Below are positions 1-64,000 of a stretch of DNA of 64,000 nucleotides, piece by piece; within the stretch, counting starts at the first letter, position 1, and the number at the start of each line of letters is the position of its first letter. The position numbers and the translations under genes were made by a program. The notes under the pieces were generated by a model. The model ran no database searches. It worked only from the letters and a program-made list of their open reading frames with translations, and was not told where the DNA came from. The stretch lies in assembly GCF_016698665.1 (NCBI RefSeq), contig NZ_CP068046.1, positions 2,418,001 to 2,482,000 of the forward strand, written 5' to 3'. This stretch comes from Devosia rhizoryzae. GTDB lineage: Bacteria; Pseudomonadota; Alphaproteobacteria; Rhizobiales; Devosiaceae.

Positions 1-786
1 GGCCAGATCAGGCATGCTGCTCAACAGGCCCACCGTATAGGGATGGCTCGGATGCATAAGCACCTCATCCACCTTACCCTGCTCGACGATGGTGCCGGCA
101 TAGACAACCATGACGCGATGAGCGAGCCTGGCGACCACGCCCATGTCGTGGGTGATCAGAACGACGGCGAGATTCTCGTCGCGGCGCAGTTCATCCAAAA
201 TGTCGAGCACCTGGATTTGCACTGTAACGTCCAGCGCCGTGGTGGGCTCGTCGGCGATCAGCAGTTTCGGGCGGTTGGACAAGGCCATGGCGATCATGAC
301 GCGTTGCCGCATGCCACCGGACAGCTCGTGCGGATACATGTCGAGCCGTCGCCTTGCTTCGGGAATGCGTACACGCTCCAGCAACTGCAGCGCCCCACTG
401 CGCGCCGCCGCCATGTCCAGGCCGCGATGCAGCTCCAGCAATTCACACAACTGCGCCGCGACGGTCCGAAACGGATTGAGTGCCGTCATCGGGTCCTGGA
501 AGATATAGGAGATCTGTTGGCCGCGAATGCGGTTGAGCTGGCGCTCATCGAGGGAAAGCAGGTTCTGTCCGTTGAACAAAGCTTCCCCGGTCGCGTCGCC
601 ATTGGCTGCCAACAGGCCGCCCAGCGCCATGAATGTCTGGCTCTTGCCCGAGCCCGACTCCCCGACAACGCCCAGAACTTCACCAGCAGAGATGGAAAAG
701 CTGACATTATCGACGGCCAGAATGGGTGCAGATTGAGTCTGGAAGCGTATCGACAGGTTGCGGACGTCCAGCAATGGCTCACTCAC
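1..786 (-). CDS. ABC transporter ATP-binding protein, OppD/DppD family (partial)
   Basis: Nucleotide-binding subunit of a dipeptide/oligopeptide/nickel-type importer that powers uptake from the cytoplasmic face. Read from a GTG at 786, which follows a GGAGGAAAT ribosome site. Visible motifs are Walker A (GESGSGKS), a Q-loop in YIFQDPMTALNP, the signature LSGGMRQR, Walker B LLIADEPTTALD and the switch His in ITHDMG. The frame is open to base 1, so the C-terminus lies outside the window. It diverges from the permease/binding-protein operon starting at 995 and probably works with it; the second ATPase normal for this class (OppF-like) would lie further left. The family is certain, the substrate unknown. 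Confidence 0.93.
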   Translation of the reverse strand, partial: MSEPLLDVRNLSIRFQTQSAPILAVDNVSFSISAGEVLGVVGESGSGKSQTFMALGGLLAANGDATGEALFNGQNLLSLDERQLNRIRGQQISYIFQDPMTALNPFRTVAAQLCELLELHRGLDMAAARSGALQLLERVRIPEARRRLDMYPHELSGGMRQRVMIAMALSNRPKLLIADEPTTALDVTVQIQVLDILDELRRDENLAVVLITHDMGVVARLAHRVMVVYAGTIVEQGKVDEVLMHPSHPYTVGLLSSMPDLA

Positions 787-994
787 GGGTATTTCCTCCG
801 TGTCCGTCTTGCGCGGACTTCCATCCGATGAGAAGGCTAGCTTTGCAGGCCGTCGAATGTCAATCGCTCATGGTTAGATTTTGCTAAAATAGCGAATTCC
901 AAAGAAAATAGCTTGCGACATAAGAATGATTTATGGTTGTTTTGTCTAACAAATGGCGTTTCGGTAGCAAATCGAACGCCGCTGGAGGCTCCTG
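787..994. promoter_or_regulatory. Divergent intergenic promoter region of the first ABC cluster
   Basis: AT-rich 208-bp gap between the minus-strand ATPase and the plus-strand permease. It holds a short palindrome, ATTTT-gct-AAAAT (878-890), and a direct repeat AAAATAGC at 886-893 and 905-912. These are plausible operator or promoter elements for both divergent units, but no clear -35/-10 pair stands out and no regulator gene lies inside the window. Confidence 0.35.
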
Positions 995-1933
995 GTGTCG
1001 CTGTCCTTTTTCCTGGGAAAGCTGCTGCGTTTTATCCTGACCGTCTGGGCGGCGGCCACGCTGGTTTTCATTCTGCTGCGCATGACGGGTGATCCCGTGG
1101 CGGCGATGGTGCCGTCCGACGCGCCGCAGATCGTCATTGACCAGTACCGCGAACGCTTCGGCCTAGGCCAGCCTCTGCCCATACAATATATGGCATACCT
1201 GCGGGGGGTGCTGAGCGGCGATTTCGGCATTTCCTTCCGGACGGGCGGCAGTGCGTGGGAACTTGTTGCCCCGCGAATCGTCCCTACCCTGATCCTTACC
1301 GGCCTTTCGCTGCTTATGGCCCTGATCATTGGTATACCCGCCGGTATGGTCGCAGCCATGCGGCGCGGCGAGTTCGTCGACCGCTTCGTCATGGGCTTTT
1401 CGGTCTTCGGCTTCGCCATGCCCAACTTCTTCCTCGGCATCCTGCTGATCCTGCTCTTTACGCTCACCCTACGCGTGTTGCCGGCGGGCGGTTTTGAAAG
1501 TGCGCTCAGCCTGATCATGCCCGCGGTGACGCTCGGCCTGGCCACGGCAGGGTCGTACGCCCGCATGACACGCTCGGCGGTGCTTGAAGTTCTGTCGGCG
1601 CCCTTTATTCGCACCGCCAAGGCCAATGGCGTGCCACCCTTGCGGCGCATGACGCATCATGTCGCGCGCTCCATTCTCGTGCCGCTAGTCACACTGGCTG
1701 GCTTCAGTGTCGGATCGATGATCGCCGGGGCGGTGGTGATCGAGACGGTGTTCGCCTGGCCCGGCATCGGGCGGCTGCTGGTGACTTCGGTGACCGACCG
1801 CGATCTGGCGGTGGTGCAGCTGATCGTTATTCTGGCGGCTTCGACCATGGCGCTGTCGAATATGATCGTCGATCTGCTCTATGGCTGGCTTGATCCCCGG
1901 ATCGGCACCAAGCGTCGTTCGGGAGCAATGTGA
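995..1933 (+). CDS. ABC transporter permease, DppB/OppB family
   Basis: First membrane subunit of a peptide/nickel-type importer, 312 residues, GTG start after GGAGGC. The N-terminal helix (FLGKLLRFILTVWAAATLVFILLR), the RERFGLGQPLPIQY segment and about six transmembrane segments are typical of DppB. The EAA-like cytoplasmic loop that docks to the ATPase lies around FIRTAKANGVPPLRRM. It is followed with no gap by the DppC-type permease at 1933, so the two are translationally coupled. The transported compound cannot be read from the permease; the downstream enzymes suggest an amino-acid-like or cyclic nitrogenous substrate. Confidence 0.93.
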   Translation: MSLSFFLGKLLRFILTVWAAATLVFILLRMTGDPVAAMVPSDAPQIVIDQYRERFGLGQPLPIQYMAYLRGVLSGDFGISFRTGGSAWELVAPRIVPTLILTGLSLLMALIIGIPAGMVAAMRRGEFVDRFVMGFSVFGFAMPNFFLGILLILLFTLTLRVLPAGGFESALSLIMPAVTLGLATAGSYARMTRSAVLEVLSAPFIRTAKANGVPPLRRMTHHVARSILVPLVTLAGFSVGSMIAGAVVIETVFAWPGIGRLLVTSVTDRDLAVVQLIVILAASTMALSNMIVDLLYGWLDPRIGTKRRSGAM

Positions 1934-2763
1934 TGCGTCGATGGAACCTGGGTGTCGTCGTGCCGGCTGTGATGCTTGGCCTGGTCGTGGCGTTTGCGGC
2001 CTTCGGCAATTTTCTCACGCCGTATCACTATGATGCCTCCAGCCTGCTGGACCGCAACATGCCGCCCATCTTTGCCGGTGGTGAGTGGGACCATCCCCTG
2101 GGCACGGACGGGCTGGGCCGGGACCTGCTGGCGCGTCTCGTCTTTGGCGCCCGCATCAGTATCGGCCTCGCTTTGGTCGGCACGATCATCAGCGCGGTTA
2201 TGGGCACGATGCTCGGCCTGCTGTCAGCACGCAGCGGCAAGGTGGTTGGCGGGTTTATCCTGGCGGTGATCGATCTTCAGGCAGCCGTGCCGTTCATCAT
2301 CATCGCGCTTGCCATCGTGGCCATCTTCGGCAATTCGCTCGCGCTCTTCGTCGTCGTTCTGGGCATCTATGGCTGGGAAAGCTATGCCCGCCTGGTGCGC
2401 GGCGGAGCGCTGTCGGCCCATACGCTGACCTTTGTGGAAGCCGCGCGGACCGTTGGTGTGTCGCCGCTCAATATCGACAGGCGCCACATTTTGCCCGCCG
2501 TCTTCAACATCGTCATCGTGCAGGCAACGCTCAATTTTCCGCAGACCATCCTGCTCGAAACCGGCCTCAGCTTTCTCGGCCTGGGCATTCAGCCGCCCTA
2601 TACCAGCCTTGGCCAGCTGCTGGGCGAAGGCCGCAACAGCCTGGCTCGCGCCTGGTGGCTGGCCGTCGTGCCGGGATCATTGATCTTTTTCACCACGTTG
2701 GCGGTGAGCCTGCTCGGTGACGCATTGCGCGACCGGCTGGATCCGACCCTGCGCCGAACCTAG
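1933..2763 (+). CDS. ABC transporter permease, DppC/OppC family
   Basis: Second permease subunit, 276 residues from the ATG at 1933. That ATG overlaps the stop of the preceding gene (TGATG); a GTG three bases upstream is the alternative. The DppC signature GGEWDHPLGTDGLGRD follows the first membrane segment. The coupling loop is YARLVRGGALSAHTL...EAARTVGVS, and the C-terminal ETGLSFLGLGIQPP is characteristic. It pairs with the upstream permease and the binding protein at 2823. Confidence 0.93.
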   Translation: MRRWNLGVVVPAVMLGLVVAFAAFGNFLTPYHYDASSLLDRNMPPIFAGGEWDHPLGTDGLGRDLLARLVFGARISIGLALVGTIISAVMGTMLGLLSARSGKVVGGFILAVIDLQAAVPFIIIALAIVAIFGNSLALFVVVLGIYGWESYARLVRGGALSAHTLTFVEAARTVGVSPLNIDRRHILPAVFNIVIVQATLNFPQTILLETGLSFLGLGIQPPYTSLGQLLGEGRNSLARAWWLAVVPGSLIFFTTLAVSLLGDALRDRLDPTLRRT

Positions 2764-2822
2764 CCGATCAACACGATTTCGCATGCAAGCAGATTGCAAT
2801 TTAGGAGGAGGAAAGTACTGAA

Positions 2823-4394
2823 ATGCGTAAGTTAATCTCCACATTGGCGATCGCCGCCATGACGATGCTGGCCACCAGCGTCGTCGCGCAGGAGGCCGAG
2901 CGCCCCGACCTGACAGTCGCGGTCAATGGTCTCTATCGCAGCCTCGAGCCGATCGATGGCAATTCCACCAATTCGTTGCGCATCATGAGCAGCATCTATG
3001 ATGCGATCATCACGCGGAACTGGGCGGAAGACCCCGAGGGCGCCACCCTTGCTCCGTCGGTAGTGACCGAATGGAAGCAGGTCGATGACCTGACCTGGCA
3101 GTTCACCATCCGCGACGGCGTCAAGTTCCACAATGGCGAGACGATGACGGCCGAAGACGTGGCCTTCACGCTTTCCGAAGAACGCATCTGGGGCGAAGGT
3201 GCACTGGTCCCGGCCGGTACGCGCTACACGACTTCGTTCGCCTCGGTCGAGGCGATCGACGACAAGACCGTCGAGGTCAAGACCACGGTCGCCGACCCAG
3301 ACCTGCCCTACCGTTTCGTGACGCCGCTCGGCTATGTCGTGCCCAAGGATTATTACCTGAGCGTCGGCCCGGAAGTATTCGGCCAGAAGCCAATCGGCAC
3401 CGGCCCGTACAAGGTGGTCGAGTTCGATCAGGCCAGCCACGTCAAGCTTGAGGCGTTCGATGACTACTGGGGTGGCAAGCCGCCGCTGAAGTCCATCGAA
3501 TTCCGCATCGTGCCGGAGTTTTCCGCCCGCATCGCCGGCATGGTTGCCGGGCAGTTCGACATCATGGTCAACACCCCATTTGACGAGATCGAAACCGTCG
3601 AGGGTTATGAAGGCCTGAACTATGTCAGCCGCCCTGCCGATGGCTACATCATGCTGGCCTACAATACGCTCGACCTGCCCGAATTCGGGCCGAACCCGGT
3701 CGCCAACGTCAACCTGCGCTATGCCATGACCGCCGCGATCGACCGCGACGCACTGGTCGAGGCGCTGTGGGGCGATTCCAGCTACAGCCCGGCGCCATTC
3801 AACTTCCCGGATACGCCGGAATTCTACGACCCTGAAGCCCGCCCGCTGATCGAGTATGATCTCGACGCGGCGCGCGACTACCTCTCCAAGGCCAACTACA
3901 ACGGCGAAGAAGTCGTCATCAACGTCGTGCGCGGCGCCTATCCGAACTTTGACCTGGCGGTCGAGTTCATGGCCGAGCAGTGGCGGAACCTCGGCATCAA
4001 CGTCAAGCTCAACATCGTTGACAGCTGGCCACTGGCCCTCAAGCACCCGTTCGGTCTGTTGAACATGTCTATGTCGGTCGTGTTTGACGGCACCCCAACC
4101 CGCGCCATCTGGGGCTTCTGGGGCCCGGATTCTGCCCGCGCCACCCGCGCCGATGACCGCAGCTGGACGCCGCCTGCCGACTTCGTGGCGCTCGGCGAAA
4201 AGTATCTGGCCGAAAGTGATCGCGCCGAAAAGGTCAAGATCTTCCGCCAGATGGTTGCCATCTGGGAGCGCGAACAGCCTGCCCTGATGCTGTGGCGGAA
4301 CGTGGTGAACTGGGTTATTTCCGACAAGTACACCTGGACCACCATCAACAACGACGCCATGCTCTTCGGACCTGGCTTCATCTCGGTCAACTGA
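2823..4394 (+). CDS. ABC transporter substrate-binding protein, SBP_bac_5 family
   Basis: Periplasmic receptor of the adjacent DppBC-type permease, 523 residues, with a strong AGGAGGAGG site at 2802. Residues 1-22 form a Sec signal peptide ending AxA (VVAQ). The mature part carries the family pattern: LAPSVVTEWKQVDDLTWQFTIRD near 75-97, VKFHNGETMTAEDVAFTL, and KPIGTGPYKVVEF. The length is normal for peptide/nickel/opine binding proteins. A strong stem-loop follows it before the enzyme genes. It sits between permeases and catabolic enzymes, which suggests dedicated uptake of the compound those enzymes degrade; the ligand is unknown. Confidence 0.93.
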   Translation: MRKLISTLAIAAMTMLATSVVAQEAERPDLTVAVNGLYRSLEPIDGNSTNSLRIMSSIYDAIITRNWAEDPEGATLAPSVVTEWKQVDDLTWQFTIRDGVKFHNGETMTAEDVAFTLSEERIWGEGALVPAGTRYTTSFASVEAIDDKTVEVKTTVADPDLPYRFVTPLGYVVPKDYYLSVGPEVFGQKPIGTGPYKVVEFDQASHVKLEAFDDYWGGKPPLKSIEFRIVPEFSARIAGMVAGQFDIMVNTPFDEIETVEGYEGLNYVSRPADGYIMLAYNTLDLPEFGPNPVANVNLRYAMTAAIDRDALVEALWGDSSYSPAPFNFPDTPEFYDPEARPLIEYDLDAARDYLSKANYNGEEVVINVVRGAYPNFDLAVEFMAEQWRNLGINVKLNIVDSWPLALKHPFGLLNMSMSVVFDGTPTRAIWGFWGPDSARATRADDRSWTPPADFVALGEKYLAESDRAEKVKIFRQMVAIWEREQPALMLWRNVVNWVISDKYTWTTINNDAMLFGPGFISVN

Positions 4395-4400
4395 CCGCAC

Positions 4401-4432
4401 ATTGGCGCGGCGGCGATAATCGCCGCGCCAAT
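4401..4432 (+). other. Stem-loop between binding protein and enzyme genes
   Basis: Perfect 12-bp inverted repeat (4401-4412 with 4421-4432, 8-nt loop) just after the binding-protein stop. There is no T-run, so it is more likely an mRNA 3' stabiliser or partial terminator that keeps binding-protein transcript levels above those of the downstream enzymes. This role is inferred from position and structure. Confidence 0.55.
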
Positions 4433-4486
4433 CGCCCGGCGCCAAATGGCGCCCCCACTTCCAGCTTCAGCATCGGTAGCAGCAAC

Positions 4487-5647
4487 ATGTCTGAGCATGT
4501 CACGAACCGTCATTGCCAGGCGAAGGCCTGGTCGCAGAACGCGATCCACATTCTGGAGGCGGAGGGGCGCCGGACGGCGGACTCGCACCTGTGTTCCGTG
4601 CACCTTGCCGGCTTTTCGGGCATCGATGTCTATTTCAAGGATGAATCCATCCATCCAACCGGTAGCCTGAAGCACCGCCTTGCCCGCTCGCTGCTGCTCT
4701 ATGGCATCTGCAACGGTCAGATCCGCAGCGATACCGTGCTGGTGGAGGCCTCTTCCGGCTCAACGGCCGTCAGCGAAGCTTACTACGCGCGTTTGCTCGG
4801 GCTTAAATTTTACGCCGTGCTCCCCCGCAACACCAGCAAGAGCAAGGTCGAGGCGATACGCCAGCATGGCGGCCTCTGCCACTTCGTTGACGAGCCCGCC
4901 ACCATCTATGATGAGGCGGCGCGGCTGGCAGATCGGGAATGCGGCTATTTTCTCGACCAGTTCGCTTATGCCGAGCGCGCCACCGATTGGCGCGGCAACA
5001 ACAACATCGCCGAATCCATCCTGAACCAGCTGTCGCTCGAGCCCCACCCGGTTCCGCAATGGATCGTCATGGGTGCCGGCACGGGCGGCACGTCGGCAAC
5101 TCTGGGGCGCTACATCCTGTATCGGGGCCTTGCGACCCGCCTTTGCGTCCCCGACCCGGAATATTCCGCCTTCTACGAGGGCTGGCGCGACTGCGATCCG
5201 AATTCCGTCTCGCTGCGCGCGTCGCGGATCGAGGGCATCGGCCGGCCCCGAGTTGAGCCATCGTTTATCGGCAATGTTGTGGACGCCATGCTCAAGGTCC
5301 CCGATGCCGCCTCCATCGCGGCATGCCGCGTCCTCTCAGGCCTGCTGTCGCGGCGCGTCGGCGGATCGACCGGTACCAACTTCATTGGCGTCCTGTGGGC
5401 GGCTGCCGAAATGAAGCAGCGCGGCGAGACCGGCTCGATCGCCAGTGTGATCTGCGATTCTGGTGAGCGCTATGCCGACAGCTATTTCGACGACGACTGG
5501 CTGTCGGCACAGGGCATCGACATCACCCATCCCACTGAACTGATCGAACGGGCGGTCTCGACCGGCGAGCTGTCACCCGACCTGTTTCTGGCGCAGCGGC
5601 AGCGCGGCGACACCGATACGCCAAAACTGCATCGGCAGCACGCATGA
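4487..5647 (+). CDS. PLP-dependent enzyme, cysteine synthase / cysteine desulfhydrase-like
   Basis: Fold-type II PLP enzyme of 386 residues from the ATG at 4487; an in-frame extension upstream overlaps the previous gene and is not needed. Visible features are the Schiff-base lysine in HPTGSLKHR (Lys62), the substrate loop ASSGSTAVSEAYYA (88-101) and the phosphate-binding GAGTGGT (196-202). The N- and C-termini are longer than in CysK and resemble the family annotated as PLP-dependent cysteine synthase family/L-cysteine desulfhydrase. It overlaps the next gene by 4 bases (ATGA). In this cluster it may catalyse a beta-elimination or ammonia-lyase step on the imported compound; the exact substrate is not deducible. 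Confidence 0.82.
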   Translation: MSEHVTNRHCQAKAWSQNAIHILEAEGRRTADSHLCSVHLAGFSGIDVYFKDESIHPTGSLKHRLARSLLLYGICNGQIRSDTVLVEASSGSTAVSEAYYARLLGLKFYAVLPRNTSKSKVEAIRQHGGLCHFVDEPATIYDEAARLADRECGYFLDQFAYAERATDWRGNNNIAESILNQLSLEPHPVPQWIVMGAGTGGTSATLGRYILYRGLATRLCVPDPEYSAFYEGWRDCDPNSVSLRASRIEGIGRPRVEPSFIGNVVDAMLKVPDAASIAACRVLSGLLSRRVGGSTGTNFIGVLWAAAEMKQRGETGSIASVICDSGERYADSYFDDDWLSAQGIDITHPTELIERAVSTGELSPDLFLAQRQRGDTDTPKLHRQHA

Positions 5648-6450
5648 GCTCCAACGTCTCTGGCACGACAACCGTCATCCCCATGGTTGGGCATCCTGTA
5701 CAGCAGGTCCACATGCCTGGCGTGATCAATGACCGCTTTCGGGACAAGCGCATCGATGCGGTCATGGTGCCGATGGATATTCTGCCCGAAGCCTTGCCGC
5801 ATTTTGCCGGGCTTCTGCGCTCGGCGGGCAATATTCCGGGCGCTGTCATTACCCTCCCGCACAAGGTGGCAATGGCGGGTCTTGCCGACAGGCTGACACC
5901 ACGAGCACACCTGCTAGGCGCCGCCAACGTGGTCAGTCGGCAGGACGACGGCACACTGCTGGCCGATATGCTGGACGGCTCTGGCATGATCGGCGCGCTG
6001 TCGGCCGACAACGTGCCGATCAACGGTCAGCAATGCTGGGTGATCGGAGCAGGCGCTGCGGGCAGTGCGATAGCGCTGGCTCTCGCCGAAGCGGGCGCCG
6101 CCGAGGTCTGGATTTCGGATCTCGATGCCGCGAAGGCCAGCGCCATCGCCGCACGTTTTGCGACTGCGGGCCACAACATCATTGCCGGCGAGCCAGGCGG
6201 ACTCGAGGTGATCAGCCTCGTCGTCAATGCCACGACGGCCGGCATGGGCGGCGTTGGATCGGCATTGCCCTCACAATCCCTGGCTGTGCTGCCAGCACGG
6301 TGCTGCATTGCCGATGTCGTCACCAAGCCGAATGACACACCGCTTTTGCGGGCCGCGCGAGACAGAGGCCTGCGCACCATTTCCGGCGACGCGATGGCCG
6401 AGGCCCAAACCAACGACGTGGCACGCTTCATGGGGTACCAAATTGACTGA
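5644..6450 (+). CDS. Shikimate dehydrogenase-like NAD(P)-dependent oxidoreductase
   Basis: 268-residue protein with the AroE two-domain layout. The N-terminal substrate domain has MVGHPVQQVHMP, the catalytic-type lysine in VITLPHK and an ADMLDGSGM segment matching the AroE NTDxxG region. The C-terminal Rossmann domain has GAGAAGSAIALALAEAGA. The AroE segment for shikimate binding (SxS) is replaced by QQVHMP, so the substrate is probably not shikimate. The start overlaps the upstream stop (ATGA), and its end overlaps the TTG of the next gene. It likely belongs to the quinate/shikimate-dehydrogenase-like catabolic paralogues found in transporter operons. Confidence 0.8.
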   Translation: MSSNVSGTTTVIPMVGHPVQQVHMPGVINDRFRDKRIDAVMVPMDILPEALPHFAGLLRSAGNIPGAVITLPHKVAMAGLADRLTPRAHLLGAANVVSRQDDGTLLADMLDGSGMIGALSADNVPINGQQCWVIGAGAAGSAIALALAEAGAAEVWISDLDAAKASAIAARFATAGHNIIAGEPGGLEVISLVVNATTAGMGGVGSALPSQSLAVLPARCCIADVVTKPNDTPLLRAARDRGLRTISGDAMAEAQTNDVARFMGYQID

Positions 6451-7705
6451 GCAGCACTACGATGTGATCGTTGTTGGTGGAGGGTCAGCCGGCATAGCCG
6501 CCGCCGTTGGCGCCAGCCGGTCGGGTGCAAGGACGCTCCTGGTCGAACGCTACGGATTTCTCGGCGGCGCGGCGACGTCTTCCAATGTGCTGGCCTACTG
6601 CGGCTTCTGGACCAGTGCCACCAAGCCCATCATGGGTGTCAGGGGCGTGGGCGCGAGCGTGCTCGAAGCGCTCGATGCGCTTGGTGCCAATGCCGAACCG
6701 CAGCGTAACCGCACCGGAAACTGGATCGTGATGATCGACCCCGAAGCCGTCAAGCATGCACTCGATAAGGTGGTCGCTGACGCTGGCGTGGACGTTCTAA
6801 CCCACACCCGGCTTGTTCAGGCCGCAAACTCGAACGGCGTCCTTCAGGCGGTCACCTTGCAGGATCACGCCGGGCCGAGACAATACAGCGCCAATGCGTT
6901 TGTCGATGCGAGTGGGGATGCTGACCTTGTGCGCCTCGCCGGGGGCAGCGTGGCTGATCGGGACAAGTCCATCGATGAGCGATCCCCCGGCTCGTTTCCC
7001 GTACGGATCGGGGGCGTTGGAGAAGGCACCTGGGACCGCCAAGAGGTCGCCAACTGTCTCGACGGCATCAATGTCGAATATGCTGACGCCCGCATCCGTG
7101 CGGGCGGCGGCGGCCTCTTCAAGCTGCACGAATCCGGCGACCTTTGGTGGTTGGGCATCGACATGCTCACAGATGGGCTGACCGGCGAATCCCTGACCCG
7201 CGCCGAAACCGTCGGGCGGGACCTCGCTTGGCGCTCGGTGGCCCGGCTGAAAGATGCCGTACCTGCATTCGAGCATGCCTATATCGTGGCAACCGGGCCT
7301 CAGGCGGGCATCCGAGAATCGGGTCCGGCCAAGCCACTGGCAGCCATAAGCGGGGACGATGTGCTGAACGGCAGGCTGCGGGACGACGGCATTGCCTGTG
7401 GCTGCTGGCCGTCCGAAGTCCATAAAGGTCTTTCGGGCGCAACCTACCGGCAGATTGGCGGCGACGGCTATTACCATATTCCGCTCGACAGCCTGCGCCA
7501 GCGCGAGCTTGAGAATGTCTGGCTGGGCGGCCGGGTTATTGGGTGTGCAGACGACATTGCCTATGGGTCGCTGCGTGTCATGGGAACGGCCTTCGCCACT
7601 GGCCATGCCGCCGGCGTCGCGGCCGCCTTTAGTGCGGAACTCAGGGGGAAGGTGCAGTTTGCTCAAGTGCGTCAGCGATTAGTCGACCAAGGCGCCTTTC
7701 TTTAG
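6443..7705 (+). CDS. FAD-dependent oxidoreductase (FAD_oxidored family)
   Basis: 420-residue flavoprotein. The start is taken as the TTG at 6443, overlapping the preceding stop by 8 bases, because the dinucleotide-binding motif VIVVGGGSAGIAAA begins only nine residues later. A second FAD motif, VDASGDADLVRLAG, is typical of the PF12831 group. The C-terminal region (VWLGGRVIGCADDIAYGSLRVMGT...GHAAGVAAA) closes the FAD site. There is no membrane segment, so it is probably cytoplasmic. It is last in the operon that starts at 995 and presumably oxidises or dehydrogenates an intermediate of the same pathway. Confidence 0.85.
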   Translation: MTEQHYDVIVVGGGSAGIAAAVGASRSGARTLLVERYGFLGGAATSSNVLAYCGFWTSATKPIMGVRGVGASVLEALDALGANAEPQRNRTGNWIVMIDPEAVKHALDKVVADAGVDVLTHTRLVQAANSNGVLQAVTLQDHAGPRQYSANAFVDASGDADLVRLAGGSVADRDKSIDERSPGSFPVRIGGVGEGTWDRQEVANCLDGINVEYADARIRAGGGGLFKLHESGDLWWLGIDMLTDGLTGESLTRAETVGRDLAWRSVARLKDAVPAFEHAYIVATGPQAGIRESGPAKPLAAISGDDVLNGRLRDDGIACGCWPSEVHKGLSGATYRQIGGDGYYHIPLDSLRQRELENVWLGGRVIGCADDIAYGSLRVMGTAFATGHAAGVAAAFSAELRGKVQFAQVRQRLVDQGAFL

Positions 7706-7937
7706 GGTTGCTTGCCCACCTCACCACTACCCCGCCAGACCTACGAACGGCAGCCTTCAAGACCACCTCCTAAAAGCTAAAAACGTCTCAATCGGGGTCG
7801 GGAGCCACCCCTAGTTCATCGCCCGTTGAGCGGCAGCTAATCGAGCGTCATTTTCCAAAACCTGCCATTCCGCTTCCGGCCCCAAAGACGACGCGCCGGT
7901 CGTCAGTTCACACTTATATTCTGAACGGTTTGCAGTT

Positions 7938-8014
<77 letters not shown>

Positions 8015-8204
8015 ATCTGAGCAGGCGGTGTTTGTCTGCCTCTTCTCTCTAGCCAAGGCTTTCGCAGCGCGCAACATGCAAACTTTTGCGAATGAGCTAA
8101 GCGCCTATCTAGACCAATGTGACCGCCCAACGACTCCGCACAGTTTGCCATGGCTGCCAGCCCCATGGACAAGATGAGCGGACGGAGATGATCTTTTGGG
8201 AAGA

Positions 8205-8280
8205 TGGTGCCCAGAGCCGGAATCGAACCAGCGACACGCGGATTTTCAATCCGCTGCTCTACCAACTGAGCTATCTGGGC
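8205..8280 (-). tRNA. tRNA-Phe (anticodon GAA)
   Basis: Minus-strand cloverleaf. Acceptor GCCCAGA pairs with TCTGGGC, the D-arm is TAGCTCAGTTGGTAGAGCA, anticodon stem CGGAT/ATCCG carries loop TGAAAAT with anticodon GAA, and the T-arm has GTTCGATTC. The 3' ACCA is encoded. Confidence 0.95.
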
Positions 8281-8443
8281 ATCGGGCGTTTGCAGCGGAG
8301 TGCTGCAAGCCACGGGCCTTATAGGGGAAGGGTTTTTGCCGTGCAAGCGGGAAAAGGTGGTGTGGATAAGGTCATCCTTCACTCCGCGTGTGTGGCCCCA
8401 TCCCACCCTCGGTTCTTCTCCCAAGGGGACAGAGGCGACAAGG

Positions 8444-8614
8444 TCAAAACTGATCTTCGTCCTTGTCATCGCCGGGTTCGTCTTCCTTGGCGGGGATGAC
8501 ATAGGTGCCGCTTAGCCAGCGGTTAAGGTCCACGTCGGCGCAACGTTTGGAGCAGAAGGGCTTGAACTTCTCAACCGTCGGCTTGCCGCAGATGGGGCAC
8601 TTTTTTTCGGCCAT
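8444..8614 (-). CDS. yacG: DNA gyrase inhibitor YacG, zinc-binding
   Basis: Small zinc protein of 56 residues. The motif CPICGKP...FCSKRCADVDLNRWLSGTYVIP gives the four zinc ligands CxxC and CxxxC followed by the invariant DLxRWLxxxYxIP. YacG binds gyrase and limits its activity. The ATG at 8614 overlaps the maf stop (ATGA), as usual in Hyphomicrobiales, so the pair is translationally coupled. The acidic tail (EDEPGDDKDEDQF) is typical. Confidence 0.95.
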   Translation of the reverse strand: MAEKKCPICGKPTVEKFKPFCSKRCADVDLNRWLSGTYVIPAKEDEPGDDKDEDQF

Positions 8615-9252
8615 CAGACGCCCGAAAGGGTGGACTGGTTGAGCCAGTTGAAGTGGACGGGGTAGCCCTCGCCGGCAAGAAGCTGGGTCACTTCGTTGAG
8701 CGGCAGGCCGACCACGGCGGAATAGGAGCCGGACATCTTGACGGCGAAAGAACCGGCAATGCCCTGGATGGCGTAGCCACCGGCCTTGTCGCGCCATTCG
8801 GCACTAGCGAGATAGGCTTCCATTTCCTTGTTGGAGAGGCGCTTGAAGCGGATACGGGTCTCGACCAGGCGATGGCGGCGGGCGCCGGAGGGGGTGATCA
8901 GGGTGACGCCGGTGAAGACGCGGTGCGAACGTCCGGAAAGCATGCGGAGGCAGTCGGATGCCTCTTCCATGGTCTCGGCCTTGGGCAGGATTCGCCGGCC
9001 GACGGCAACGACGGTATCGGCAGCAAGCACGAGCGCATTGGAGCCAAAGCCAGCAACGCGGGCCTTGTGCTGCGCCGTCAGAGCCTTGAGGTCGGCCAGG
9101 CGCTGCGCCAGCTTGCGCGGCAGTTCGCCCTTTTCTGGCGTTTCGTCGACATGAGCCGGCACCAGATGCTCGGGCTCAACGCCAATCTGGTTCAGCAAGG
9201 CGAGCCGACGCGGCGAGGCGGAGGCCAGGATCAGTTCGGGACGTCCGGCCAT
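8614..9252 (-). CDS. maf: Maf-like nucleotide pyrophosphatase
   Basis: 212-residue house-cleaning nucleotide pyrophosphatase, which hydrolyses non-canonical or canonical NTPs to NMP and PPi in the cytoplasm. The N-terminal [18 protein letters not shown] is the Maf P-loop-like signature. [10 protein letters not shown] holds the conserved Asp, and [11 protein letters not shown] and [26 protein letters not shown] follow in the usual order. It sits between infA and yacG in the conserved order. Maf proteins split into dTTP/UTP and m7GTP types; I did not assign one. Confidence 0.93.
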
Positions 9253-9261
9253 CAGCTCAGA

Positions 9262-9480
9262 TCACTTGAAACGATAGGTGATGCGACCCTTGGTAAGGTC
9301 GTAGGGGGTCATTTCGCACAGGACCTTGTCGCCGGCGAGAACGCGGATGCGGTTCTTGCGCATGCGGCCAGCGGTGTGTGCGATGATCTCGTGTTCGTTT
9401 TCCAACTTGACGCGGAACGTCGCATTGGGGAGCAATTCAGTCACCACGCCCGGGAATTCGAGCACTTCTTCCTTCGCCAT
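9262..9480 (-). CDS. infA: Translation initiation factor IF-1
   Basis: 72 residues, the standard IF-1 length, a single OB-fold (S1-like) domain. [72 protein letters not shown] matches alphaproteobacterial IF-1 almost throughout. It binds the 30S A site with IF-2 and IF-3. A clear AGGAGA site precedes the ATG. It is first in the infA-maf-yacG unit. Confidence 0.98.
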
Positions 9481-9555
9481 TCTATCTCCTGATCAAACCC
9501 ATAGGGGCATCGCTCGCCGGCCACGGGTCGGAAAGTGGCCCCTACCTACTTCAAT

Positions 9556-10518
9556 TCAATGGTTTTGTGAACCACCGGAAACCAGTGGCTCGAGCCGGCT
9601 CCTGACGCGCTTGCGTAGCCCATCGCGCAGATCCCGATACGCCCCCAGGACCAGCTCGCGATTGCCCTCGACGAGGGAGGGATCAGGAACGTCCCATACT
9701 TCGACCGCACCGGCTTCGAGGCCCTTGCGGGCGACGGCGTCGGGGGCATCGGCGGAAAGGGTGATGACGAGATCGAAGTGGTTGGCAACCAGCTCGTCCA
9801 GGATATGGGGCGTGTGAACGCTCATATCAATGCCGACCTCTTCCATGACCTCGTGCACGAACTGATCGGCCTTGCCGCCATGGACGCCGACGGAGCGAGC
9901 GATGACGCGGCCGGGAAAGGCCTGGCGGGCAAGGGCTGCGGCAATGGGCGAGCGCACCGAATTCATGGAACAGACAAAGAGGACGGTGGGCAGTTGGCTC
10001 GTCGCCTCGTCGATGCGCGAGGCATAGGGCTGGACGGCGCAGATGAGGGTGAAGAGGCGCCGCGCCGTGTTGAGGTCGATGATCAGCTTATTGGTGAGGC
10101 GGGTACGCAAGAGCTCTGCGGCTTCGTTGTGCATGCCGCGCCGCGCCATGTCGACGGTTTCGATCTGGAAGGGCTGGGCCGAGCGGATGGCCTCGTAATA
10201 GGCGTCGCGGATGCGGAAGTAATCGCGGATCAGGCGGCGGAACGGGGTCAGCGACAGGTAATGCGCGGCGATCGGCTGGAAGGTTTCGGGGTCGCGGACA
10301 TCGAGAACGATGGAATTGCCTATGATCGAGACGTGAAGGGCATAGGGCCCAACGGCGGAGACGCGGGCTGGCTTGAATCTATTGTCCTCAAGCAGGTCAT
10401 AGATGGCGCTGCGCCATTCATGCACCTCGTCGGGATTGATCGAGATGATGGTGTTGGGATCGAGCGTGACGGTGACCAGCCGGTCCTTGTCCGTGGTCGC
10501 CACCGCCTCTTTGCCCAT
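9556..10518 (-). CDS. Fused UPF0262 protein / low-molecular-weight protein-tyrosine-phosphatase-like protein
   Basis: 320 residues in one open frame combining two families usually encoded by adjacent genes. Residues ~10-165 are UPF0262 (RLVTVTLDPNTI...NPDEVHEWRSAIYDLLEDN, then RLIRDYFRIRDAYYEAIR). Residues ~177-315 form an LMW-PTP/arsenate-reductase-like domain with P-loop VCSMNSVRSP (Cys183, Arg189) and a late DVPDP whose second Asp (~279) is the expected general acid. I see no stop codon or start-like gap at the junction (ASRIDEATSQLPTVLF). ATG at 10518 is chosen; a TTG at 10530 overlapping the hisD stop is the alternative. It follows hisD closely and is probably co-transcribed. Function of the UPF0262 half is unknown. 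Confidence 0.88.
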   Translation of the reverse strand: MGKEAVATTDKDRLVTVTLDPNTIISINPDEVHEWRSAIYDLLEDNRFKPARVSAVGPYALHVSIIGNSIVLDVRDPETFQPIAAHYLSLTPFRRLIRDYFRIRDAYYEAIRSAQPFQIETVDMARRGMHNEAAELLRTRLTNKLIIDLNTARRLFTLICAVQPYASRIDEATSQLPTVLFVCSMNSVRSPIAAALARQAFPGRVIARSVGVHGGKADQFVHEVMEEVGIDMSVHTPHILDELVANHFDLVITLSADAPDAVARKGLEAGAVEVWDVPDPSLVEGNRELVLGAYRDLRDGLRKRVRSRLEPLVSGGSQNH

Positions 10519-10526
10519 CGAGATGC

Positions 10527-11819
10527 TCAATGGTTGAGCCGGATGGAAATGGAACGCCCATGGCCGTCGAGATCTTCGACGCCGGCAATGGTCACGGCCG
10601 GTTCGGCGAGTGCCGAAAGCGAGGACGGGGTGCAGCCCAGGATCGAGGTGCGCTTCATGAAATCGAGGACGCCAAGGCCCGAGGCGAAACGGGCGGAGCG
10701 GGCCGTGGGCAGGACGTGATTGGAGCCGCCGACGTAATCGCCGATGGCTTCGGGCGTGTGGTGGCCAAGAAAGATCGCGCCGGCATGGCGGATGGCGGGG
10801 AGCAGCGCCTGGGGGTCGTCGAGCGCCAGTTCGACATGTTCGGACGCGATACGGTTGGCAATGCCGGCGGCCTCGTCGAGCGAGGCGACGGTGATGATGG
10901 CGCCAAGTTCGTCCCAGCCCTCGCGGGCCATGTCGCCCTTGGGCAGGAGGGTGAGCTGGCGATCGACTTCCCTTTCCACCGCGTCGGCGAGGCGGGCGTC
11001 GGTGGTGACAAGAATGGACTGGGCCCCTGCCCCATGCTCGGCCTGGGCGATGAGATCGGCGGCAACCCAGGCGGGGTTGGCCGAGCCATCGGCGATGACC
11101 AAGACTTCGGAGGGCCCGGCGATCATATCGATGCCGACCTGGCCGAAGACCTGGCGCTTGGCGGTGGCGACATAGGCATTGCCGGGGCCGGTGACCTTAT
11201 CGACGCGCGGAATGGTGGCGGTGCCATAGGCAAGAGCCGCGACGGCCTGGGCGCCGCCGATGCGGTAGATTTCGGTGATGCCGGCGATCTGCGCCGCGGC
11301 GAGGATGGCCGGGTTGATCTCGCCATTGGGCGTGGGCACGACCATGGCGATGCGGCTGACGCCGGCGACATGGGCGGGCACAGCGTTCATGAGCACCGAG
11401 GAAGGATAGGAGGCAAGGCCGCCGGGGACGTAGATGCCGACCGCATCGACGGCGGTCCAGCGAGAGCCGAGGGTGACGCCGAGAGCGTCGGTATAGACGT
11501 GGTCTTCGGGCTTTTGCTTTTGGTGATGCGAGCGGATGCGGTCATGCGCCGTTTGCAGCGCCGCGCGAACATTTGCAGGAACCTGGGCGGCGGCACTGGC
11601 GATTTCGCCGGCGGTGAAGCGTAGGGTTTGGGCCGTGACATCGGCGCGGTCGAAGCGGTTGGTCAGCTCGACTACCGCCTCGTCGCCGCGGCGGCGCACA
11701 TCGGCAATGATCGTGGCCACGGTGTCGTTGACGTCCTGGCTCGATTCTCGCTTGGCGCCGAGCAGGTCGGTGAAGCGGGTTTCGAAATCGGGCTCTATGC
11801 TATCGAGACGAAGGGGCAT
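10527..11819 (-). CDS. hisD: Histidinol dehydrogenase
   Basis: 430-residue zinc enzyme that performs the last two oxidations of histidine biosynthesis, L-histidinol to L-histidine with 2 NAD+. Typical blocks are PGGLASYPSSVLMNAVPAHVAGV, VDKVTGPGNAYVATAKRQVFG, IDMIAGPSEVLVIAD, HGAGAQSILVT (zinc/catalytic region), SEHVELALDDP and DYVGGSNHVLPT. The ATG at 11819 gives the family length; a longer frame upstream overlaps the DUF2948 gene and is not real. It lies 4 bases below DUF2948 and just above the UPF0262 fusion, the standard order in this bacterial group. Confidence 0.97.
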   Translation of the reverse strand: MPLRLDSIEPDFETRFTDLLGAKRESSQDVNDTVATIIADVRRRGDEAVVELTNRFDRADVTAQTLRFTAGEIASAAAQVPANVRAALQTAHDRIRSHHQKQKPEDHVYTDALGVTLGSRWTAVDAVGIYVPGGLASYPSSVLMNAVPAHVAGVSRIAMVVPTPNGEINPAILAAAQIAGITEIYRIGGAQAVAALAYGTATIPRVDKVTGPGNAYVATAKRQVFGQVGIDMIAGPSEVLVIADGSANPAWVAADLIAQAEHGAGAQSILVTTDARLADAVEREVDRQLTLLPKGDMAREGWDELGAIITVASLDEAAGIANRIASEHVELALDDPQALLPAIRHAGAIFLGHHTPEAIGDYVGGSNHVLPTARSARFASGLGVLDFMKRTSILGCTPSSLSALAEPAVTIAGVEDLDGHGRSISIRLNH

Positions 11820-11823
11820 GGAT

Positions 11824-12249
11824 CTAGTCGTGCTTGGGCTTGGCGGCGGCAGCCCAGGCGGCGCCGAGATCGGCGAGGCGGGCTTCGAGATATTCGACAT
11901 CGAGACGAACGGTGCCGCCGCCGGCAAGGCGAAGCTCGACAATGCCGGAAGGCGCGTCGGTGGGTTCGAAATGGATGGCGAGGAGTTCGAGGACACCCTC
12001 GGGCGCCGATGGGTCGAAGCCGGCATATTTGACATCGGTGACGCCATCGAAGTGCAGCGCGGCGCGTTTGCGCAGGCCCTTGCCGCGACCCTCGTCGGAG
12101 GTCCAATCGAAGCGGTTCATGAGAAGGGCAAAGCGGCGGTCGGCCTTGGCATAGCCCATGTCAGTGGTGCGGATCACGGCGTCCTGCACATGGGCGGACA
12201 CGACTTCGAGGTCTTCGGCATCAAGCGCGATCAGCTTGAGATCAGTCAT
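11824..12249 (-). CDS. DUF2948 family protein
   Basis: 141-residue cytoplasmic protein of unknown function that sits just upstream of hisD in many Hyphomicrobiales. It has DLKLIALDAEDLEVVSAHVQDAV, then ADRRFALLMNRFDW and HFDGVTDVKYAGFD, a C-terminal beta-rich part (IVELRLAGGGTVRLDVEYLEARLADLG) and a charged tail. The ATG at 12249 is preferred because the family begins here and the upstream region is not coding. It is probably co-transcribed with hisD. Confidence 0.88.
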   Translation of the reverse strand: MTDLKLIALDAEDLEVVSAHVQDAVIRTTDMGYAKADRRFALLMNRFDWTSDEGRGKGLRKRAALHFDGVTDVKYAGFDPSAPEGVLELLAIHFEPTDAPSGIVELRLAGGGTVRLDVEYLEARLADLGAAWAAAAKPKHD

Positions 12250-12391
12250 GGGAAGGCCTTGTTGGACTAAAGATGTGCTTATGTCGGCGTCGACGTTTGC
12301 ATCTACAAGGTTGTAGGGGTGGGGGCAATGCGGGGTGTGCAGGGACATGCGGAAGCGCCGCCCGGCCGGAGGCATCGCGGTTGCACGGTGA

Positions 12392-12443
12392 GAAGCGGCT
12401 TTCGCCTCGAAGTAAGGTTTAGTGAAGAGGCGAAAGCCGCTTC
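12392..12443. repeat. Long perfect inverted repeat (17-bp arms)
   Basis: Arms GAAGCGGCTTTCGCCTC (12392-12408) and its exact reverse complement (12427-12443) flank an 18-nt loop. There is no T-run after either arm, so it is not a classical terminator. It could be a chromosomal palindromic repeat unit or a transcript processing site upstream of DUF2948. Confidence 0.65.
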
Positions 12444-12714
12444 GCACGATCGGGATTTTTGCGCACGCCTCGGGTGGACCACTCAAGAACGGTGGCCAGC
12501 GTCGGCATCCACGCACTCGCCCAGGCGACCCCGGGCGACCCCGGGCGACCCGTCTCCCCACCCGGCGCTTCGTCGGCACCGCGTGTGTGGCGGGGATGAG
12601 GGTGAGAATGGCACAGGGGATTGGGGGTGGGGATAAGGGGGATAGATCGAGGATGTGGAAGCATTAGGCACCCCCTCCCTACCGCCGCTACGGCCGTGCC
12701 GGCCTAGCTCTGGT

Positions 12715-12804
12715 ACCCTCCCCTCTGAGGGGGAGGGTATGTGCAGTGGGCTTGGCGGGGGAGTGCACAACGCTCGGTGTCACCTTCCCCCTCAGAGGGG
12801 AAGG
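12715..12804. repeat. REP-like inverted doublet
   Basis: Two near-identical palindromes in opposite orientation: 12715-12738 (arms ACCCTCCCC, loop TCTGAG) and 12783-12804 (arms CCTTCCCC, loop CTCAGA, the reverse complement of the first loop). A shared flank (CTTGGCG-GGGA) follows each. The head-to-head arrangement with a 44-nt spacer is that of REP doublets (BIME-like). No RAYT transposase is in the window. Confidence 0.5.
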
Positions 12805-12930
12805 CAAGCAGAGCTTGGCGAGGGACGAGCCTAGCGGCGCTCGGAAGGGGGTGACTGTTTCTCCCGCTTACGGGAGAGGGGCCACTTCCGAGAGAGGGGA
12901 ACACCTTGGCTTGACGATGATTAAGCCGGC

Positions 12931-13644
12931 ATGATCACAAACCTGATCGGAACAGCAGGCTGGAGCGTGGAGCGGGCGCTGCCGAGTTTTGCGCAGGAGG
13001 GCAGCGCGCTGGAGCGCTATGCCTCGGTGCTTTCGGTCGTGGAGGTCAATTCAAGCTTTTACCGGCAGCACCGGCGCAGCACATGGCAGCGGTGGCACGA
13101 TACGGTGCCGGAGGGGTTTCGGTTTTCGGTGAAGCTGATCCGGACCGTGACGCATGAAAAGGCGTTGGTCGGGGCGGAAGACGACATTGCCCTGTTCTTT
13201 GAGGATGTCGCGCCTCTAGGAGAAAAGCTCGGTGCGGTTTTGGTGCAGTTGCCGCCAAAGCTGGAGTTCGACCCGTTGGTCGCGCGTCCCTTCCTTGAGG
13301 CCGTTAGGCGACAGACGAGCGTGCCGGTATATCTCGAACCGCGGCATGTGAGCTGGGTGGGGGCGGAGGTCGATGCGTTGTTGGCCGATGTCGGTGTCGG
13401 GCGCGTGCTGGCGGATCCGCAAAAGGAGGAGCTGGCTGCGGCGGCAAAGCATGCGCGCTATCTGCGGCTGCATGGATCGCCGAAGATCTACTATTCGGCC
13501 TATTCGGATGAGGCGCTGCGGCATTATGCCGGGCTGATCACGGCAGCGCCGGAACCGGTCTGGTGCATCTTCGACAATACCGCATCGGGTGCTGCGCTTC
13601 GCGACGCCGTGCGGTTGCGCGAGATGGTCGGTGCGCCGCGCTAG
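12931..13644 (+). CDS. DUF72 domain-containing protein
   Basis: 237-residue TIM-barrel-like DUF72 (YecE family) protein of unknown function. The diagnostic N-terminus IGTAGWSVERALPSF...LERYASVLSVVEVNSSFYR is present, followed by FRFSVKLIRTVTHEKAL, LGAVLVQLPPKLEFD, VYLEPRHVSW, and RYLRLHGSPKIYYSAYSDEAL and VWCIFDNTASGAA near the end. It is a single-gene unit, convergent with murA. The family name is secure and the biochemical role is not known. Confidence 0.92.
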   Translation: MITNLIGTAGWSVERALPSFAQEGSALERYASVLSVVEVNSSFYRQHRRSTWQRWHDTVPEGFRFSVKLIRTVTHEKALVGAEDDIALFFEDVAPLGEKLGAVLVQLPPKLEFDPLVARPFLEAVRRQTSVPVYLEPRHVSWVGAEVDALLADVGVGRVLADPQKEELAAAAKHARYLRLHGSPKIYYSAYSDEALRHYAGLITAAPEPVWCIFDNTASGAALRDAVRLREMVGAPR

Positions 13645-13696
13645 CGACGCACAAAACTCCCGCCATTCGAGCATAGCTCTCATGGCCTGCTCGCCT

Positions 13697-13721
13697 CCGA
13701 TCACGCCACCGGCGTGATCGG
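13697..13721. terminator. Possible bidirectional terminator between DUF72 and murA
   Basis: Perfect 11-bp stem CCGATCACGCC with loop ACC in the gap between convergent genes. It lacks a U-tract on either strand, so termination is inferred from position and strength only. Confidence 0.4.
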
Positions 13722-13738
13722 CCCCCATGGGACGGCTC

Positions 13739-15031
13739 TCAGCCCGCTAGCCGTTCGATCTCGGCGCCGCAGCGGCTGAGCTTTTCCTCAAGGCGTTCGA
13801 AGCCGCGATCGAGGTGATAGATGCGGTTGACCACGGTTTCGCCCTTGGCGGCGAGACCGGCGATGACCAGCGAGACCGAAGCGCGCAGGTCGGTGGCCAT
13901 GACCTGGGCGCCTTTGAGCTGGGAGCGGCCATGGACCGTGGCGAGCTGGCCATGAACGGCGATGTCGGCGCCGAAACGGGCGAGTTCGGCCACATGCATG
14001 TAGCGGTTCTCGAAAATGGTCTCGCGGATGTTGCTGGTGCCCTGGCTCATGGTCATCAGCGCCATGAACTGGGCCTGAAGATCGGTCGGAAAGCCCGGGA
14101 ACGGGTCGGTATCGACGTCGACCGGCTTGATGCCGGAGCCGTTGCGGCGAACGCGCAGGCCATTGGCTTCGGTTGTGAGCTCGGCGCCGGTCTGGGCCAG
14201 GATATCGAGCGCAGCCTGGAGGTGTTCGGGCCGCGCACCCTTGAGCAGCACGTCGCCGCCGGTCATGGCCGCGGCCATGGCGAAAGTGCCGGTTTCGATG
14301 CGGTCGGGGATGACGTCGACGGTCGCGCCATGCAGACGCTCGACGCCCTCGATGGTCAGCGTCCTGGTGCCGATACCCGAAATCTTGGCGCCCATGGCGA
14401 CAAGACATTCGGCGACATTGGTAATTTCGGGTTCCTGGGCAGCATTCTCGATGACGGTCGTGCCCTTGGCGAGGGTCGCGGCCATCAGAATAGTGTGCGT
14501 GGCGCCGACCGAGACCTTGGGGAAGTTGACGGTCGCGCCGACAAGGCCGCCCTGGGGCGCGCGGGCGACCACATAGCCGTCGTCGATGTCGATTTCGGCG
14601 CCGAGTTCCTTGAGGCCGTAAAGGAAAAGATCGACCGGGCGGGTGCCGATGGCGCAGCCGCCGGGCAGCGACACGCGGGCCTCGTGGCAACGGGCCAGGA
14701 GCGGCCCGATGACCCAGAAGCTGGCGCGCATCTTGGATACGAGCTCATAGGGCGCGGTGGTGTCGACGATGTCGGCGGCATGAAAGGTCATGCGCTGGCC
14801 GACCACATCGTCCTCGCCGCGGCGGCGGCCCTGGACGGAGATGTCGACACCGTGGTTTTCGAGGATGCGCTCGAGCTGCTTGACGTCGGCAAGGCGCGGC
14901 ACGTTTTGCAGCACCAGCGGCTCTTCGGTCAGAAGCGAAGCGATCATCAGCGGCAGAGCGGCATTCTTGGCGCCCGAGATCGGGATTTCGCCCACGAGCT
15001 CATTGCCACCGACCAAACGAATACGATCCAT
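13739..15031 (-). CDS. murA: UDP-N-acetylglucosamine 1-carboxyvinyltransferase
   Basis: 430-residue EPSP-synthase-like enzyme that transfers enolpyruvate from PEP to UDP-GlcNAc, the first committed step of peptidoglycan synthesis. It has [26 protein letters not shown] (Lys22-Asn23 active site), the loop cysteine in [13 protein letters not shown] (Cys126, the fosfomycin target in typical MurA), and [18 protein letters not shown]. Length and termini match the family. A 53-residue gene lies upstream on the same strand. Confidence 0.98.
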
Positions 15032-15158
15032 AAAGTGAAGTCCTCATAATGGGCCCTTGGGGCCCGTTCCCTGGGGAGGCAAGGCGAGGTCTTCGTTGCC
15101 GCGTAGGCCAGACCAGCCGTTCTCATGACGGTGAAACGCGATGTTCGCCGGAAATGGT

Positions 15159-15320
15159 TTATGGTTTATTGTCCGTGTCCGTTCCGGGGTCCGGCTCGGG
15201 ACCACCGGCATCGTCCCCGAGGGCACGTGCCTTGGCCTGATCCTTGCGGCGCCTCAAGTTCTCACGCAGCTTTGCGGCCAATCTTTGCTCGCGCAGCTCC
15301 GCCTGTTCCGATTTGCCCAT
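15159..15320 (-). CDS. Small hypothetical Arg/Lys-rich protein
   Basis: 53-residue frame starting ATG at 15320 and ending TAA at 15159. The N-terminal half is a charged helix (MGKSEQAELREQRLAAKLRE then NLRRRKDQAKARAL), followed by an acidic Pro/Gly/Asp tail. The pattern LRxNLRRRKxQAxAR recalls short conserved proteins seen near murA in other alphaproteobacteria (memory, not searched). It is 127 bp upstream of murA on the same strand and may share its promoter. Function is unknown. Confidence 0.55.
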   Translation of the reverse strand: MGKSEQAELREQRLAAKLRENLRRRKDQAKARALGDDAGGPEPDPGTDTDNKP

Positions 15321-15442
15321 GGTTTGCCGGTGATCGAGTCGATGGCTGGGTAATATGCCCTTTTTGCGCTTGCGTCGAGCCGGACCCTATGGCAAAGGAG
15401 CCCCCGTCGCCGCAGGGCCCTGCCCGCATCAGCCGACACGAT

Positions 15443-15517
<75 letters not shown>

Positions 15518-15725
15518 GTTTCTCTGATAGAAAACAACTTCCTGATCTTGTTGACCAACGACGCTGAGACTGAGTTCTGCGGTGAGACGTTAGATCCGTT
15601 GGTCTCTGTAGTTTCAGCGGTGCCACGACGTCCTCGTCCGAACCCGAGCCCCTGGCTGCAGTCAAGCAAGGCAGAAGGCGGCGGCTAGGCAGGTTTGTCT
15701 GATGTAGACTATCGATGCTGCCGCT

Positions 15726-18251
15726 TCACCGGGCTAATAGGTCCTGCACCCGTTGAGCCAGGGTGTGCATCTGGAAGGGCTTGGGCAAGACCTGCATGCC
15801 CGGCTCCAGGTTATCGTGATTGAGAACGGCGTTCTCGGCATAACCGGTGATGAACAGGACCTTGAGAACCGGCCAGACCTGCCTGGCGGCGGCAGCGAGC
15901 TGGCGGCCATTCATGCCGCCGGGCAGGCCGATATCGGTCACCAGGAGATCGATCACAGCATCGGACTCGAGCACCTTGAGGGCCGAGGCGCCATCCCCAG
16001 CTTCGAGGATCGAATAGCCGAGGTCTTCCAGCGCTTCGACGACGACCATGCGGACCAGCGGCTCGTCATCGACGACTAGGACCGTTTCCTTGCCCTTGGG
16101 TAAGATGGCCTCGGACGCAGCATTTTCTGCATCGTCCGCGAGCGACTGACCCTGATGGCGCGGCAGGTAAAGGCAGATTACCGTGCCTTCGCCAACCTTG
16201 GACCGGATGTTGACGGCGCCGCCCGATTGCCCGGCAAAGCCGTAGACCATGGAAAGGCCTAGCCCGGTACCCTGCCCCATGGACTTGGTGGTATAAAATG
16301 GCTCGAAGGCCCGCTGTACCACCTCTGGCGGCATGCCGACGCCGGTGTCTTCGACGCACAGGGATACATAGTCTCCGGCGCCCAGGCCATGCTGTCGAGC
16401 CTCAGAAGCATCGAAACGCGTATTGGCTGACCGGATGGTGATGGTGCCGCCATCGGGCATGGCGTCACGCGCATTGATGCAGAGGTTGAGCAGGGCGTTT
16501 TCGAGTTGTCCAATATCGAGGAAGGTCGTCCAGAGATCGTCCTCCTCGACTGTCTTGACCTCAATCTCCGGCCCTACGCTGCGCTGGATCAGTTCCAGCA
16601 TGCCCGCGATCAGGGCGGACAGGCGGGTCGGCTTGGGTTCGAGCGTTTGGCGGCGGGAGAAGGCCAGTAGCCGCTGCGTGAGATTGGCCGCGCGGTTGGC
16701 GGCACCGGTGGCACCGATGATGTGGCGCTCGATCTCCGCAACGCGTCCCTGCGCCAGGCGCTTGGACATCAGTTCGAGGCTGCCCGTGATGCCCGCGATG
16801 ATGTTGTTGAAATCGTGGGCGATGCCGCCCGTGAGCTGGCCCACGGCCTCCATCTTCTGCGCCTGGCGAAGCGCCTCTTCCGTCTGGCGCAGCGCTTGCC
16901 CAGCTTCCCGCTCGGCCGTCACGTCGCGGCCCACGGCGTGGATGTGATTTTCGAAGGGAACGGCCGTCCAGTTGAGGACACGATAAGTGCCGTCTTCATG
17001 CCGGTAGCGATTCTCGAAGGCCAGGGTGCTGAGGCCCTCCGAAAGGCGCCGAATTTCCTGCTCGGTAGAAGCAAGATCATCGGGGTGGATGAAATCGGTC
17101 AGCAATCGCCCGGTCAGGTGCTCGGGATCGTATCCCAGGATGCGCGTTGCCGAAGGATTGACCGAGGTGATGCGGCCTTCGTGATCGGCCACAAGCATCA
17201 GTTCCTGGGAAATCTTCCACAACCGATCGTGGTCACGCGTCTTGGTCTCGACCCGCTGCTCGAGCTCCCGATTGGCGCGTTCGAGCGCATTTTGTGCGTG
17301 AGCGCGCTCCAGCGCTGACCAGGTGCGCTCGGCGACATCTTGGATGAGCTTGGTCTCGGCCTGCGTCCATTTCCGCACATCGCGGCAATGGATGTAGAAG
17401 GCTGCGATCATGCGGCCATTCTTGACGAGGCTTGCGGTCAAGGCGGAGGATGTCTGCAGATAGGCAAAGGCGGCTTTGCTGGCGTCATCCGCGATACGAG
17501 GATCGTTATAAACATCATCGACCACGAGCGGCTCGCCCCGCTTGAGCGCGCCGTGGATTTCGGGACCGAAGCCAGCCAGGTCATGGGTACCGTTGAAGCT
17601 TTCGATCAGCCCGTCGGTCCAGTTGTTCTCCGTGGTAAAGAAGCGTTCGGTCACATCAACCGACCCGTAGCCAACCCTGTTGGCCTCAAGGTGCTGGCCA
17701 AGCGAGCGCTGCGAGACCTGGATGATCTCGGCCGGATCTGCCAGCGTGCGCAGGTCTTCTTCGAGGCGGCTCAGGAATTGCTCGGAACGCCTAGTCAGCG
17801 CCTGCTCGGTGGTTTCGGTCACGAGGCAGATGAGGCCCGCGACCTTTTCTCGGTCGCGCAGCGGCGTATACGAAAAGCTGAACCATGCATCTTCAAGGCC
17901 GTGGCCGCGGTCGACGCGGAGACCGGCATTGTCGACCACGACGCCACGGCCGGACAGCGTCTGGTCAATCAGCGGGCCGACGGTGTCCCAGACCTCTCCC
18001 CAAACCTCCCTGAGCGGCCGGCCCAAGGCAGGCGGCTTGTCGCCGAGCAGGGGGCGATAGGCGTCATTATAGAGCAGCGTCAGCTCCGGGCCCCAGGCAA
18101 GCCAAACCGGTGTGTCTGCGTCGAGCATGAACGAGACCATCGTGCGAAGCGACGTTGGCCAAGTTTCGAAAGGACCAAACGCTGTTGCCGACCAGTCTCT
18201 TTCGAGGATTTCGGTCGCAATGGTTCGTGTGGCGTTGTGGGTTTTGTTCAA
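15726..18251 (-). CDS. Hybrid sensor histidine kinase/response regulator with PAS and GAF domains
   Basis: 841-residue cytoplasmic kinase; no membrane segment is seen. Domains in order are an N-terminal PAS-like domain (20-150, WSATAFGPFETWPTSLRTMVSFML), GAF (~165-315), PAS (345-450), HisKA with phospho-acceptor His479 in TGGIAHDFNN, HATPase_c (N box NLCINARDAMPDGG, G boxes DTGVGM and GQGTGLGLSMVYG) and a C-terminal receiver with Asp773 in VTDIGLPGG and Lys in LPKPF. It is the light/redox-type HWE-unlike family with an attached receiver. A TTG start is assumed because no ATG precedes the conserved N-terminus. No partner regulator is adjacent. Confidence 0.9.
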   Translation of the reverse strand: MNKTHNATRTIATEILERDWSATAFGPFETWPTSLRTMVSFMLDADTPVWLAWGPELTLLYNDAYRPLLGDKPPALGRPLREVWGEVWDTVGPLIDQTLSGRGVVVDNAGLRVDRGHGLEDAWFSFSYTPLRDREKVAGLICLVTETTEQALTRRSEQFLSRLEEDLRTLADPAEIIQVSQRSLGQHLEANRVGYGSVDVTERFFTTENNWTDGLIESFNGTHDLAGFGPEIHGALKRGEPLVVDDVYNDPRIADDASKAAFAYLQTSSALTASLVKNGRMIAAFYIHCRDVRKWTQAETKLIQDVAERTWSALERAHAQNALERANRELEQRVETKTRDHDRLWKISQELMLVADHEGRITSVNPSATRILGYDPEHLTGRLLTDFIHPDDLASTEQEIRRLSEGLSTLAFENRYRHEDGTYRVLNWTAVPFENHIHAVGRDVTAEREAGQALRQTEEALRQAQKMEAVGQLTGGIAHDFNNIIAGITGSLELMSKRLAQGRVAEIERHIIGATGAANRAANLTQRLLAFSRRQTLEPKPTRLSALIAGMLELIQRSVGPEIEVKTVEEDDLWTTFLDIGQLENALLNLCINARDAMPDGGTITIRSANTRFDASEARQHGLGAGDYVSLCVEDTGVGMPPEVVQRAFEPFYTTKSMGQGTGLGLSMVYGFAGQSGGAVNIRSKVGEGTVICLYLPRHQGQSLADDAENAASEAILPKGKETVLVVDDEPLVRMVVVEALEDLGYSILEAGDGASALKVLESDAVIDLLVTDIGLPGGMNGRQLAAAARQVWPVLKVLFITGYAENAVLNHDNLEPGMQVLPKPFQMHTLAQRVQDLLAR

Positions 18252-18335
18252 GGGTTGTACCCGTCGCCCGGTGCTGTTCTTTGTGATTGGGCTGGGTTTT
18301 GTCAGTAGCGCGAAATGGAGCAGGTGCTCAAGCTG

Positions 18336-19691
18336 CTACCAGTGGCCTTGCGACAAGATCCCCGTTGCTAAGGTGGCAGCCTGCACCCGTATGTCAGGGA
18401 TGGCTTCGATCTCGAAAAAGCGGCCCCGGGTCAGCGGCCCAACTACCAAAAGGCGGTCCGTGGATTTGCCGTCCTTGTCGACGATGGCGCAGTGCTCGTC
18501 GACATCAAGGCCGATATGGAGCGCATCGGCTCTGGCGCGGCCGTTTGCAACAAGGTCGCGGATCACCGGATTGGAACTGGACATCACATCGACGCTCACC
18601 CCGCCACAATCATAAACGCGGGCCACCTCAAGCGTTTCGCGCGTGCTTGATCCGCGACGGCGGATCTGAGCGCGGACCTGACCTTCAACCCGATCGACCC
18701 CGACGAATTCAGCGGCAACCAGATGCACCTGTCCCTTTGCAACGGCGCGAACCAGCCGATCGTGCAGTTCGGGCGGCAACCGGTGACGGTGAATGTTCCA
18801 CCAAGGGCGCAGATGCCGAAGGAACTGCCGCTTGGTGTGGGCAGGCCAGTTCTGCCAGATACGCTGATTATAGGGGCGCAAGCCATCGACCACGCTGCGC
18901 CAATCGCCGCCATGCGCCTCGGTTTCGCGCACCAGATCACGAAACCACCGCATGAAGTACGGCAGGCTGGTGCCGAAGGGCACGTCGGCGGAATCGATGC
19001 TGATCGGGGGCACGTCGCGATGACCCTTGGGCAAGAGACCGTTGCGCGACACCACCGTGATCGGACCTCGGTGCTCGGCATCCGCCAGCGAGAGCCAGGC
19101 GTCCACCATGCTGAGGCCTGATCCGAGGATCATAACCGCCGCATCTGACTGCAGCGGCGTATCGCGCTCCGAGCCGACGCGGACGGCAATACCCCGGCTG
19201 CGCGCCGGCTGCGTTTCGTGACCGACGGCAAGCACGGCATGACGGCTGACGATGCTGGTGCCATTGGCGAGCATGGTTTCGATGCCGGCCTTGCTTTCCC
19301 TCACCGCCATGACTTCTTCGGAAAGGACGCGCAAGCGACCCAGCCTGGACTTGCCGGCTTCGCTCAGCACATGAGCGAGGTAAGCGCCATAGAGCCGACG
19401 CGGCACGAAGACCCAGGAGCCGTGCGCTGAAGGATAGCCCCGCTGCTGCAACCAGCGCCAGAAATGCTCCGGATCATCGGCAAAGGCACTCATACCGCGG
19501 GCCGGCACATTGACCTTGTGATCGCGCTGGCTGGCAGAATAGGCAAGGCCCTGCCCGAACTCGCCGCGCCGCTCGATCAGCGTCACGCGGATGTCGGTCT
19601 CGGGATCACGTAACAAGTGAGCGGCCAGCAGCACGCCGCTGGCGCCCCCACCGATGATCGTAACCGAGGGTTTCGCGTGCACGCTGTTCAT
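18336..19691 (-). CDS. FAD/NAD(P)-binding protein (NAD_binding_9 family)
   Basis: 451-residue flavoprotein starting at the ATG at 19691 (a GTG nine bases upstream is possible). The N-terminal Rossmann motif is SVTIIGGGASGVLLAAHLL, then GEFGQGLAYSASQRDHKVNVPARGMSAFADDPEHFWRWL, a hallmark of the PF13454 group. A second dinucleotide motif, VMILGSGLSMVDAWLSL, lies near the middle, and the C-terminal LLVVGPLTRGRFFEIEAIPDIRVQA closes the FAD site. It sits alone between the hybrid kinase and the sulfur monooxygenase region. The substrate is unknown; relatives often occur with sulfur or nitrogen assimilation genes. Confidence 0.85.
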   Translation of the reverse strand: MNSVHAKPSVTIIGGGASGVLLAAHLLRDPETDIRVTLIERRGEFGQGLAYSASQRDHKVNVPARGMSAFADDPEHFWRWLQQRGYPSAHGSWVFVPRRLYGAYLAHVLSEAGKSRLGRLRVLSEEVMAVRESKAGIETMLANGTSIVSRHAVLAVGHETQPARSRGIAVRVGSERDTPLQSDAAVMILGSGLSMVDAWLSLADAEHRGPITVVSRNGLLPKGHRDVPPISIDSADVPFGTSLPYFMRWFRDLVRETEAHGGDWRSVVDGLRPYNQRIWQNWPAHTKRQFLRHLRPWWNIHRHRLPPELHDRLVRAVAKGQVHLVAAEFVGVDRVEGQVRAQIRRRGSSTRETLEVARVYDCGGVSVDVMSSSNPVIRDLVANGRARADALHIGLDVDEHCAIVDKDGKSTDRLLVVGPLTRGRFFEIEAIPDIRVQAATLATGILSQGHW

Positions 19692-19889
19692 GGGTGTCAC
19701 CGGCTGCAGTTGCTGGTCAAAACGGACGCGGCAGCCAATACCGGTTCCTTGCCGTTGCGAGAGCAGGCGTCCTGTTCGGCACGCGACATTGGCACCGCCC
19801 CAAAGGAATAACTAGGCAGCCTGCTAGCGAGATGGGTCGTTCCTTGTTCGCTCGCTGCTGCGCTGCGCGTACCAATTCTGGAGGTCAGA

Positions 19890-19934
19890 ATGCCAAAGAA
19901 ATGTAACATGGTCTCATCTCCCGTGTCGGTTTAG
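19890..19934 (+). CDS. Possible short leader peptide (14 aa, contains Cys)
   Basis: MPKKCNMVSSPVSV, ATG preceded by a good GGAGG site at 19880-19884. It is 325 bp upstream of the monooxygenase operon and before that operon's operator, so it would belong to a separate transcript. It is reported because a strong ribosome site before a short Cys-containing frame in a sulfur region may be a leader peptide. It could be chance. Confidence 0.25.
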   Translation: MPKKCNMVSSPVSV

Positions 19935-20207
19935 CCTAACTCTATCACCTTGATCGTGATTGGCGCGCCAGCCTGTCCTGTTCTCGCGGGCCGGTAGAGA
20001 AAATTGTTTTAGCACCGGCGCCAAAAGCTCGAGAAAAGCCCTGAGCACGCTTCCATCTTGCACCCAGAATGGCAAATCCTTGCAAAGGACGTGCGGCAGC
20101 CTCTTTCTTTCACCTGTTCGAAAAACCGGAGAAGTTGCACATCGCGCCGGCGCTTCGGCGGGAAATAGCATTGCCATTTTGGGGTTCGGAAGCTCCCGAG
20201 CTGTTTA

Positions 20208-20224
20208 TCTACTAAGTTTGTAGA
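20208..20224. promoter_or_regulatory. Operator-like inverted repeat TCTAC-N7-GTAGA (site A)
   Basis: TCTAC-TAAGTTT-GTAGA, perfect 5-bp arms, 34 bp before the start of the flavin monooxygenase operon. The same 17-bp motif recurs at 23229, 27835 (one mismatch), 50426 and degenerately at 33855, each before a sulfur gene. Confidence 0.7.
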
Positions 20225-20258
20225 CTTATGGTGGTGACCTGTTTTGACGGGAGCCGCC

Positions 20259-21269
20259 ATGTCTTATCGCCTCAGCCTGCTCGACAAGAGCCCCATCGGA
20301 AAAGGTGAGACCGCATACACGGCCCTGCGCCGCACCATCGCTTATGCGCAGCAGGCCGAGGCGCTGGGCTATACTCGTTTTTGGGTGGCCGAACACCATA
20401 ACACAGCCGAACTTGCGAGTTCTTCGCCCGAGATCCTGATCGCGGCGCTCGCCACCGCGACCAGCACCATCCGCCTCGGCTCCGGTGGCGTCATGCTGCA
20501 GCATTACAGCCCCTATAAGATCGCCGAGAACTTCAATCTACTGGAAAGCCTAGCCCCTGGGCGGATCGATGTGGGCATCGGCAAGGCACCGGGTGGATTG
20601 CCGCTCTCGACCAGGGCGCTGCAGGCAGGGCGCGATCCTGATCGCCACCCGGACTTTGCCCAGCAGCTGCGCGAGTTCGACGCCTATCTCGGCGCCGGTT
20701 CGGCCGAGCGGGTTGAAGGGCTGGCCGCTACCCCTGCCCCGCACACGCAGAGCGAGCGGTTCCTGCTGGGCGCCAGCGTTGAAAGCGCGCAGCTAGCCGC
20801 TGAACTTGGCTGGCAATTTGTTTTCGCACGGCACCTCAATGGCGACGATGTCGTGCTCGCCTCTGCGATCTCGACTTATCGAAACCTCGTTCACCGCACC
20901 CCGATTGTTGCCCTGGCAGCCATCGTCGATCCGGACGGCGGCAAAGCGCGCGAGACTGCCTCTGGCTTTACCCCGTTCCGCGTCACCATCCCCGGCGGCC
21001 AGAGCGTTACGGTGGGCAGCGAGGCGCAAGCGGCCGAATATGCCCGCCAAGCGGGCGCCGTCGATTACACCATCGAAAAGCGCAAGGCCAATGTGCTTGC
21101 CGGCGACGGCCACGACATCATCGCCGCCACGGACAGGCTGGCCCGCCAGTTCGGCATCGAGGAATTCATCCTCGATCTGTTCAATCCCGGCGACAGCCGC
21201 CTCGTTGCCATCGGCCTGATCGCATCGGCGCGCGACGCCGCTGCCGCACCCCAAGCTCTTTCCGCCTGA
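20259..21269 (+). CDS. LLM-class flavin-dependent oxidoreductase
   Basis: 336-residue luciferase-like monooxygenase that uses reduced flavin supplied by a separate reductase. Start ATG at 20259 (MSYRLSLLDKSPIGKGE). Motifs are YTRFWVAEHHNTAELASSSPEILIAALA (a classic LLM N-terminal block), IRLGSGGVMLQHYSPYKIAENFNLLESLAPGRIDVGIGKAPGG and FILDLFNPGD at the end. It is first in an operon with the NtaA-type monooxygenase and a GNAT, under site A. The likely role is oxidative release of sulfur or carbon from an organosulfur compound; the substrate is not determinable. Confidence 0.87.
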   Translation: MSYRLSLLDKSPIGKGETAYTALRRTIAYAQQAEALGYTRFWVAEHHNTAELASSSPEILIAALATATSTIRLGSGGVMLQHYSPYKIAENFNLLESLAPGRIDVGIGKAPGGLPLSTRALQAGRDPDRHPDFAQQLREFDAYLGAGSAERVEGLAATPAPHTQSERFLLGASVESAQLAAELGWQFVFARHLNGDDVVLASAISTYRNLVHRTPIVALAAIVDPDGGKARETASGFTPFRVTIPGGQSVTVGSEAQAAEYARQAGAVDYTIEKRKANVLAGDGHDIIAATDRLARQFGIEEFILDLFNPGDSRLVAIGLIASARDAAAAPQALSA

Positions 21270-21285
21270 TTTCTGGAGACATGCC

Positions 21286-22620
21286 ATGACCAAGTCCCGT
21301 ATCCCGTTCGGCCTTATGCTGCATGGCCCCGGTGGCCACATGAACGCCTGGAAGCATCCAAGCGGCCCGGCCGACGCCTCGGTCAACTTCCAATTTCTGC
21401 TCGAGCAGACCAGGAAGGCAGAAGCCGCCGGCATTGCCTTCGCCTTTGTGGCGGACGGGCTCTACATCAATGAGCAGTCGATCCCGCACTTCCTCAACCG
21501 CTTCGAGCCCATCGCGCTGCTGTCAGCCCTGGCCGCAACCACCAGCACGATCGGCCTCGTGGGGACTCTCTCCACGTCTTATAGCGACCCTTTCACCGTG
21601 GCGCGCCAGTTCGGCTCCATCGACCTGTTGAGCAATGGTCGCGCTGGCTGGAACGCCGTCACCTCACCGCTCGAAGGCTCTGCCAAGAACTATGGCCGCA
21701 TCCAGCACCCTGATCACGCCCTGCGTTATGAGATCGCCGGCGAGCACATCGAGATCGTCAAGGGTCTGTGGGACAGCTGGGACGATGATGCCTTTGTGCG
21801 CGACCGCACCAGCGGACGTTTCGCTGATTTTGAAAAGCTGCATCGGCTCAACTTCAAGGGCAAGTTCCACTCGGCCGAGGGTCCGCTAAATATCCAGCGT
21901 TCGCCGCAAGGGCAGACCGTGTTGTTCCAGGCGGGCGGATCCCCGGCAGGCGTCGAACTTGCGGGACGCCATGCTGATGCGGTGTTCGCCGCCTCGACAA
22001 GCATCGCGGAAAATCGCGAGCTGACGCAAAAGCTCAAGCAAAGCGCCATCGCTCATGGCCGCGGCGCCGATGCAATCAAGGTGCTGCCCGGCGTCGGCAT
22101 CATCGTGGGGTCCACGGAAGAGGAAGCGGAACGCAAGTATCTGGAGATCGCCGGCCTCGTGAACGTCACCGAGGCGCTTCATTATCTAGGCCGGTTCTTT
22201 GATCACCACGATTTCAGCCAGTACGATCTGGATGCGCCGTTCCCTGAACTCGGAGATATCGGCTGCAATAATTTCCAGTCCGGCACCGACAAGATCAAGG
22301 CAAGAGCCAAACAACTCGGCCAGTCCTTGCGGGAAGTGGCCCTGGAGCAGACCACCCCGCGCAGCGAATTCCACGGCACCCCGGAAAAGATCGCGGACAA
22401 GCTCGAGGAGTGGGTAGACACCGGCGCCGCCGACGGCTTCGTGCTCGGCTTCCCAGTCTCGGCGCAAGGCTGGGAGGACTTCGACCAGCACGTCTTGCCC
22501 ATTCTTGAACGGCGCGGACGCCACAACCGCGATCAGATCGGCACCACCCTGCGCGATCACCTTGGTCTGCCGTTTCGCGAAAGCCGCTATGCGCTGGCCG
22601 AGGAAAAGGCAGCCGGCTGA
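21286..22620 (+). CDS. NtaA/SnaA/DszA family FMN-dependent monooxygenase
   Basis: 444-residue flavin monooxygenase of the nitrilotriacetate/DszA/DmoA group. The start PFGLMLHGPGGHMNAWKHP, then FAFVADGLYINE, LSALAATTSTIGLVGTLSTSYSDPFTVARQFGSIDLLSNGRAGWNAVTS and VLFQAGGSPAGVELAGRHADAVFA are family hallmarks. It is translated 17 bp after the previous gene and overlaps the GNAT start. It acts on a sulfone, sulfide or similar substrate with FMNH2, possibly from the reductase at 27165. In sulfur-scavenging contexts these enzymes cleave C-S bonds, and that is the favoured inference here. Confidence 0.9.
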   Translation: MTKSRIPFGLMLHGPGGHMNAWKHPSGPADASVNFQFLLEQTRKAEAAGIAFAFVADGLYINEQSIPHFLNRFEPIALLSALAATTSTIGLVGTLSTSYSDPFTVARQFGSIDLLSNGRAGWNAVTSPLEGSAKNYGRIQHPDHALRYEIAGEHIEIVKGLWDSWDDDAFVRDRTSGRFADFEKLHRLNFKGKFHSAEGPLNIQRSPQGQTVLFQAGGSPAGVELAGRHADAVFAASTSIAENRELTQKLKQSAIAHGRGADAIKVLPGVGIIVGSTEEEAERKYLEIAGLVNVTEALHYLGRFFDHHDFSQYDLDAPFPELGDIGCNNFQSGTDKIKARAKQLGQSLREVALEQTTPRSEFHGTPEKIADKLEEWVDTGAADGFVLGFPVSAQGWEDFDQHVLPILERRGRHNRDQIGTTLRDHLGLPFRESRYALAEEKAAG

Positions 22621-23165
22621 TGAGCGACCGTTTCCTTTATACGCTTCCGACCGACCCAGTCGCCGTGCCGCTGGTCGAGCAACTGACCGATGAGTATCAC
22701 ACACGATACGGCGACTACTTCGAGAAAGGTGGCGCCAGCCAGGAAATGAATCGCTATCCGCCAGAGCGCTTCAGCGCGCCTGATGGCGCCTTCGTGCTCC
22801 TTCTGCGCGGTGAGCGGCCGATCGCTGGCGGCGCCTTCATGCGCTACGACGAACATACCGCAGAGCTCAAGCGGATGTGGACCGATCGCGATCATCGCCG
22901 CCAGGGTCTGGCGCGAAGGGTGCTGGCCGAGCTCGAGGCCCAAGCGCTCCGTCAGAACTACCGAAAGGTCTATCTCACCACCGGCTTCCGTCAGCCAGAG
23001 GCGCGCGAGCTTTACTTGCGCGCGGGTTACTCGCCGCTGTTCGACCTCGATGCCGAGCCCGAAACGGTACAGATTCTGGCGTTCGAAAAGCGTCTGCTTC
23101 CTGTCGGAGCGCTGTTTGCCAACGAAAATGGTGATGCGCCACGATCCGCCGCCGCGGGCAAATAG
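22620..23165 (+). CDS. GNAT family N-acetyltransferase
   Basis: 181-residue acetyltransferase whose ATG overlaps the upstream stop (TGATG). It has ELKRMWTDRDHRRQGLARRVLAELEAQALRQNYRKVYLTTG, which contains the acetyl-CoA binding R/Q-x-x-G-x-G/A region (RRQGLA), followed by QPEARELYLRAGYSPLF typical of motif B. Substrate is unknown. Because it is co-transcribed with two organosulfur monooxygenases it may acetylate an S-containing amine or a thiol-amino acid for detoxification. Confidence 0.88.
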   Translation: MSDRFLYTLPTDPVAVPLVEQLTDEYHTRYGDYFEKGGASQEMNRYPPERFSAPDGAFVLLLRGERPIAGGAFMRYDEHTAELKRMWTDRDHRRQGLARRVLAELEAQALRQNYRKVYLTTGFRQPEARELYLRAGYSPLFDLDAEPETVQILAFEKRLLPVGALFANENGDAPRSAAAGK

Positions 23166-23228
23166 TTTCCGGCGACCCTTAAACTTGCAACGGCGTCACT
23201 TCTCTCCGGCGCCTTCGTCCTACTAATA

Positions 23229-23245
23229 TCTACAAATATAGTAGA
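23229..23245. promoter_or_regulatory. Operator-like inverted repeat TCTAC-N7-GTAGA (site B)
   Basis: TCTAC-AAATATA-GTAGA, perfect arms extended by flanking A/T (ATCTAC...GTAGAT), 14 bp before the ATG of the fused ABC transporter. It is the best-conserved copy of the repeated motif. Confidence 0.72.
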
Positions 23246-23258
23246 TTAAAGGTGCAAC

Positions 23259-25034
23259 ATGGCTTCGGTTACCGATATCGGTCTCGAGACGGCTCCGCGA
23301 ACCAGCTCGCGAGACTTGCAGCGTCTGCGCATTGTGCCAGCGCGCCACCCCTGGCGCGTGGCGGGGACCGTCCTCGCCGCCGCGATCATTCTCATCTCGC
23401 TTCATTCGGTTTTCACCAATGAGCGCTGGGGATGGTCGGTCTTTGCGGAATACTTCTTTTCCGAGCCGGTGCTCGCTGGTCTTGGTCGGACGCTGCAGCT
23501 AACCGCGGTTTCGGCAGTGATCGGCTTTATCCTTGGCGGCCTCCTGGCCTTTGCCCGCGTCTCCAAGTCGCCCCTGCTCTCGACGCTGTCCTGGGGCTAC
23601 ATCTGGCTCTTGCGATCGATCCCACTGATCGTGCTGCTGCTGGTACTCAACAACCTCGGGTATCTTTACGCCACGATCAATCTTGGCGTGCCGTTCACCG
23701 AGATTATGTGGGCGCAGTTCGACACAGTCCAGACGCTGAGCCCTTTTGCCGTCGCCGTTATCGGCCTCAGCCTCAACCAGGCGGCGTTCTCCTCCGAGAT
23801 CATCCGTGGCGGCATCCTGTCCGTCGACCAGGGCCAGCATGAGGCAGCCGCCGCGCTTGGCCTCAGCCGCTGGCGCCAGGCGGTCCACATCGTCCTGCCG
23901 CAGGCCATGCGCGCCATCCTGCCTTCGGGCTTCAACGAGATCATCGGTCTCGCCAAGGCGACGTCCATTGTCTACGTCCTGGCGCTGCCCGAGCTCTTCT
24001 ACACCGTGCAGGTGATTTATCGGCGAAACCTCGAAGTCATTCCGCTGCTGATGGTGGCGACCGTTTGGTACCTCATCATCATGGTCGTGCTGTCAGCCTT
24101 CCAATACCTCATCGAGCAGTATTATTCCCGCGGCGCTCGTCGCGAAGCCCTACCGCCGCTGGTGGACAAGCTGTTCCGGATCATCAGCCGCAAGGCACCG
24201 GAAGTCGCATCCGCAGCGCCGGTCTCTGTCGTTGCCGACCGCAAGCCCCTGGCGGGCTTCGAAAGCGGCCGCATCGGCGGCGAAGTGGCGATCCACGGCG
24301 TCAACAAGAGCTTCGGCACCCTCAAGGTGCTGGACGATATCGACCTCACTGTCGGGTCGGGCGAAGTGGTTGCCATTATCGGCCCGTCTGGCGCCGGCAA
24401 GTCGACGCTGCTGCGCACGATCAATCACCTCGAGCGCGTGAACACCGGCCTCGTTGCCATCGACAGCGAACTGATCGGCTACGAACGGCGCGGCGATGCA
24501 CTGTATGAGCTGAAAGAACCGGCCATCCGCCGCCGCCGTGCGGGTGTCGGCATGGTGTTCCAGAACTTCAACCTCTTCCCGCACCTTACGGCGCTGGAAA
24601 ACGTGGTCGAGGCGCCGATCTCGGTGGCCGGCGTCCCACGCGAACAAGCCCTTGCTTCCGGTCGTGACCTGCTTGCCCGCGTCGGCCTGGCCGACAAGGC
24701 CGATGTTTATCCGCGTCATCTGTCTGGTGGCCAGCAGCAGCGCGTTGCCATCGCCCGCGCCCTGGCGCTCCGTCCCAAGGTGCTGCTGTTCGATGAGCCG
24801 ACCTCGGCGCTCGATCCCGAACTCGTCGGCGAAGTCCTCGACGTGATCAAGGAACTGGCGAAATCCGGCACAACGCTGGTGATCGTCACGCACGAAATCG
24901 GCTTTGCCCGCGAAGTCGCCGACCGGATCGTCTTCATGGAAGCCGGCCGCATTCTAGAAATCGCGGCGCCGGAGCGATTGTTTAGCGCGCCGACGCATCA
25001 CCGCACCAGAGAGTTCCTAGCCAAGGTTCTCTAG
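23259..25034 (+). CDS. Fused amino-acid-type ABC permease / ATP-binding protein
   Basis: 591 residues joining a HisM-type permease and a HisP-type ATPase. Residues ~30-310 hold about five membrane segments and the EAA loop (SEIIRGGILSVDQGQHEAAAALGLSRWRQAVHIVLPQAMRAILP). Residues ~340-591 form the ATPase with Walker A IGPSGAGKST, signature LSGGQQQRVAIARAL, Walker B LLFDEPTSALDPE and switch ITHEIGFA. One polypeptide supplies both transporter parts. Two paralogous binding proteins follow directly. Given site B and the sulfur context, cystine or another S-compound is a reasonable ligand guess. Confidence 0.9.
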   Translation: MASVTDIGLETAPRTSSRDLQRLRIVPARHPWRVAGTVLAAAIILISLHSVFTNERWGWSVFAEYFFSEPVLAGLGRTLQLTAVSAVIGFILGGLLAFARVSKSPLLSTLSWGYIWLLRSIPLIVLLLVLNNLGYLYATINLGVPFTEIMWAQFDTVQTLSPFAVAVIGLSLNQAAFSSEIIRGGILSVDQGQHEAAAALGLSRWRQAVHIVLPQAMRAILPSGFNEIIGLAKATSIVYVLALPELFYTVQVIYRRNLEVIPLLMVATVWYLIIMVVLSAFQYLIEQYYSRGARREALPPLVDKLFRIISRKAPEVASAAPVSVVADRKPLAGFESGRIGGEVAIHGVNKSFGTLKVLDDIDLTVGSGEVVAIIGPSGAGKSTLLRTINHLERVNTGLVAIDSELIGYERRGDALYELKEPAIRRRRAGVGMVFQNFNLFPHLTALENVVEAPISVAGVPREQALASGRDLLARVGLADKADVYPRHLSGGQQQRVAIARALALRPKVLLFDEPTSALDPELVGEVLDVIKELAKSGTTLVIVTHEIGFAREVADRIVFMEAGRILEIAAPERLFSAPTHHRTREFLAKVL

Positions 25035-25125
25035 ACCTCCCTACTCGCGCCATTCTCCTCAAGACCATGCCGGTCAGCGGCAGGATGGCGCACGTCCCTT
25101 CACCCTCCGCAAACTGGTCGCAACA

Positions 25126-26064
25126 ATGTCCGATAGACGCACTCTCCTTCTCACCTCCACTACCGCGCTGCTGCTCACTGCAGTGCCAGCTTCGGTCCTG
25201 GCCCAGGCGTTCGATCTCAGCCCCGAACCAGCCAATCGGCTGCATGCCGAAAAGGTCGAAGCGCTCGCGGCGCTGCTGCCGGGCGATTACGACTACGCCA
25301 AGGACGGCGTTCTCAGCGTCGCCATCGCCCCTGGTGCCCCGCCGGTCGCGACCTATGCCACCGATAGCAAGACAGTGGTCGGCTTCGATGCCGATATCGG
25401 GCGGCTGGTAGGCGAAGTGCTCGGCGTGCCGGTGGAGATCGTGCCTATCGCCTGGATCGACTGGCCACTGGGCCTCACCGCCGGCAAGTATGACGCGGTG
25501 ATCTCCAATGTCGGCGTCACCGAGGAGCGCAAGGAGAAGTACGACTTCTCGACCTATCGCAAGGGCGTTCACGGCTGGTACGTCAAGGCGGACAGCGCCA
25601 TCGAGGCGATTGACGAGCCGGCCGACATCGCGGGCCTCCGTGTCATTACCGCTTCGGGCACCAACCAGGAGCGCATCACGCTCGAATGGGATCGCCTCAA
25701 CCAGGAAGCCGGGCTCGCTCCGGTCGAGATCCAGTATTACGACGACGACGCCGCAGCCTCGCTCGCCATCCAGTCCGGCCGCGCCGACGTGCAGTTCAAC
25801 CCCAATGCGCCGCAGGCCTACCACGCGCTGCTGACCGGCGACACCAAGCTTGTCGGAACGCTAAGTTCGGGCTGGCCCAATCCAGCCGAGGTAGGCGTCA
25901 CCACCCGCAAGGATAGCGGGCTGGCCGAGCCGATTACTGCTGCCATCAACAACCTGATCGAAACCGGCACCTATGCCGAACTGCTCGAACAGTGGAACCT
26001 CGTGCCCGAAGGTGTCGAGCAGTCGCAAACCAATCCGCCGGGCTTGCCCAAGCCGAAGGCCTGA
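25126..26064 (+). CDS. ABC transporter substrate-binding protein (SBP_bac_3 type), paralogue 1
   Basis: 312 residues with a Sec signal peptide (cleavage near VLAQA). The mature part has VGFDADIGRLVGEVLGVPVEIVPIAWIDWPLGLTAGKYDAVISNVGVTEERKEKYDFSTYR, the polar-amino-acid binding-protein pattern, and IQYYDDDAAASLAIQSGRADVQFNPN. It delivers ligand to the fused transporter just upstream. It is highly similar to the next gene over the whole length, so the pair arose by tandem duplication. Divergence near the ligand region (HGWYVKADSA versus VGFYVRSDSE) suggests different ligand preferences. Confidence 0.9.
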   Translation: MSDRRTLLLTSTTALLLTAVPASVLAQAFDLSPEPANRLHAEKVEALAALLPGDYDYAKDGVLSVAIAPGAPPVATYATDSKTVVGFDADIGRLVGEVLGVPVEIVPIAWIDWPLGLTAGKYDAVISNVGVTEERKEKYDFSTYRKGVHGWYVKADSAIEAIDEPADIAGLRVITASGTNQERITLEWDRLNQEAGLAPVEIQYYDDDAAASLAIQSGRADVQFNPNAPQAYHALLTGDTKLVGTLSSGWPNPAEVGVTTRKDSGLAEPITAAINNLIETGTYAELLEQWNLVPEGVEQSQTNPPGLPKPKA

Positions 26065-26131
26065 GCCGCCAACATATCCTGGTGCGGGCGCGGCACCGGG
26101 CTGTCCTCCCAGCATGCGCAAAGGAACGATC

Positions 26132-27055
26132 ATGACCCTTCATCTCAAGACCCTTCTGGCGGGCATTGCCGTGGCGACACTTGCCAGTGCCAGCTTTGCC
26201 GTTGAGTTCGACCTCTCGCCCGAGCAGCCAGGGCGGCTCAAGGCAGAACCTAACCAGGAGGCAATCGACGCTATCGGCGCAGATTACCAGTTCGTCGAAG
26301 ACGGCAAGTTCACCGTTGCGGTGACGCCGTTCGATCCGCCGATTGCCACCTACGCCTCGGACTCGCAGACCGTCATTGGCGTTGATCCGGACATCGCCTC
26401 CTTGATCGCCGACTCGCTGGGGCTCAAGGTCAACCTCGTGCCCACCGCGTGGCCGGATTGGCCGCTGGGTGTCTCGTCGGGCAAATACGATGCGGTAATT
26501 TCCAACGTCACGGTCACCGAGGAGCGCAAAGAAAAGTTCGATTTCTCGAGCTACCGTCAGGACGTTGTCGGGTTTTACGTTCGCAGCGACAGCGAGATCC
26601 AGGCAATCAACGAGCCCGAGGATGTTGCAGGGCTCAGGGTCATCACCGGCGCTGGCACCAACCAGGAAAAGATCATCCTCGAATGGGATCGCCAGAATAT
26701 CGCAGCCGGGCTCGCACCGATCGAAGTGCAGTATTACGACGATCCGGCTGCCGCGCAGCTGGCAATCCAGTCCGGCCGCGCCGACGTACAGTTCAATCCT
26801 AATCCGACGCTCGCCTACGCTGCGGCAACGACCGGGCAAACGCGCCTTGTGGGCGTACAGAGTGGCGGCTGGCCGGTCACGGCTGAGATCGCGGTGACAA
26901 CACGCAAGGACGCCGGCCTGGCCGAAGCCGTGACCATCGCCCTCAACGGGCTGATCGAAAGCGGGCTCTATGCCCAAACGCTTGAGCGCTGGAATGTGTC
27001 AGCTGAAGCCGTCGAACAATCCCGCACCAATCCACCGGGTCTGCCCAAGAGCTGA
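26132..27055 (+). CDS. ABC transporter substrate-binding protein (SBP_bac_3 type), paralogue 2
   Basis: 307 residues from the ATG at 26132, which follows AAAGGA; a longer frame upstream overlaps paralogue 1 and is rejected. The signal peptide ends near SFAVEF. It shares FDLSPE near the mature N-terminus, WPLGVSSGKYDAVISNVTVTEERKEKFDFSSYR, SGRADVQFNPN and the C-terminal SRTNPPGLPK with paralogue 1. No second permease is present, so both receptors probably feed the single fused transporter at 23259. Confidence 0.9.
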   Translation: MTLHLKTLLAGIAVATLASASFAVEFDLSPEQPGRLKAEPNQEAIDAIGADYQFVEDGKFTVAVTPFDPPIATYASDSQTVIGVDPDIASLIADSLGLKVNLVPTAWPDWPLGVSSGKYDAVISNVTVTEERKEKFDFSSYRQDVVGFYVRSDSEIQAINEPEDVAGLRVITGAGTNQEKIILEWDRQNIAAGLAPIEVQYYDDPAAAQLAIQSGRADVQFNPNPTLAYAAATTGQTRLVGVQSGGWPVTAEIAVTTRKDAGLAEAVTIALNGLIESGLYAQTLERWNVSAEAVEQSRTNPPGLPKS

Positions 27056-27061
27056 TCGAAC

Positions 27062-27089
27062 GAGGCCGGTTCGACCATGAACCGGCCTC
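27062..27089 (+). terminator. Stem-loop after the SBP pair
   Basis: GAGGCCGGTTC, 6-nt loop, GAACCGGCCTC (11-bp perfect stem) 6 bp after the stop of the second binding protein. There is no T-run; it probably ends or stabilises the plus-strand transcript. Confidence 0.5.
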
Positions 27090-27113
27090 CCCTACCAGCA
27101 TGCAGAGACGAAA

Positions 27114-27144
27114 AGGCCCGCACATCTTTGGGAGGTGCGGGCCT
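27114..27144 (-). terminator. Rho-independent terminator of the flavin reductase gene
   Basis: AGGCCCGCAC / GTGCGGGCCT, 10-bp stem with an 11-nt loop. Read on the minus strand it is followed by TTTT, and it lies just past the stop of the flavin reductase at 27165. Confidence 0.65.
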
Positions 27145-27164
27145 CTTGCTGTTAGATGATAAAC

Positions 27165-27716
27165 TTAGTTGATGAACGGGTCCCGGTTGGGCAGCAACTG
27201 CTGATACTGCCCGCGCCAATAAAGCAGCGGCTCCTGACCTGCCGTGAGTTCCACCGACCGTACGCGGCCGAGCACGATGGCATGGCTATGCCGCTCGATC
27301 GCTTCATCGAGTTCACACTCAATTACCGCCACAGCCGACTTCAATCCCAGCGTGCCGCTATCGAGGCGGTTCCACTCCGAGCCCACATATCGGTCATTTC
27401 CCTTGATGCCGCCGCGACCGGCGAAGCGGTCGGCAACGGCAGACTGGCTGTCGGCCAGGATGTTGACCGCGAAGGATTTGGCATCGCGCAAGGCAGGCCA
27501 GGATGATGAATCGCGATTAAGGCTTACCAGGATCGTAGGTGGTTCGACGGAGAAGGACGAAACTGACGTGGCCGTGAAGCCGGTACGATTTTCACCAGTG
27601 CCCACGGTGATGACGCTGACCGCACCTGCCAGGTTTCGCATGGCGTCCTTGAACTCGGCCACGTCCACTTGAGGCTCCAGAACCGGAAGATAGCTGGCAA
27701 AATCGACAATCGACAC
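27165..27716 (-). CDS. Flavin reductase family protein
   Basis: 183-residue FMN-binding split-barrel reductase that uses NAD(P)H to make FMNH2 for two-component monooxygenases. It has FKDAMRNLAGAVSVITVGTGENRTGFTATSVSSFSVEPPTILVSLNRDSSSWPALRDAKSFAVNIL, the standard N-terminal flavin-binding block, and SHAIVLGRVRSVEL near the end. GTG at 27716 is chosen because GGAG lies 7 bases upstream; a TTG further up is possible. It diverges from DUF3088 with operator-like site C in the gap, so it is likely the reductase for the LLM, NtaA-type and SsuD enzymes in this region. Confidence 0.9.
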   Translation of the reverse strand: MSIVDFASYLPVLEPQVDVAEFKDAMRNLAGAVSVITVGTGENRTGFTATSVSSFSVEPPTILVSLNRDSSSWPALRDAKSFAVNILADSQSAVADRFAGRGGIKGNDRYVGSEWNRLDSGTLGLKSAVAVIECELDEAIERHSHAIVLGRVRSVELTAGQEPLLYWRGQYQQLLPNRDPFIN

Positions 27717-27834
27717 GGGGGTACTCCGCAAAGAGAAAGCAGCTTATAGCGCAAGGCTAGCGCCCCTTGCCCCAGCGCGGGAGATCACCGAAGAGTACAG
27801 TTTCTCACGACCGCCGAACGAAATGAAATTTACG

Positions 27835-27851
27835 TCTATCATCTTTGTAGA
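27835..27851. promoter_or_regulatory. Operator-like inverted repeat (site C) in divergent promoter
   Basis: TCTAT-CATCTTT-GTAGA, one mismatch from TCTAC-N7-GTAGA. It lies between the divergent flavin reductase and DUF3088 genes and could control both. Confidence 0.62.
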
Positions 27852-27923
27852 CTAATGATGAACATGGTTTACTCTCTCCCCCATGAGGAGACGCACAAGG
27901 CGTCCAGGCGAGCGGAGCAGATG

Positions 27924-28295
27924 ATGGCCAAGGATAGGCTTTTCCTGATTGAACCAGGCTTTAATGCCGCTGACCGCGAGGACGGCCCCTTTGTTTGTCC
28001 GTTCTGCAACCAGGTCGAGGGCCTTTTGGCCAGCTTCCCCGATCGCGCTCGCAATCTCGAAATTACCCGCGCGCCCTTCGCCCGTCCCCGCCAGCAAGTG
28101 GTGGCGCTGGTCGGCGAGCACAATCAGGCGCTGCCCCTGCTCATCTTCGGAGAAGACGCGCCGGCCGACGCCAAGCACTTCGCCGAACTTAGTTTTGTAG
28201 CGGACACTGGCCGCATCCTCGAACTGCTCGCCGAGCGGCACGGCTTTCCAAACCTTTTCCGCCCGGCTCCGCCGGCGGCAGCCAAAGTTGCCTAG
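27924..28295 (+). CDS. DUF3088 family protein
   Basis: 123-residue thioredoxin-fold-like protein of unknown function. AKDRLFLIEPGF...GPFVCPFCNQVEGLLASFPDRARNLEITRAPFARPRQQVVALVGEHNQALPLLIF is the DUF3088 pattern and includes a CPFC dithiol motif. The second ATG (27924) is used: GGAG lies 6 bases upstream, and a start further up at 27855 would sit on the operator. CPFC plus the sulfur neighbourhood suggests a redox or thiol role. It is convergent with the Rrf2 gene, with 1 bp between the stops. Confidence 0.83.
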   Translation: MAKDRLFLIEPGFNAADREDGPFVCPFCNQVEGLLASFPDRARNLEITRAPFARPRQQVVALVGEHNQALPLLIFGEDAPADAKHFAELSFVADTGRILELLAERHGFPNLFRPAPPAAAKVA

Positions 28296-28296
28296 C

Positions 28297-28743
28297 TCAG
28301 GCCGACAAAGCCTGCGCGAGCTGCTCTTCGCTACCCATGGCGGCCATCTGCGTCAGGCTGGTCTTGTCGAGCACGTCGGCAATGGCATTTCGCACCTCGA
28401 GCATAAGGTGGCGAACCTGACAGGTTTCGACATCGCAATCGTGGCAGGGATGATAGCGCGTGCGGCTAGCGCAAGGGATCGGCGCCAGCGGGCCATCAAG
28501 GACGCGGACCACATGCCCAATCATGATCTCCTCGGCAGGTTTTGCCAGGCCATAACCGCCCAGCTTGCCTTTGCGGCTGCGCACGAAACCGGCATTGCGC
28601 AGCTCCGCAAGAATGGCATCGAGAAATTTTTTGGGTATGTTGTTTGCCTCGGCCAGCTGCGCGATACCCATCAGTTGCCCATGCGGCGCCCGCGACAAAG
28701 CCGACAAGGCTTTCAATCCATATTTGCCTTTTTTGGTGAGCAC
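28297..28743 (-). CDS. Rrf2 family transcriptional regulator
   Basis: 148-residue winged-helix regulator starting GTG at 28743 (VLTKKGKYGLKALSAL, the Rrf2 N-terminus). The HTH lies around 25-65 (IAQLAEANNIPKKFLDAILAELRNAGFVRSRKGKLGGYGLAKPAEEI). The C-terminal half carries four cysteines, Cys91, Cys100, Cys103 and Cys108, spaced C-x8-C-x2-C-x4-C. This differs from the IscR cluster-binding spacing but could bind metal, an Fe-S cluster or respond by thiol modification. The family includes CymR, the cysteine regulator of Firmicutes. It sits in the middle of the sulfur region and is the best candidate to read the TCTAC-N7-GTAGA sites. Confidence 0.9.
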   Translation of the reverse strand: MLTKKGKYGLKALSALSRAPHGQLMGIAQLAEANNIPKKFLDAILAELRNAGFVRSRKGKLGGYGLAKPAEEIMIGHVVRVLDGPLAPIPCASRTRYHPCHDCDVETCQVRHLMLEVRNAIADVLDKTSLTQMAAMGSEEQLAQALSA

Positions 28744-28789
28744 TGCTGACGATCCGGTAGACGACCGGACAAGCCGGCGGGCGCGCCCA

Positions 28790-28818
28790 GTTATAATGTT
28801 TCCCAAAAATCCCGACAA
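28790..28818 (-). promoter_or_regulatory. Putative promoter of the Rrf2 gene
   Basis: On the minus strand, TTGTCG (28818-28813), 17-bp spacer, TATAAC (28795-28790), about 47 bp upstream of the GTG. Good spacing and matches; unproven. Confidence 0.45.
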
Positions 28819-28839
28819 GACCCCCAGACCGACAACGCC

Positions 28840-29916
28840 ATGATCGCTCCACTGCTCACGTCCTTTTCAATCGGCGCCCTCAACTTCCCGAACCGCGTGG
28901 TGATGGCCCCCATGACCCGTCGCCGCGCTGCGTATGGGAAGCTGCCGACGGCGTTGATGGCGCAGTATTATGCGCAGCGCGCCAGTGCCGGGCTCATCAT
29001 CAGCGAGTCCATCGAGGTCGACCCCTTAAGCGGTCTTCAAGGTCCCACCCGGCCCGGGCTGTTCAATGAGAAGCAGCGCGATGCCTGGCTCCTGGTGACG
29101 CGGGCAGTGCATGAGGCCGGTGGCCGCATTTTTGCGCAGCTTTCCCATATGGGTCGGGCGGCTCATGCAAGCCAACTGGAACCCGGTGGCAGGGTTATCG
29201 CGCCATCGGCGATCGCCGCTTCGGGGCAGATCTATACGGCAAAAGGCCCAGTGCCGTACGAGACGCCGGCCGAACTTGATACCACCGACATCGCAACCCT
29301 GGTGCAACAGTACGCTCTGGCCGCCGCGCTGGCGCAGGAGGCAGAGTTTGACGGGGTCGAACTCCATGGGGCCAATGGCTATCTGATCGACCAATTTCTT
29401 CGCGATGCGAGCAACCAACGGATTGACCATTATGGCGGGTCCGCCGCCAACCGCGCTCGGTTCCTGCTCGAAATCTTCGATGCTGTCAGTCAGGTCTGGC
29501 CACGCTCGCAGATCGGCGTGCGAGTGTCCCCGACCAACACATTTCAAGGCATGGGCGACAGCGATCCAGTGGCCCATTTCACTGCCATTGCCCAACTGCT
29601 AAGTGCCAGGGCACCAGCCTATCTGCATGTGGTGGAGCCGCCCGTGCAACCCGAGGGCGTACCTTACGTCGCCGGAGCGATCCGCGCCAACTTCACCGGG
29701 CCTCTGATCCTCGCCGGGAAATTCGGTTTAGCGACCGGCAACGCCGCTATCGAGACCGGCCGTGCCGATCTCGTCGCTTTCGGAGAAAGCTTTCTCGCCA
29801 ATCCGGACCTGCCGCAGCGCTTCCTCAGCGGGGCCGCGCTCAACGAACCCGACAAAGCGACATTTTACACTTCGGGCGAGGCGGGCTACACCGACTATCC
29901 CTTCGCGCAAGGCTAA
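28840..29916 (+). CDS. Alkene reductase, Old Yellow Enzyme family
   Basis: 358-residue FMN ene-reductase, a TIM barrel. Key parts are [13 protein letters not shown], the substrate-binding His/Asn pair in [42 protein letters not shown], and [15 protein letters not shown] for FMN phosphate binding. OYEs reduce activated C=C bonds with NAD(P)H and often act in electrophile detoxification. It diverges from the Rrf2 gene and overlaps the convergent SsuD gene by 4 bases at its end. A role in the sulfur region is not obvious; it may protect thiols from electrophiles. Confidence 0.92.
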
Positions 29917-31058
29917 ACCCGGATTTGCTCCTTGCCGTGGAAGCCGACGGAGAACTCGTTGCTGACGGTTTCGACAAGGGTCTGCTTCTTGTTGCCCAGA
30001 CCCAGCGCCGGGAACAACAGTTCGGCGACGCGATAGCTTTCCTCGAGATGCGGATAGCCGGAGCCGATGACGAGATCGATGCCGGCCTCTTGGTATTCGC
30101 GCAGGCGCTCGGCGACTTGGTCTGGCGTTCCCACCAGCGCCGTGCCGGCGCCATTGCGAACGAGGCCGACACCGGCCCAAAGGTTGGGTGCGACGAGGAG
30201 CTTGTTGCGATCGCCGCCATGGAGGTCGGCCATGCGACGCTGGCCGACGCTGTCCATCTGCTGGGTGAAGCGGGCTTGCGCTGCCGCGATTTGGCTATCG
30301 GACACCTTGCTGATCAGCCGATCGGCTTCGCGCCACGCTTCTTCCTCGGTCTCGCGCACGATGAAGTGGAGCCGAATGCCGAAGCGCAGCTTGCGGCCCC
30401 GTGCTGTCGCCTTGGCCTGCGCGGCAGCGACCTTTTCGGCAACCTGGGCCACCGGCTCACCCCAGGTGAGATAGGTGTCGATCTGTTCGGCCGCGAGCTC
30501 CTGCCCGGCATCGGAAGAGCCGCCGAGATAGATCGGCGGGTGGGATTGCTGGACTGCGCGCTGGTCGAGGCGACCGCCTTCGACACGATAATGCTTGCCG
30601 TGAAAATCAACAGTTTCGCCGGACAGGAGGCGGCGGAAGATGGTGAGGAATTCGGCCGCCTGTTCATAGCGTTCGCCGTGGGGCAGGAACACGCCGTCCC
30701 CGGCAAGCTCCACCGGATTGCCACCAACCACGACGTTGAGCAGCAGGCGACCATTGCTCAGCCGGTCGAGCGCGGCGGCCTGACGGGCGGCAAAGGTCGG
30801 CAGGGTGACGCCGGGACGCAGGGCAACGAGGTATTTAAGCCGCTCGGTGACAGTGGCGAGACCCGTGGCGGTAATCCAGGACTCTTCGCAGTTCTGGCCG
30901 GTCGGCAGTAGCACGCCTTCGTAGCCCAACTGGTCGGCTGCCTGGGCGATCTGCTTGAAATAGCGGAAATCGGGCTGCCGCTCGCCATCGCCCGAGCCAA
31001 GGTAGCGGCCATCGCCATGGGTGGGGATGAACCAGAAGAAGTCGAGTGGTTTGCTCAT
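29913..31058 (-). CDS. ssuD: FMNH2-dependent alkanesulfonate monooxygenase
   Basis: 381-residue LLM enzyme that cleaves alkanesulfonates to aldehyde and sulfite with FMNH2 and O2. It begins [15 protein letters not shown] and has [33 protein letters not shown] (with the active-site Cys region), [43 protein letters not shown] and [18 protein letters not shown] at 31058 is chosen; the frame open upstream lies inside the permease gene. It is last in the tauA-tauB-tauC-ssuD operon. FMNH2 is probably supplied by the reductase at 27165. Confidence 0.95.
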
Positions 31059-31063
31059 GGCGC

Positions 31064-31900
31064 TCACTGATTGCGGGACCAGGGCACATAGCGGCGCTCG
31101 ATGAAGCGCAGCAACGCTTCGAAGGCAAAGGCTATGGCCGAAATAACGAGGATGCCGGCGATGACGACATCGGTGACGAGGAACTGCGCGGCCGACTGGA
31201 TCATGTAGCCAAGCCCCCGGCCTGCGGCGACGAGTTCGGCCGCCACCAAAGTGGTCCACCCGGCGCCAAGGGCAATGCGAATGCCGGTCAGGATTGAGGG
31301 AACTGCCGCGGGCAAAAGCACATGGGTCAAAAGCTGGAGCGGTGTCGCGCCAAAGGCCCGCGCGGCATTGACCTGGCTTTTGGAGGCAGAGCGCACGCCG
31401 GCGGCCGTGGAAATGATGATGGCTGGTGCCATTGAAAGAGCAATGACCAGCACCTTGCTGGTTTCGCCGATGCCGAACCAGATGATGACCAGCGGCAGGT
31501 AGGCGAGCGGCGGAAGCGGGCGCAGGAACTCTACGATCGGGTCGAGTACGCCGCGACCGGTGGGACTTGTGGCGATCAGGAGGCCAGCCGGAACGCCAAC
31601 AAGCACCGAGAAGAACAGGGCCGAAAAAACGCGCCAAAGGCTCGCGCCGATATGCTGGAGCAGCGTGCTGTCGACATAGCCGGTGTGAAATAGGCGGAGG
31701 AAGGCGGAAAGGATCGATGCCGGCGGCGGTAGAAAGACCGGCGAGACCCAACCGGACGTGCTGGCCACATGCCAAAGCGCGATCACGAAGGCGGTGACGC
31801 CCAGGCCTGCGAGGGCCGGCAGCGCCTTGCGCCACCGGCGGGTCTTGGCCCGGTCGCGTTCTGCCTGAGAGAGGGGAGCCGCTTCAGTCGCCACGGTCAT
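31064..31900 (-). CDS. Sulfonate/taurine ABC transporter permease
   Basis: 278-residue SsuC/TauC-type permease from the ATG at 31900, which overlaps the ATPase stop (ATGA). About six membrane segments; the EAA-type loop is [86 protein letters not shown] is typical of the NitT/TauT group. It works with the ATPase at 31897 and the binding protein at 32770. Confidence 0.93.
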
Positions 31901-32679
31901 GCTGCCACCTCGTAGTCCGGGCGATGGATGGCCGCGATCAGCTCTTCGCGCGCCGCAACGAAGGCGGGTTCGGATTTCAGGGCACGGGCGTTCTCGCCCG
32001 CAAGGAAGCGGCGACCGAATTCGAAATCTTGCGTCAAGGCGATGCGGCCGGGATTGGCAGCCAGAACCACGACGCGCGTCGCGAGGAACAAGGCTTCTTC
32101 CACCGAGTGGGTGATCAGCAGCGCGCCGGTGCCCGAGCGGCTCCAAACCGTCAGCAGGAGCTCCTGCATCTGGTCGCGGGTCATGGCGTCGAGTGCGCCC
32201 AAGGGCTCGTCCATCAGCAGGAATTCGGGCTCAGCCGCAAGCGCCCGCGCGATGCCCACACGCTGCCGCATGCCGCCGGACAGCTCCCAGATTTTTTTGT
32301 CGCCCTGACCGCCGAGGCCGACATCGGCGAGCAGCGCATCGGCGCTGGCATTGCGTTCGTCGCGCGAAACGCCGCGAAGTTTGAGCGGAAATGCGACGTT
32401 GTCGCGCGCGTTGGACCAGGCAAATAGCGCATCATCCTGGAAGACCACGGCGCGCTCCGCCGAGGGGCCGGTGACATCCTTGCCATCAAGGATGATGCGG
32501 CCATGGTTCGGCTCGAGGAAACCCGCCGCGAGGTTGAGTAGACTGGTCTTGCCCGATCCCGATTGGCCAAGCACGACGACAAAATCACCCTTGCCGATGC
32601 CAAGGGTGACGCGATCGAGCACGTTGGTTCGAGCGCCTTCATAGACAAAGGAAACGGCGTTGAGGCGAAGTTCGGACAT
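31897..32679 (-). CDS. Sulfonate/taurine ABC transporter ATP-binding protein
   Basis: 260-residue ATPase of the TauB/SsuB group. Walker A is LGQSGSGKTSLLN, then QDDALFAWSNARDNVAFPLKLRGV, a TauB-like Q-loop region, signature ELSGGMRQRVGIARAL, Walker B LLMDEPLGALD and switch ITHSVEEALFLATRV. The second gene of the operon, it is separated from the binding-protein gene by a 10-bp-stem hairpin, which probably lowers expression relative to the receptor. Confidence 0.93.
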   Translation of the reverse strand: MSELRLNAVSFVYEGARTNVLDRVTLGIGKGDFVVVLGQSGSGKTSLLNLAAGFLEPNHGRIILDGKDVTGPSAERAVVFQDDALFAWSNARDNVAFPLKLRGVSRDERNASADALLADVGLGGQGDKKIWELSGGMRQRVGIARALAAEPEFLLMDEPLGALDAMTRDQMQELLLTVWSRSGTGALLITHSVEEALFLATRVVVLAANPGRIALTQDFEFGRRFLAGENARALKSEPAFVAAREELIAAIHRPDYEVAA

Positions 32680-32703
32680 TGGACGCTCCGAAAAACATAG
32701 GAA

Positions 32704-32731
32704 CGCTGCCGCCCAAGGGAAGGCGGCAGCG
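32704..32731 (-). other. Intra-operon stem-loop after the sulfonate-binding protein gene
   Basis: Perfect 10-bp stem CGCTGCCGCC / GGCGGCAGCG with an 8-nt loop between the binding-protein stop and the ATPase start. There is no U-tract. Placement matches mRNA-stabilising hairpins that favour binding-protein expression. Confidence 0.5.
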
Positions 32732-32769
32732 CACGGGTCGGGCGACAGGAGGGCACCCGATCTCGGTGT

Positions 32770-33768
32770 TTATTGGCCGATGGCGGCTTCGACGAACTTG
32801 GTGGTCACGGCACCGGAATAATCCGGCAAAGCTGCCGAGATACGGCCCTGCTCCACAAGAAAGGCAGCGGTTGCGGCGATGGCTTCGGTGGTGCCACCGC
32901 CCAGGAAGTCAGCACTGGCCTGCTGTTCGAGCGAGGGGAACACATAGCCCTTGAGCAGCAACGGAACGTCGGCGGCATTGGCGCCGGAAAGCTCGGCGAT
33001 CTTGCCGGCCTCAGCGGACTCGGCGTTCCAGGCTTCGGGATCTGCGAGATAGGCGGCATAGGCGTCGCCCGTCACCTTGACGAAGGCTTCGACCACGTCC
33101 GGGTTTGCTTCGGCATATTCCTTGCGGACGATCCAGGCGTCAAAGGTCGGGCCGCCCCATTCTGCGACATCGGCGCTGTCGGCCAGGACGGTGCCGCCGG
33201 TTGACTTGATCTGGGTCAGGACGGGATCCCAGACATAGGCGCCGTCGATGTCACCGCGCTCCCAGGCAGCAGCGATTTCTGGCGGACGAAGGTTGAGGAT
33301 TTCGACGCTGCCGGCATCCACGCCCCAGTGCTTGAGCGCGGTGAGCAGGCTGTAATGGGCGGTGGACACAAACGGCGTGGCGATCTTCTTGCCGGCGAGT
33401 TCTTCAGGCGTCGTGACGCCCTTGACCGCCAGCGCTTCGGCTTCGGCGATGTTGCCGACGACGAAAATGGTCTCGATCGGCAGCTGCTGGCTGACAGCAA
33501 CGGTGAGCGGGCTCGAGCCGACATAACCGATGTCGATGGAGCCCGAAGCAATGGCGGCGACAACGTCGGCGCCACCTTCGAAGCGGTTCCAGGTCACGGT
33601 CGCGCCGGTGGCTTGCTCATAGGTGCCATCGGCCTGCGGCACGCGGCTCGGCTCCACGATCGGCTGCCAGCCGATCCGCAGATCGACGGCAGAGGCGGCG
33701 ACGGTGCCCAGCGATGTGAGGGCGACGCTAGCCAGCATGACTTTAAGGAGATTACGCGCAATGTTCAT
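32770..33768 (-). CDS. Taurine/sulfonate ABC transporter substrate-binding protein (TauA type)
   Basis: 332-residue periplasmic receptor with signal peptide (1-27, cleavage after ASA). It has LRIGWQPIVEPSRVPQADGTYEQATGATVTWNRFEGGADVVAAIASGSIDIGYVGSSPLTVAVSQQLPIETIFVV, the TauA pattern, and FVSTAHYSLLTALKHWG and VWDPVLTQIKSTGGTVL. It is first in the operon with tauB-, tauC- and ssuD-like genes. The TauA-like receptor paired with SsuD rather than the dioxygenase TauD means the imported sulfonate is desulfonated by flavin chemistry. Degenerate operator site D lies 87 bp upstream. Confidence 0.92.
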   Translation of the reverse strand: MNIARNLLKVMLASVALTSLGTVAASAVDLRIGWQPIVEPSRVPQADGTYEQATGATVTWNRFEGGADVVAAIASGSIDIGYVGSSPLTVAVSQQLPIETIFVVGNIAEAEALAVKGVTTPEELAGKKIATPFVSTAHYSLLTALKHWGVDAGSVEILNLRPPEIAAAWERGDIDGAYVWDPVLTQIKSTGGTVLADSADVAEWGGPTFDAWIVRKEYAEANPDVVEAFVKVTGDAYAAYLADPEAWNAESAEAGKIAELSGANAADVPLLLKGYVFPSLEQQASADFLGGGTTEAIAATAAFLVEQGRISAALPDYSGAVTTKFVEAAIGQ

Positions 33769-34308
33769 TCAGCTATCCGGCAAGCCCTTTCCGAGCTGCC
33801 GCCCCATTTGATGACGCCGCGTGATCATCACCGGCCCATGCAAATGTGGATTAGACTACTGAGTTTATCGAGTAAGTTGCATCGCTTGCTTCTCTTGCTT
33901 AGGGAAATGCTTTTTGGCTCCTTATCAGCGCCGCGATAAAATCGTTCGCCTCGGTAGAAGGTGTCGTCGCCGTTCCACAGCAGCAACGAGATGTGCACTG
34001 CAGCGATGAAACCGAACGCTAGCCCTACGGTCACGCCTTCTTAGCGTCTGCAGGATGCTCTTGCGCAACCACGCTGTGTCACGGGCCTGTGGGGCTTTAT
34101 GCGTTTGAAAACGGCACCCGAAAACGGCTCCTCGGCGTTCCTTGAGTTTAGCGCAGTGCGTCCAAGCAGCAGAGCTATCGCCAGTCGCGATCTTGGGTGC
34201 AAGGCCGGGCACTCGAATAGCCAACTGACCTGGCCCCTTGGCTCGCTCCGCGGAAAAGGCTGGCATGCTCCCGACCTTCCATTTAAGGGAAGCCTTAGGG
34301 GGAACGGC
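33769..34308. other. 540-bp divergent intergenic region
   Basis: Lies between the taurine-type operon (minus) and the DUF2946 gene (plus). Apart from degenerate operator site D (33855-33871) I find no supported gene; open frames here on both strands have no recognisable protein features. Confidence 0.45.
33855..33871. promoter_or_regulatory. Degenerate operator-like repeat (site D)
   Basis: ACTAC-TGAGTTT-ATCGA, 7 of 10 arm positions matching TCTAC-N7-GTAGA, upstream of the taurine-type operon. Weaker than the other copies; included because gene content agrees. Confidence 0.35.
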
Positions 34309-34662
34309 ATGGCTCAGATAAAGCCATATTTTGAAGAGGTGATGCGAGCACTGCTTGTGCTTGCGCTGGTCCTTCTCAACCTCGCCAACGCTCCAGCTCC
34401 AGCCGTTGCGCATGATGGCTTCGCCTTCACAAGTGCCGCAATCGTCTTCTGCGGGGATGACGGTTCCGACGGAAGGTTCTCCCACGCCCCGTGCCACGCT
34501 TGCCGCGTCGGTGCTGATGTCGCTTTGCCACCTCCGCCTTGCGATGCCGTGACGGTCATCCTCAGGGCTGTTCCTGTTATCTACTCACCCGCCGAACCGG
34601 CTCCTCAAGACAACCTCGACCTGGTCGTCAATCGCAACCGCGGACCGCCTCCGCCAGCCTGA
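34309..34662 (+). CDS. DUF2946-like exported protein
   Basis: 117 residues from the ATG at 34309, which follows a GGGGGAA site. There is a hydrophobic N-terminal segment (RALLVLALVLLNLANAPAP, signal peptide or anchor), then FCGDDGSDGRFSHAPCHACRVGADVALPPPP with a CxxC (CHAC) close to His, and a Pro-rich tail. This matches the DUF2946 layout, a small family often beside copper or heme genes. It precedes the PepSY gene on the same strand. Metal handling is inferred from the His/Cys motif and the neighbour. Confidence 0.65.
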   Translation: MAQIKPYFEEVMRALLVLALVLLNLANAPAPAVAHDGFAFTSAAIVFCGDDGSDGRFSHAPCHACRVGADVALPPPPCDAVTVILRAVPVIYSPAEPAPQDNLDLVVNRNRGPPPPA

Positions 34663-34722
34663 GCTCTACTGCACCCACGTTTCCTTCATGTCGCTTCGGC
34701 GCGTGAACGCTCAGGATCTATC

Positions 34723-36141
34723 ATGACTATCAGCTCCGCAGAGGGCGCCCGGCAGGACAGCCGCGCCAGCTCTCGTCTCTATCGCGCCGTCTGGCGCTGG
34801 CATTTTTATGCCGGCCTCGTCGTCGTTCCCTTCTTCATTCTCCTGGCCAGCACCGGCATGATCATGCTCTACGGGAATTCCGTCGAGACCATGCTTGGAC
34901 CGCGCCATCTGGTGGGCAATGCCGCCGCGCCTGTGCCGATAGTCGAGCAAGCTGCAGCTGCGGCAGCCGCGCTTCCGGGCGGCAACCTCACCATGTATGT
35001 CGAGGCGCCGGCGCCCAACTTGGCCAACAAGTTCATGGTAGCCGCCGAGGACGGCACCCACATCGTGGCCGTCGACCCGAACGACGCAACGGTGGTCGCG
35101 GACTACCGCCAGGACAGCGTCCTGTTCAACTGGGCATCCAAAATCCATGGCACGCTGCTGCTCGGTGACTTCGGTGACCGGGTGCTTGAGATCGCTGCCG
35201 GCCTCGGTATCGTCCTGCTGCTCACCGGTCTCTACATGTGGTGGCCACGTGGCGCGAGATCCTGGGGCAAGGCGTTGCTGCCCCGTCTGACCAAGAGCCG
35301 TGCTCTGTGGCGGGACCTGCACATGAGCACAGGCTTCTACTTTGCCATTGTGCTCTTGTTCTTCCTTTTTACCGGGCTGGCTTGGACCGGCATCTGGGGC
35401 ACTCAGATCGTGCAAGCCTGGAACACGTTTCCTGCCGAAAAACTTGGGGCACCCGTGTCGGACGTGACCCATGCCAGCCTGAACCACGGCGACGAGCACG
35501 ACGTGCCATGGACGCTTGAGCAGACGCCGATGCCAGTGTCGGCAGCTCACGACCACAGTGCGATGGGGATGGATCATTCCGGCATGAACATGGACATGGC
35601 TGCTGCCGGGCCGGTCACTCTCGACACGGTCGCTGCGACAGCCCGAGAGATAGGTTTTGAAGGCCAGTTCAGGGTCAACCTGCCCGCCGATGAAACCGGT
35701 GTCTTCACCATTTCCACCGACAGCAACAGCGGGGACAGCTCCAATCCCTTCGGCGACCGCACCGTCCACATAGACCAATATTCCGGTGAGGTCATAAGCG
35801 AGGTGGCGTTCGCAGACTATGGGCTCGGCGGCAAGGCCATGGCCGCGGGTATCGCACTGCACCAAGGCAATCTGGGCTGGTGGAACATCGCCCTCAACTT
35901 GCTTTTTTGCTCTGCGATTATCCTGATGGCTGTTTCCGGCGTCGTCATGTGGTGGAAGCGCCGCCCCAAGGGTAAGGTGGCTGCGCCACTCTACCCAAAG
36001 CAGTATCGAGCACCTTTAGGCGTCATCATCATAGCGCTTTCAGTTTGTGTAGCGTTTCCACTCACCGGCGCAGCAATCGTGGTGTTCGCGCTTATCGACT
36101 TGCTTCTGCCGCGCCGCTTGAAGGAAACTGGAGCAGGCTAG
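34723..36141 (+). CDS. PepSY-associated membrane protein with His/Met-rich insert
   Basis: 472-residue inner-membrane protein of the PepSY_TM group, with membrane segments near 28-50, 155-173, 205-228, ~375-395 and ~415-440. LHMSTGFYFAIVLLFFLFTGLAWTGIWG and IHGTLLLGDFGDRVLEIAAGLGIVLLLTGLYMWWPR are typical. Residues ~249-292 form a periplasmic insert full of His and Met (HDHSAMGMDHSGMNMDM), a copper-binding type composition. Family members are linked to reductive metal or siderophore handling; copper is favoured here. Co-directional with DUF2946. Confidence 0.85.
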   Translation: MTISSAEGARQDSRASSRLYRAVWRWHFYAGLVVVPFFILLASTGMIMLYGNSVETMLGPRHLVGNAAAPVPIVEQAAAAAAALPGGNLTMYVEAPAPNLANKFMVAAEDGTHIVAVDPNDATVVADYRQDSVLFNWASKIHGTLLLGDFGDRVLEIAAGLGIVLLLTGLYMWWPRGARSWGKALLPRLTKSRALWRDLHMSTGFYFAIVLLFFLFTGLAWTGIWGTQIVQAWNTFPAEKLGAPVSDVTHASLNHGDEHDVPWTLEQTPMPVSAAHDHSAMGMDHSGMNMDMAAAGPVTLDTVAATAREIGFEGQFRVNLPADETGVFTISTDSNSGDSSNPFGDRTVHIDQYSGEVISEVAFADYGLGGKAMAAGIALHQGNLGWWNIALNLLFCSAIILMAVSGVVMWWKRRPKGKVAAPLYPKQYRAPLGVIIIALSVCVAFPLTGAAIVVFALIDLLLPRRLKETGAG

Positions 36142-36386
36142 TCAGTCGGGATAAGGGTGGCCGGTTCGGACCGGTCACCAATCCTTTCCGCATATGGCAC
36201 CTGCTCAAATCAGACCGCTCGCTTGCTACTGAGGTCATTGGCCTGCGCTAGCTAAGGACTACGGTTGCACTGCCGGGCAAGGAGGGGCACACGTGGCTAT
36301 CGATCCGCCTGGAACAAGGCGTCCCCGCCCTTCCATGGGTCCTCGCACGACAGGAACGTGGCGCCCCTTCCGTTCAAGGATGCAAG

Positions 36387-37910
36387 CTAAAGCTGCTCGG
36401 CCGCGGGACGGTTGGCGTTGAGACGTTCTGTCCGCCTCCCCATTGCCTGCCGGGCGGTGCCGAACAGGGCGAGGCCCCAGATGATGAGCGTTGCTGCACC
36501 CAGGACACCTGCGATGGGCCGGCCGAAGAAGCCGGCGAAATTGCCGCTGGTGATGATCATTGAGGTGGTAAAATTGGTTTCCACCAAAGGGCCAAGCACA
36601 ATGCCCAAGATGATGGGCGCAATGGCGAACTGCCGCTTCTCCAGAACATAGGCGATGATGCCAAGCACCAGCATGATGCCGACGCCGAACAAGGTGTTGT
36701 TGATCGAGAACGATCCGACGATGCAGAACAGCAAGATGGCGGCATTGAGCAGCGCGCGGGGCACTTCGAAGATCCAGCGGGCAGTGCGGGCGGCGACGTA
36801 GCCAAGCGGCAGCATCAGGATGTTGGCGATCACGAAGACCAGCATCACGGCGTAGAAGTTTTCCGGATGCACCGTCAGCAGTTGCGGCCCGGGATCGAGA
36901 CCCTTCATGACGAGAACGCCGACGGCAATGGCCGTCACTGCGTCACCGGGAATGCCGAAGACCATAGCCGGGATCCAGGATGCGCTCAGTGCGGCATTGT
37001 TCGTGGCGCCGGCTTCGACCAGGCCTTCGGGATGACCCTTGCCGAACAGCTCGGGGGTCTTTGAGGTCTTTTTGGCCAGCGTATAGGTCACCCAGGCGGC
37101 AAGGTCGCCGCCCACGCCGGGCAAGGCGCCGATCAGGCTGCCGATCACCGAGCCGCGAATCTGGTTCTTGCGATACTTCCAGAGGACGGCCATCGTTCCC
37201 TTGAATGGGTTTTTCCCGGCCTCCTGAACGACACGTGGAGCGCCCGAGCGGCCGGCGCGCATGATTTCGGCCAAGGCAAACATGCCGATCATTGCCGGAA
37301 TGAAGCTGATGCCGCCTGCAAGCTCTGTAACTCCAAAGGTGAAACGGGCCGAGCCCATCAGCGGATCGAGGCCGACCTGGGCGATCAAGAGCCCCAGAAG
37401 CAGGGACAAGGCGCCCTTAGCCATGCCCCCGGAAGAAATGAGTGCTGCACAGCTGAGGCCGAGCACGGCCAGCCAGAAGTACTCAAAGCTTGAGAAGCCC
37501 AGGGCAAATTTGGCAAGTGCCGGGGCAGTCAGCATCAAGAAGACGAAGCCGAAAAGCCCTCCCAGGACCGAGCCGATAACGCCGATGCCGATGGCAAGGC
37601 CCGCCTGGCCCTTTTGCGCCATGCGATAGCTGTCTTCCACATAGGCGGCTGAAGCGGGGGTGCCGGGGATGCGCAGCAGGGTGCCGGGAAGGTCACCTGC
37701 GGTGATGGCCATGGCGGTGCAGGAAATAATGGCGGCGATGGCCGGGATCGGGGCCATGTAGAAGGTGACGGGCACCAATAGCGCCGTGGCCATGGTGGCG
37801 GTCAGGCCAGGCAGAGCACCGACAAAGAGACCGAAGATGGCGGACGCCGTGATGACCAGCAGCGTTTCGAGATTGAAGACCAGCCCGAGGGCGACAAGCA
37901 GTGCGTCCAT
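36387..37910 (-). CDS. tctA: Tripartite tricarboxylate transporter permease TctA
   Basis: 507-residue large membrane subunit of a TTT transporter with about 11-12 hydrophobic segments. It begins LFNLETLLVITASAIFGLFVGALPGLTATMATALLVPVTFYM, the TctA signature, with PGTPASAAYVEDSYRMAQKGQAGLAIGIG and SWIPAMVFGIPGDAVTAIAVGVL later. It imports carboxylates using an electrochemical gradient together with TctB and the receptor TctC encoded upstream. The substrate is not readable. Confidence 0.94.
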   Translation of the reverse strand: MDALLVALGLVFNLETLLVITASAIFGLFVGALPGLTATMATALLVPVTFYMAPIPAIAAIISCTAMAITAGDLPGTLLRIPGTPASAAYVEDSYRMAQKGQAGLAIGIGVIGSVLGGLFGFVFLMLTAPALAKFALGFSSFEYFWLAVLGLSCAALISSGGMAKGALSLLLGLLIAQVGLDPLMGSARFTFGVTELAGGISFIPAMIGMFALAEIMRAGRSGAPRVVQEAGKNPFKGTMAVLWKYRKNQIRGSVIGSLIGALPGVGGDLAAWVTYTLAKKTSKTPELFGKGHPEGLVEAGATNNAALSASWIPAMVFGIPGDAVTAIAVGVLVMKGLDPGPQLLTVHPENFYAVMLVFVIANILMLPLGYVAARTARWIFEVPRALLNAAILLFCIVGSFSINNTLFGVGIMLVLGIIAYVLEKRQFAIAPIILGIVLGPLVETNFTTSMIITSGNFAGFFGRPIAGVLGAATLIIWGLALFGTARQAMGRRTERLNANRPAAEQL

Positions 37911-37913
37911 GGT

Positions 37914-38411
37914 TTACCCCAAAATTCCGCGGGGCAGAGGCACCCGAAAGCCATAAGCGAAGATGGCGTAGATGGCGAAGGCGGCAATCGGACTGAAGAT
38001 CACGGCGGTCAGGAGCTTGCCGCCACTGAGCAGCACCACCGCGAAAACAAACAACACGCCGGTCACAAGGAAGCCGAGTACGGGCATAACCAGGATGCTG
38101 GCCAGAACGCTGCCAAGAATGCCCAGCACGAAGGGGCTGAAGAAGCTCGGCGCGGCGAAGAGCACAGCGTCTTCGCCGGACGCTTCTTCGGGAAGGAGCG
38201 AGACTTCCTCATCAGGCGCCATGAGCCAGCCCTGAACCACGAGCACAAGGCCGAAAAACGCCATGGCTCCACCGGTGATCGTAGGGAAGAGGCCGGGTCC
38301 GACCGGCAGGCCAGGCATGGAATGGATGGCCAGCGCCTGACTTAGGACAAGCAGCCCACCTAGAGCAAAGACACCGCCAATGGCTATGTCGGGATAGTTT
38401 CTTGCTTTCAA
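37914..38411 (-). CDS. tctB: Tripartite tricarboxylate transporter small permease TctB
   Basis: 165-residue small membrane subunit with four membrane segments (PDIAIGGVFALGGLLVLSQAL at the start). The TTG at 38411 is used because GGAGGAGG lies 8 bases upstream and no closer ATG fits; a longer upstream frame overlaps tctC. It lies 3 bp before tctA. It stabilises TctA in the membrane. Confidence 0.88.
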   Translation of the reverse strand: MKARNYPDIAIGGVFALGGLLVLSQALAIHSMPGLPVGPGLFPTITGGAMAFFGLVLVVQGWLMAPDEEVSLLPEEASGEDAVLFAAPSFFSPFVLGILGSVLASILVMPVLGFLVTGVLFVFAVVLLSGGKLLTAVIFSPIAAFAIYAIFAYGFRVPLPRGILG

Positions 38412-38460
38412 CTGACCCTCCTCCACGAGGTGTCCCCGGCCCGAAGGCCGGGGATCGTCA

Positions 38461-39435
38461 TTATTGTGCTTGTGCCGTGATGCCAGCAGTCGAGATGGCC
38501 GCGTCGAACGCTTCGCCACGCGTGCGAAGGTATTCCTCGAATTCCGCGCCGCCAGCCCAGACGACGCCATAGTTGCGGCCATCCATGAAGGTAGCGAATT
38601 CATCGCTGTTGACGATTTCGTCGAGGGCGGCAGAGAGGGTAGCAACGACATCCTCGGGCATGCCCTTGGGCCCGCCGAGGCCGCGCCAGCCGGCGATCGA
38701 AAACTCAAGGCCGAGCGCTTCGGTGATCGGGGGAACATCAGGCTGCTTGGGATTGGCTTCGTTGCCGAGGAAACCAAGCGGGCGGATTTCACCAGCATCG
38801 ACCAGGGACTGCGCTTCGGGGAACTGCGACACGGCGACGTCGATGGCGCCGGCAGCCAGAAGCTGAAGCGACGGGGTTGCGCCATCGGTCGGCACCCAGA
38901 AGGCCTGATCAGCGGGGGCGCCGATCAGCTGCACGAGGCTGACCCAGCTCAGGTGATTGAGCCCGCCGAAATTGGCGCCGCTTGCCTTGACGGCCTGCGG
39001 GTTGGCTTTCACTGCGTCTGCCAGTTCCTGCATCGTCGTATAGGGCGAGTCAGTCCGTACGAACACCGCGGACGGATCGGCATTGAAGAGGCCGATCAGG
39101 GTGAAGTCGTCATAGGTCATGTCGGCAGAGCCGACGGCCTTGTACATCGACAGCTCGGTGGTGATGATCCCCAGCGTATAGCCATCGGGATTGGCAGCCT
39201 TGATGGCCTCGTGGCCAACAATACCGCCGCCGCCAGTGCGGTTGTTGACGGTGATCGGCTGGCCGAGCTTCTCCTCGAGCATGGTGGCGATGATTCGTCC
39301 GGTCGCATCGGTACCGCCGCCGGCAGCCCATGGAATGATGAGCTCGATCGGGCGATCCGGATACTGCGCCATGGCCGAGCTGGCGGCCATGACCGTTGCC
39401 GCAAATGCGAATGCAAGCGTCTTGATTGTCTTCAC
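38461..39435 (-). CDS. tctC: Tripartite tricarboxylate transporter receptor TctC (Bug family)
   Basis: 324-residue periplasmic receptor with a Sec signal peptide (cleavage after SSAMA). YPDRPIELIIPWAAGGGTDATGRIIATMLEEKLGQPITVNNRTGGGGIVGHEAIKAANPDGYTLG is the Bug/TctC signature. It is the first gene of tctC-tctB-tctA, divergent from a DapA-family gene. Ligands of the family are carboxylates and related small molecules. Confidence 0.94.
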   Translation of the reverse strand: MKTIKTLAFAFAATVMAASSAMAQYPDRPIELIIPWAAGGGTDATGRIIATMLEEKLGQPITVNNRTGGGGIVGHEAIKAANPDGYTLGIITTELSMYKAVGSADMTYDDFTLIGLFNADPSAVFVRTDSPYTTMQELADAVKANPQAVKASGANFGGLNHLSWVSLVQLIGAPADQAFWVPTDGATPSLQLLAAGAIDVAVSQFPEAQSLVDAGEIRPLGFLGNEANPKQPDVPPITEALGLEFSIAGWRGLGGPKGMPEDVVATLSAALDEIVNSDEFATFMDGRNYGVVWAGGAEFEEYLRTRGEAFDAAISTAGITAQAQ

Positions 39436-39752
39436 TGACTTCCTCCCTTTGCGCCGGCACCTTCACCGGCAAATTGCGCGATTCTAACCGTATCGCGAAA
39501 GTTCGTACCACAATGTGGAATAGCACCTGTTTTCCGCCGAGGCAACTGTCTGCCCGCATCAACATCAATTTGCTTTCGATAAGCTTCAGCATTGACATTC
39601 GCTCTGCACTGCCGATAGAAGCGAAAAGGGATCGTATTCCACAATACGGAATTCCTCTTGGTGTGACAGGTTGATACTCTGCAACCAAGGACAGTTGAAC
39701 AGTTTTCCGGGCTCCCGCGCTTGCAGGCGACGCCCGTCACCGGAGGAAAGAC
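39436..39752. promoter_or_regulatory. Divergent control region of tctCBA and the dapA-like/dhaKL operon
   Basis: The 317-bp gap holds two related sequences, TACCACAATGTGGAAT (39506-39521) and ATTCCACAATACGGAAT (39636-39652, arms ATTCC-N7-GGAAT). A plus-strand promoter TTGACA (39592-39597), 17-bp spacer, ATAGAA (39615-39620) sits between them, so the second site would overlap the start of transcription. An IclR regulator is encoded at 42482. Confidence 0.55.
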
Positions 39753-40688
39753 ATGACCAACCCAATCGCCCAGCAATTGCGCCAGACGCTGACGGGTATT
39801 TTGCCGCCGCTGTCCATGCCGTTCGATGAAAACGGCAACCTGGTGAAAGGCGCGCTCAAGGCGCAGGTCGACTTCATGATCGAGTCGGGCGTGCGCGCCG
39901 TGGTGGTTGGTGGTTCGACCGGCGAGGGCCACACGCTTTCGTCGACGGAATTCGTCGACGCCATGACCGAAGCCTATGAAGCGACCGCCGGCCGCGTGCC
40001 GTTCGTTGCCGGGCTCATCGTGCAGTCGACGCGCGAAGCCATCGACCGCGTCAAGGCGCTGGGCGACATGAAGATCGCAGCGCTCCAGGTCACCCCCGTG
40101 CATTATCTTTTCAAGCCCGGCCTCGAAGCCACGATCGAGCATTTCCGCGCCATCTATGAAGAGACCAAGGTTCCGGTCCTGATCTACAACGTCATTCCCT
40201 GGAACTATTTGAGCGTCGACGACATGCTGGCGATCATGGAAGCTGTGCCGGGCGTTGTCGGCATGAAGCAGTCCTCCGGCGACGTGAAGTCGGTGTCGGA
40301 CCTGGTGCTGCGCTCCAAGCCGGAAAACATCATCCTGACCGGTATCGACGCCCTGCTCTATCCAAGCTTCGCGCTCGGCGCGCATGGCGCCATCAGCGCC
40401 CTCACCTGCGCCGTTCCGGGCGTCACTGTTAAGCTCTACAATGCCGTGCAGGCTAAGGACTTCGAGACCGCCAAGGACATCCACTTCCGACTCAACGCGC
40501 TGTGGAACTCCATGCGCCACGACAACCTGCCGGCCTGCGTCAAGTACATCCAGCACCGCCAGGGCTTGCCGATGTTCCACCCGCGTGCGCCGATGGAACG
40601 CGTCACCGAGGAGCAGAAGCGCAAGATCGACGCTGCCTTGGTGTCCGTTCTGGAACTGGTGGACGTGCGCGCTCGCGCTGCTGCCTGA
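39753..40688 (+). CDS. Dihydrodipicolinate synthase family protein (class I aldolase)
   Basis: 311-residue DapA/N-acetylneuraminate-lyase superfamily enzyme. The Schiff-base Lys172 lies in GVVGMKQSSGD, the partner Tyr145 in VLIYNVIPWN, and the N-terminal GGSTGEGHTLSSTEF is the GxTGE loop. A GGAGGAAAG site precedes the ATG. DapA proper is excluded by context: it leads an operon with DhaK/DhaL opposite TctABC, so it more likely performs a retro-aldol or dehydration step on a keto-acid derived from a sugar acid. Confidence 0.9.
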   Translation: MTNPIAQQLRQTLTGILPPLSMPFDENGNLVKGALKAQVDFMIESGVRAVVVGGSTGEGHTLSSTEFVDAMTEAYEATAGRVPFVAGLIVQSTREAIDRVKALGDMKIAALQVTPVHYLFKPGLEATIEHFRAIYEETKVPVLIYNVIPWNYLSVDDMLAIMEAVPGVVGMKQSSGDVKSVSDLVLRSKPENIILTGIDALLYPSFALGAHGAISALTCAVPGVTVKLYNAVQAKDFETAKDIHFRLNALWNSMRHDNLPACVKYIQHRQGLPMFHPRAPMERVTEEQKRKIDAALVSVLELVDVRARAAA

Positions 40689-40757
40689 ACCTGATCGCGC
40701 CGGCCGCGGAGCCAACCGCGGCCGGTTCCGGCCCAAACAAAGTCCACGGAGGACGCG

Positions 40758-41753
40758 TTGAAGAAGCTGATCAACCACCCCGCCAACTATGTCGACGAAA
40801 TGCTGGACGGGCTCTGCCTTGCTCATCCCGGCCTCGTGCGCGTCGGCAATGATCGCCGTGCCATTGCACGCGCCCAATCCATGCGGCAGGGCAAGGTTGG
40901 CGTGGTTTCGGGCGGCGGCTCGGGTCACCTTCCGCTGTTCACTGGTTATGTCGGTCACGGCCTGCTCGACAGTTGCGCCATCGGCAATGTCTTCGAGGGT
41001 CCGACCATCAATTCCTGCCAGGACGCGATCGCTGCTGCCAATGGCGGCGCGGGCGTGCTTTGCCTTTTCGGCAATTACGGCGGCGACAAGATGAATTTTG
41101 AAATGGCCAGCGAGTTCGCGGCCATGGACGGGGTCGAAACGCGCACCGTGCTCGGCACCGACGATATCGCGAGTGCCAGCCCGGCTGAGGCGCACAAGCG
41201 CCGGGGCGTGGCCGGACTGATCTTTGCTTACAAGACCGCCGGCGCGCTGGCCGACCAAGGAGCCGACCTCGATACCGTTGCCGCCATCGCGCAGAAGACT
41301 GTCGATCGGACGCGCACCATCGGCGTGGCGCTGTCGTCCTGTCAGATCCCGGGTGCTGCCGGCCCCAACTTCACCATTGCTGACGACGAGATCGAAATGG
41401 GCATGGGCATCCATGGCGAGCCCGGCATCTGGCGCAAGAAGATCCGGCCCGCCGACGCGCTGGTCGACGAAATGATCGCCATGCTTCTCGCCGAGCGCCC
41501 TGCTGATGCCAGTCGCGTTGCGATTCTGGTCAACAGCCTTGGCTCGACGCCCTTCGAAGAGCTCTTCATCCTTTACCGCCGCGCAGCGCAGCAGCTCGAC
41601 GCGGCAGGCCTGACCATCGTCCGGCCGCTTGTCGGACCCTATGTCACGTCCATGGAGATGGGCGGCGCCTCTATCAGCCTCTGCTTCCTCGATGATGACA
41701 TCGAGGCGCTCCTGGCCGCTCCGGCCGATTGTCCCTTCTGGCGGGTGAACTAG
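40758..41753 (+). CDS. dhaK: Dihydroxyacetone kinase-like subunit DhaK
   Basis: 331-residue DhaK-family substrate-binding subunit starting TTG at 40758 after GGAGGACGCG. It has GVVSGGGSGHLPLFTGYVGHGLLDSCAIGNVFEGP, the family hallmark, and the covalent-binding His219 in GMGIHGEPG. It binds a ketotriose or ketotetrose as a hemiaminal for phosphorylation by DhaL. No PTS subunit DhaM is nearby, so the phosphoryl donor may be ATP. The substrate may be dihydroxyacetone or a four-carbon sugar such as erythrulose. Confidence 0.9.
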   Translation: MKKLINHPANYVDEMLDGLCLAHPGLVRVGNDRRAIARAQSMRQGKVGVVSGGGSGHLPLFTGYVGHGLLDSCAIGNVFEGPTINSCQDAIAAANGGAGVLCLFGNYGGDKMNFEMASEFAAMDGVETRTVLGTDDIASASPAEAHKRRGVAGLIFAYKTAGALADQGADLDTVAAIAQKTVDRTRTIGVALSSCQIPGAAGPNFTIADDEIEMGMGIHGEPGIWRKKIRPADALVDEMIAMLLAERPADASRVAILVNSLGSTPFEELFILYRRAAQQLDAAGLTIVRPLVGPYVTSMEMGGASISLCFLDDDIEALLAAPADCPFWRVN

Positions 41754-41756
41754 ACC

Positions 41757-42398
41757 ATGAGAATCAACCAGGACACTCTCGCCACCGCTCTCGAGCGCGC
41801 GCATGCCGCCATGCCGCGGCTGACCGACGTGCTCAACGCGGCCGACGCAAAGCTGGGCGATGGCGATACCGGCACCATGCTGGCGCGTTTGATCGCCACC
41901 TTTGCTGCTGTTGATGTGCGAGCCACGCCCGATCTTGGTACTGCGTTCATGGCGCTGGCCAAAGCTGGTGCGGCTTCGACGGGATCGAGCCTTGGCACTT
42001 TGGTGATCACCGCCATGATGACGGCAGGAAAAGCCAGTGCCAGCCAGTCCTCGCTGGGTTGGGATCGTCTGGGTCCGCTGATCGCTGCCATTCGCGATGC
42101 CGCCATGGCACGGGGCAAGGCGGAGCTCGGCGCCAAGACGATTATCGATGGTCTTGACGCCTTGGCCCAAGCCCTCGCCGGCCAGGATGATCCGGCGGTG
42201 ATGGCGAAGGCTGCGGCCGAAGCGATGCAGGCAGTGCTCGACGATTTCCGCCCGCGCCCCTGCACCATGGGCCGAGCCCGCATGTTCGCGGATAGAAGCA
42301 TTGGCCTCGATGACCCAGGCATGTTGGCATTGGCCGAACTGGTCTGGGCCATTGTTGGAAGCCAAGAGGCGCGTCATGGTGAGACCGCGCTTGCTTGA
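41757..42398 (+). CDS. dhaL: Dihydroxyacetone kinase-like subunit DhaL
   Basis: 213-residue nucleotide-binding subunit, 3 bp after dhaK. It has LTDVLNAADAKLGDGDTGTMLARL, where DxxLGDGDTG coordinates Mg/ADP in DhaL, then AKAGAASTGSSLGTLVITAMM and DALAQALAG. It pairs with DhaK in the same operon. The kinase probably consumes the product of the upstream aldolase-like enzyme or a co-substrate. Confidence 0.9.
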   Translation: MRINQDTLATALERAHAAMPRLTDVLNAADAKLGDGDTGTMLARLIATFAAVDVRATPDLGTAFMALAKAGAASTGSSLGTLVITAMMTAGKASASQSSLGWDRLGPLIAAIRDAAMARGKAELGAKTIIDGLDALAQALAGQDDPAVMAKAAAEAMQAVLDDFRPRPCTMGRARMFADRSIGLDDPGMLALAELVWAIVGSQEARHGETALA

Positions 42399-42481
42399 GG
42401 CAAGACTGCAAGTGCCTTATGGAATGCGCCTGCCCCTAAAGGCTGTGCCGTCGGACGAAGAAGTGTGTTGAGGCCCAAGCA

Positions 42482-43276
42482 ATGACCGATTTCGACGCCG
42501 CCGCTCCGGTCAAACCCGCACGCAGCGACGAAAGCCTCAAATCGCTGACCAAGGTTTCGCGGGTCCTCGATTGCTTCACCACGAGCCGCCGTTCGCTCAG
42601 CCTGGCAGAAATTTGCGCGAAGACGGGCTATCCGCGCTCCACCACGCACCGGCTCCTGGCGGCCATGCGCGAAGTCGGTTTCATCGAGCAGGACCGGGAA
42701 CGCGATTACTATCGGCTCGGGTTGCGGCTGTTCGAACTCGGCAACGTGGTCTTGGCCAATCTCGACCTGCATCGCGAAGGCCGCTCGATCGTCGATGCCC
42801 TGCATAGGCTGACCGGCAAGCCGGTGCACTTGGCCGTGTTCGATGGTCTGAGCGCCGTTGTCATCCAGCGCACCGAAGCCGAGCCGATGCTCTCCAACAC
42901 CATGGTTGAAAACTCGCCGGCCTATTGCACCAGCGTCGGCAAGGCGATCCTCGCCTTCCAGCCGTCCGAGATCGTGCAACGGGTGATCGACGCTGGGCTC
43001 GAGCGCTTCACCGAAACCACAATCACCGATCCGGTTGTGCTGGAGGCGGAACTGGAAACCGTGCGCCAGCGCGGCTTTGCTATCGACAATGGCGAACACC
43101 AGCCGGGCTTGCGCTGCGTCGGAGCGCCGATCCGCAACCAGCTGGGCATCACCTTTGCCGGCATCAGCGTCAGCGCACCGGCCTGGCAGATGCCGGTGAC
43201 CGAGGTGGACGAGCTCAACAAGGTGGTGATCTACCACGCCAACCTGATCTCGCAGAGGCTGGGCTATCAGCGCTGA
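42482..43276 (+). CDS. IclR family transcriptional regulator
   Basis: 264 residues with an N-terminal winged HTH (residues ~20-85: SLKSLTKVSRVLDCFTTSRRSLSLAEICAKTGYPRSTTHRLLAAMREVGFI) and a C-terminal IclR effector domain (GKPVHLAVFDGLSAVVIQRTE, SPAYCTSVGKAILAF, ITFAGISVSAP). It lies at the end of the dapA-like/dhaKL operon and likely binds the two sites at 39506 and 39636 to control both divergent operons. Confidence 0.93.
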   Translation: MTDFDAAAPVKPARSDESLKSLTKVSRVLDCFTTSRRSLSLAEICAKTGYPRSTTHRLLAAMREVGFIEQDRERDYYRLGLRLFELGNVVLANLDLHREGRSIVDALHRLTGKPVHLAVFDGLSAVVIQRTEAEPMLSNTMVENSPAYCTSVGKAILAFQPSEIVQRVIDAGLERFTETTITDPVVLEAELETVRQRGFAIDNGEHQPGLRCVGAPIRNQLGITFAGISVSAPAWQMPVTEVDELNKVVIYHANLISQRLGYQR

Positions 43277-43331
43277 CTGTCGCATCGACCCCTCCTCCCG
43301 AGTGGCGCCAACTTGATGGGCTTGGTGTTTG

Positions 43332-44012
43332 CTAGATTGGTCCGCCAGCCTTGCCGACCGGCCAGATGCTCTGCAGATCTTCGCCGGCAAGGATGCGTTG
43401 GCGGCAGCTGACTTCGTTCTTGCCGAGCTCGTCCGCCGCATCGGCAATGACGGCAACAAGGCCAGCCGGAATAACGACAACACCGGTCACATCGGCAAAG
43501 ATGACGTCTCCCGGGCGAACCTTCACGCCGTCGATATCGAGCTCGACCTGATAGTGCGTGGCTTCCATGCGGCCCGACACGCCGACCGGGCTCATGCCTT
43601 TGGCGAATAGCGGATAGTCGAGCTTCCTGACCTCAGCGAGATCACGCACCGTGCCGTTGACGACGGTGGCCGCAGCGCCCTTGGTCTTGGCGCCGCTCGA
43701 CATCAATTCGCCCGTGCCGGAGCCTTCCGCACACGATGAATCGACCAGGAGAATGCCGCCCTTGACCACAGCATCGATGGCGCCGTGATAAACGTCCTGC
43801 GGCTGGCCTGTGCGGGTGCTGGGTTCGTAGAGCACCGTCGACACGGGCCCGCAAATGACCTGGCCTGGCTTGAGCACGCCAAACTGGGAAATGCCCTTAA
43901 GGAAACCATAGGGTCCGCGGCCATCGAGCACGTCGTGGATGTCGCCCGAGTACCAATTCGACAGGCGCTTGATCGCTGCCCAGTCGGTCTGGTTGTAGTC
44001 ATAGGCCGTCAT
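43332..44012 (-). CDS. RraA family protein (HMG/CHA-aldolase-like)
   Basis: 226-residue RraA/methyltransferase-MenG-fold protein. It has the metal and substrate loop GAKTKGAAATVVNGTVRDLAEVRKL (Arg and Asp of GTVRD) and GDVIFADVTGVVVIPAG. Many such proteins are 4-hydroxy-4-methyl-2-oxoglutarate aldolases or oxaloacetate decarboxylases rather than RNase E regulators. Its start overlaps the GntR gene by 14 bases, in an SDR-GntR-RraA operon, so it probably cleaves or decarboxylates a keto-acid made by the SDR. Confidence 0.87.
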   Translation of the reverse strand: MTAYDYNQTDWAAIKRLSNWYSGDIHDVLDGRGPYGFLKGISQFGVLKPGQVICGPVSTVLYEPSTRTGQPQDVYHGAIDAVVKGGILLVDSSCAEGSGTGELMSSGAKTKGAAATVVNGTVRDLAEVRKLDYPLFAKGMSPVGVSGRMEATHYQVELDIDGVKVRPGDVIFADVTGVVVIPAGLVAVIADAADELGKNEVSCRQRILAGEDLQSIWPVGKAGGPI

Positions 44013-44745
44013 TGGAGGCTCCGTCTTGCGGTTTTGCGGCGCTGATCGCCTGCTGGAGATAAAGGGTGGAATTGTCGATATGCTCGCGCATCAGCGCGCG
44101 GCTGGCCTCGGCATCGCCGCGAACGATGGCATCATGGATCGCCACATGTTCGGCCACGCCCTCAGCTTGAGTCTTGCTCGCCTGGCGGCTGGTTAGCCGA
44201 ATGACATCGGTGATCAGCGCGTAGAGATTGCCATAGACGGTCGATAGAATTTCATTGCCGAGCGACTGCACGAGCGCTCGGTGAAAGTCGGCGTCGGACT
44301 GCGCGTATTGGGCAAAATCCTTGGCTGCAGCCATCTCATCCAGGGCCTTGGTGACTTCGTCCGAAACCCTGCCTTCGGCCGCTGCCAGCCGCCCCACCAC
44401 TTCCAGCTCGAACATGCGGCGCACGTCCATCAGCTGCACAAGATAGCCAGGGTCTTGCGCAAAGAGGCTGCGCACGGTTGAAGCCAGCGAACCCAGAAAT
44501 TGCCCGACATCGTCGCGAACCACTTCGGTACGCTCACCGTGACGACGCCGCACCAGGCCTTTGGTTTCAAGGATCTGCATGCCTTCGCGAACCGATCGGG
44601 TCGATATGCCGAATTGCCGGGCGATCTCCGCTTCCGAAGGCAGACGCTCGCCAACCTTGAGCGCGCCGGACAGGATCTGCGCTTCAATGGCCGAGACCAC
44701 CGAAACATAGAGCCGGTCGCGATCGGGAGCGGTTGGCGTCACCAC
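43999..44745 (-). CDS. FadR-subfamily GntR transcriptional regulator
   Basis: 248 residues. The winged HTH at 10-80 has LKVGERLPSEAEIARQFGISTRSVREGMQILETKGLVRRRHGERTEV; the FCD domain at ~100-230 has the three expected metal-ligand histidines (DADFHRAL, EHVAIHDAI, MREHIDNS). It lies between the SDR and RraA genes and overlaps both. It probably autoregulates the operon through the palindrome at 45581, releasing it when a carboxylate effector binds. Confidence 0.92.
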   Translation of the reverse strand: MVTPTAPDRDRLYVSVVSAIEAQILSGALKVGERLPSEAEIARQFGISTRSVREGMQILETKGLVRRRHGERTEVVRDDVGQFLGSLASTVRSLFAQDPGYLVQLMDVRRMFELEVVGRLAAAEGRVSDEVTKALDEMAAAKDFAQYAQSDADFHRALVQSLGNEILSTVYGNLYALITDVIRLTSRQASKTQAEGVAEHVAIHDAIVRGDAEASRALMREHIDNSTLYLQQAISAAKPQDGASNDGL

Positions 44746-45557
44746 GCGGTAAAGCCCCCGTCGACCACGACATTAGAGCCCGTCATGTAAGAGGAGGCAT
44801 CGGAAGCGAGGAACTGGATGACGCCGTTATACTCGCTCTTTTCGGCCTGCCTGCGCATCGGCACGCGTTCGAGGAAGTTGTCGACGAACTCCTTATCGAA
44901 GCTGCCGGTCTTGACGCCGCCAAAGGAGATCAGATTGCAACGGACGTTCTTTTCGGCCCAGTAGGTGGCGACATAGCGCGTCAGGTTGACGAGTCCGGAT
45001 TTCGACGCGGCATAAGACACCGCCTTGATGAAGGGCACGCCGTCGCGTTCCTGACGATAGGCGTAAAGCGCCTGGTTCGGGGAAACGATCCCATAGATCG
45101 AGCCGACATTGATGATGCTGCCGCGGCCGGCTTCCGCCATCTTGGTGCCGATCACCTGGCTGCACAGCATCACGCCAGTGAGGTTGACGTCGATAATGTC
45201 ATCCCAGAATTTTTGAGGATAAACCTCGAACGGCGCGTTCTGCTCGGCGCCGCCATCCGGCTTGCTGTCGATGCCGGCATTGTTGACGAGGATGTGCGGA
45301 ACGCCCCAGTCCGAAATCAACTGATCCGTAGCGGCTTCGAGGGCTGCCTTGTCGGTGACGCTGGCTTCATAAACGCGAATATTGTCTTGCAGACCTGGGT
45401 AGAGTTCATCGAGCTTGTCCTGCGCAACCGGCCGGCGGCTGTAGATGGCCACCTTGGCACCAGCTTCGGCCAGAGAGGCGGCGAACTCACGACCGAGCTG
45501 GCCCAGGCCTCCGGTTACGACGGCGATCTTTCCTTCGACACTAAACAAACCCGACAT
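44739..45557 (-). CDS. SDR family oxidoreductase
   Basis: 272-residue classical short-chain dehydrogenase starting ATG at 45557 (MSGLFSVEGK); an in-frame GTG/ATG a few codons upstream runs toward the operator. NAD(P) motif is TGGLGQLG (15-22), then NNAG near 92-95, catalytic Ser153 (VGSIYG) and YxxxK Tyr182-Lys186 (SYAASK). The C-terminal GGFTAW is normal. It heads the SDR-GntR-RraA operon and likely oxidises a hydroxyl of a sugar acid or polyol. Confidence 0.92.
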   Translation of the reverse strand: MSGLFSVEGKIAVVTGGLGQLGREFAASLAEAGAKVAIYSRRPVAQDKLDELYPGLQDNIRVYEASVTDKAALEAATDQLISDWGVPHILVNNAGIDSKPDGGAEQNAPFEVYPQKFWDDIIDVNLTGVMLCSQVIGTKMAEAGRGSIINVGSIYGIVSPNQALYAYRQERDGVPFIKAVSYAASKSGLVNLTRYVATYWAEKNVRCNLISFGGVKTGSFDKEFVDNFLERVPMRRQAEKSEYNGVIQFLASDASSYMTGSNVVVDGGFTAW

Positions 45558-45580
45558 CAGCAGCACGGCCTCAACATGTG

Positions 45581-45609
45581 ACATATGACTTATGACTTAT
45601 GTCATATGT
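45581..45609. promoter_or_regulatory. Palindromic operator upstream of the SDR-GntR-RraA operon
   Basis: ACATATGAC (45581-45589) and GTCATATGT (45601-45609) are exact inverted repeats. An inner palindrome, TATGAC-TTAT-GTCATA (45591-45606), overlaps, giving three phased TATGAC-type half-sites. Likely bound by the GntR regulator at 43999. Confidence 0.6.
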
Positions 45610-45759
45610 TTGGTGTTGATTTGTCGCAAGGGTTTTTTTGCGAGCCGGTTCAATAGTTAATCGCCTGATCGGGTTTAGCGTGTGAGCTTCAACGCTCGTA
45701 CTTGGCGGAGGACGCCAAAGCGGTGCAGGCAGGCTTGCATTTAATCGCTGAAGCCGACT

Positions 45760-46341
45760 CTACCGCTCAATGAGCAAGGACGACGTGACCTCCAGCGTGC
45801 GGTCGTCGCGCGCCGTCTTATGGTCATCACCCCCGGCGTGGCGCTTCAACACCGCATCGCGCTCCCGGATCAGTTGCTCGATCTCCGGCTCATACTGCCG
45901 GATAATCGCCGTGAGCCACCGGTTTACCAGATAGGAGGGCTTTGCCAGCTCCATGTTGAACCGGGGCAACAGCGCGATGGTGGGTTCGGCGTCGAGCCAG
46001 GCGTCGCCGACGACCCACTGGTTGACCGTAAACAACCGGTGCAGCTTGCCATAGGCATCGACGCCGACGGCAACCAGGTGGTGCACGGGACCTTGCGCGC
46101 CGTCCGGGCGAACAAAGCAGTGGAAGTGGCCGTGTTCGACATCATCGGCCGGTGGCAGGTGGCAATGGTAATACCATTGCCCGCCGCTTTCGGGATCGAA
46201 CACGTCGCCCGGCGGATAATGCGACCAGGCGGTGACCGGCGCATCCCGAAGCGTTTCGCGCAGGACGTTTTCGCCCGACTTGGCGAGGAGCCGCTCGCAA
46301 TAAGCGGCTTCCTGCGCTGCGCGCTCGCGCCCTTCGGTCAT
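45760..46341 (-). CDS. DUF6969-like protein
   Basis: 193-residue protein of unknown function rich in His and aromatic residues: AWSHYPPGDVFDPESGGQWYYHCHLPPADDVEHGHFHCFVRP, with HGHFHCF and HHLVAVGVDAYGKLHRLFTVNQWVVGDAW. I recall this pattern as DUF6969; that assignment is from memory. The clustered His and Cys could form a metal or heme site. No signal peptide is seen. It is last of a three-gene unit (YeeE transporter, Cys-repeat protein, this gene) with a 9-bp gap to the Cys-repeat gene. Confidence 0.7.
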   Translation of the reverse strand: MTEGRERAAQEAAYCERLLAKSGENVLRETLRDAPVTAWSHYPPGDVFDPESGGQWYYHCHLPPADDVEHGHFHCFVRPDGAQGPVHHLVAVGVDAYGKLHRLFTVNQWVVGDAWLDAEPTIALLPRFNMELAKPSYLVNRWLTAIIRQYEPEIEQLIRERDAVLKRHAGGDDHKTARDDRTLEVTSSLLIER

Positions 46342-46350
46342 TCGCCTCTC

Positions 46351-46779
46351 CTATTGCGCTCCGGCGGCACAGGGGTTGAGTGCAGCACAAGGCGCGCCCG
46401 CGGCGCAAGGGTTTGCCGCAGGAGCGGCAGCCGCACACGGGGCTGCAGCTGCACAGGGGGCAGCTGCCGCGCATGGTGCGGCAACGGGCGCCGGAGCGCC
46501 GGCTGCGCAGGGATTGCCGACGGCAGCTGGTGCACCTGCCGCGCAGGGATTGCCTGCGGCACACGGATTGGCAACAGGCGCTGCCGCCGCACAGGGATTT
46601 GCGGCCGCACAGGGGCCCGCCGCAGCGCAGGGATTGTCTGCGGCGCAGGGGTTTGCGGCCGCAGCGGCAGCTGCAACAGGCGCCGGTGCACGCGCCGGGC
46701 TCGTGACGTGGTCAGCAGCCACGGCCGCAGTGGCGACCAGGGCAGCAGCGCCGAAAAGAAGGGTGTTGCGTGCGCTCAT
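46351..46779 (-). CDS. Exported Cys-rich Pro-Cys-Ala-Ala repeat protein
   Basis: 142 residues: a signal peptide (RNTLLFGAAALVATAAVAA, ~1-22) and a low-complexity mature region of Ala, Pro, Cys, Asn and Gly. Thirteen Pro-Cys-Ala-Ala units occur at 4-10 residue intervals, many as Asn-Pro-Cys-Ala-Ala; there is no Cys outside them. Its ATG overlaps the YeeE stop (ATGA), so translation is coupled to a sulfur-compound transporter. Function is unknown. A periplasmic thiol/persulfide carrier or soft-metal buffer is plausible. Confidence 0.75.
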   Translation of the reverse strand: MSARNTLLFGAAALVATAAVAADHVTSPARAPAPVAAAAAAANPCAADNPCAAAGPCAAANPCAAAAPVANPCAAGNPCAAGAPAAVGNPCAAGAPAPVAAPCAAAAPCAAAAPCAAAAPAANPCAAGAPCAALNPCAAGAQ

Positions 46780-47987
46780 TTCCGTTTGAACCCATCAAGT
46801 CCGAATACCGGACGAAGCAAGATGCCGCCAAGGCTTCCGACGAAAGCGGCAGCAAACCAAAGCCAGCCATGAACACTGCCCGATGCAATGCCCGAGAATA
46901 GCGCCCCGATATTGCAGCCAAAGGAGAGCCGGGCGCCATAGCCCATCAGCACGCCGCCGATGGCCGCGGCGATCAGTGACAGCAATGGCAGTGCGGCCTT
47001 GGGGGCAAACTTGCCGGCAAGACCCGCCGCGAGGGCTGCGCCCAAGATCAGGCCGAAGTCCATCACGGAGGTCGAGTCTTGGAGCACGCTGGCCTCAAGC
47101 GCCTGCGCCTGTGCGGGCCAGGTCCAGAATTCCCAGCTGGACACCGGAACACCGACAGCCTGCGCGATCTTGGCGCCCCACAGACCAAAGCCATAGGTGA
47201 TGGACCAGGGGTGGCCGGCGACCAGCAGCGTCAGGACGTTCAGTCCGGCCAGCGCCAAGCCCGCGCCGACCAGCGGCCAGGGCCCACGCAGAAGACGGGC
47301 CCAGCCATGGACCGAGGGTGCGGCAAATGTTTCCAATGAGCCATGGCGCCGGCGCTCGACAAACACCGTGAGCAGTGCCACGGAGGCAAGGCCTGCCAGA
47401 GTGACCATCAGTGCCACTGGCACGCCGAGGCTCGCGCCAAGGCTAATGGCGGGAAGCGAAGGTTGGGTCAGCCAGAACGGCAGGTGTGCGGTTCCAAGGA
47501 GCGCGCCGGCGATGAAGAATGCCAGCGTGACCAGCATGCGCGAGCTGCCACCGCCAACGGTAAACAGCGTCCCTGAGCCGCAACCACCGCCCAGTTGCAT
47601 GCCGAGGCCGAACATTGCGGCCCCCAGCAACACCGAGACGCCAACCGGAGCGGTGGCCCCTGCAAGCGGCTGCCCAAAAGGGTTGCCGAGCGTGAGGAGC
47701 GGGATAAACGCCAGTGCCGCGACGCCGATCATCAGCATCTGCGCTCGCATGGCATGACCACGGCCATCCACCACCATGCGGCGCCAGCCACCGGTGAAAC
47801 CAAACGAGGCGTGATAAAGCGTCAGCCCCATAAGGCTGCCGATAAAGAACAGCGCTGCCTGCCGCAGATCGACAAGCTGCCAAATGACGATTGTGCCAAA
47901 CGCCAGAGCAAGACTGGCAAACCACACCGGGCCACGATCAAAGGAAATGGGCGCGGGTCGCAATTGGCCCGCAGTCGTATCAGTCAT
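46776..47987 (-). CDS. YeeE/YedE family (TsuA-like) sulfur-compound transporter
   Basis: 403-residue inner-membrane protein with nine or more hydrophobic segments and internal duplication. The two conserved cysteine motifs of TsuA-type thiosulfate carriers are present: LGGGCGSGTLFTVGGGS in the first half and ARLSFGCNIGALFSGIASGSVHGWLW in the second. ATG at 47987 (MTDTTAG) is preferred; an ATG seven codons upstream is possible. Its 3' end is translationally coupled to the Cys-repeat protein. Thiosulfate or another sulfane-sulfur compound is the expected cargo. Confidence 0.9.
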   Translation of the reverse strand: MTDTTAGQLRPAPISFDRGPVWFASLALAFGTIVIWQLVDLRQAALFFIGSLMGLTLYHASFGFTGGWRRMVVDGRGHAMRAQMLMIGVAALAFIPLLTLGNPFGQPLAGATAPVGVSVLLGAAMFGLGMQLGGGCGSGTLFTVGGGSSRMLVTLAFFIAGALLGTAHLPFWLTQPSLPAISLGASLGVPVALMVTLAGLASVALLTVFVERRRHGSLETFAAPSVHGWARLLRGPWPLVGAGLALAGLNVLTLLVAGHPWSITYGFGLWGAKIAQAVGVPVSSWEFWTWPAQAQALEASVLQDSTSVMDFGLILGAALAAGLAGKFAPKAALPLLSLIAAAIGGVLMGYGARLSFGCNIGALFSGIASGSVHGWLWFAAAFVGSLGGILLRPVFGLDGFKRK

Positions 47988-48059
47988 CACATGCCTCAAC
48001 AAAAACAAGCTTGCCCGGACGCGTCACCTGGGCAAGCAAACACGCTTATTCGGTATCAA

Positions 48060-48977
48060 TCAGTTCGTGACAACCGGGCGGCTCGGGTCCGAGGTCCAGT
48101 CCGACATCGACCCATCATAGAGCCGAACATTGGGCAGGCCTTCGACTTCGGAGAGACCAAACCAGGCGATGGAAGCCAGGTGACCGGTATTGCAGAAGGA
48201 GATGAACCCTTCGCTGTCATTGACACCTGCATCGCGGGCCAGCTGGGCAATGGTATCGGCGCTGGCAAAAGCCGGCTTTTCAGCGTCGTAGAACTTGTCG
48301 AAGTTGATGTTGACGGCCGACGGGATGTGACCCAGCGCCTGCACGGTATTGGTCTTTTCCTGGCCGATGAACTGAGCGACCGACCGGGCGTCGACAAGGT
48401 TCACGTCATTGGCGATGGCTTCGTTGACTTCGGCGACTTCAGCGCGCAGCTCCGGGCGGAACTCAGCGTCGAACGTGGCGGCGACCGGGGTCACGGCTTC
48501 GGGCGAAAGTTCGCCGTTTGCCTTGGCCCATGCGGCGTAACCGCCATCCAGGATGGAAACGTTGTCGTGGCCGTAGACCTTGAAGGTCCAGTAGACACGC
48601 GTGGCGCCGCCGAAATCGGAAGCGTTGGCGCCACCGGTGAGGATTACGACATGGTCGTCATTGCTGACCCCAAGGCCGGAAACCAGCTTTTCGATAGCTT
48701 CTTCGGTGGGCAGGAGGCCCGGAACATCGCCGACCTTTGCACGCCAACCAGCAGCGGCATAGGGAGCAGCCACGGCGCCGGGCACGTGACCGGCAGCATA
48801 AAGATCGCCCGCATCGGTTGCATCGCGGATATCGAGCACGACGAGGCTATCATCGCCCAGGTGCTGGGCAAGCCAGGCGGCGTCAACCAGAGGCTGATCG
48901 GTGAGGCGCTCGGCCTGGGCAGCGCCCGTCATCAGCAGAGCTGCGGCCAGGGCCGCGCCAGCAAGATTGCGATGCAT
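48060..48977 (-). CDS. Secreted tandem-rhodanese sulfurtransferase
   Basis: 305 residues from the ATG at 48977 (AAGGAGAATTTC before it). Signal peptide ~1-22 (ending AAQA). Two rhodanese domains: the first (~35-150, LVVLDIRDATDAGDLYAAGHVPGAV) and the second (~170-300) with catalytic Cys in FISFCNTGHLAS. The first domain has ILTGGANAS where the Cys loop would be, so it is non-catalytic, as in thiosulfate:cyanide sulfurtransferases. It is encoded just upstream of and co-directional with the YeeE transporter, so it probably processes periplasmic sulfane sulfur. Confidence 0.92.
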   Translation of the reverse strand: MHRNLAGAALAAALLMTGAAQAERLTDQPLVDAAWLAQHLGDDSLVVLDIRDATDAGDLYAAGHVPGAVAAPYAAAGWRAKVGDVPGLLPTEEAIEKLVSGLGVSNDDHVVILTGGANASDFGGATRVYWTFKVYGHDNVSILDGGYAAWAKANGELSPEAVTPVAATFDAEFRPELRAEVAEVNEAIANDVNLVDARSVAQFIGQEKTNTVQALGHIPSAVNINFDKFYDAEKPAFASADTIAQLARDAGVNDSEGFISFCNTGHLASIAWFGLSEVEGLPNVRLYDGSMSDWTSDPSRPVVTN

Positions 48978-49183
48978 GAAATTCTCCTTCAAAGACGGTG
49001 TTCGACGTGACCTCCACTATCGCACGCCCGGTCCCGGAACGCTTCCGAAGCAGTTCCAAAGCTGCAAAGGGCGGAAAAAAATCTATCTACTCAGTCGTCT
49101 TTAGTTCGAAGGATTGTTCCTCCCTCGCGCTGGGCAGCCGGCAGGGGAGAGGTGATACTTTCCCCGTCCTCCTCTGCCATTTC

Positions 49184-49615
49184 ATGAGCCCGTTTATGTT
49201 CACCCTCCAGCGCCTCGCCTTTGCCGCCCTCCTTGCTCTAGCGCCTGCGCAAAGTTGGGCCCAGGAGCCAGCTGCCGCGGACGCAGCGCAAGAAGCACCG
49301 CGCGCAACAGTGCTGAGCTTTGAGGGCGAGCCGCAACTCAATACGCTCGCGGCCCAGGGAACCACCGTGGTCTTCTTTTATGCGGCGTGGTGCCCCAATT
49401 GCCGGGCGACGATTGCCGAACTGAATGCCCGCTGGGCCGAGGTCAATCCGGACCTCACCATCGTTATTGCAGACTACGACAAGGAAGCTGCGCTCAAGGG
49501 CAAGTTCGGGGTGACCTATCAGGACACTTTCGTGCTGCTCGATGCCGAGGGCAATTCGGTGAAATCCTGGAACGCCGGTGGCGTGGACGGCCTTAACGCC
49601 AACAGCGCCAGCTAG
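49184..49615 (+). CDS. Periplasmic thioredoxin-like protein
   Basis: 143 residues from the ATG at 49184 (ATG 49196 also possible). Signal peptide to about residue 27 (QSWAQ). Thioredoxin fold with active site AAWCPNC (Cys70, Cys73), then FGVTYQDTFVLLDAEGNSVKSW, where the cis-Pro position is replaced (YQDTF). It diverges from the secreted rhodanese and is followed 9 bp later by CcdA, which would keep it reduced. Role: thiol-disulfide or persulfide reduction in the periplasm. Confidence 0.85.
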   Translation: MSPFMFTLQRLAFAALLALAPAQSWAQEPAAADAAQEAPRATVLSFEGEPQLNTLAAQGTTVVFFYAAWCPNCRATIAELNARWAEVNPDLTIVIADYDKEAALKGKFGVTYQDTFVLLDAEGNSVKSWNAGGVDGLNANSAS

Positions 49616-49624
49616 ACGCAGCAA

Positions 49625-50347
49625 ATGCTCGTTACGGTAGGCTTTGCCTTTCTTGCCGGTGTTATCACCGTCCTGTCTCCCTGCGTCTTGCCGCTCTTGC
49701 CGATCATCCTGAGCTCGGGTGCCCAGGAGGGCCGGGCGCGTCCGATCGGCTTGATCGTCGGCTTCGTCGGCGCCTTCACCGCCGCCACGTTGGCACTGAG
49801 CTATCTGGTACGCTCGCTCGGCGTGCCGCCTGATCTTAATCGTATCCTGGCCGGCGCCGTGCTGATCCTGCTGGGCCTTGTGCTTGCCGTGCCGTTTCTC
49901 CACCGAAGCTTCGAGCGCTTCGCCGGGGTGATCGCCAGCCGCACCCCGGTGCCGCAGAACGGCTCGGGCTTTGGCGGCGGACTGGCCATTGGTGCCGGGC
50001 TCGGCCTTGCCTGGAGCCCGTGCGTCGGGCCGATCATGGCCTCGGTCATTACCCTGGCGCTCAATCAGCAAGTCGACGCTGGTGCCCTTGCGGTAACCCT
50101 GGCCTTTTCGCTGGGCACGGCGCTCCCCATGGCAGCCATCATGCTTGGTGGTCGGCAGATCACCCGGCGCCTCGCCTGGTTCCAGGCAAATGCCGGACGC
50201 ATCCAGCAGGTGCTCGGCGCGCTTCTTGTGCTCACCGGACTTGCGATCTTTTTGGGCTGGGACCGGCAGATCCAGATTTTGCTGCTTACCTGGTTCCCTG
50301 ATTGGGAACTGGCCCTCACCGGCTGGGAACCTCGTCCCACATTGTAG
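49625..50347 (+). CDS. CcdA/DsbD-type thiol-electron transporter
   Basis: 240-residue membrane protein with six membrane segments. The two redox cysteines lie in the usual places, VLSPCVLPLLPIILSSG and AWSPCVGPIMASVITLA. It passes electrons from cytoplasmic thioredoxin to periplasmic partners. Encoded directly after the thioredoxin-like protein, probably as a pair serving the sulfur island rather than cytochrome c maturation. Confidence 0.92.
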   Translation: MLVTVGFAFLAGVITVLSPCVLPLLPIILSSGAQEGRARPIGLIVGFVGAFTAATLALSYLVRSLGVPPDLNRILAGAVLILLGLVLAVPFLHRSFERFAGVIASRTPVPQNGSGFGGGLAIGAGLGLAWSPCVGPIMASVITLALNQQVDAGALAVTLAFSLGTALPMAAIMLGGRQITRRLAWFQANAGRIQQVLGALLVLTGLAIFLGWDRQIQILLLTWFPDWELALTGWEPRPTL

Positions 50348-50425
50348 GCATTTTATCGCGTGTTGGCGGGACAAAAAATCCTGCCGCACGCGCCAAAAAC
50401 AAAGCAATTCCGTTCGTTGCTAATG

Positions 50426-50442
50426 TCTACCAAGTTAGTAGA
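50426..50442. promoter_or_regulatory. Operator-like inverted repeat TCTAC-N7-GTAGA (site E)
   Basis: TCTAC-CAAGTTA-GTAGA, perfect arms, 37 bp before the start of the three-rhodanese gene and about 30 kb from site A. It links that gene to the sulfur regulon. Confidence 0.7.
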
Positions 50443-50478
50443 GGATCGTCTGGTCATCAGATCGGAAGGATCGCCAAC

Positions 50479-51768
50479 ATGGCCCAACTCAACGCACGCT
50501 CACTGCTCACTGCCGCTCTTGCCGCCGTTTCGCTCCACGCTCTTGCGCTCGGCGCCGCCCCGCTTACTCTTGCTTTGACGACCGCGCCAAGCCAGGCGCA
50601 ATCGGAAAAAGCAAGCATCATTACAGGTCAGCCTGAATTCGAGCGCTTGATCAAGGATGGGGCCAAGCTCATCGATGTGCGCTCTCCCGCTGCCTATGCC
50701 AAGGGGCATGTCGCGGGCGCCATCAACCTGCCCTGGCAGGCGCTCAACGTTTCGGAAGCCGATGGCATCCGCAATGAGTTCGCCACTGACGCGACCTTCG
50801 AAGAGCTGCTTGGCCAGGCAGGTCTCAGCTACGACGACACGATCCTGATCTATGATACCACCGCGCTGCCGGGTCGCGCCTATGTCGCCTTTGTTTATGC
50901 CGGCTTTGATAATGTCCATGTGCTCGATGGCGGCATTGGTGCCTGGCAGGGCGACCTGACTACCGACCCGGTCCAGGTTGCCGCCACGACGTTCTCGCTT
51001 AGTCGCAAGAACGACATCCGCGTGTCCAAGGACTATGTGGCGGGCAAGGTCGGCGACGACAATGCCGTAATTATTGATGGCCGCAATGGCGACGCCTATG
51101 CGGACGGCCACATTCCCGGCGCCCAGACCCTCCCCGCCTCCAGCCTTTTGACACCAGCGGCAACGCTGCAGTCCGAACCTGTCCTATTGGCGCTGCTCAA
51201 TACGGCTGGCGTCAGCCCTGACAGGGAAGTCGTGTCCTATTGCGGCAGTGGTGTCGCTGCGGCCAACAACTATCTGGCGCTGCGTAACCTCGGCTATCAG
51301 AACGTCGTTCTTTACGACGCCAGCTGGGACGAGTGGAGCCGCGATCCGCGCTCGGGCCAGCAATTGGCACTTGCCAACTACACGTTCGAAGGCACTGCCA
51401 CGGCGCCCGCCAGCGGTCCGCAATTTCTGGACGAAGCGGCAGTGAAGGCTTTGGCTAGCGACCCCAATGTGGTTGTGCTCGATGTGCGCTCGCCGTCAGA
51501 TTACTCGGCCGGCCACATTCCGGGCTCCGTAAGCCTCTTCTGGGACCAGACGCTGGATGCCGACCGCGTGCTCCTGCCTGTCGAGCAGTTGCAGAAGCTT
51601 TATGCCGATGCGGGCGTAACCCCCGACAAGCGCGTCGTGCTGTTCACCCGAGGCGGTCAGCAGCTGTCGCATAGTTACACGGTGCTGAGCCTCCTTGGCT
51701 TTACCGATGTCGATTTCTTTACCGGCAAGTTCGAGGGGTGGGACAACGGCGCCTTCAAGCGCACCTGA
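50479..51768 (+). CDS. Secreted three-domain rhodanese sulfurtransferase
   Basis: 429 residues from the ATG at 50479 (GGAAGGA upstream). Signal peptide ~1-40 (SQAQ). Three rhodanese modules: 50-165 (LIDVRSPAAYAKGHVAGAINLP), 180-300 (AVIIDGRNGDAYADGHIPGA) and 315-429 (VVLDVRSPSDYSAGHIPGS). Only the middle one has a catalytic Cys (Cys255 in VVSYCGSGVAA); the first has IYDTTALPG and the third VLFTRGGQ at that position. It is a single-gene unit with operator site E upstream and a strong terminator after. Likely a periplasmic sulfane-sulfur transferase. Confidence 0.92.
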   Translation: MAQLNARSLLTAALAAVSLHALALGAAPLTLALTTAPSQAQSEKASIITGQPEFERLIKDGAKLIDVRSPAAYAKGHVAGAINLPWQALNVSEADGIRNEFATDATFEELLGQAGLSYDDTILIYDTTALPGRAYVAFVYAGFDNVHVLDGGIGAWQGDLTTDPVQVAATTFSLSRKNDIRVSKDYVAGKVGDDNAVIIDGRNGDAYADGHIPGAQTLPASSLLTPAATLQSEPVLLALLNTAGVSPDREVVSYCGSGVAAANNYLALRNLGYQNVVLYDASWDEWSRDPRSGQQLALANYTFEGTATAPASGPQFLDEAAVKALASDPNVVVLDVRSPSDYSAGHIPGSVSLFWDQTLDADRVLLPVEQLQKLYADAGVTPDKRVVLFTRGGQQLSHSYTVLSLLGFTDVDFFTGKFEGWDNGAFKRT

Positions 51769-51776
51769 TTTGTTCA

Positions 51777-51810
51777 AGCAGGGGTGGAGACACCCCTGCT
51801 TTTCGCTTTT
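51777..51810 (+). terminator. Rho-independent terminator of the three-rhodanese gene
   Basis: AGCAGGGGTG, loop GAGA, CACCCCTGCT (perfect 10-bp stem), followed by TTTCGCTTTT. Confidence 0.88.
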
Positions 51811-52286
51811 GCTGTTGAGCGGCAGAGGGAACGTCAGTCAGCAGGTCGCGGTGTAGAGCCATGATGGCTTAACCCCGGCCGCCACTGGAAAAGTACGCGC
51901 GGGCGATGGCCTGAGTGGGCAGCGCGATCGCCACAAGGGCACCGATCACCAAGGGGACCCTATTATGCATGGCCGCACAGTGGCCTTTTCAGACACCCAT
52001 GATCACAGGCTGAGAAGCCAGTATTTCTAGCGGTTTTCGCAGCAACTTAGGCATAGCCTTGAGGAGTCGATAATCTCCTCATGCGGAACGGCAATGCACA
52101 TTTTGTCCTTTTTGCGGTTGAAATGTCATTCCTGCTGCCATACCCTAAGCTCAACACGATACACACTGTGGATATTGCCTCCGGTTCGAACTGCGAACCT
52201 GGAGTGCTGCTCCATTCCTTTTACTTGGCTTTCGAATATTGAGACTCGAGCGTCTTTATTCGTCTGCCGACAACTTATGAGGTTCC
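51801..52286. other. Intergenic region between rhodanese gene and proV
   Basis: Contains a small inverted repeat TGAGGAG / CTCCTCA (52060-52081) and a 33-residue frame on the minus strand (51869-51970) of doubtful reality. The proV promoter presumably lies in the AT-richer 3' part; no clear boxes are assigned. Confidence 0.4.
51869..51970 (-). CDS. Possible small membrane peptide
   Basis: 33-residue frame beginning MHNRVPLVIGALVAIALPTQ and ending AIARAYFSSGGRG, one hydrophobic segment. There is no good ribosome site. It reads like a small exported peptide but could be chance. Confidence 0.25.
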   Translation of the reverse strand: MHNRVPLVIGALVAIALPTQAIARAYFSSGGRG

Positions 52287-53513
52287 ATGATAGTCAAGTT
52301 GAAGGTCAAGGAGGTCTTCAAGATCTTCGGTGATCGTCCTGCAGAGGCGCTCAAGTTGCTTGAGAGCGGCGAAAGCAAAGAAAGCATTTTCGAGACAACA
52401 GGACAGACGATCGGCGTACAGAGTGCCGGCTTTGAGGTCGAAGAAGGCCAGATTTTCGTTGTCATGGGCCTTTCGGGTTCAGGCAAATCGACGTTGGTCC
52501 GCATGCTCAACGGTCTGATCCGCCCTACCAGCGGCCAGATACTGATCGATGAGGACGATGTCGCCAGCTGTTCTAGCGGCAAGCTGCGCGATATCCGGCG
52601 GCAGAAGATCGCCATGGTATTTCAGCATTTTGCGCTGTTTCCGCATCGCACGATCCTCGAAAACGCTGCCTATGGTCTCAAGGTCAAGGGCGTCCCGGCC
52701 GACGAACGACGGGCCCGGGCGCTGAAAGCCCTCGATCAGGTCGGGCTTTCGGCCTGGGCGGAGAGCAAGCCCGCAGACCTTTCCGGCGGCATGCAGCAGC
52801 GCGTCGGCCTTGCCCGCGGCCTGGCCACCGACCCGCAGATCCTTTTGATGGACGAGCCCTTTGGCGCACTGGATCCGCTGATCCGCCGCGAAATGCAGGA
52901 CGAGTTGCTGGCGCTGCAAGCGACGCTGAAAAAGACCATTATCTTCATCACGCATGACCTCAACGAGGCGCTGCTGCTGGGTGACAAGATCGCCATCATG
53001 AAGGATGGCCGCATCGTTCAGGTGGGTACCGCGCAGGATATCGTGTCCCATCCGGCCGACGATTATGTTGCCGCCTTTGTCGCCGACATCGATCGAGGCC
53101 GGGTGTTCACCGCCGAGACGGTCGCCAGCGAACCGCAGGTGGTGCAGCTCAATTCCGACACCGCGTCTGACGCCGTCAAGACCATGGAAGATCAGAACCT
53201 CAACGCCGTCTATGTCATGGATGGGGAAGAGATTGCCGGGGTGGTGACCTACCAGACCGCGGCAACGGCCGACCGCGACAGTGGCGCCGCTGAGGTGCAT
53301 CTGTCCGACGTGATGCTCACCGATTATCCCACGGCGGACGCCGATACGCAGCTGGCCGATCTTTACGGCGCAGCGAGTGGCGGCTTGCCGATCGCCATTA
53401 CCGATGCGGACAATAAACTCGTCGGGGTGGTCGAGCCTGAGGCTGTGTTCGCCCAGCTCTCGTCCGACACGCCACCGGTTGATGCCGGCCAGGCAACCGA
53501 AGCTGCCCGCTAA
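52287..53513 (+). CDS. proV: Glycine betaine/proline ABC transporter ATP-binding protein
   Basis: 408-residue ProV/OpuAA-type ATPase with C-terminal CBS pair. The leader VKEVFKIFGDRPAEALKLLESGESKESIFETTGQTIGV is diagnostic of ProV. Walker A is GLSGSGKSTLVRMLNGLIRPTSG, signature LSGGMQQRVGLARGLA, Walker B LLMDEPFGALDPLIR, switch ITHDLNEAL. CBS domains (~290-400) sense ionic strength in related OpuA. It starts the proVWX operon. Confidence 0.95.
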   Translation: MIVKLKVKEVFKIFGDRPAEALKLLESGESKESIFETTGQTIGVQSAGFEVEEGQIFVVMGLSGSGKSTLVRMLNGLIRPTSGQILIDEDDVASCSSGKLRDIRRQKIAMVFQHFALFPHRTILENAAYGLKVKGVPADERRARALKALDQVGLSAWAESKPADLSGGMQQRVGLARGLATDPQILLMDEPFGALDPLIRREMQDELLALQATLKKTIIFITHDLNEALLLGDKIAIMKDGRIVQVGTAQDIVSHPADDYVAAFVADIDRGRVFTAETVASEPQVVQLNSDTASDAVKTMEDQNLNAVYVMDGEEIAGVVTYQTAATADRDSGAAEVHLSDVMLTDYPTADADTQLADLYGAASGGLPIAITDADNKLVGVVEPEAVFAQLSSDTPPVDAGQATEAAR

Positions 53514-53548
53514 GGCGCTCCGCAAATCATTAGACAAGGAGACGTGCG

Positions 53549-54469
53549 ATGAGCCCGTCCAATTTTCTCGTCATCCCGTTTGACGACTGGATCAATGCTT
53601 TCGTTCGCGGCTGGCTGGTGCCCACTTTCCGGCCATTCTTCCGCGCTGTGCAGGTGCCGATTACACAGGTGCTGAACGGGCTCGACGCGTTCTTCGCTTT
53701 CGTACCCATGCTCGCCACCACGATCGTCTTCGCACTGCTTGCGCTTAAATTCGCCGGTCGCGGGATGGCGGTCTTCACCATTGCCGGCTTCTTCTTCATC
53801 GACATGATCGGACTATGGCCTGAGACCATGACCACGCTGGCCATGATCGTCACTGCGGTGTTGTTTTGTGCGGTGATCGGCATTCCACTCGGCATCCTCG
53901 CAGCACGCAACGATGTTACTTGGAAGATCGTGCGTCCCACGCTTGACGTGATGCAGACTATCCCGAGTTTTGTTTATCTCGTGCCGATCGTGATGCTGTT
54001 CGGCGTCGGCATGGCCCCTGGCATCATCGCAACGGTGATTTTCGCGCTTCCCCCTATCGTGCGGCTCACCAATCTGGGCATCCGCAATGTGCGTGGTGAC
54101 CTGATCGAAGCCTCCGAAGCGTTCGGCTCGACGCCGTTGCAAATGCTTTTCGAGGTGCAGTTGCCGCTTGCCATGCGCACCATCATGGCGGGGCTCAACC
54201 AGACGCTGATGTTGGCGCTTTCCATGGTGGTGATCGCCGCGCTGATCGGTGCTGGGGGGCTGGGTCTTGTGGTCAATACCGGCTTGGGCCGGCTCGATGT
54301 CGGCCAGGCGACCGCTGGTGGCGTCGGCATCGTCATCCTCGCCATCGTGCTCGACCGCATCACTCAGGGTCTTGGTGCTCAAGGCCAGAAGATTTCTCTA
54401 CGACAAACACTGATTTCCATGTTCCGGCCCGGTGTTACCGCGCCAGCCGCAACCGGAAAGACGGCCTGA
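53549..54469 (+). CDS. proW: Glycine betaine/proline ABC transporter permease
   Basis: 306-residue membrane subunit; AAGGAGACGTGCG precedes the ATG. N-terminal FDDWINAFVRGWLVPTFRPFFRAVQVPITQVLNGLDAFF is typical, then DVMQTIPSFVYLVPIVMLFGVGMAPGIIATVIFALPPIVRLTNLGIRNVRGDLIEASEAFGSTPLQMLFEVQLPLAMRTIMAGLNQTLMLALSMVVIAALIGAGGLG, the ProW core. It pairs with ProV and ProX. Confidence 0.95.
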   Translation: MSPSNFLVIPFDDWINAFVRGWLVPTFRPFFRAVQVPITQVLNGLDAFFAFVPMLATTIVFALLALKFAGRGMAVFTIAGFFFIDMIGLWPETMTTLAMIVTAVLFCAVIGIPLGILAARNDVTWKIVRPTLDVMQTIPSFVYLVPIVMLFGVGMAPGIIATVIFALPPIVRLTNLGIRNVRGDLIEASEAFGSTPLQMLFEVQLPLAMRTIMAGLNQTLMLALSMVVIAALIGAGGLGLVVNTGLGRLDVGQATAGGVGIVILAIVLDRITQGLGAQGQKISLRQTLISMFRPGVTAPAATGKTA

Positions 54470-54557
54470 ACGCGGGCCGTACGCTGGGGACCTCCCCGTT
54501 CGCCTTCCGCGAAATCGCGGATCCACGAAAAGCAAAACAAAGGAGACAAAAACAGCA

Positions 54558-55574
54558 ATGTTCCGTCTCAACACTATCTCGACCTTCGCCACACTGTTGC
54601 TCGTCACCACCGCTGTCAGTGCACCCGCAATCGCCCAGGAGCAGCCGGGCGAAGGCAAGACCATCAACATGGCGCAGGCCACTTGGGACACCGGCTGGTT
54701 CCACGCGGAAATCTACCGCCAGCTGTTTCAGGAACTCGGCTATTCAGTCGACAAGCCGACGACCCTCGATAACCCGCCCTTCTATCAGACAGTGTCGCAG
54801 GGCGACATGGACCTTTGGGTCAATGGCTGGTTCCCGCTGCACAACACTTATGAGCCTACCTTTGCCGGGACTGCCGAGATCGTCGGCGCCGTGGCCAAGG
54901 GTGGCGCACTCGAGGGATACCTCGTCAACGCTTCCGCGGTAGAGGAATTCGGCATCACCTCGCTTGAAGACTTCAAGCGTGACGAAGTGAAGGCTGCATT
55001 CGACCGCAATGGCGACGGCAAGGCAGACCTGGTCGCCTGCCCGCCTGGTTGGGGCTGCGAGATCAATATCGAGCATCACATGGACGCCTATGGCCTGCGT
55101 GACCACATCAACCCCATCAAGGCCGGATATGCTGCCTCGATGGCAGACGCCGTGGCAGCCTACGAAGCTGGCGAAAATATCCTGTTCTACACCTGGACCC
55201 CAAACTGGACGGTGAATGAACTGGTCCCGGGCGAAGACGTAAACTGGATCGAAGTTCCCAAGATCGACCTGCCGGATATGAGCCTTGCCGATGCGGCGAC
55301 GCTCGATGGCGTCGAGGGCTGCGTCAATGATCCGTGCATGCTTGGCTTTCCGGCCAATGACATCGTGCCGGTTGTCAATACGACGTTCCTCGAGGGCAAT
55401 CCTTCTGTCCGCACGTTGTTGCAGTCCGTGGAAATTCCGCTGGCCGACATATTTGCACAGAACGCCGCTATGAACGCTGGCGATGACGACATCCAAGCCC
55501 AAGCCACCGCCTGGATCGCTGATAATCGCGAACGGGTCGACGAGTGGTTGGAAGCTGCTCGTTCAGCTCAGTAG
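54558..55574 (+). CDS. proX: Glycine betaine/proline ABC transporter substrate-binding protein
   Basis: 338-residue periplasmic receptor with signal peptide (cleavage after SAPAIA). WDTGWFHAEIYRQLFQELGYSVDKPTTLDNPPFYQTVSQGDMDLWVNGWFPLH and CPPGWGCEINIEHHMDAYGL match ProX; the latter contains the disulphide and Trp box residues for quaternary ammonium binding. Start ATG 54558 after AGGAGA. Last gene of proVWX; imports osmoprotectants such as glycine betaine. Confidence 0.94.
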   Translation: MFRLNTISTFATLLLVTTAVSAPAIAQEQPGEGKTINMAQATWDTGWFHAEIYRQLFQELGYSVDKPTTLDNPPFYQTVSQGDMDLWVNGWFPLHNTYEPTFAGTAEIVGAVAKGGALEGYLVNASAVEEFGITSLEDFKRDEVKAAFDRNGDGKADLVACPPGWGCEINIEHHMDAYGLRDHINPIKAGYAASMADAVAAYEAGENILFYTWTPNWTVNELVPGEDVNWIEVPKIDLPDMSLADAATLDGVEGCVNDPCMLGFPANDIVPVVNTTFLEGNPSVRTLLQSVEIPLADIFAQNAAMNAGDDDIQAQATAWIADNRERVDEWLEAARSAQ

Positions 55575-55582
55575 AACGCATC

Positions 55583-55610
55583 AAGGCCGGGGCTTTCGCT
55601 CCGGCCTTTT
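55583..55610 (+). terminator. Rho-independent terminator of proVWX
   Basis: AAGGCCGG, 10-nt loop, CCGGCCTT followed by TT, 9 bp after the proX stop. Confidence 0.75.
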
Positions 55611-55728
55611 GATTACGGCCGACAGCGGCCAATTAAACATCGCCGCACTTGGAGGTCTGCCGAGCAGGCATTCTAGGCCAAATGATGCGTACAAATTCAT
55701 GCAAGATCCGCATTGATATCGTAAGTAG

Positions 55729-55741
55729 ACATATTATATGT
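55729..55741. promoter_or_regulatory. MarR operator-like palindrome
   Basis: ACATAT-T-ATATGT, perfect 6-bp arms, ending 6 bases before the ATG of the MarR gene; no ribosome site fits between. Suggests autorepression of the marR-emrAB operon. Confidence 0.5.
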
Positions 55742-55747
55742 GCACTT

Positions 55748-56221
55748 ATGAAAACAGACGCACCCAGCGGACAATTCCGTCGGCAAGTTCCGCTCGGTTA
55801 TCTCGTGCACGAACTGGCACGCTTGATGAAGCGCCGGCTCGATGACGAAGCCAGAATGCACAAGATCACCTTGCCGCAGTGGCGAACACTGGCGCAGGTC
55901 GGCCAGAAAGCATCAATCACCCAGTCTGCTCTGGCCAACGCTCTCGATATCGATCCGATGACGATTTCGGGTGTTCTGGACCGGCTCGAAAAGAACGGGT
56001 TGATCAGCCGTGAGCCTGATCCCGCTGATAGCCGTGCCAAGCTGACGCAACTGACACCGGAAGGGGCCGAGCGGCTCGAAGTCGCTCGTCGCCTGGGCGC
56101 TGAAATGTATGAAGCCGCGCTGAGCGGAATTTCTAAAGACGATATCGCGACTGCCGAAAAAGTGCTGCGGCAGATGCAGAACAACCTGCTCGGCCTGACG
56201 GCCACGCCCAAGGATCAATAG
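55748..56221 (+). CDS. MarR family transcriptional regulator
   Basis: 157 residues from the ATG at 55748. wHTH in LPQWRTLAQVGQKASITQSALANALDIDPMTISGVLDRLEKNGLISREPDPADSRAKLTQLTPEGAERL, the MarR DxRxK wing included. Just upstream of an EmrA/EmrB pair with 4 bp spacing, so it likely represses the efflux operon through the palindrome at 55729 until a phenolic or other drug binds. The start lacks a ribosome site and may be leaderless. Confidence 0.92.
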   Translation: MKTDAPSGQFRRQVPLGYLVHELARLMKRRLDDEARMHKITLPQWRTLAQVGQKASITQSALANALDIDPMTISGVLDRLEKNGLISREPDPADSRAKLTQLTPEGAERLEVARRLGAEMYEAALSGISKDDIATAEKVLRQMQNNLLGLTATPKDQ

Positions 56222-56225
56222 ATAA

Positions 56226-57332
56226 ATGACTGCACGCGCAGAAACCTCTGAGCTAGAAACGAACCAGCCGGTGAGTGAGGCTGCCCTACCGGCTACGACC
56301 GCTGGCCCGGCGAAGAAGAAGCGCAATCCGCTGCGCTTTCTTCTGATGTTCGGTGTTCCGGTTCTGCTGATTGGTGGTGGAGCCTATTTTTATCTCACCG
56401 GCGGCCGCTATATCGACACCGATAACGCCTATGTGCAGCAGTCCAAAACCTCGATCTCCTCGGACGTGGCCGGGCGCATCGTTTCTGTAGCGGTTGCCAA
56501 CAACCAGTCCGTCCATGCTGGCGACGCCTTGTTCACCGTCGATCCTGAGCCCTATCGCATTGCGCTTAGCCAGGCCGATGCTGCTCTTGCCAGTGCACGC
56601 GTCAATGTCGAACAGTTGCGCGTGGGCTTTGCCGTCGCTCAAGCAAAGCTCACTGCCGCACAAGCTACGCTCGAAATCCGCCAGAAGGACTGGGACCGCA
56701 AGGTGGCTCTACGGGATCAGGGTGTGACGGCAGAGTCGAGCCTCGACGATGCCCGTCTCGCCCTTCAAACCGCGCAGAGTACCGTTGCGCTTGAGGAGCA
56801 AGATGTCGCCAGCGCAACTGCCGCTCTCGGTGGAAACCCCGAGATCGTCACCGACGAGCATCCGGCGGTGCTTGCTGCCATAGCGGCACGCGACAATGCG
56901 GCTCGAAATCTGGACAAGACAACGATCTTGGCACCCGCCGACGGCATCATCAGCCAGGTGGCAAGTCTCAATGTCGGGCAGTTCGTCTCCATGGGTTCGA
57001 CCATCGCCACGCTGGTGGAAACCGAGCGCACCTGGGTGGAAGCCAATTTCAAGGAGACCCAGTTGACCGGCCTCTCCACGGGCATGCCGGTCGAAGTCAC
57101 TGTAGATGCGTATCCAGGCCTTGCTCTTAGCGGCCATGTCGACTCCATCGGGGCCGCCACGGGGTCAGAATTTGCGCTGATCCCGGCTCAGAACGCCACT
57201 GGCAACTGGGTCAAGGTCGTGCAGCGCGTGCCCGTGCGCATCGTGCTCGACAGCGGTGACAGTGACACTTTGCGTGCTGGCATGAGCGCAGCGGTCAAGG
57301 TGGATACCCAGCCGGAAGGGACGGCTTCTTAG
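56226..57332 (+). CDS. HlyD/EmrA family membrane-fusion protein
   Basis: 368-residue periplasmic adaptor of a DHA2-type efflux pump. One N-terminal membrane segment (~37-57), then the biotinyl-lipoyl half YVQQSKTSISSDVAGRIVSVAVANNQSVHAGDALFTVDPEPY, a coiled-coil hairpin (~105-190) and ILAPADGIISQVASLNVGQFVSMGSTIATLVETERTWVEANFKETQLTGL. Directly followed by the MFS partner (1 bp gap). Confidence 0.94.
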   Translation: MTARAETSELETNQPVSEAALPATTAGPAKKKRNPLRFLLMFGVPVLLIGGGAYFYLTGGRYIDTDNAYVQQSKTSISSDVAGRIVSVAVANNQSVHAGDALFTVDPEPYRIALSQADAALASARVNVEQLRVGFAVAQAKLTAAQATLEIRQKDWDRKVALRDQGVTAESSLDDARLALQTAQSTVALEEQDVASATAALGGNPEIVTDEHPAVLAAIAARDNAARNLDKTTILAPADGIISQVASLNVGQFVSMGSTIATLVETERTWVEANFKETQLTGLSTGMPVEVTVDAYPGLALSGHVDSIGAATGSEFALIPAQNATGNWVKVVQRVPVRIVLDSGDSDTLRAGMSAAVKVDTQPEGTAS

Positions 57333-57333
57333 C

Positions 57334-58875
57334 ATGGCAGAAAGTGCCGCGGTGTCGGCGCCCGCCGTCACCGTGAAGAACAAGGGATTGCTCACCGCCG
57401 CCATCATGGTGGCGGTGGTGATGCAGGTGCTCGACACCACGATCGCCAATGTCGCGCTGCCGCATATGCGCGCAAGCCTTGGCGCTTCGCAGGACGAGAT
57501 CAACTGGGTGCTGACCTCCTATATCGTGGCCTCGGCCATCGCTACCCCGCTGACAGGCTGGGTGGCGGACCGGCTTGGCCGGCGGCGGCTGTTGCTGGGC
57601 GCGGTGGTGGGCTTCACGGTCGCCTCCCTCCTTTGCGGCGTGGCGGCAAACCTCACGCAGATGGTTTTGTTCCGCATCGTCCAGGGCGTGTGCGGCGCCA
57701 TGCTGGTGCCCTTGGCCCAAGCCACGATGATGGACATCAACCCGCGTGAAAAGCTGGGCCAGGCCATGGCCATCTTCGGCGCCGGCATCATGTTCGGCCC
57801 CATTATCGGGCCCACCTTGGGCGGCTGGCTGACCGAGACCTTCAACTGGCGCGCCGTGTTCCTGGTCAACCTGCCAGTGGGCATCCTGGCCTTTGTGATG
57901 TTGTTCGCGCTGATGCCGGACACGATCATCAAGATCCGCAAGTTCGACTTCTTCGGTTTCGGCATGCTGGCACTGGCAGTGGCCTCGTTGCAGATGCTGC
58001 TCGATCGCGGCCAGGGCCTCGATTGGTTCGAGGCACCGGAAATCTGGCTCTACCTGCTGTTGACCCTTTCCGGGCTCTGGGTATTCACCATCCACTGCCT
58101 GACCGCGGAAAACCCGTTCATCGACGTGAGAATGTTCCGCGACCGAAATTTCGTCACCGGTCTTGTGCTGATCCTGGCTACCGGCATCACGCTGTTTTCG
58201 GGCTTCGCGCTCCTGCCCCCGATGCTGCAGAACCTGATGGGCTTTCCGGTGGTGGAAACCGGCATCTTGATGGGGCCACGGGGCATCGGCACCATGGTGT
58301 CGATGATCGTGGTGGGCCGATTGGTATCCAAATACGATCCGCGCATTCTCATTGTCGGCGGGACGCTGCTGATGGGGTATTCGCTCTACATGATGACGCA
58401 GTTCGACATCGTCATGAGCACCGGCCCCATCCTGCTGTCGGGCTTTCTGCAGGGCGTGGGGATGGGCTTCGTGTTCGTGCCACTCAACTCCCTGGCCTTT
58501 GCCACCATCGATCAGAAATACCGGGTTGATGCCACTTCGATGTTCAGCCTTGTCCGCAATGTCGGCCAGGGTGTCGGCATTTCGCTGGTGACCACGGTCC
58601 TGGCGCAGATGCAGGTGGTCAACTACGGCGAACTGGCATCGCGCCTCACGCTCGATGCCGGCCCGCTGCGCGACTTCGCCGCCTCGCATGGCGGATTTGC
58701 CAATGTCGCCAGCTGGCTGAGCGGCCTGATTACCCAGCAGGCGGCCATGCTCGCCTTTCTGGACGACTTCTGGATGATGATGGTCGTGACTTTCGCCTCG
58801 CTACCTATCGTCTTCCTGCTGCGCAGACCGTCCCGCAGTGAAAAGCCCGATCCAGCCCATATGATGTCGGAATAG
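57334..58875 (+). CDS. DHA2-family (EmrB/QacA) MFS efflux transporter
   Basis: 513-residue, 14-segment proton-drug antiporter. VVMQVLDTTIANVALPHMRASLGASQDEINWVLTSYIVASAIATPLTGWVADRLGRRR contains motifs D1 and A, and GPIIGPTLGGWLTETFNWRAVFLVNLPVG contains motif C. With the MFP at 56226 it forms an EmrAB-like pump across the envelope with an outer-membrane channel encoded elsewhere. Controlled by the adjacent MarR. Confidence 0.95.
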   Translation: MAESAAVSAPAVTVKNKGLLTAAIMVAVVMQVLDTTIANVALPHMRASLGASQDEINWVLTSYIVASAIATPLTGWVADRLGRRRLLLGAVVGFTVASLLCGVAANLTQMVLFRIVQGVCGAMLVPLAQATMMDINPREKLGQAMAIFGAGIMFGPIIGPTLGGWLTETFNWRAVFLVNLPVGILAFVMLFALMPDTIIKIRKFDFFGFGMLALAVASLQMLLDRGQGLDWFEAPEIWLYLLLTLSGLWVFTIHCLTAENPFIDVRMFRDRNFVTGLVLILATGITLFSGFALLPPMLQNLMGFPVVETGILMGPRGIGTMVSMIVVGRLVSKYDPRILIVGGTLLMGYSLYMMTQFDIVMSTGPILLSGFLQGVGMGFVFVPLNSLAFATIDQKYRVDATSMFSLVRNVGQGVGISLVTTVLAQMQVVNYGELASRLTLDAGPLRDFAASHGGFANVASWLSGLITQQAAMLAFLDDFWMMMVVTFASLPIVFLLRRPSRSEKPDPAHMMSE

Positions 58876-58918
58876 CGCTGGCAAGCAGCACTCAGCGAAG
58901 CACCCGCAGGCGGGCCGA

Positions 58919-59953
58919 TCAAAGATCGATGGGGGTGTCTATCGCGAGGAACGGCGGGGTTTCGAGAAGGCCGGGTATGGTGTGGCGTGCGGCTACGGCC
59001 TGGAGCGTTTCGATCAGCCCTTGGTAGGGTTCGGTGCGGCGGTATTGGGAGGGCACAAGGGCCACGATGCGGCGGGGCGGAGCCTTGACGCGGTAGAGCC
59101 GGACGTTGGTTGCGGTCGGGTTCTGCTGCACGGTTGTGAGGCCTGGCGCGAGACACACGCCGGCTCCTGCGGCGACGAGGCCGATGGCGGTGTCGAAGGT
59201 GCGGCATTTGGCAACCACGCGGTGCTCGGGGAGCAGCTTGTCATACCATTCGGCGACACGCTGGGCCTGCTGGCTGCCGAAGATGAACTGGATCGAGCGG
59301 TTGAGCATGGCCCACTGCTTGGGAGGAAGTTCTCTCTGCGGATCGGCGATGCCGTCGAGTACCAGGTTTTCAGGCACGACCAGAACGTGGGGGTCTTCAA
59401 GGAGCGGCACCTGGACGAAGCCGACGATGGCTTGAGCGACCGAATTGGTGGCGAGAAGGCCCACATTGACGCGGCGGCTATAAAGCAGATCGAGGATTTC
59501 GGTGGGAGAGCTTTCCTGCAGGTCGAAATCGAGACCAGGATAGCGCTCCTGCATGTGACTGACGGCCAGGGGCACAAGCACACGCAGCACCGAATTGATG
59601 CCGGCAATGCGCAGCGTCAACCGCTCGCCGCCGCTGAACTGGGCCAAGCCATCCTCGAGTTCGCTGATAAGGCGCAGCACCTGTTCCACCTTGGGAAGCA
59701 GGAATTGGCCCGCTTCGGTCAATTCCATTTCATTGGAGCGGCGATGAAACAGGAGCGTCCCGATATTGGCTTCGAGCTTGCTCAGTTGCTGGGACAAGGA
59801 GGGCTGGGCAAGGCCCAACTGCTTGGCGGCTTTGGTGAGCGTTTCTGAATGGGCGACGGCCCAGAAAATTCGAAGCTGATGAAGGGTCAGGTCGCTGGGT
59901 TTAGGCTCCACGCGCGCCGGTCGTTTCTCGCGCTGCTTGCCGTCCATCGCCAT
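58919..59953 (-). CDS. LysR family transcriptional regulator
   Basis: 344 residues from the ATG at 59953 (GGAGGG upstream). N-terminal HTH LTLHQLRIFWAVAHSETLTKAAKQLGLAQPSLSQQLSKLEANIGTLLFHRRSNEMELTEAG; effector domain follows (LTLRIAGINSVLRVLVPLAV...). The ~20-residue extension before the HTH (GKQREKRPARVEPKPSD) is longer than usual. It diverges from an ABC permease-ATPase pair, with a LysR box at 60072 in the gap, so it likely activates that operon. Confidence 0.93.
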   Translation of the reverse strand: MAMDGKQREKRPARVEPKPSDLTLHQLRIFWAVAHSETLTKAAKQLGLAQPSLSQQLSKLEANIGTLLFHRRSNEMELTEAGQFLLPKVEQVLRLISELEDGLAQFSGGERLTLRIAGINSVLRVLVPLAVSHMQERYPGLDFDLQESSPTEILDLLYSRRVNVGLLATNSVAQAIVGFVQVPLLEDPHVLVVPENLVLDGIADPQRELPPKQWAMLNRSIQFIFGSQQAQRVAEWYDKLLPEHRVVAKCRTFDTAIGLVAAGAGVCLAPGLTTVQQNPTATNVRLYRVKAPPRRIVALVPSQYRRTEPYQGLIETLQAVAARHTIPGLLETPPFLAIDTPIDL

Positions 59954-60071
59954 GCGTGACCCTCCGACGCCATTGAGCGGCGTTTCTCTTCGAATTGAGC
60001 TTAGAGCAAAGCTTCTGCCGATGCAGTCAATTCTCTCCACAGCGGGAAACCTGGCGGGTGATGCAGAGTTG

Positions 60072-60088
60072 CCTATCGCGACGATAGG
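60072..60088. promoter_or_regulatory. LysR box 1
   Basis: CCTATCG-CGA-CGATAGG, perfect 7-bp arms containing the T-N11-A LysR pattern (60074-60086), between the divergent LysR gene and ABC permease. Confidence 0.6.
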
Positions 60089-60156
60089 TTCTGCTGCGCT
60101 TGTGGAGCCCTTGCGGTTGCACCATTATACCGAGCCATGGCGAAAGAGTTGAGTGC

Positions 60157-61035
60157 ATGATCAAAGAGCGGGCGGACCAGCCAGCCGTCCCCAATCACTC
60201 GCCGGTCATCAAGCCGATCGCAGCTCCAATGATCCTCCCGTCATCCGACCGGGCACGGCGGCGGCGGACGCTTGAAAGCGGCGCCGTGTTCGGCGCGCAG
60301 CTCCTTATTGCCCTGCTGATCCTTGCGGGCATGTATGTGCTCAACGCGGTGGGCGGCAATCTGGTGATGCCCAACCCCAACGATATCGTCCAGGAAAGCC
60401 TCGTCATGTGGTCGGACGGGACGATGCTGCGGGGCTTGGGCGAGTCGCTGACGGTGATCACGCTGGGCTTTTTGTTGTCGGCGACGACCGGAATCGTTCT
60501 GGGCGTTCTGCTGGGCGGGTTCCGGGTGCTGGGGCGCGTCTTGGACCCCTTTGTCAACGCAATGAACTCGACGCCTGGCGCGGCGTTCATTCCGCTTATC
60601 ATCGTCTGGTTCGGGCTTTATACCGAGGCCAAGGTGGTGGTGGTTTGGAATGCGGCGTTTTTTCCGATCCTGATCAATACAACTGCCGGCATCGCCAGTG
60701 CGAACAAGGATCTCGTTGAGATGGCTCGCGCCTTCGGGGCGAAGCGGGCGACGCTGTTCTGGAAGGTGATGGTGCCTGACGCCCTGCCCTCGATCCTCAG
60801 CGGACTGCGGATCGGGGCGGCGATCTGCACGGTGGGAACCGTGATCGCGGAACTGACCATGGCGCAGTCCGGGCTGGGCGGGTTGCTGGCTGCGGCGGGC
60901 AACCGGTTCCAGATGGACCGCTATTTTGCGGTCGTAATCGTGTTGATGGCGCTGGGCACGCTGATCACGGCAATGCTGCGCCTTGCAGAGCGTCGCATCG
61001 GGCGCTGGCGGGTCAGCCTTGCGGATGGACGCTGA
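60157..61035 (+). CDS. ABC transporter permease (NitT/TauT family)
   Basis: 292-residue membrane subunit with about six hydrophobic segments. Residues ~190-250 hold the EAA loop (VEMARAFGAKRATLFWKVMVPDALPSILSGLRIGAAICTVGTVIAELTMAQSGLGGLLAAAG). STPGAAFIPLIIVWFGLYTEAKVVVVWNAAFFPILINTTAGI is typical of the sulfonate/nitrate/thiamine-precursor group. The ATPase follows; no binding-protein gene is in view, so the receptor must be elsewhere. Confidence 0.92.
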   Translation: MIKERADQPAVPNHSPVIKPIAAPMILPSSDRARRRRTLESGAVFGAQLLIALLILAGMYVLNAVGGNLVMPNPNDIVQESLVMWSDGTMLRGLGESLTVITLGFLLSATTGIVLGVLLGGFRVLGRVLDPFVNAMNSTPGAAFIPLIIVWFGLYTEAKVVVVWNAAFFPILINTTAGIASANKDLVEMARAFGAKRATLFWKVMVPDALPSILSGLRIGAAICTVGTVIAELTMAQSGLGGLLAAAGNRFQMDRYFAVVIVLMALGTLITAMLRLAERRIGRWRVSLADGR

Positions 61036-61036
61036 A

Positions 61037-61861
61037 ATGAGCGGGCCCGTCATTTCGCTGCGCAATGTCGGCAAGTCGTTCAAGGACGGGCAGGTCCGGG
61101 CGCTCCAGGACATCAGCTTCGATGTGCAGCCGGGCGAATTCGTCAGCCTTGTGGGACCCAGCGGCTGCGGCAAGACCACGTTGCTGCGCATCATCAATGG
61201 ATTGATCGCGCCCGAAGAGGGCGAGGTCCGGGTGATGGGCGCAACACCGGAACCGGGGCCGGACCTTGCCATGGTCTTCCAGTCGGCGCGTTTGCTGCCG
61301 TGGCTGACGGTAGCAGGCAATATCGAATTCGTGCTGCAGCTCAAGGGACTGCCGGGTGGCGAGCGGCCGTCGCGGGCACGGGCGCTGCTGGGCGCAGTGG
61401 GGTTGCGGGATTTCGCCGACGCCTTCCCCCATGAGCTTTCGGGCGGCATGCAGCAAAGGGTCGGCCTAGCGCGAGCGCTCGCTGTCGAGCCCAAAGTCCT
61501 GTTGATGGACGAGCCGTTTGCGGCGCTCGACGCCATGACGCGCGAAGTGCTGCGCAAGGAATTGCTGCAGCTTTGGTCGCGGCGCGGCATCGCCGTGGTG
61601 TTTGTAACCCACGATATCGACGAGGCGATCCTCTTGTCGCAACGCGTGGTGCTGTTGCGGCCGCGACCAGGCCGGATCGACGAGATCGTGGATGTGAGCT
61701 TTCCCGAGCCACGCTGGCAAAACGACCCGCGCACCTCCCCGGCCTTCGTGTCGATGCGGGAGCACCTTTGGGGCCGCATCCACGACATGGTGCGTGATGG
61801 TGCGGAACTTGAGGAATTGGCCGGTGCCTTTGGCAGCGCCGGAGCCCCCGAAGCGGTATAG
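61037..61861 (+). CDS. ABC transporter ATP-binding protein (NitT/TauT family)
   Basis: 274 residues from the ATG at 61037; an ATG at 61025 overlapping the permease is also possible. Walker A VGPSGCGKTTLLRIING, LAMVFQSARLLPWLTVAGNI, signature ELSGGMQQRVGLARALA, Walker B LLMDEPFAALDAMTR, switch FVTHDIDEAILLSQRV. Couples ATP hydrolysis to the permease at 60157. Substrate unknown. Confidence 0.93.
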   Translation: MSGPVISLRNVGKSFKDGQVRALQDISFDVQPGEFVSLVGPSGCGKTTLLRIINGLIAPEEGEVRVMGATPEPGPDLAMVFQSARLLPWLTVAGNIEFVLQLKGLPGGERPSRARALLGAVGLRDFADAFPHELSGGMQQRVGLARALAVEPKVLLMDEPFAALDAMTREVLRKELLQLWSRRGIAVVFVTHDIDEAILLSQRVVLLRPRPGRIDEIVDVSFPEPRWQNDPRTSPAFVSMREHLWGRIHDMVRDGAELEELAGAFGSAGAPEAV

Positions 61862-61867
61862 GTCTTT

Positions 61868-61884
61868 CCTATTGCGACCATAGA
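61868..61884. promoter_or_regulatory. LysR box 2 (degenerate)
   Basis: CCTATTGCGACCATAGA, 14 of 17 positions identical to LysR box 1, located just after the ATPase stop and ~78 bp before the DUF1800 start. Suggests the same regulator also controls the next operon. Confidence 0.42.
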
Positions 61885-61961
61885 GCGTTACCCGCCCTTC
61901 GGCGCTGTTGCTCACCATTCCCCTCACCTAACATGTCAGCTCAAGATTGAAGGGGAAGCCG

Positions 61962-63692
61962 GTGCTGACCGGAACCAGCGCGAACGAAAATCTATCGCCG
62001 ATCAGCGCCGATGACTGGAGCTATGACCGGGCGGCGCATCTGCTGGAGCGGGCGGGTTTCGGCGGGACTCCGGCCCAGATCGAACAGCTTGCGCGCATGT
62101 CGCCGCAGGAAGCGGTGGCGTCGCTGGTGGACTATGCCGCGATCGACAATTCGTTTCTGCGGGAATTCGAAGAGTCCGGCTTTTGGGAGCCCTCATTCAA
62201 GGATTTTCCGGTGAGCCGGCCGGCGGCGACGGAGCTGGCCGAGCAAACGGGTATGGCGATGGGCGTTGCGGTCAAGCCGGGTGGCGACCGGCCGCTGCAG
62301 CCGGTGACCAATCGCTTTTTCTATTGGCTGCGCGCGACAGTGCTGGAGACCCGGCGGCTGGCCTTCTGGTGGCTGGACCGGATGGTCACCACCAACCGGC
62401 CGCTCGAAGAGAAGATGACGCTGTTCTGGCACGGGCACTTTGCCACGAGCGAAGAAAAGCTGCGCGACTATCGCAAGATCAAGCTGCAGCTCGACACGCT
62501 GCGCAGGGGCGCGATCGGCAATTTTGGCGATCTCCTGGTCGCAATCGCCAAAGACCCGGCGATGCTGGTGTTTCTCGATGCGGCGCAGAATGTCAAAGCC
62601 GCGCCCAACGAGAATTTTGGCCGCGAGGTCATGGAACTCTTCACCATGGGTGTCGGCAATTATACCGAGGACGACATCCGCGAGGCAGCGCGCGCTTTTA
62701 CCGGCTGGGGCAATGATGACCTCCAATTCGTCATCGATCCGGAAAAGCATGATGGCGGCACGAAGCGCTTCCTCGGTCGCGAGGGCAATTTCACCGGCGA
62801 AGACATCCTCCGCATCATCTTGGAGCAGCGCCAGACGGCCATCTATATCGCGTCCAAGCTTTACCGCTTCCTGGTGCGGGACGAGATCTCGCCTGCTTTT
62901 GCCGAGAAGCTGGGCAACCTGCTGCGCGATAACCGCTATGAAATCGCGCCGTTTCTTACCACGATCTTCCTTTCGCAAGATTTCTATAGCGAAGCGTCGG
63001 TCGCGACCCATATCAAGTCGCCGACCGAACTGCTGGTTTCGACCTATCGCAAGCTCGGGCTGAGCGCGCTGCCGGGCATTCCTGACCCGTATACCGTCTC
63101 TAAGACCCTGGGGCAGGTGCTGCTTTATCCGCCTACGGTTGCTGGATGGAGCGAGGGCCGCGCCTGGATCACGCCGGGGCTTTTGTTTGAGCGGGCCAAT
63201 TTTGCGCGCGAAGTGATGTTCCCCAACATCATCGAGTTTCGCGACCCCAACCACAATCCGGGCGGGGAAGTGCGGCGTGTCAATCGCAACATCATCGCGG
63301 GCATGGAGATCACCGCAGCGACAATGGAAGAAGGCGCGGCGCCCAGCAAGGTCGCCGGCATGCAAGAGGCGTTCAACACGCGCTATGCCAGCCTCATGGG
63401 CTATTCCGAAGCGCTGCGGAAGCTCAAGCCCCTGCCGCGCATGGCGGCGCAGTTCTCACTTTCGGACATCGTGACCGATGCCGGTGCGACCGCCGCTGCA
63501 GATGCCGTCGACGTGCTGATCCGGCAATTGTTGCGGGTGCCGCTGACGCCCCCTGCCCGTGCTGCGCTGATCGACACGCTGAGCGCCGAGCTGGGCACAA
63601 CGGCGCTCGCGGACGCGCAGACCTATATGGAGCATCCGCTGCGGCTTGTGGCGCATCTGATCATGAGCTCACCCCAGTTCCAGCTCGCCTGA
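61962..63692 (+). CDS. DUF1800 domain-containing protein
   Basis: 576 residues from the GTG at 61962 (AAGGGGAA 6 bases upstream); a TTG at 61947 is the alternative. DDWSYDRAAHLLERAGFGGTPAQIEQLARMSPQEAVASLVDY, RRLAFWWLDRMVTTNRPLEEKMTLFWHGHFATSEEKLRDYRKIKLQLDTLRRGAIGNFGDLLVAIAKDPAMLVFLDAAQNVKAAPNENFGREVMELFTMGVGNYTEDDIREAARAFTGW is the DUF1800 core. It usually sits directly before DUF1501, as here. The pair is widespread in bacteria and thought to be exported; the molecular function is not established. Confidence 0.93.
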   Translation: MLTGTSANENLSPISADDWSYDRAAHLLERAGFGGTPAQIEQLARMSPQEAVASLVDYAAIDNSFLREFEESGFWEPSFKDFPVSRPAATELAEQTGMAMGVAVKPGGDRPLQPVTNRFFYWLRATVLETRRLAFWWLDRMVTTNRPLEEKMTLFWHGHFATSEEKLRDYRKIKLQLDTLRRGAIGNFGDLLVAIAKDPAMLVFLDAAQNVKAAPNENFGREVMELFTMGVGNYTEDDIREAARAFTGWGNDDLQFVIDPEKHDGGTKRFLGREGNFTGEDILRIILEQRQTAIYIASKLYRFLVRDEISPAFAEKLGNLLRDNRYEIAPFLTTIFLSQDFYSEASVATHIKSPTELLVSTYRKLGLSALPGIPDPYTVSKTLGQVLLYPPTVAGWSEGRAWITPGLLFERANFAREVMFPNIIEFRDPNHNPGGEVRRVNRNIIAGMEITAATMEEGAAPSKVAGMQEAFNTRYASLMGYSEALRKLKPLPRMAAQFSLSDIVTDAGATAAADAVDVLIRQLLRVPLTPPARAALIDTLSAELGTTALADAQTYMEHPLRLVAHLIMSSPQFQLA

Positions 63693-63710
63693 AGCGGAGG
63701 AGAAAGACAA

Positions 63711-64000
63711 ATGGCCAAAACGCCCAAGCTTACCAGCCGCGAACGCGAAGTGCTGATCCAGTCCGGCTTTGGCTCGATGGTGCTTGAAGGCGCGGGCGGA
63801 GTAGCGACCTCGCCGGTCTGGTCCAAAGTCGCCGATGCGCAGGCCGATCGGAACGAGCGAATTCTCGTGATCGTCGAGCTGTCCGGAGGCAATGACGGGC
63901 TCAATACGGTCGTGCCCTATGGCGACGATGCCTATTACAAGGCGCGGCCGAACCTGGGCCTCAAGCAGGACAAGCTGCTCCGGATTGACGATCATTTCGG
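63711..64000 (+). CDS. DUF1501 domain-containing protein (partial)
   Basis: First 96 codons of a DUF1501 protein, ATG at 63711 after GGAGGAG. The N-terminal part lacks a long signal sequence in the visible stretch; the diagnostic ILVIVELSGGNDGLNTVVPYGDDAYYKARPNLG is present. The DUF1501 family belongs to the alkaline-phosphatase-like fold. It is cut by the window edge. Partner of the DUF1800 protein 18 bp upstream. Confidence 0.93.
   Translation, partial: MAKTPKLTSREREVLIQSGFGSMVLEGAGGVATSPVWSKVADAQADRNERILVIVELSGGNDGLNTVVPYGDDAYYKARPNLGLKQDKLLRIDDHF

Follow-up and report, generated by a model that had tools for sequence, protein, structure and literature searches.

CymR of Bacillus subtilis and Staphylococcus aureus is an Rrf2-family repressor of cysteine metabolism with a sulfur-acquisition regulon and, to our knowledge, binds no Fe-S cluster. 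Other proteins with the same domain, IscR, NsrR, RirA and RsrR, have conserved cysteines after the HTH and a 7-bp operator centre, and we know of none that reads TCTAY-N7-RTAGA. In enterobacteria, ssu and tau genes are controlled during sulfate starvation by CysB and Cbl, which are LysR activators from an unrelated family with other operators. The Rrf2-DNA complexes compared in PMC9338935 make no base-specific contacts in the central 7 bp.

Here, we analyze a window, meaning the whole 64-kb stretch of DNA studied, in which a candidate Rrf2-family reader (28297..28743, minus strand; 148 amino acids, GTG start) lies among repeated palindromes and sulfur genes. Its superfamily membership is supported by PF02082 (E 6.5e-36; 124 bits, cut-off 30) and TIGR00738 (114 bits, cut-off 73.3), and the fold agrees. 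The best PDB matches are CymR structures (2y75, 3t8r and 3t8t; 30–32% identity in the alignments) and, judged by operator position only, the putative regulon is one of sulfur/cysteine acquisition, as for CymR. The sequence-only reading had invoked CymR as kin, but as an identity this was rejected: the NCBIfam CymR model gives 91.4 bits against a cut-off of 195, and the aligned CymR chains lack the stretch that holds four cysteines here. These cysteines (91, 100, 103 and 108; C-X8-C-X2-C-X4/5-C) are invariant in 96 of 96 distinct Rrf2 sequences, the window's included. With IscR, NsrR, RirA and RsrR the protein shares the domain, cysteines after the HTH and, in its candidate operator, a 7-bp centre, although PMC5863699 gives RirA three conserved cysteines rather than four, and the Fe-S equivalog models all score below cut-off (IscR 61/207.6, NsrR 63/182 and RirA 57/193 bits). 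The conserved cysteines are suggestive only as to an Fe-S cluster, and this is possibly an Fe-S protein. Its candidate regulon has the same class of targets (ssu, tau) as that of CysB and Cbl. Unlike the Devosia protein, IGTS8_peg394, a CymR/Rrf2 protein of Rhodococcus qingshengii IGTS8, is actinobacterial and, in the part of its description available, is a proteomics candidate with no operator given and an immediate neighbourhood without sulfur proteins.

Results

Five copies of the operator were confirmed in the window at the positions given by the sequence-only reading: three have exact TCTAC-N7-GTAGA arms (20208, 23229 and 50426), the one at 27835 has a single mismatch, and the weak one at 33855 (ACTACTGAGTTTATCGA) differs from the first site at four positions. 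All five lie between genes identified by family searches. With at most one mismatch allowed, 4 matches were observed in the window versus 0.26 expected, and none of 100 dinucleotide shuffles gave that many, in agreement with the earlier claim that such recurrence is unlikely by chance. An independent matrix, trained on 19 sites in other genomes with the window's sites excluded, scored the 33855 copy at 13.7 bits and the other four at 22–27 bits; nothing else in the window exceeded 8 bits (next best 7.7 and 7.5), and when 64 kb was simulated 20 times with a first-order Markov model, one run gave a match of at least 13 bits. Judged from sequence, the 33855 copy is very likely real, because a degenerate copy (10.5–18.4 bits) occurs at a similar upstream distance in all six tauA orthologs among 75 Devosia genomes, the window's included.

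Operator 1 (20208..20224, plus strand) lies 34 bp 5' of the gene for an MsnO8-family LLM oxidoreductase of monooxygenase type (20259..21269, plus; TIGR03558, 309 bits, above cut-off, on ORF 20244–21269), followed on the same strand by genes for an NtaA/DmoA-family FMN-dependent monooxygenase (21286..22620; TIGR03860, 481 bits, above cut-off) and a GNAT acetyltransferase (22620..23165; PF00583). Operator 2 (23229..23245, plus) lies 13 bp 5' of the gene for a fused permease-ATPase ABC transporter of amino-acid/cystine type (23259..25034, plus; PF00528 and PF00005), for which the best NCBIfam model, TcyN, falls below its cut-off (319 versus 406 bits). Two genes for family 3 solute-binding proteins come next (25126..26064 and 26132..27055, both plus; PF00497), the second matched on ORF 25973–27055 with its start taken from the coding-score ORF. 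The one-mismatch operator 3 (27835..27851, plus) lies between divergent genes for a flavin reductase (27165..27731, minus; PF01613, E 7.5e-38) and a DUF3088 protein (27921..28295, plus; PF11287, E 1e-35, on ORF 27855–28295, start set by relatives). The gene for an Old-yellow-enzyme family reductase (28840..29916, plus; PF00724) has no operator upstream in the window. The degenerate operator 4 (33855..33871, minus) stands upstream of tauA, for a taurine-binding protein (32770..33768, minus; TIGR01729, 425 bits, above cut-off). Also on the minus strand are a TauB-type ABC ATPase (31897..32679; PF00005, the Tau label coming from the adjoining tauA), an ORF assigned by position to the taurine permease (31064..31900; coding-score ORF) and an SsuD-type alkanesulfonate monooxygenase (29913..31043; TIGR03565, 584 bits, above cut-off, on ORF 29913–31835). 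Operator 5 (50426..50442, plus) lies 36 bp 5' of the gene for a three-rhodanese protein (50479..51768, plus; PF00581 in three stretches on ORF 50302–51768).

The whole 3.52-Mb genome has three exact copies, all inside the window. One-mismatch copies number six, five of them outside the window and most with GC-rich centres, as background predicts. The regulon had been described as dispersed, which was rejected for this genome, where it is a 30-kb cluster, and holds in other species (G006 and G061 among them), where the sites are widely separated. The single strict match outside the window (G000:C1:83447), beside a PfkB kinase and overlapping the end of a predicted ORF, is probably due to chance. 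Across 59 non-redundant sites, TCTAY-N7-RTAGA is surrounded by AT flanks, which were unused in matrix building; the extended operator, TWWW-n-TCTAY-N7-RTAGA-n-WWWA, is a palindrome of approximately 25–27 bp. By analogy, its layout of arms, 7 bp and arms matches the Rrf2-DNA complexes compared in PMC9338935, as would be expected of predicted Rrf2 binding.

Orthologous promoters bear out the association with sulfur genes. Among the 75 Devosia genomes, the window's included, a site lies just upstream of the fused ABC transporter gene in 15 of 15 orthologs (18.6–27.8 bits), with its position kept and its centre variable. Sites also lie 37–43 bp 5' of five MsnO8 orthologs, 113–173 bp 5' of six flavin reductase orthologs, 150 bp upstream of the rhodanese gene in G001, before the DUF3088 gene in L039 and upstream of the Old-yellow-enzyme family gene in L012 and L017; with the window counted in each, loci with a site number seven for flavin reductase, six for MsnO8 and six for the ABC transporter. 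Further support for the proposed sulfur regulon comes from Mesorhizobium and other Devosia, in which operators lie upstream of sulfur genes. Elsewhere the operator precedes genes for sulfate/thiosulfate, taurine and sulfonate binding proteins, with sulfate/thiosulfate uptake genes adjoining sites in Mesorhizobium, and in single cases those for an SsuA-family protein, MsuE, O-acetylhomoserine sulfhydrylase and a rhodanese. Close to matches of at least 15 bits at the 80 named Rrf2 loci, the gene starts sort into a tauA group (19 loci), a group for the sulfate/thiosulfate binding protein (19) and an ssuA group (9); some site-adjoining genes have no known sulfur role. Many sites lie 8–55 bp 5' of start codons. 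For O-acetylhomoserine sulfhydrylase, the five close orthologs have perfect sites in G006 and G096, weaker ones in G072 and G083, and less than 8 bits in G094, and 24 of 25 more distant loci are without a match of 13 bits, the exception being in L310.

Consistent with autoregulation, the rrf2 gene itself has a match of at least 10 bits within 250 bp upstream in 38 of 96 distinct genes (58 are without), compared with 77 of 1,137 other ORFs, a set that includes true targets. These copies lie 50–69 bp upstream in several Devosia and 93–105 bp upstream in several Mesorhizobium and Aminobacter. Upstream of rrf2 in the window the matrix finds no site, its best score being −0.1 bits.

Close Rrf2 orthologs are present in 25 of the 75 Devosia genomes. 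The strict motif was found in 19 of these 25 (absent from six) versus 1 of the 50 genomes without an ortholog (Fisher 1.1e-11), and strict sites total 35 versus 1; the compared species are related to one another, which limits this evidence, and the strict pattern and matrices were picked after inspecting relatives, so the test was not blind. The link is weaker beyond the genus (10 of 25), and among 249 genomes of the order the motif occurs in 11 of 26 with an ortholog versus 30 of 223 without (p 8e-4). A looser pattern, TCTAYNRNNNYNRTAGA, discriminates less well, occurring in 15 of the 17 genomes that have an ortholog and in 20 of 44 without; many of its matches in ortholog-free genomes have GC-rich centres and are intergenic and distant from gene starts, and four such loci matched no Rfam family. 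G081 has the ABC gene and its site, but a close Rrf2 ortholog was not found, and G083, with no close ortholog detected, still has a site close to consensus upstream of its O-acetylhomoserine sulfhydrylase gene; as a test of regulator loss, that gene gave a mixed outcome. The tested targets, ABC, tauA and ssuD, are confined to genomes with the ortholog plus G081, hence co-occurrence is unable to separate the regulator from the module. A ubiquitous Rrf2 paralog (approximately 44–51% identical), present in 61 of 61 genomes, is an unlikely reader because the strict motif is nearly absent from the 44 that have the paralog and no close ortholog. No matrix match of at least 9 bits was seen at 13 paralog loci, and in one scanned locus the genes beside it encode PurU and a transporter that resembles YbaL but scores below cut-off. 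Co-occurrence, proximity, the weak copies before rrf2 in relatives and the operator geometry all favour the Rrf2 protein as candidate reader, as had been suggested.

Discussion

The sites recur before sulfur genes, are conserved there in relatives and are associated with one Rrf2 clade. The best reading of this Rrf2 is as a cysteine-rich repressor of sulfur scavenging, and we think it probable that the motif is a sulfur-scavenging operator bound by the dimeric four-cysteine protein, which would repress when sulfur is plentiful. An Rrf2 dimer (28297–28743) would sit on the extended TCTAY-N7-RTAGA palindrome and release the DNA when sulfur is scarce, whereupon transporters, FMN-dependent monooxygenases, flavin reductase and rhodaneses would be made; the induced enzymes would take sulfite or sulfane sulfur out of organic compounds. 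The four cysteines would do the sensing, possibly by holding an Fe-S cluster. Direct binding, cysteine-based sensing and the ligand are what we infer from these patterns, and repression is favoured over activation because many sites lie 8–55 bp before start codons.

The operator and sulfur regulon could be real and have another reader, such as a CysB-like protein of the LysR type, with Rrf2 a neighbour inherited with the module. We consider this unlikely. LysR boxes have a T-N11-A spacing, which TAC-N7-GTA includes; a LysR gene cluster adjoins three Devosia sites (one scanned member is GcvA-like), sites exist in G081 and G083, for which a close Rrf2 ortholog was not detected, and regulator and targets co-travel across genomes, as such a reader would allow. 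However, LysR genes adjoin one site class only, no LysR match occurred among the scanned window proteins, and many sites are much nearer to start codons than is typical of LysR activators. Copies of at least 10 bits also precede rrf2 in several members of three genera, and the motif co-occurs strongly with Rrf2.

Equally improbable, in our view, is that Rrf2 reads the operator but senses iron, Fe-S status, redox or NO, the sulfur genes being only part of its output. The invariant cysteines and the non-sulfur genes beside some sites fit this, and known Rrf2 proteins include sensors of NO, iron and Fe-S status (PMC5015018); yet many site-adjoining genes serve sulfur acquisition, and the scanned site-adjoining proteins, a subset of the neighbours, include no iron-uptake, isc/suf or hmp gene product. 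A third reading, in which the palindromes arose by chance or form a general promoter element without a specific regulator, seems extremely improbable and on sequence grounds is already contradicted: the genome does hold background copies, mostly with GC-rich centres, but neither the shuffles nor the skew of strict sites towards ortholog-bearing genomes agrees with it, and position is kept before orthologs while the centre varies.

Beyond this locus, we tentatively entertain the possibility that the four-cysteine Rrf2 clade is distinct and serves as a general sulfur-limitation repressor in many Hyphomicrobiales, sensing through the filling of its own cysteine cluster, of Fe-S or persulfide-modified form. 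Its targets would be uptake of sulfate, thiosulfate, taurine, sulfonate and organosulfur, and an Fe-S-type Rrf2 protein would then act as a sulfur-nutrient sensor and not as a sensor of iron, NO or redox.

Sulfonates are a major form of soil sulfur, according to PMC4267179. In our searches of open-access papers, we saw no regulator of sulfate/sulfonate starvation described in rhizobia or Devosia. With an operator defined, a candidate reader named and a regulon predicted for Devosia and Mesorhizobium, the question can now be put to direct test. If true, sulfur sensing by a four-cysteine Rrf2 protein would link CymR to the family's Fe-S branch.

Operator copies in the window and the genome

The palindrome TCTAC-N7-GTAGA stands with exact arms at 20208, 23229 and 50426 and with one mismatch at 27835, as the sequence-only reading had placed it. 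These four matches with at most one mismatch compare with 0.26 expected in the window, and none of 100 shuffled window sequences reached four. With a matrix trained on 19 sites, all from other genomes, the four stronger sites score 22–27 bits and the weak copy at 33855, earlier called degenerate, scores 13.7 bits. Markov simulations produced a match of at least 13 bits in 1 of 20 runs, the best score remaining in the window beyond the five sites was 7.7 bits, and the copy at 33855 is very likely a genuine operator. AT-rich flanks surround the operator and had no part in finding it.

Behind 20208 lie genes for an MsnO8-family LLM oxidoreductase and then an NtaA/DmoA monooxygenase. Behind 23229 come genes for a fused cystine/amino-acid-type ABC transporter and for two family 3 binding proteins. 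The site at 27835 lies between genes for a flavin reductase (−) and a DUF3088 protein (+); 33855 is followed by genes for TauA, an ABC ATPase and SsuD and by an ORF in the permease position. The site at 50426 precedes a three-rhodanese gene, adjoined by genes for thioredoxin, a DsbD-type protein, a second rhodanese and a YeeE-type sulfur transport protein. The YeeE-type protein (PF04143) adjoins the second rhodanese at 46776–48992 (−), and these two genes face the other three. The Rrf2 gene (28297–28743, −) sits mid-cluster. All three exact copies in the whole 3.52-Mb genome fall inside the window, so the operators of this organism form a cluster of approximately 30 kb and not the dispersed regulon that had been proposed. 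The form TCTAYNANNNTNRTAGA occurs five times in the genome, four times in the window and once outside, where it adjoins a PfkB kinase gene and looks like chance.

Conservation of the operator

Among 75 Devosia genomes, the operator lies directly upstream of all 15 ABC orthologs (18.6–27.8 bits, centres variable), and a degenerate copy precedes the tauA orthologs in 6/6 cases (10.5–18.4 bits). In the Devosia stretches that were fetched, among them the window, site-adjacent clusters comprise flavin reductase (7), MsnO8 (6), ABC (6), a DAO-family FAD oxidoreductase in the same gap as MsnO8 (4), an NMT1-type binding protein (4) and LysR (3), the last three each named from one scanned member. MsuE, an SsuA-family protein, O-acetylhomoserine sulfhydrylase and rhodanese are among the single neighbours, but not all neighbours are sulfur genes (a fasciclin-domain protein, an alpha/beta hydrolase). 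A GC-centred TCTAY-N7-RTAGA palindrome recurs intergenically at loci L156–L159, L161, L167, L169 and L172–L174, from Devosia genomes without a close Rrf2, mostly 220–420 bp from one gene and 280–920 bp from the next; L157, L161, L169 and L172 gave no Rfam family at gathering score.

Loci with a close Rrf2 number at least 80, in Devosia, Mesorhizobium, Aminobacter and a few unclassified Rhizobiales. Over the 80 listed loci (1.52 Mb), the first matrix gave 94 matches at 11 bits or more and 73 at 14 bits, where the reversed control gave 16 and 1. Gene starts near matches of at least 15 bits, with one member scanned per group, fall mainly into groups with tauA in 19 of these loci (operator at 39–55 bp in 18), a sulfate/thiosulfate ABC binding protein in 19 (26–28 bp) and ssuA in 9 (73–75 bp in 8), counts that are not independent because many of the loci are close relatives. 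Six Aminobacter loci among those listed form a further main group, with a 56-aa ORF 8 bp after a strong match of at least 15 bits (L029 11502–11672, −; similar in L030, L032, L033, L035 and L036); the one member scanned had no Pfam match, and the ORF may encode a small member of the sulfur regulon. In the genome of Mesorhizobium ciceri WSM1271 the close Rrf2 is present twice, at L088 near taurine/sulfonate genes and at L081 near genes for sulfate/thiosulfate uptake, and both loci have operators.

Association with the Rrf2 protein

Close Rrf2 orthologs (E of 1e-50 or better) were found in 25 of the 75 Devosia genomes. The strict motif is present in 19 of these 25 versus 1 of the 50 others (Fisher 1.1e-11), or 18/24 with the window's genome excluded (p 3e-11), with 35 strict sites versus 1. 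These counts include related, non-independent species, and relatives also guided the choice of the strict pattern. Across 249 genomes of the order the motif occurs in 11/26 with a close Rrf2 versus 30/223 without, and in genome G223 a site lies less than 100 bp from the Rrf2 gene end. This co-occurrence favours the suggestion that Rrf2 reads the operator, but the strict motif is missing from 6 of the 25 genomes, and sites are present with no close ortholog found in G083 (single contig, 98% complete) and G081 (approximately 530 contigs, 93% complete). ABC, tauA and ssuD are confined to Rrf2-bearing genomes and G081, and the module therefore travels as one. In genome G032 only a C-terminal fragment of the close Rrf2 protein turned up (C4:228894–229100; query residues 79–147, 68% identical), which suggests that its species lost the regulator.

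Matches of at least 10 bits occur within 250 bp upstream of 38/96 distinct rrf2 genes, compared with 77/1,137 other ORFs of the named loci, true targets among them. These weak copies stand at 50–69 bp in Devosia; the distance is 93–105 bp in Mesorhizobium and Aminobacter, and it varies among five other rrf2 genes; the window's own rrf2 and 57 others have no such copy in that interval.

The protein has 148 aa, and its structure was modelled at pLDDT 83 and pTM 0.72. By fold its top matches are CymR structures; its sequence scores under the NCBIfam cut-off for CymR, as for IscR, NsrR and RirA. Cysteines 91, 100, 103 and 108, invariant in 96/96 distinct sequences, have no counterpart at those positions in the aligned CymR chains. 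Alpha-proteobacterial family members are described as poorly characterised in a source of 2015 (PMC4618611), and the signals ascribed to characterised Rrf2 proteins are NO, iron, cysteine and Fe-S status (PMC5015018). A comparison of Rrf2-DNA complexes (PMC9338935) gives no base-specific contacts in the central 7 bp, within a 23-bp site for NsrR, a layout that the operator shares with its 7 bp between arms.

What the analysis shows is the sites, how they are conserved and that they go with Rrf2; from this we infer that Rrf2 binds the operator, that it represses the genes and that sulfur status is the signal. When sulfur is sufficient, an Rrf2 dimer, perhaps carrying an Fe-S cluster, would cover approximately 27 bp on or close to the transcription start and block initiation, and under sulfur limitation the cluster would be removed or altered and the genes expressed.
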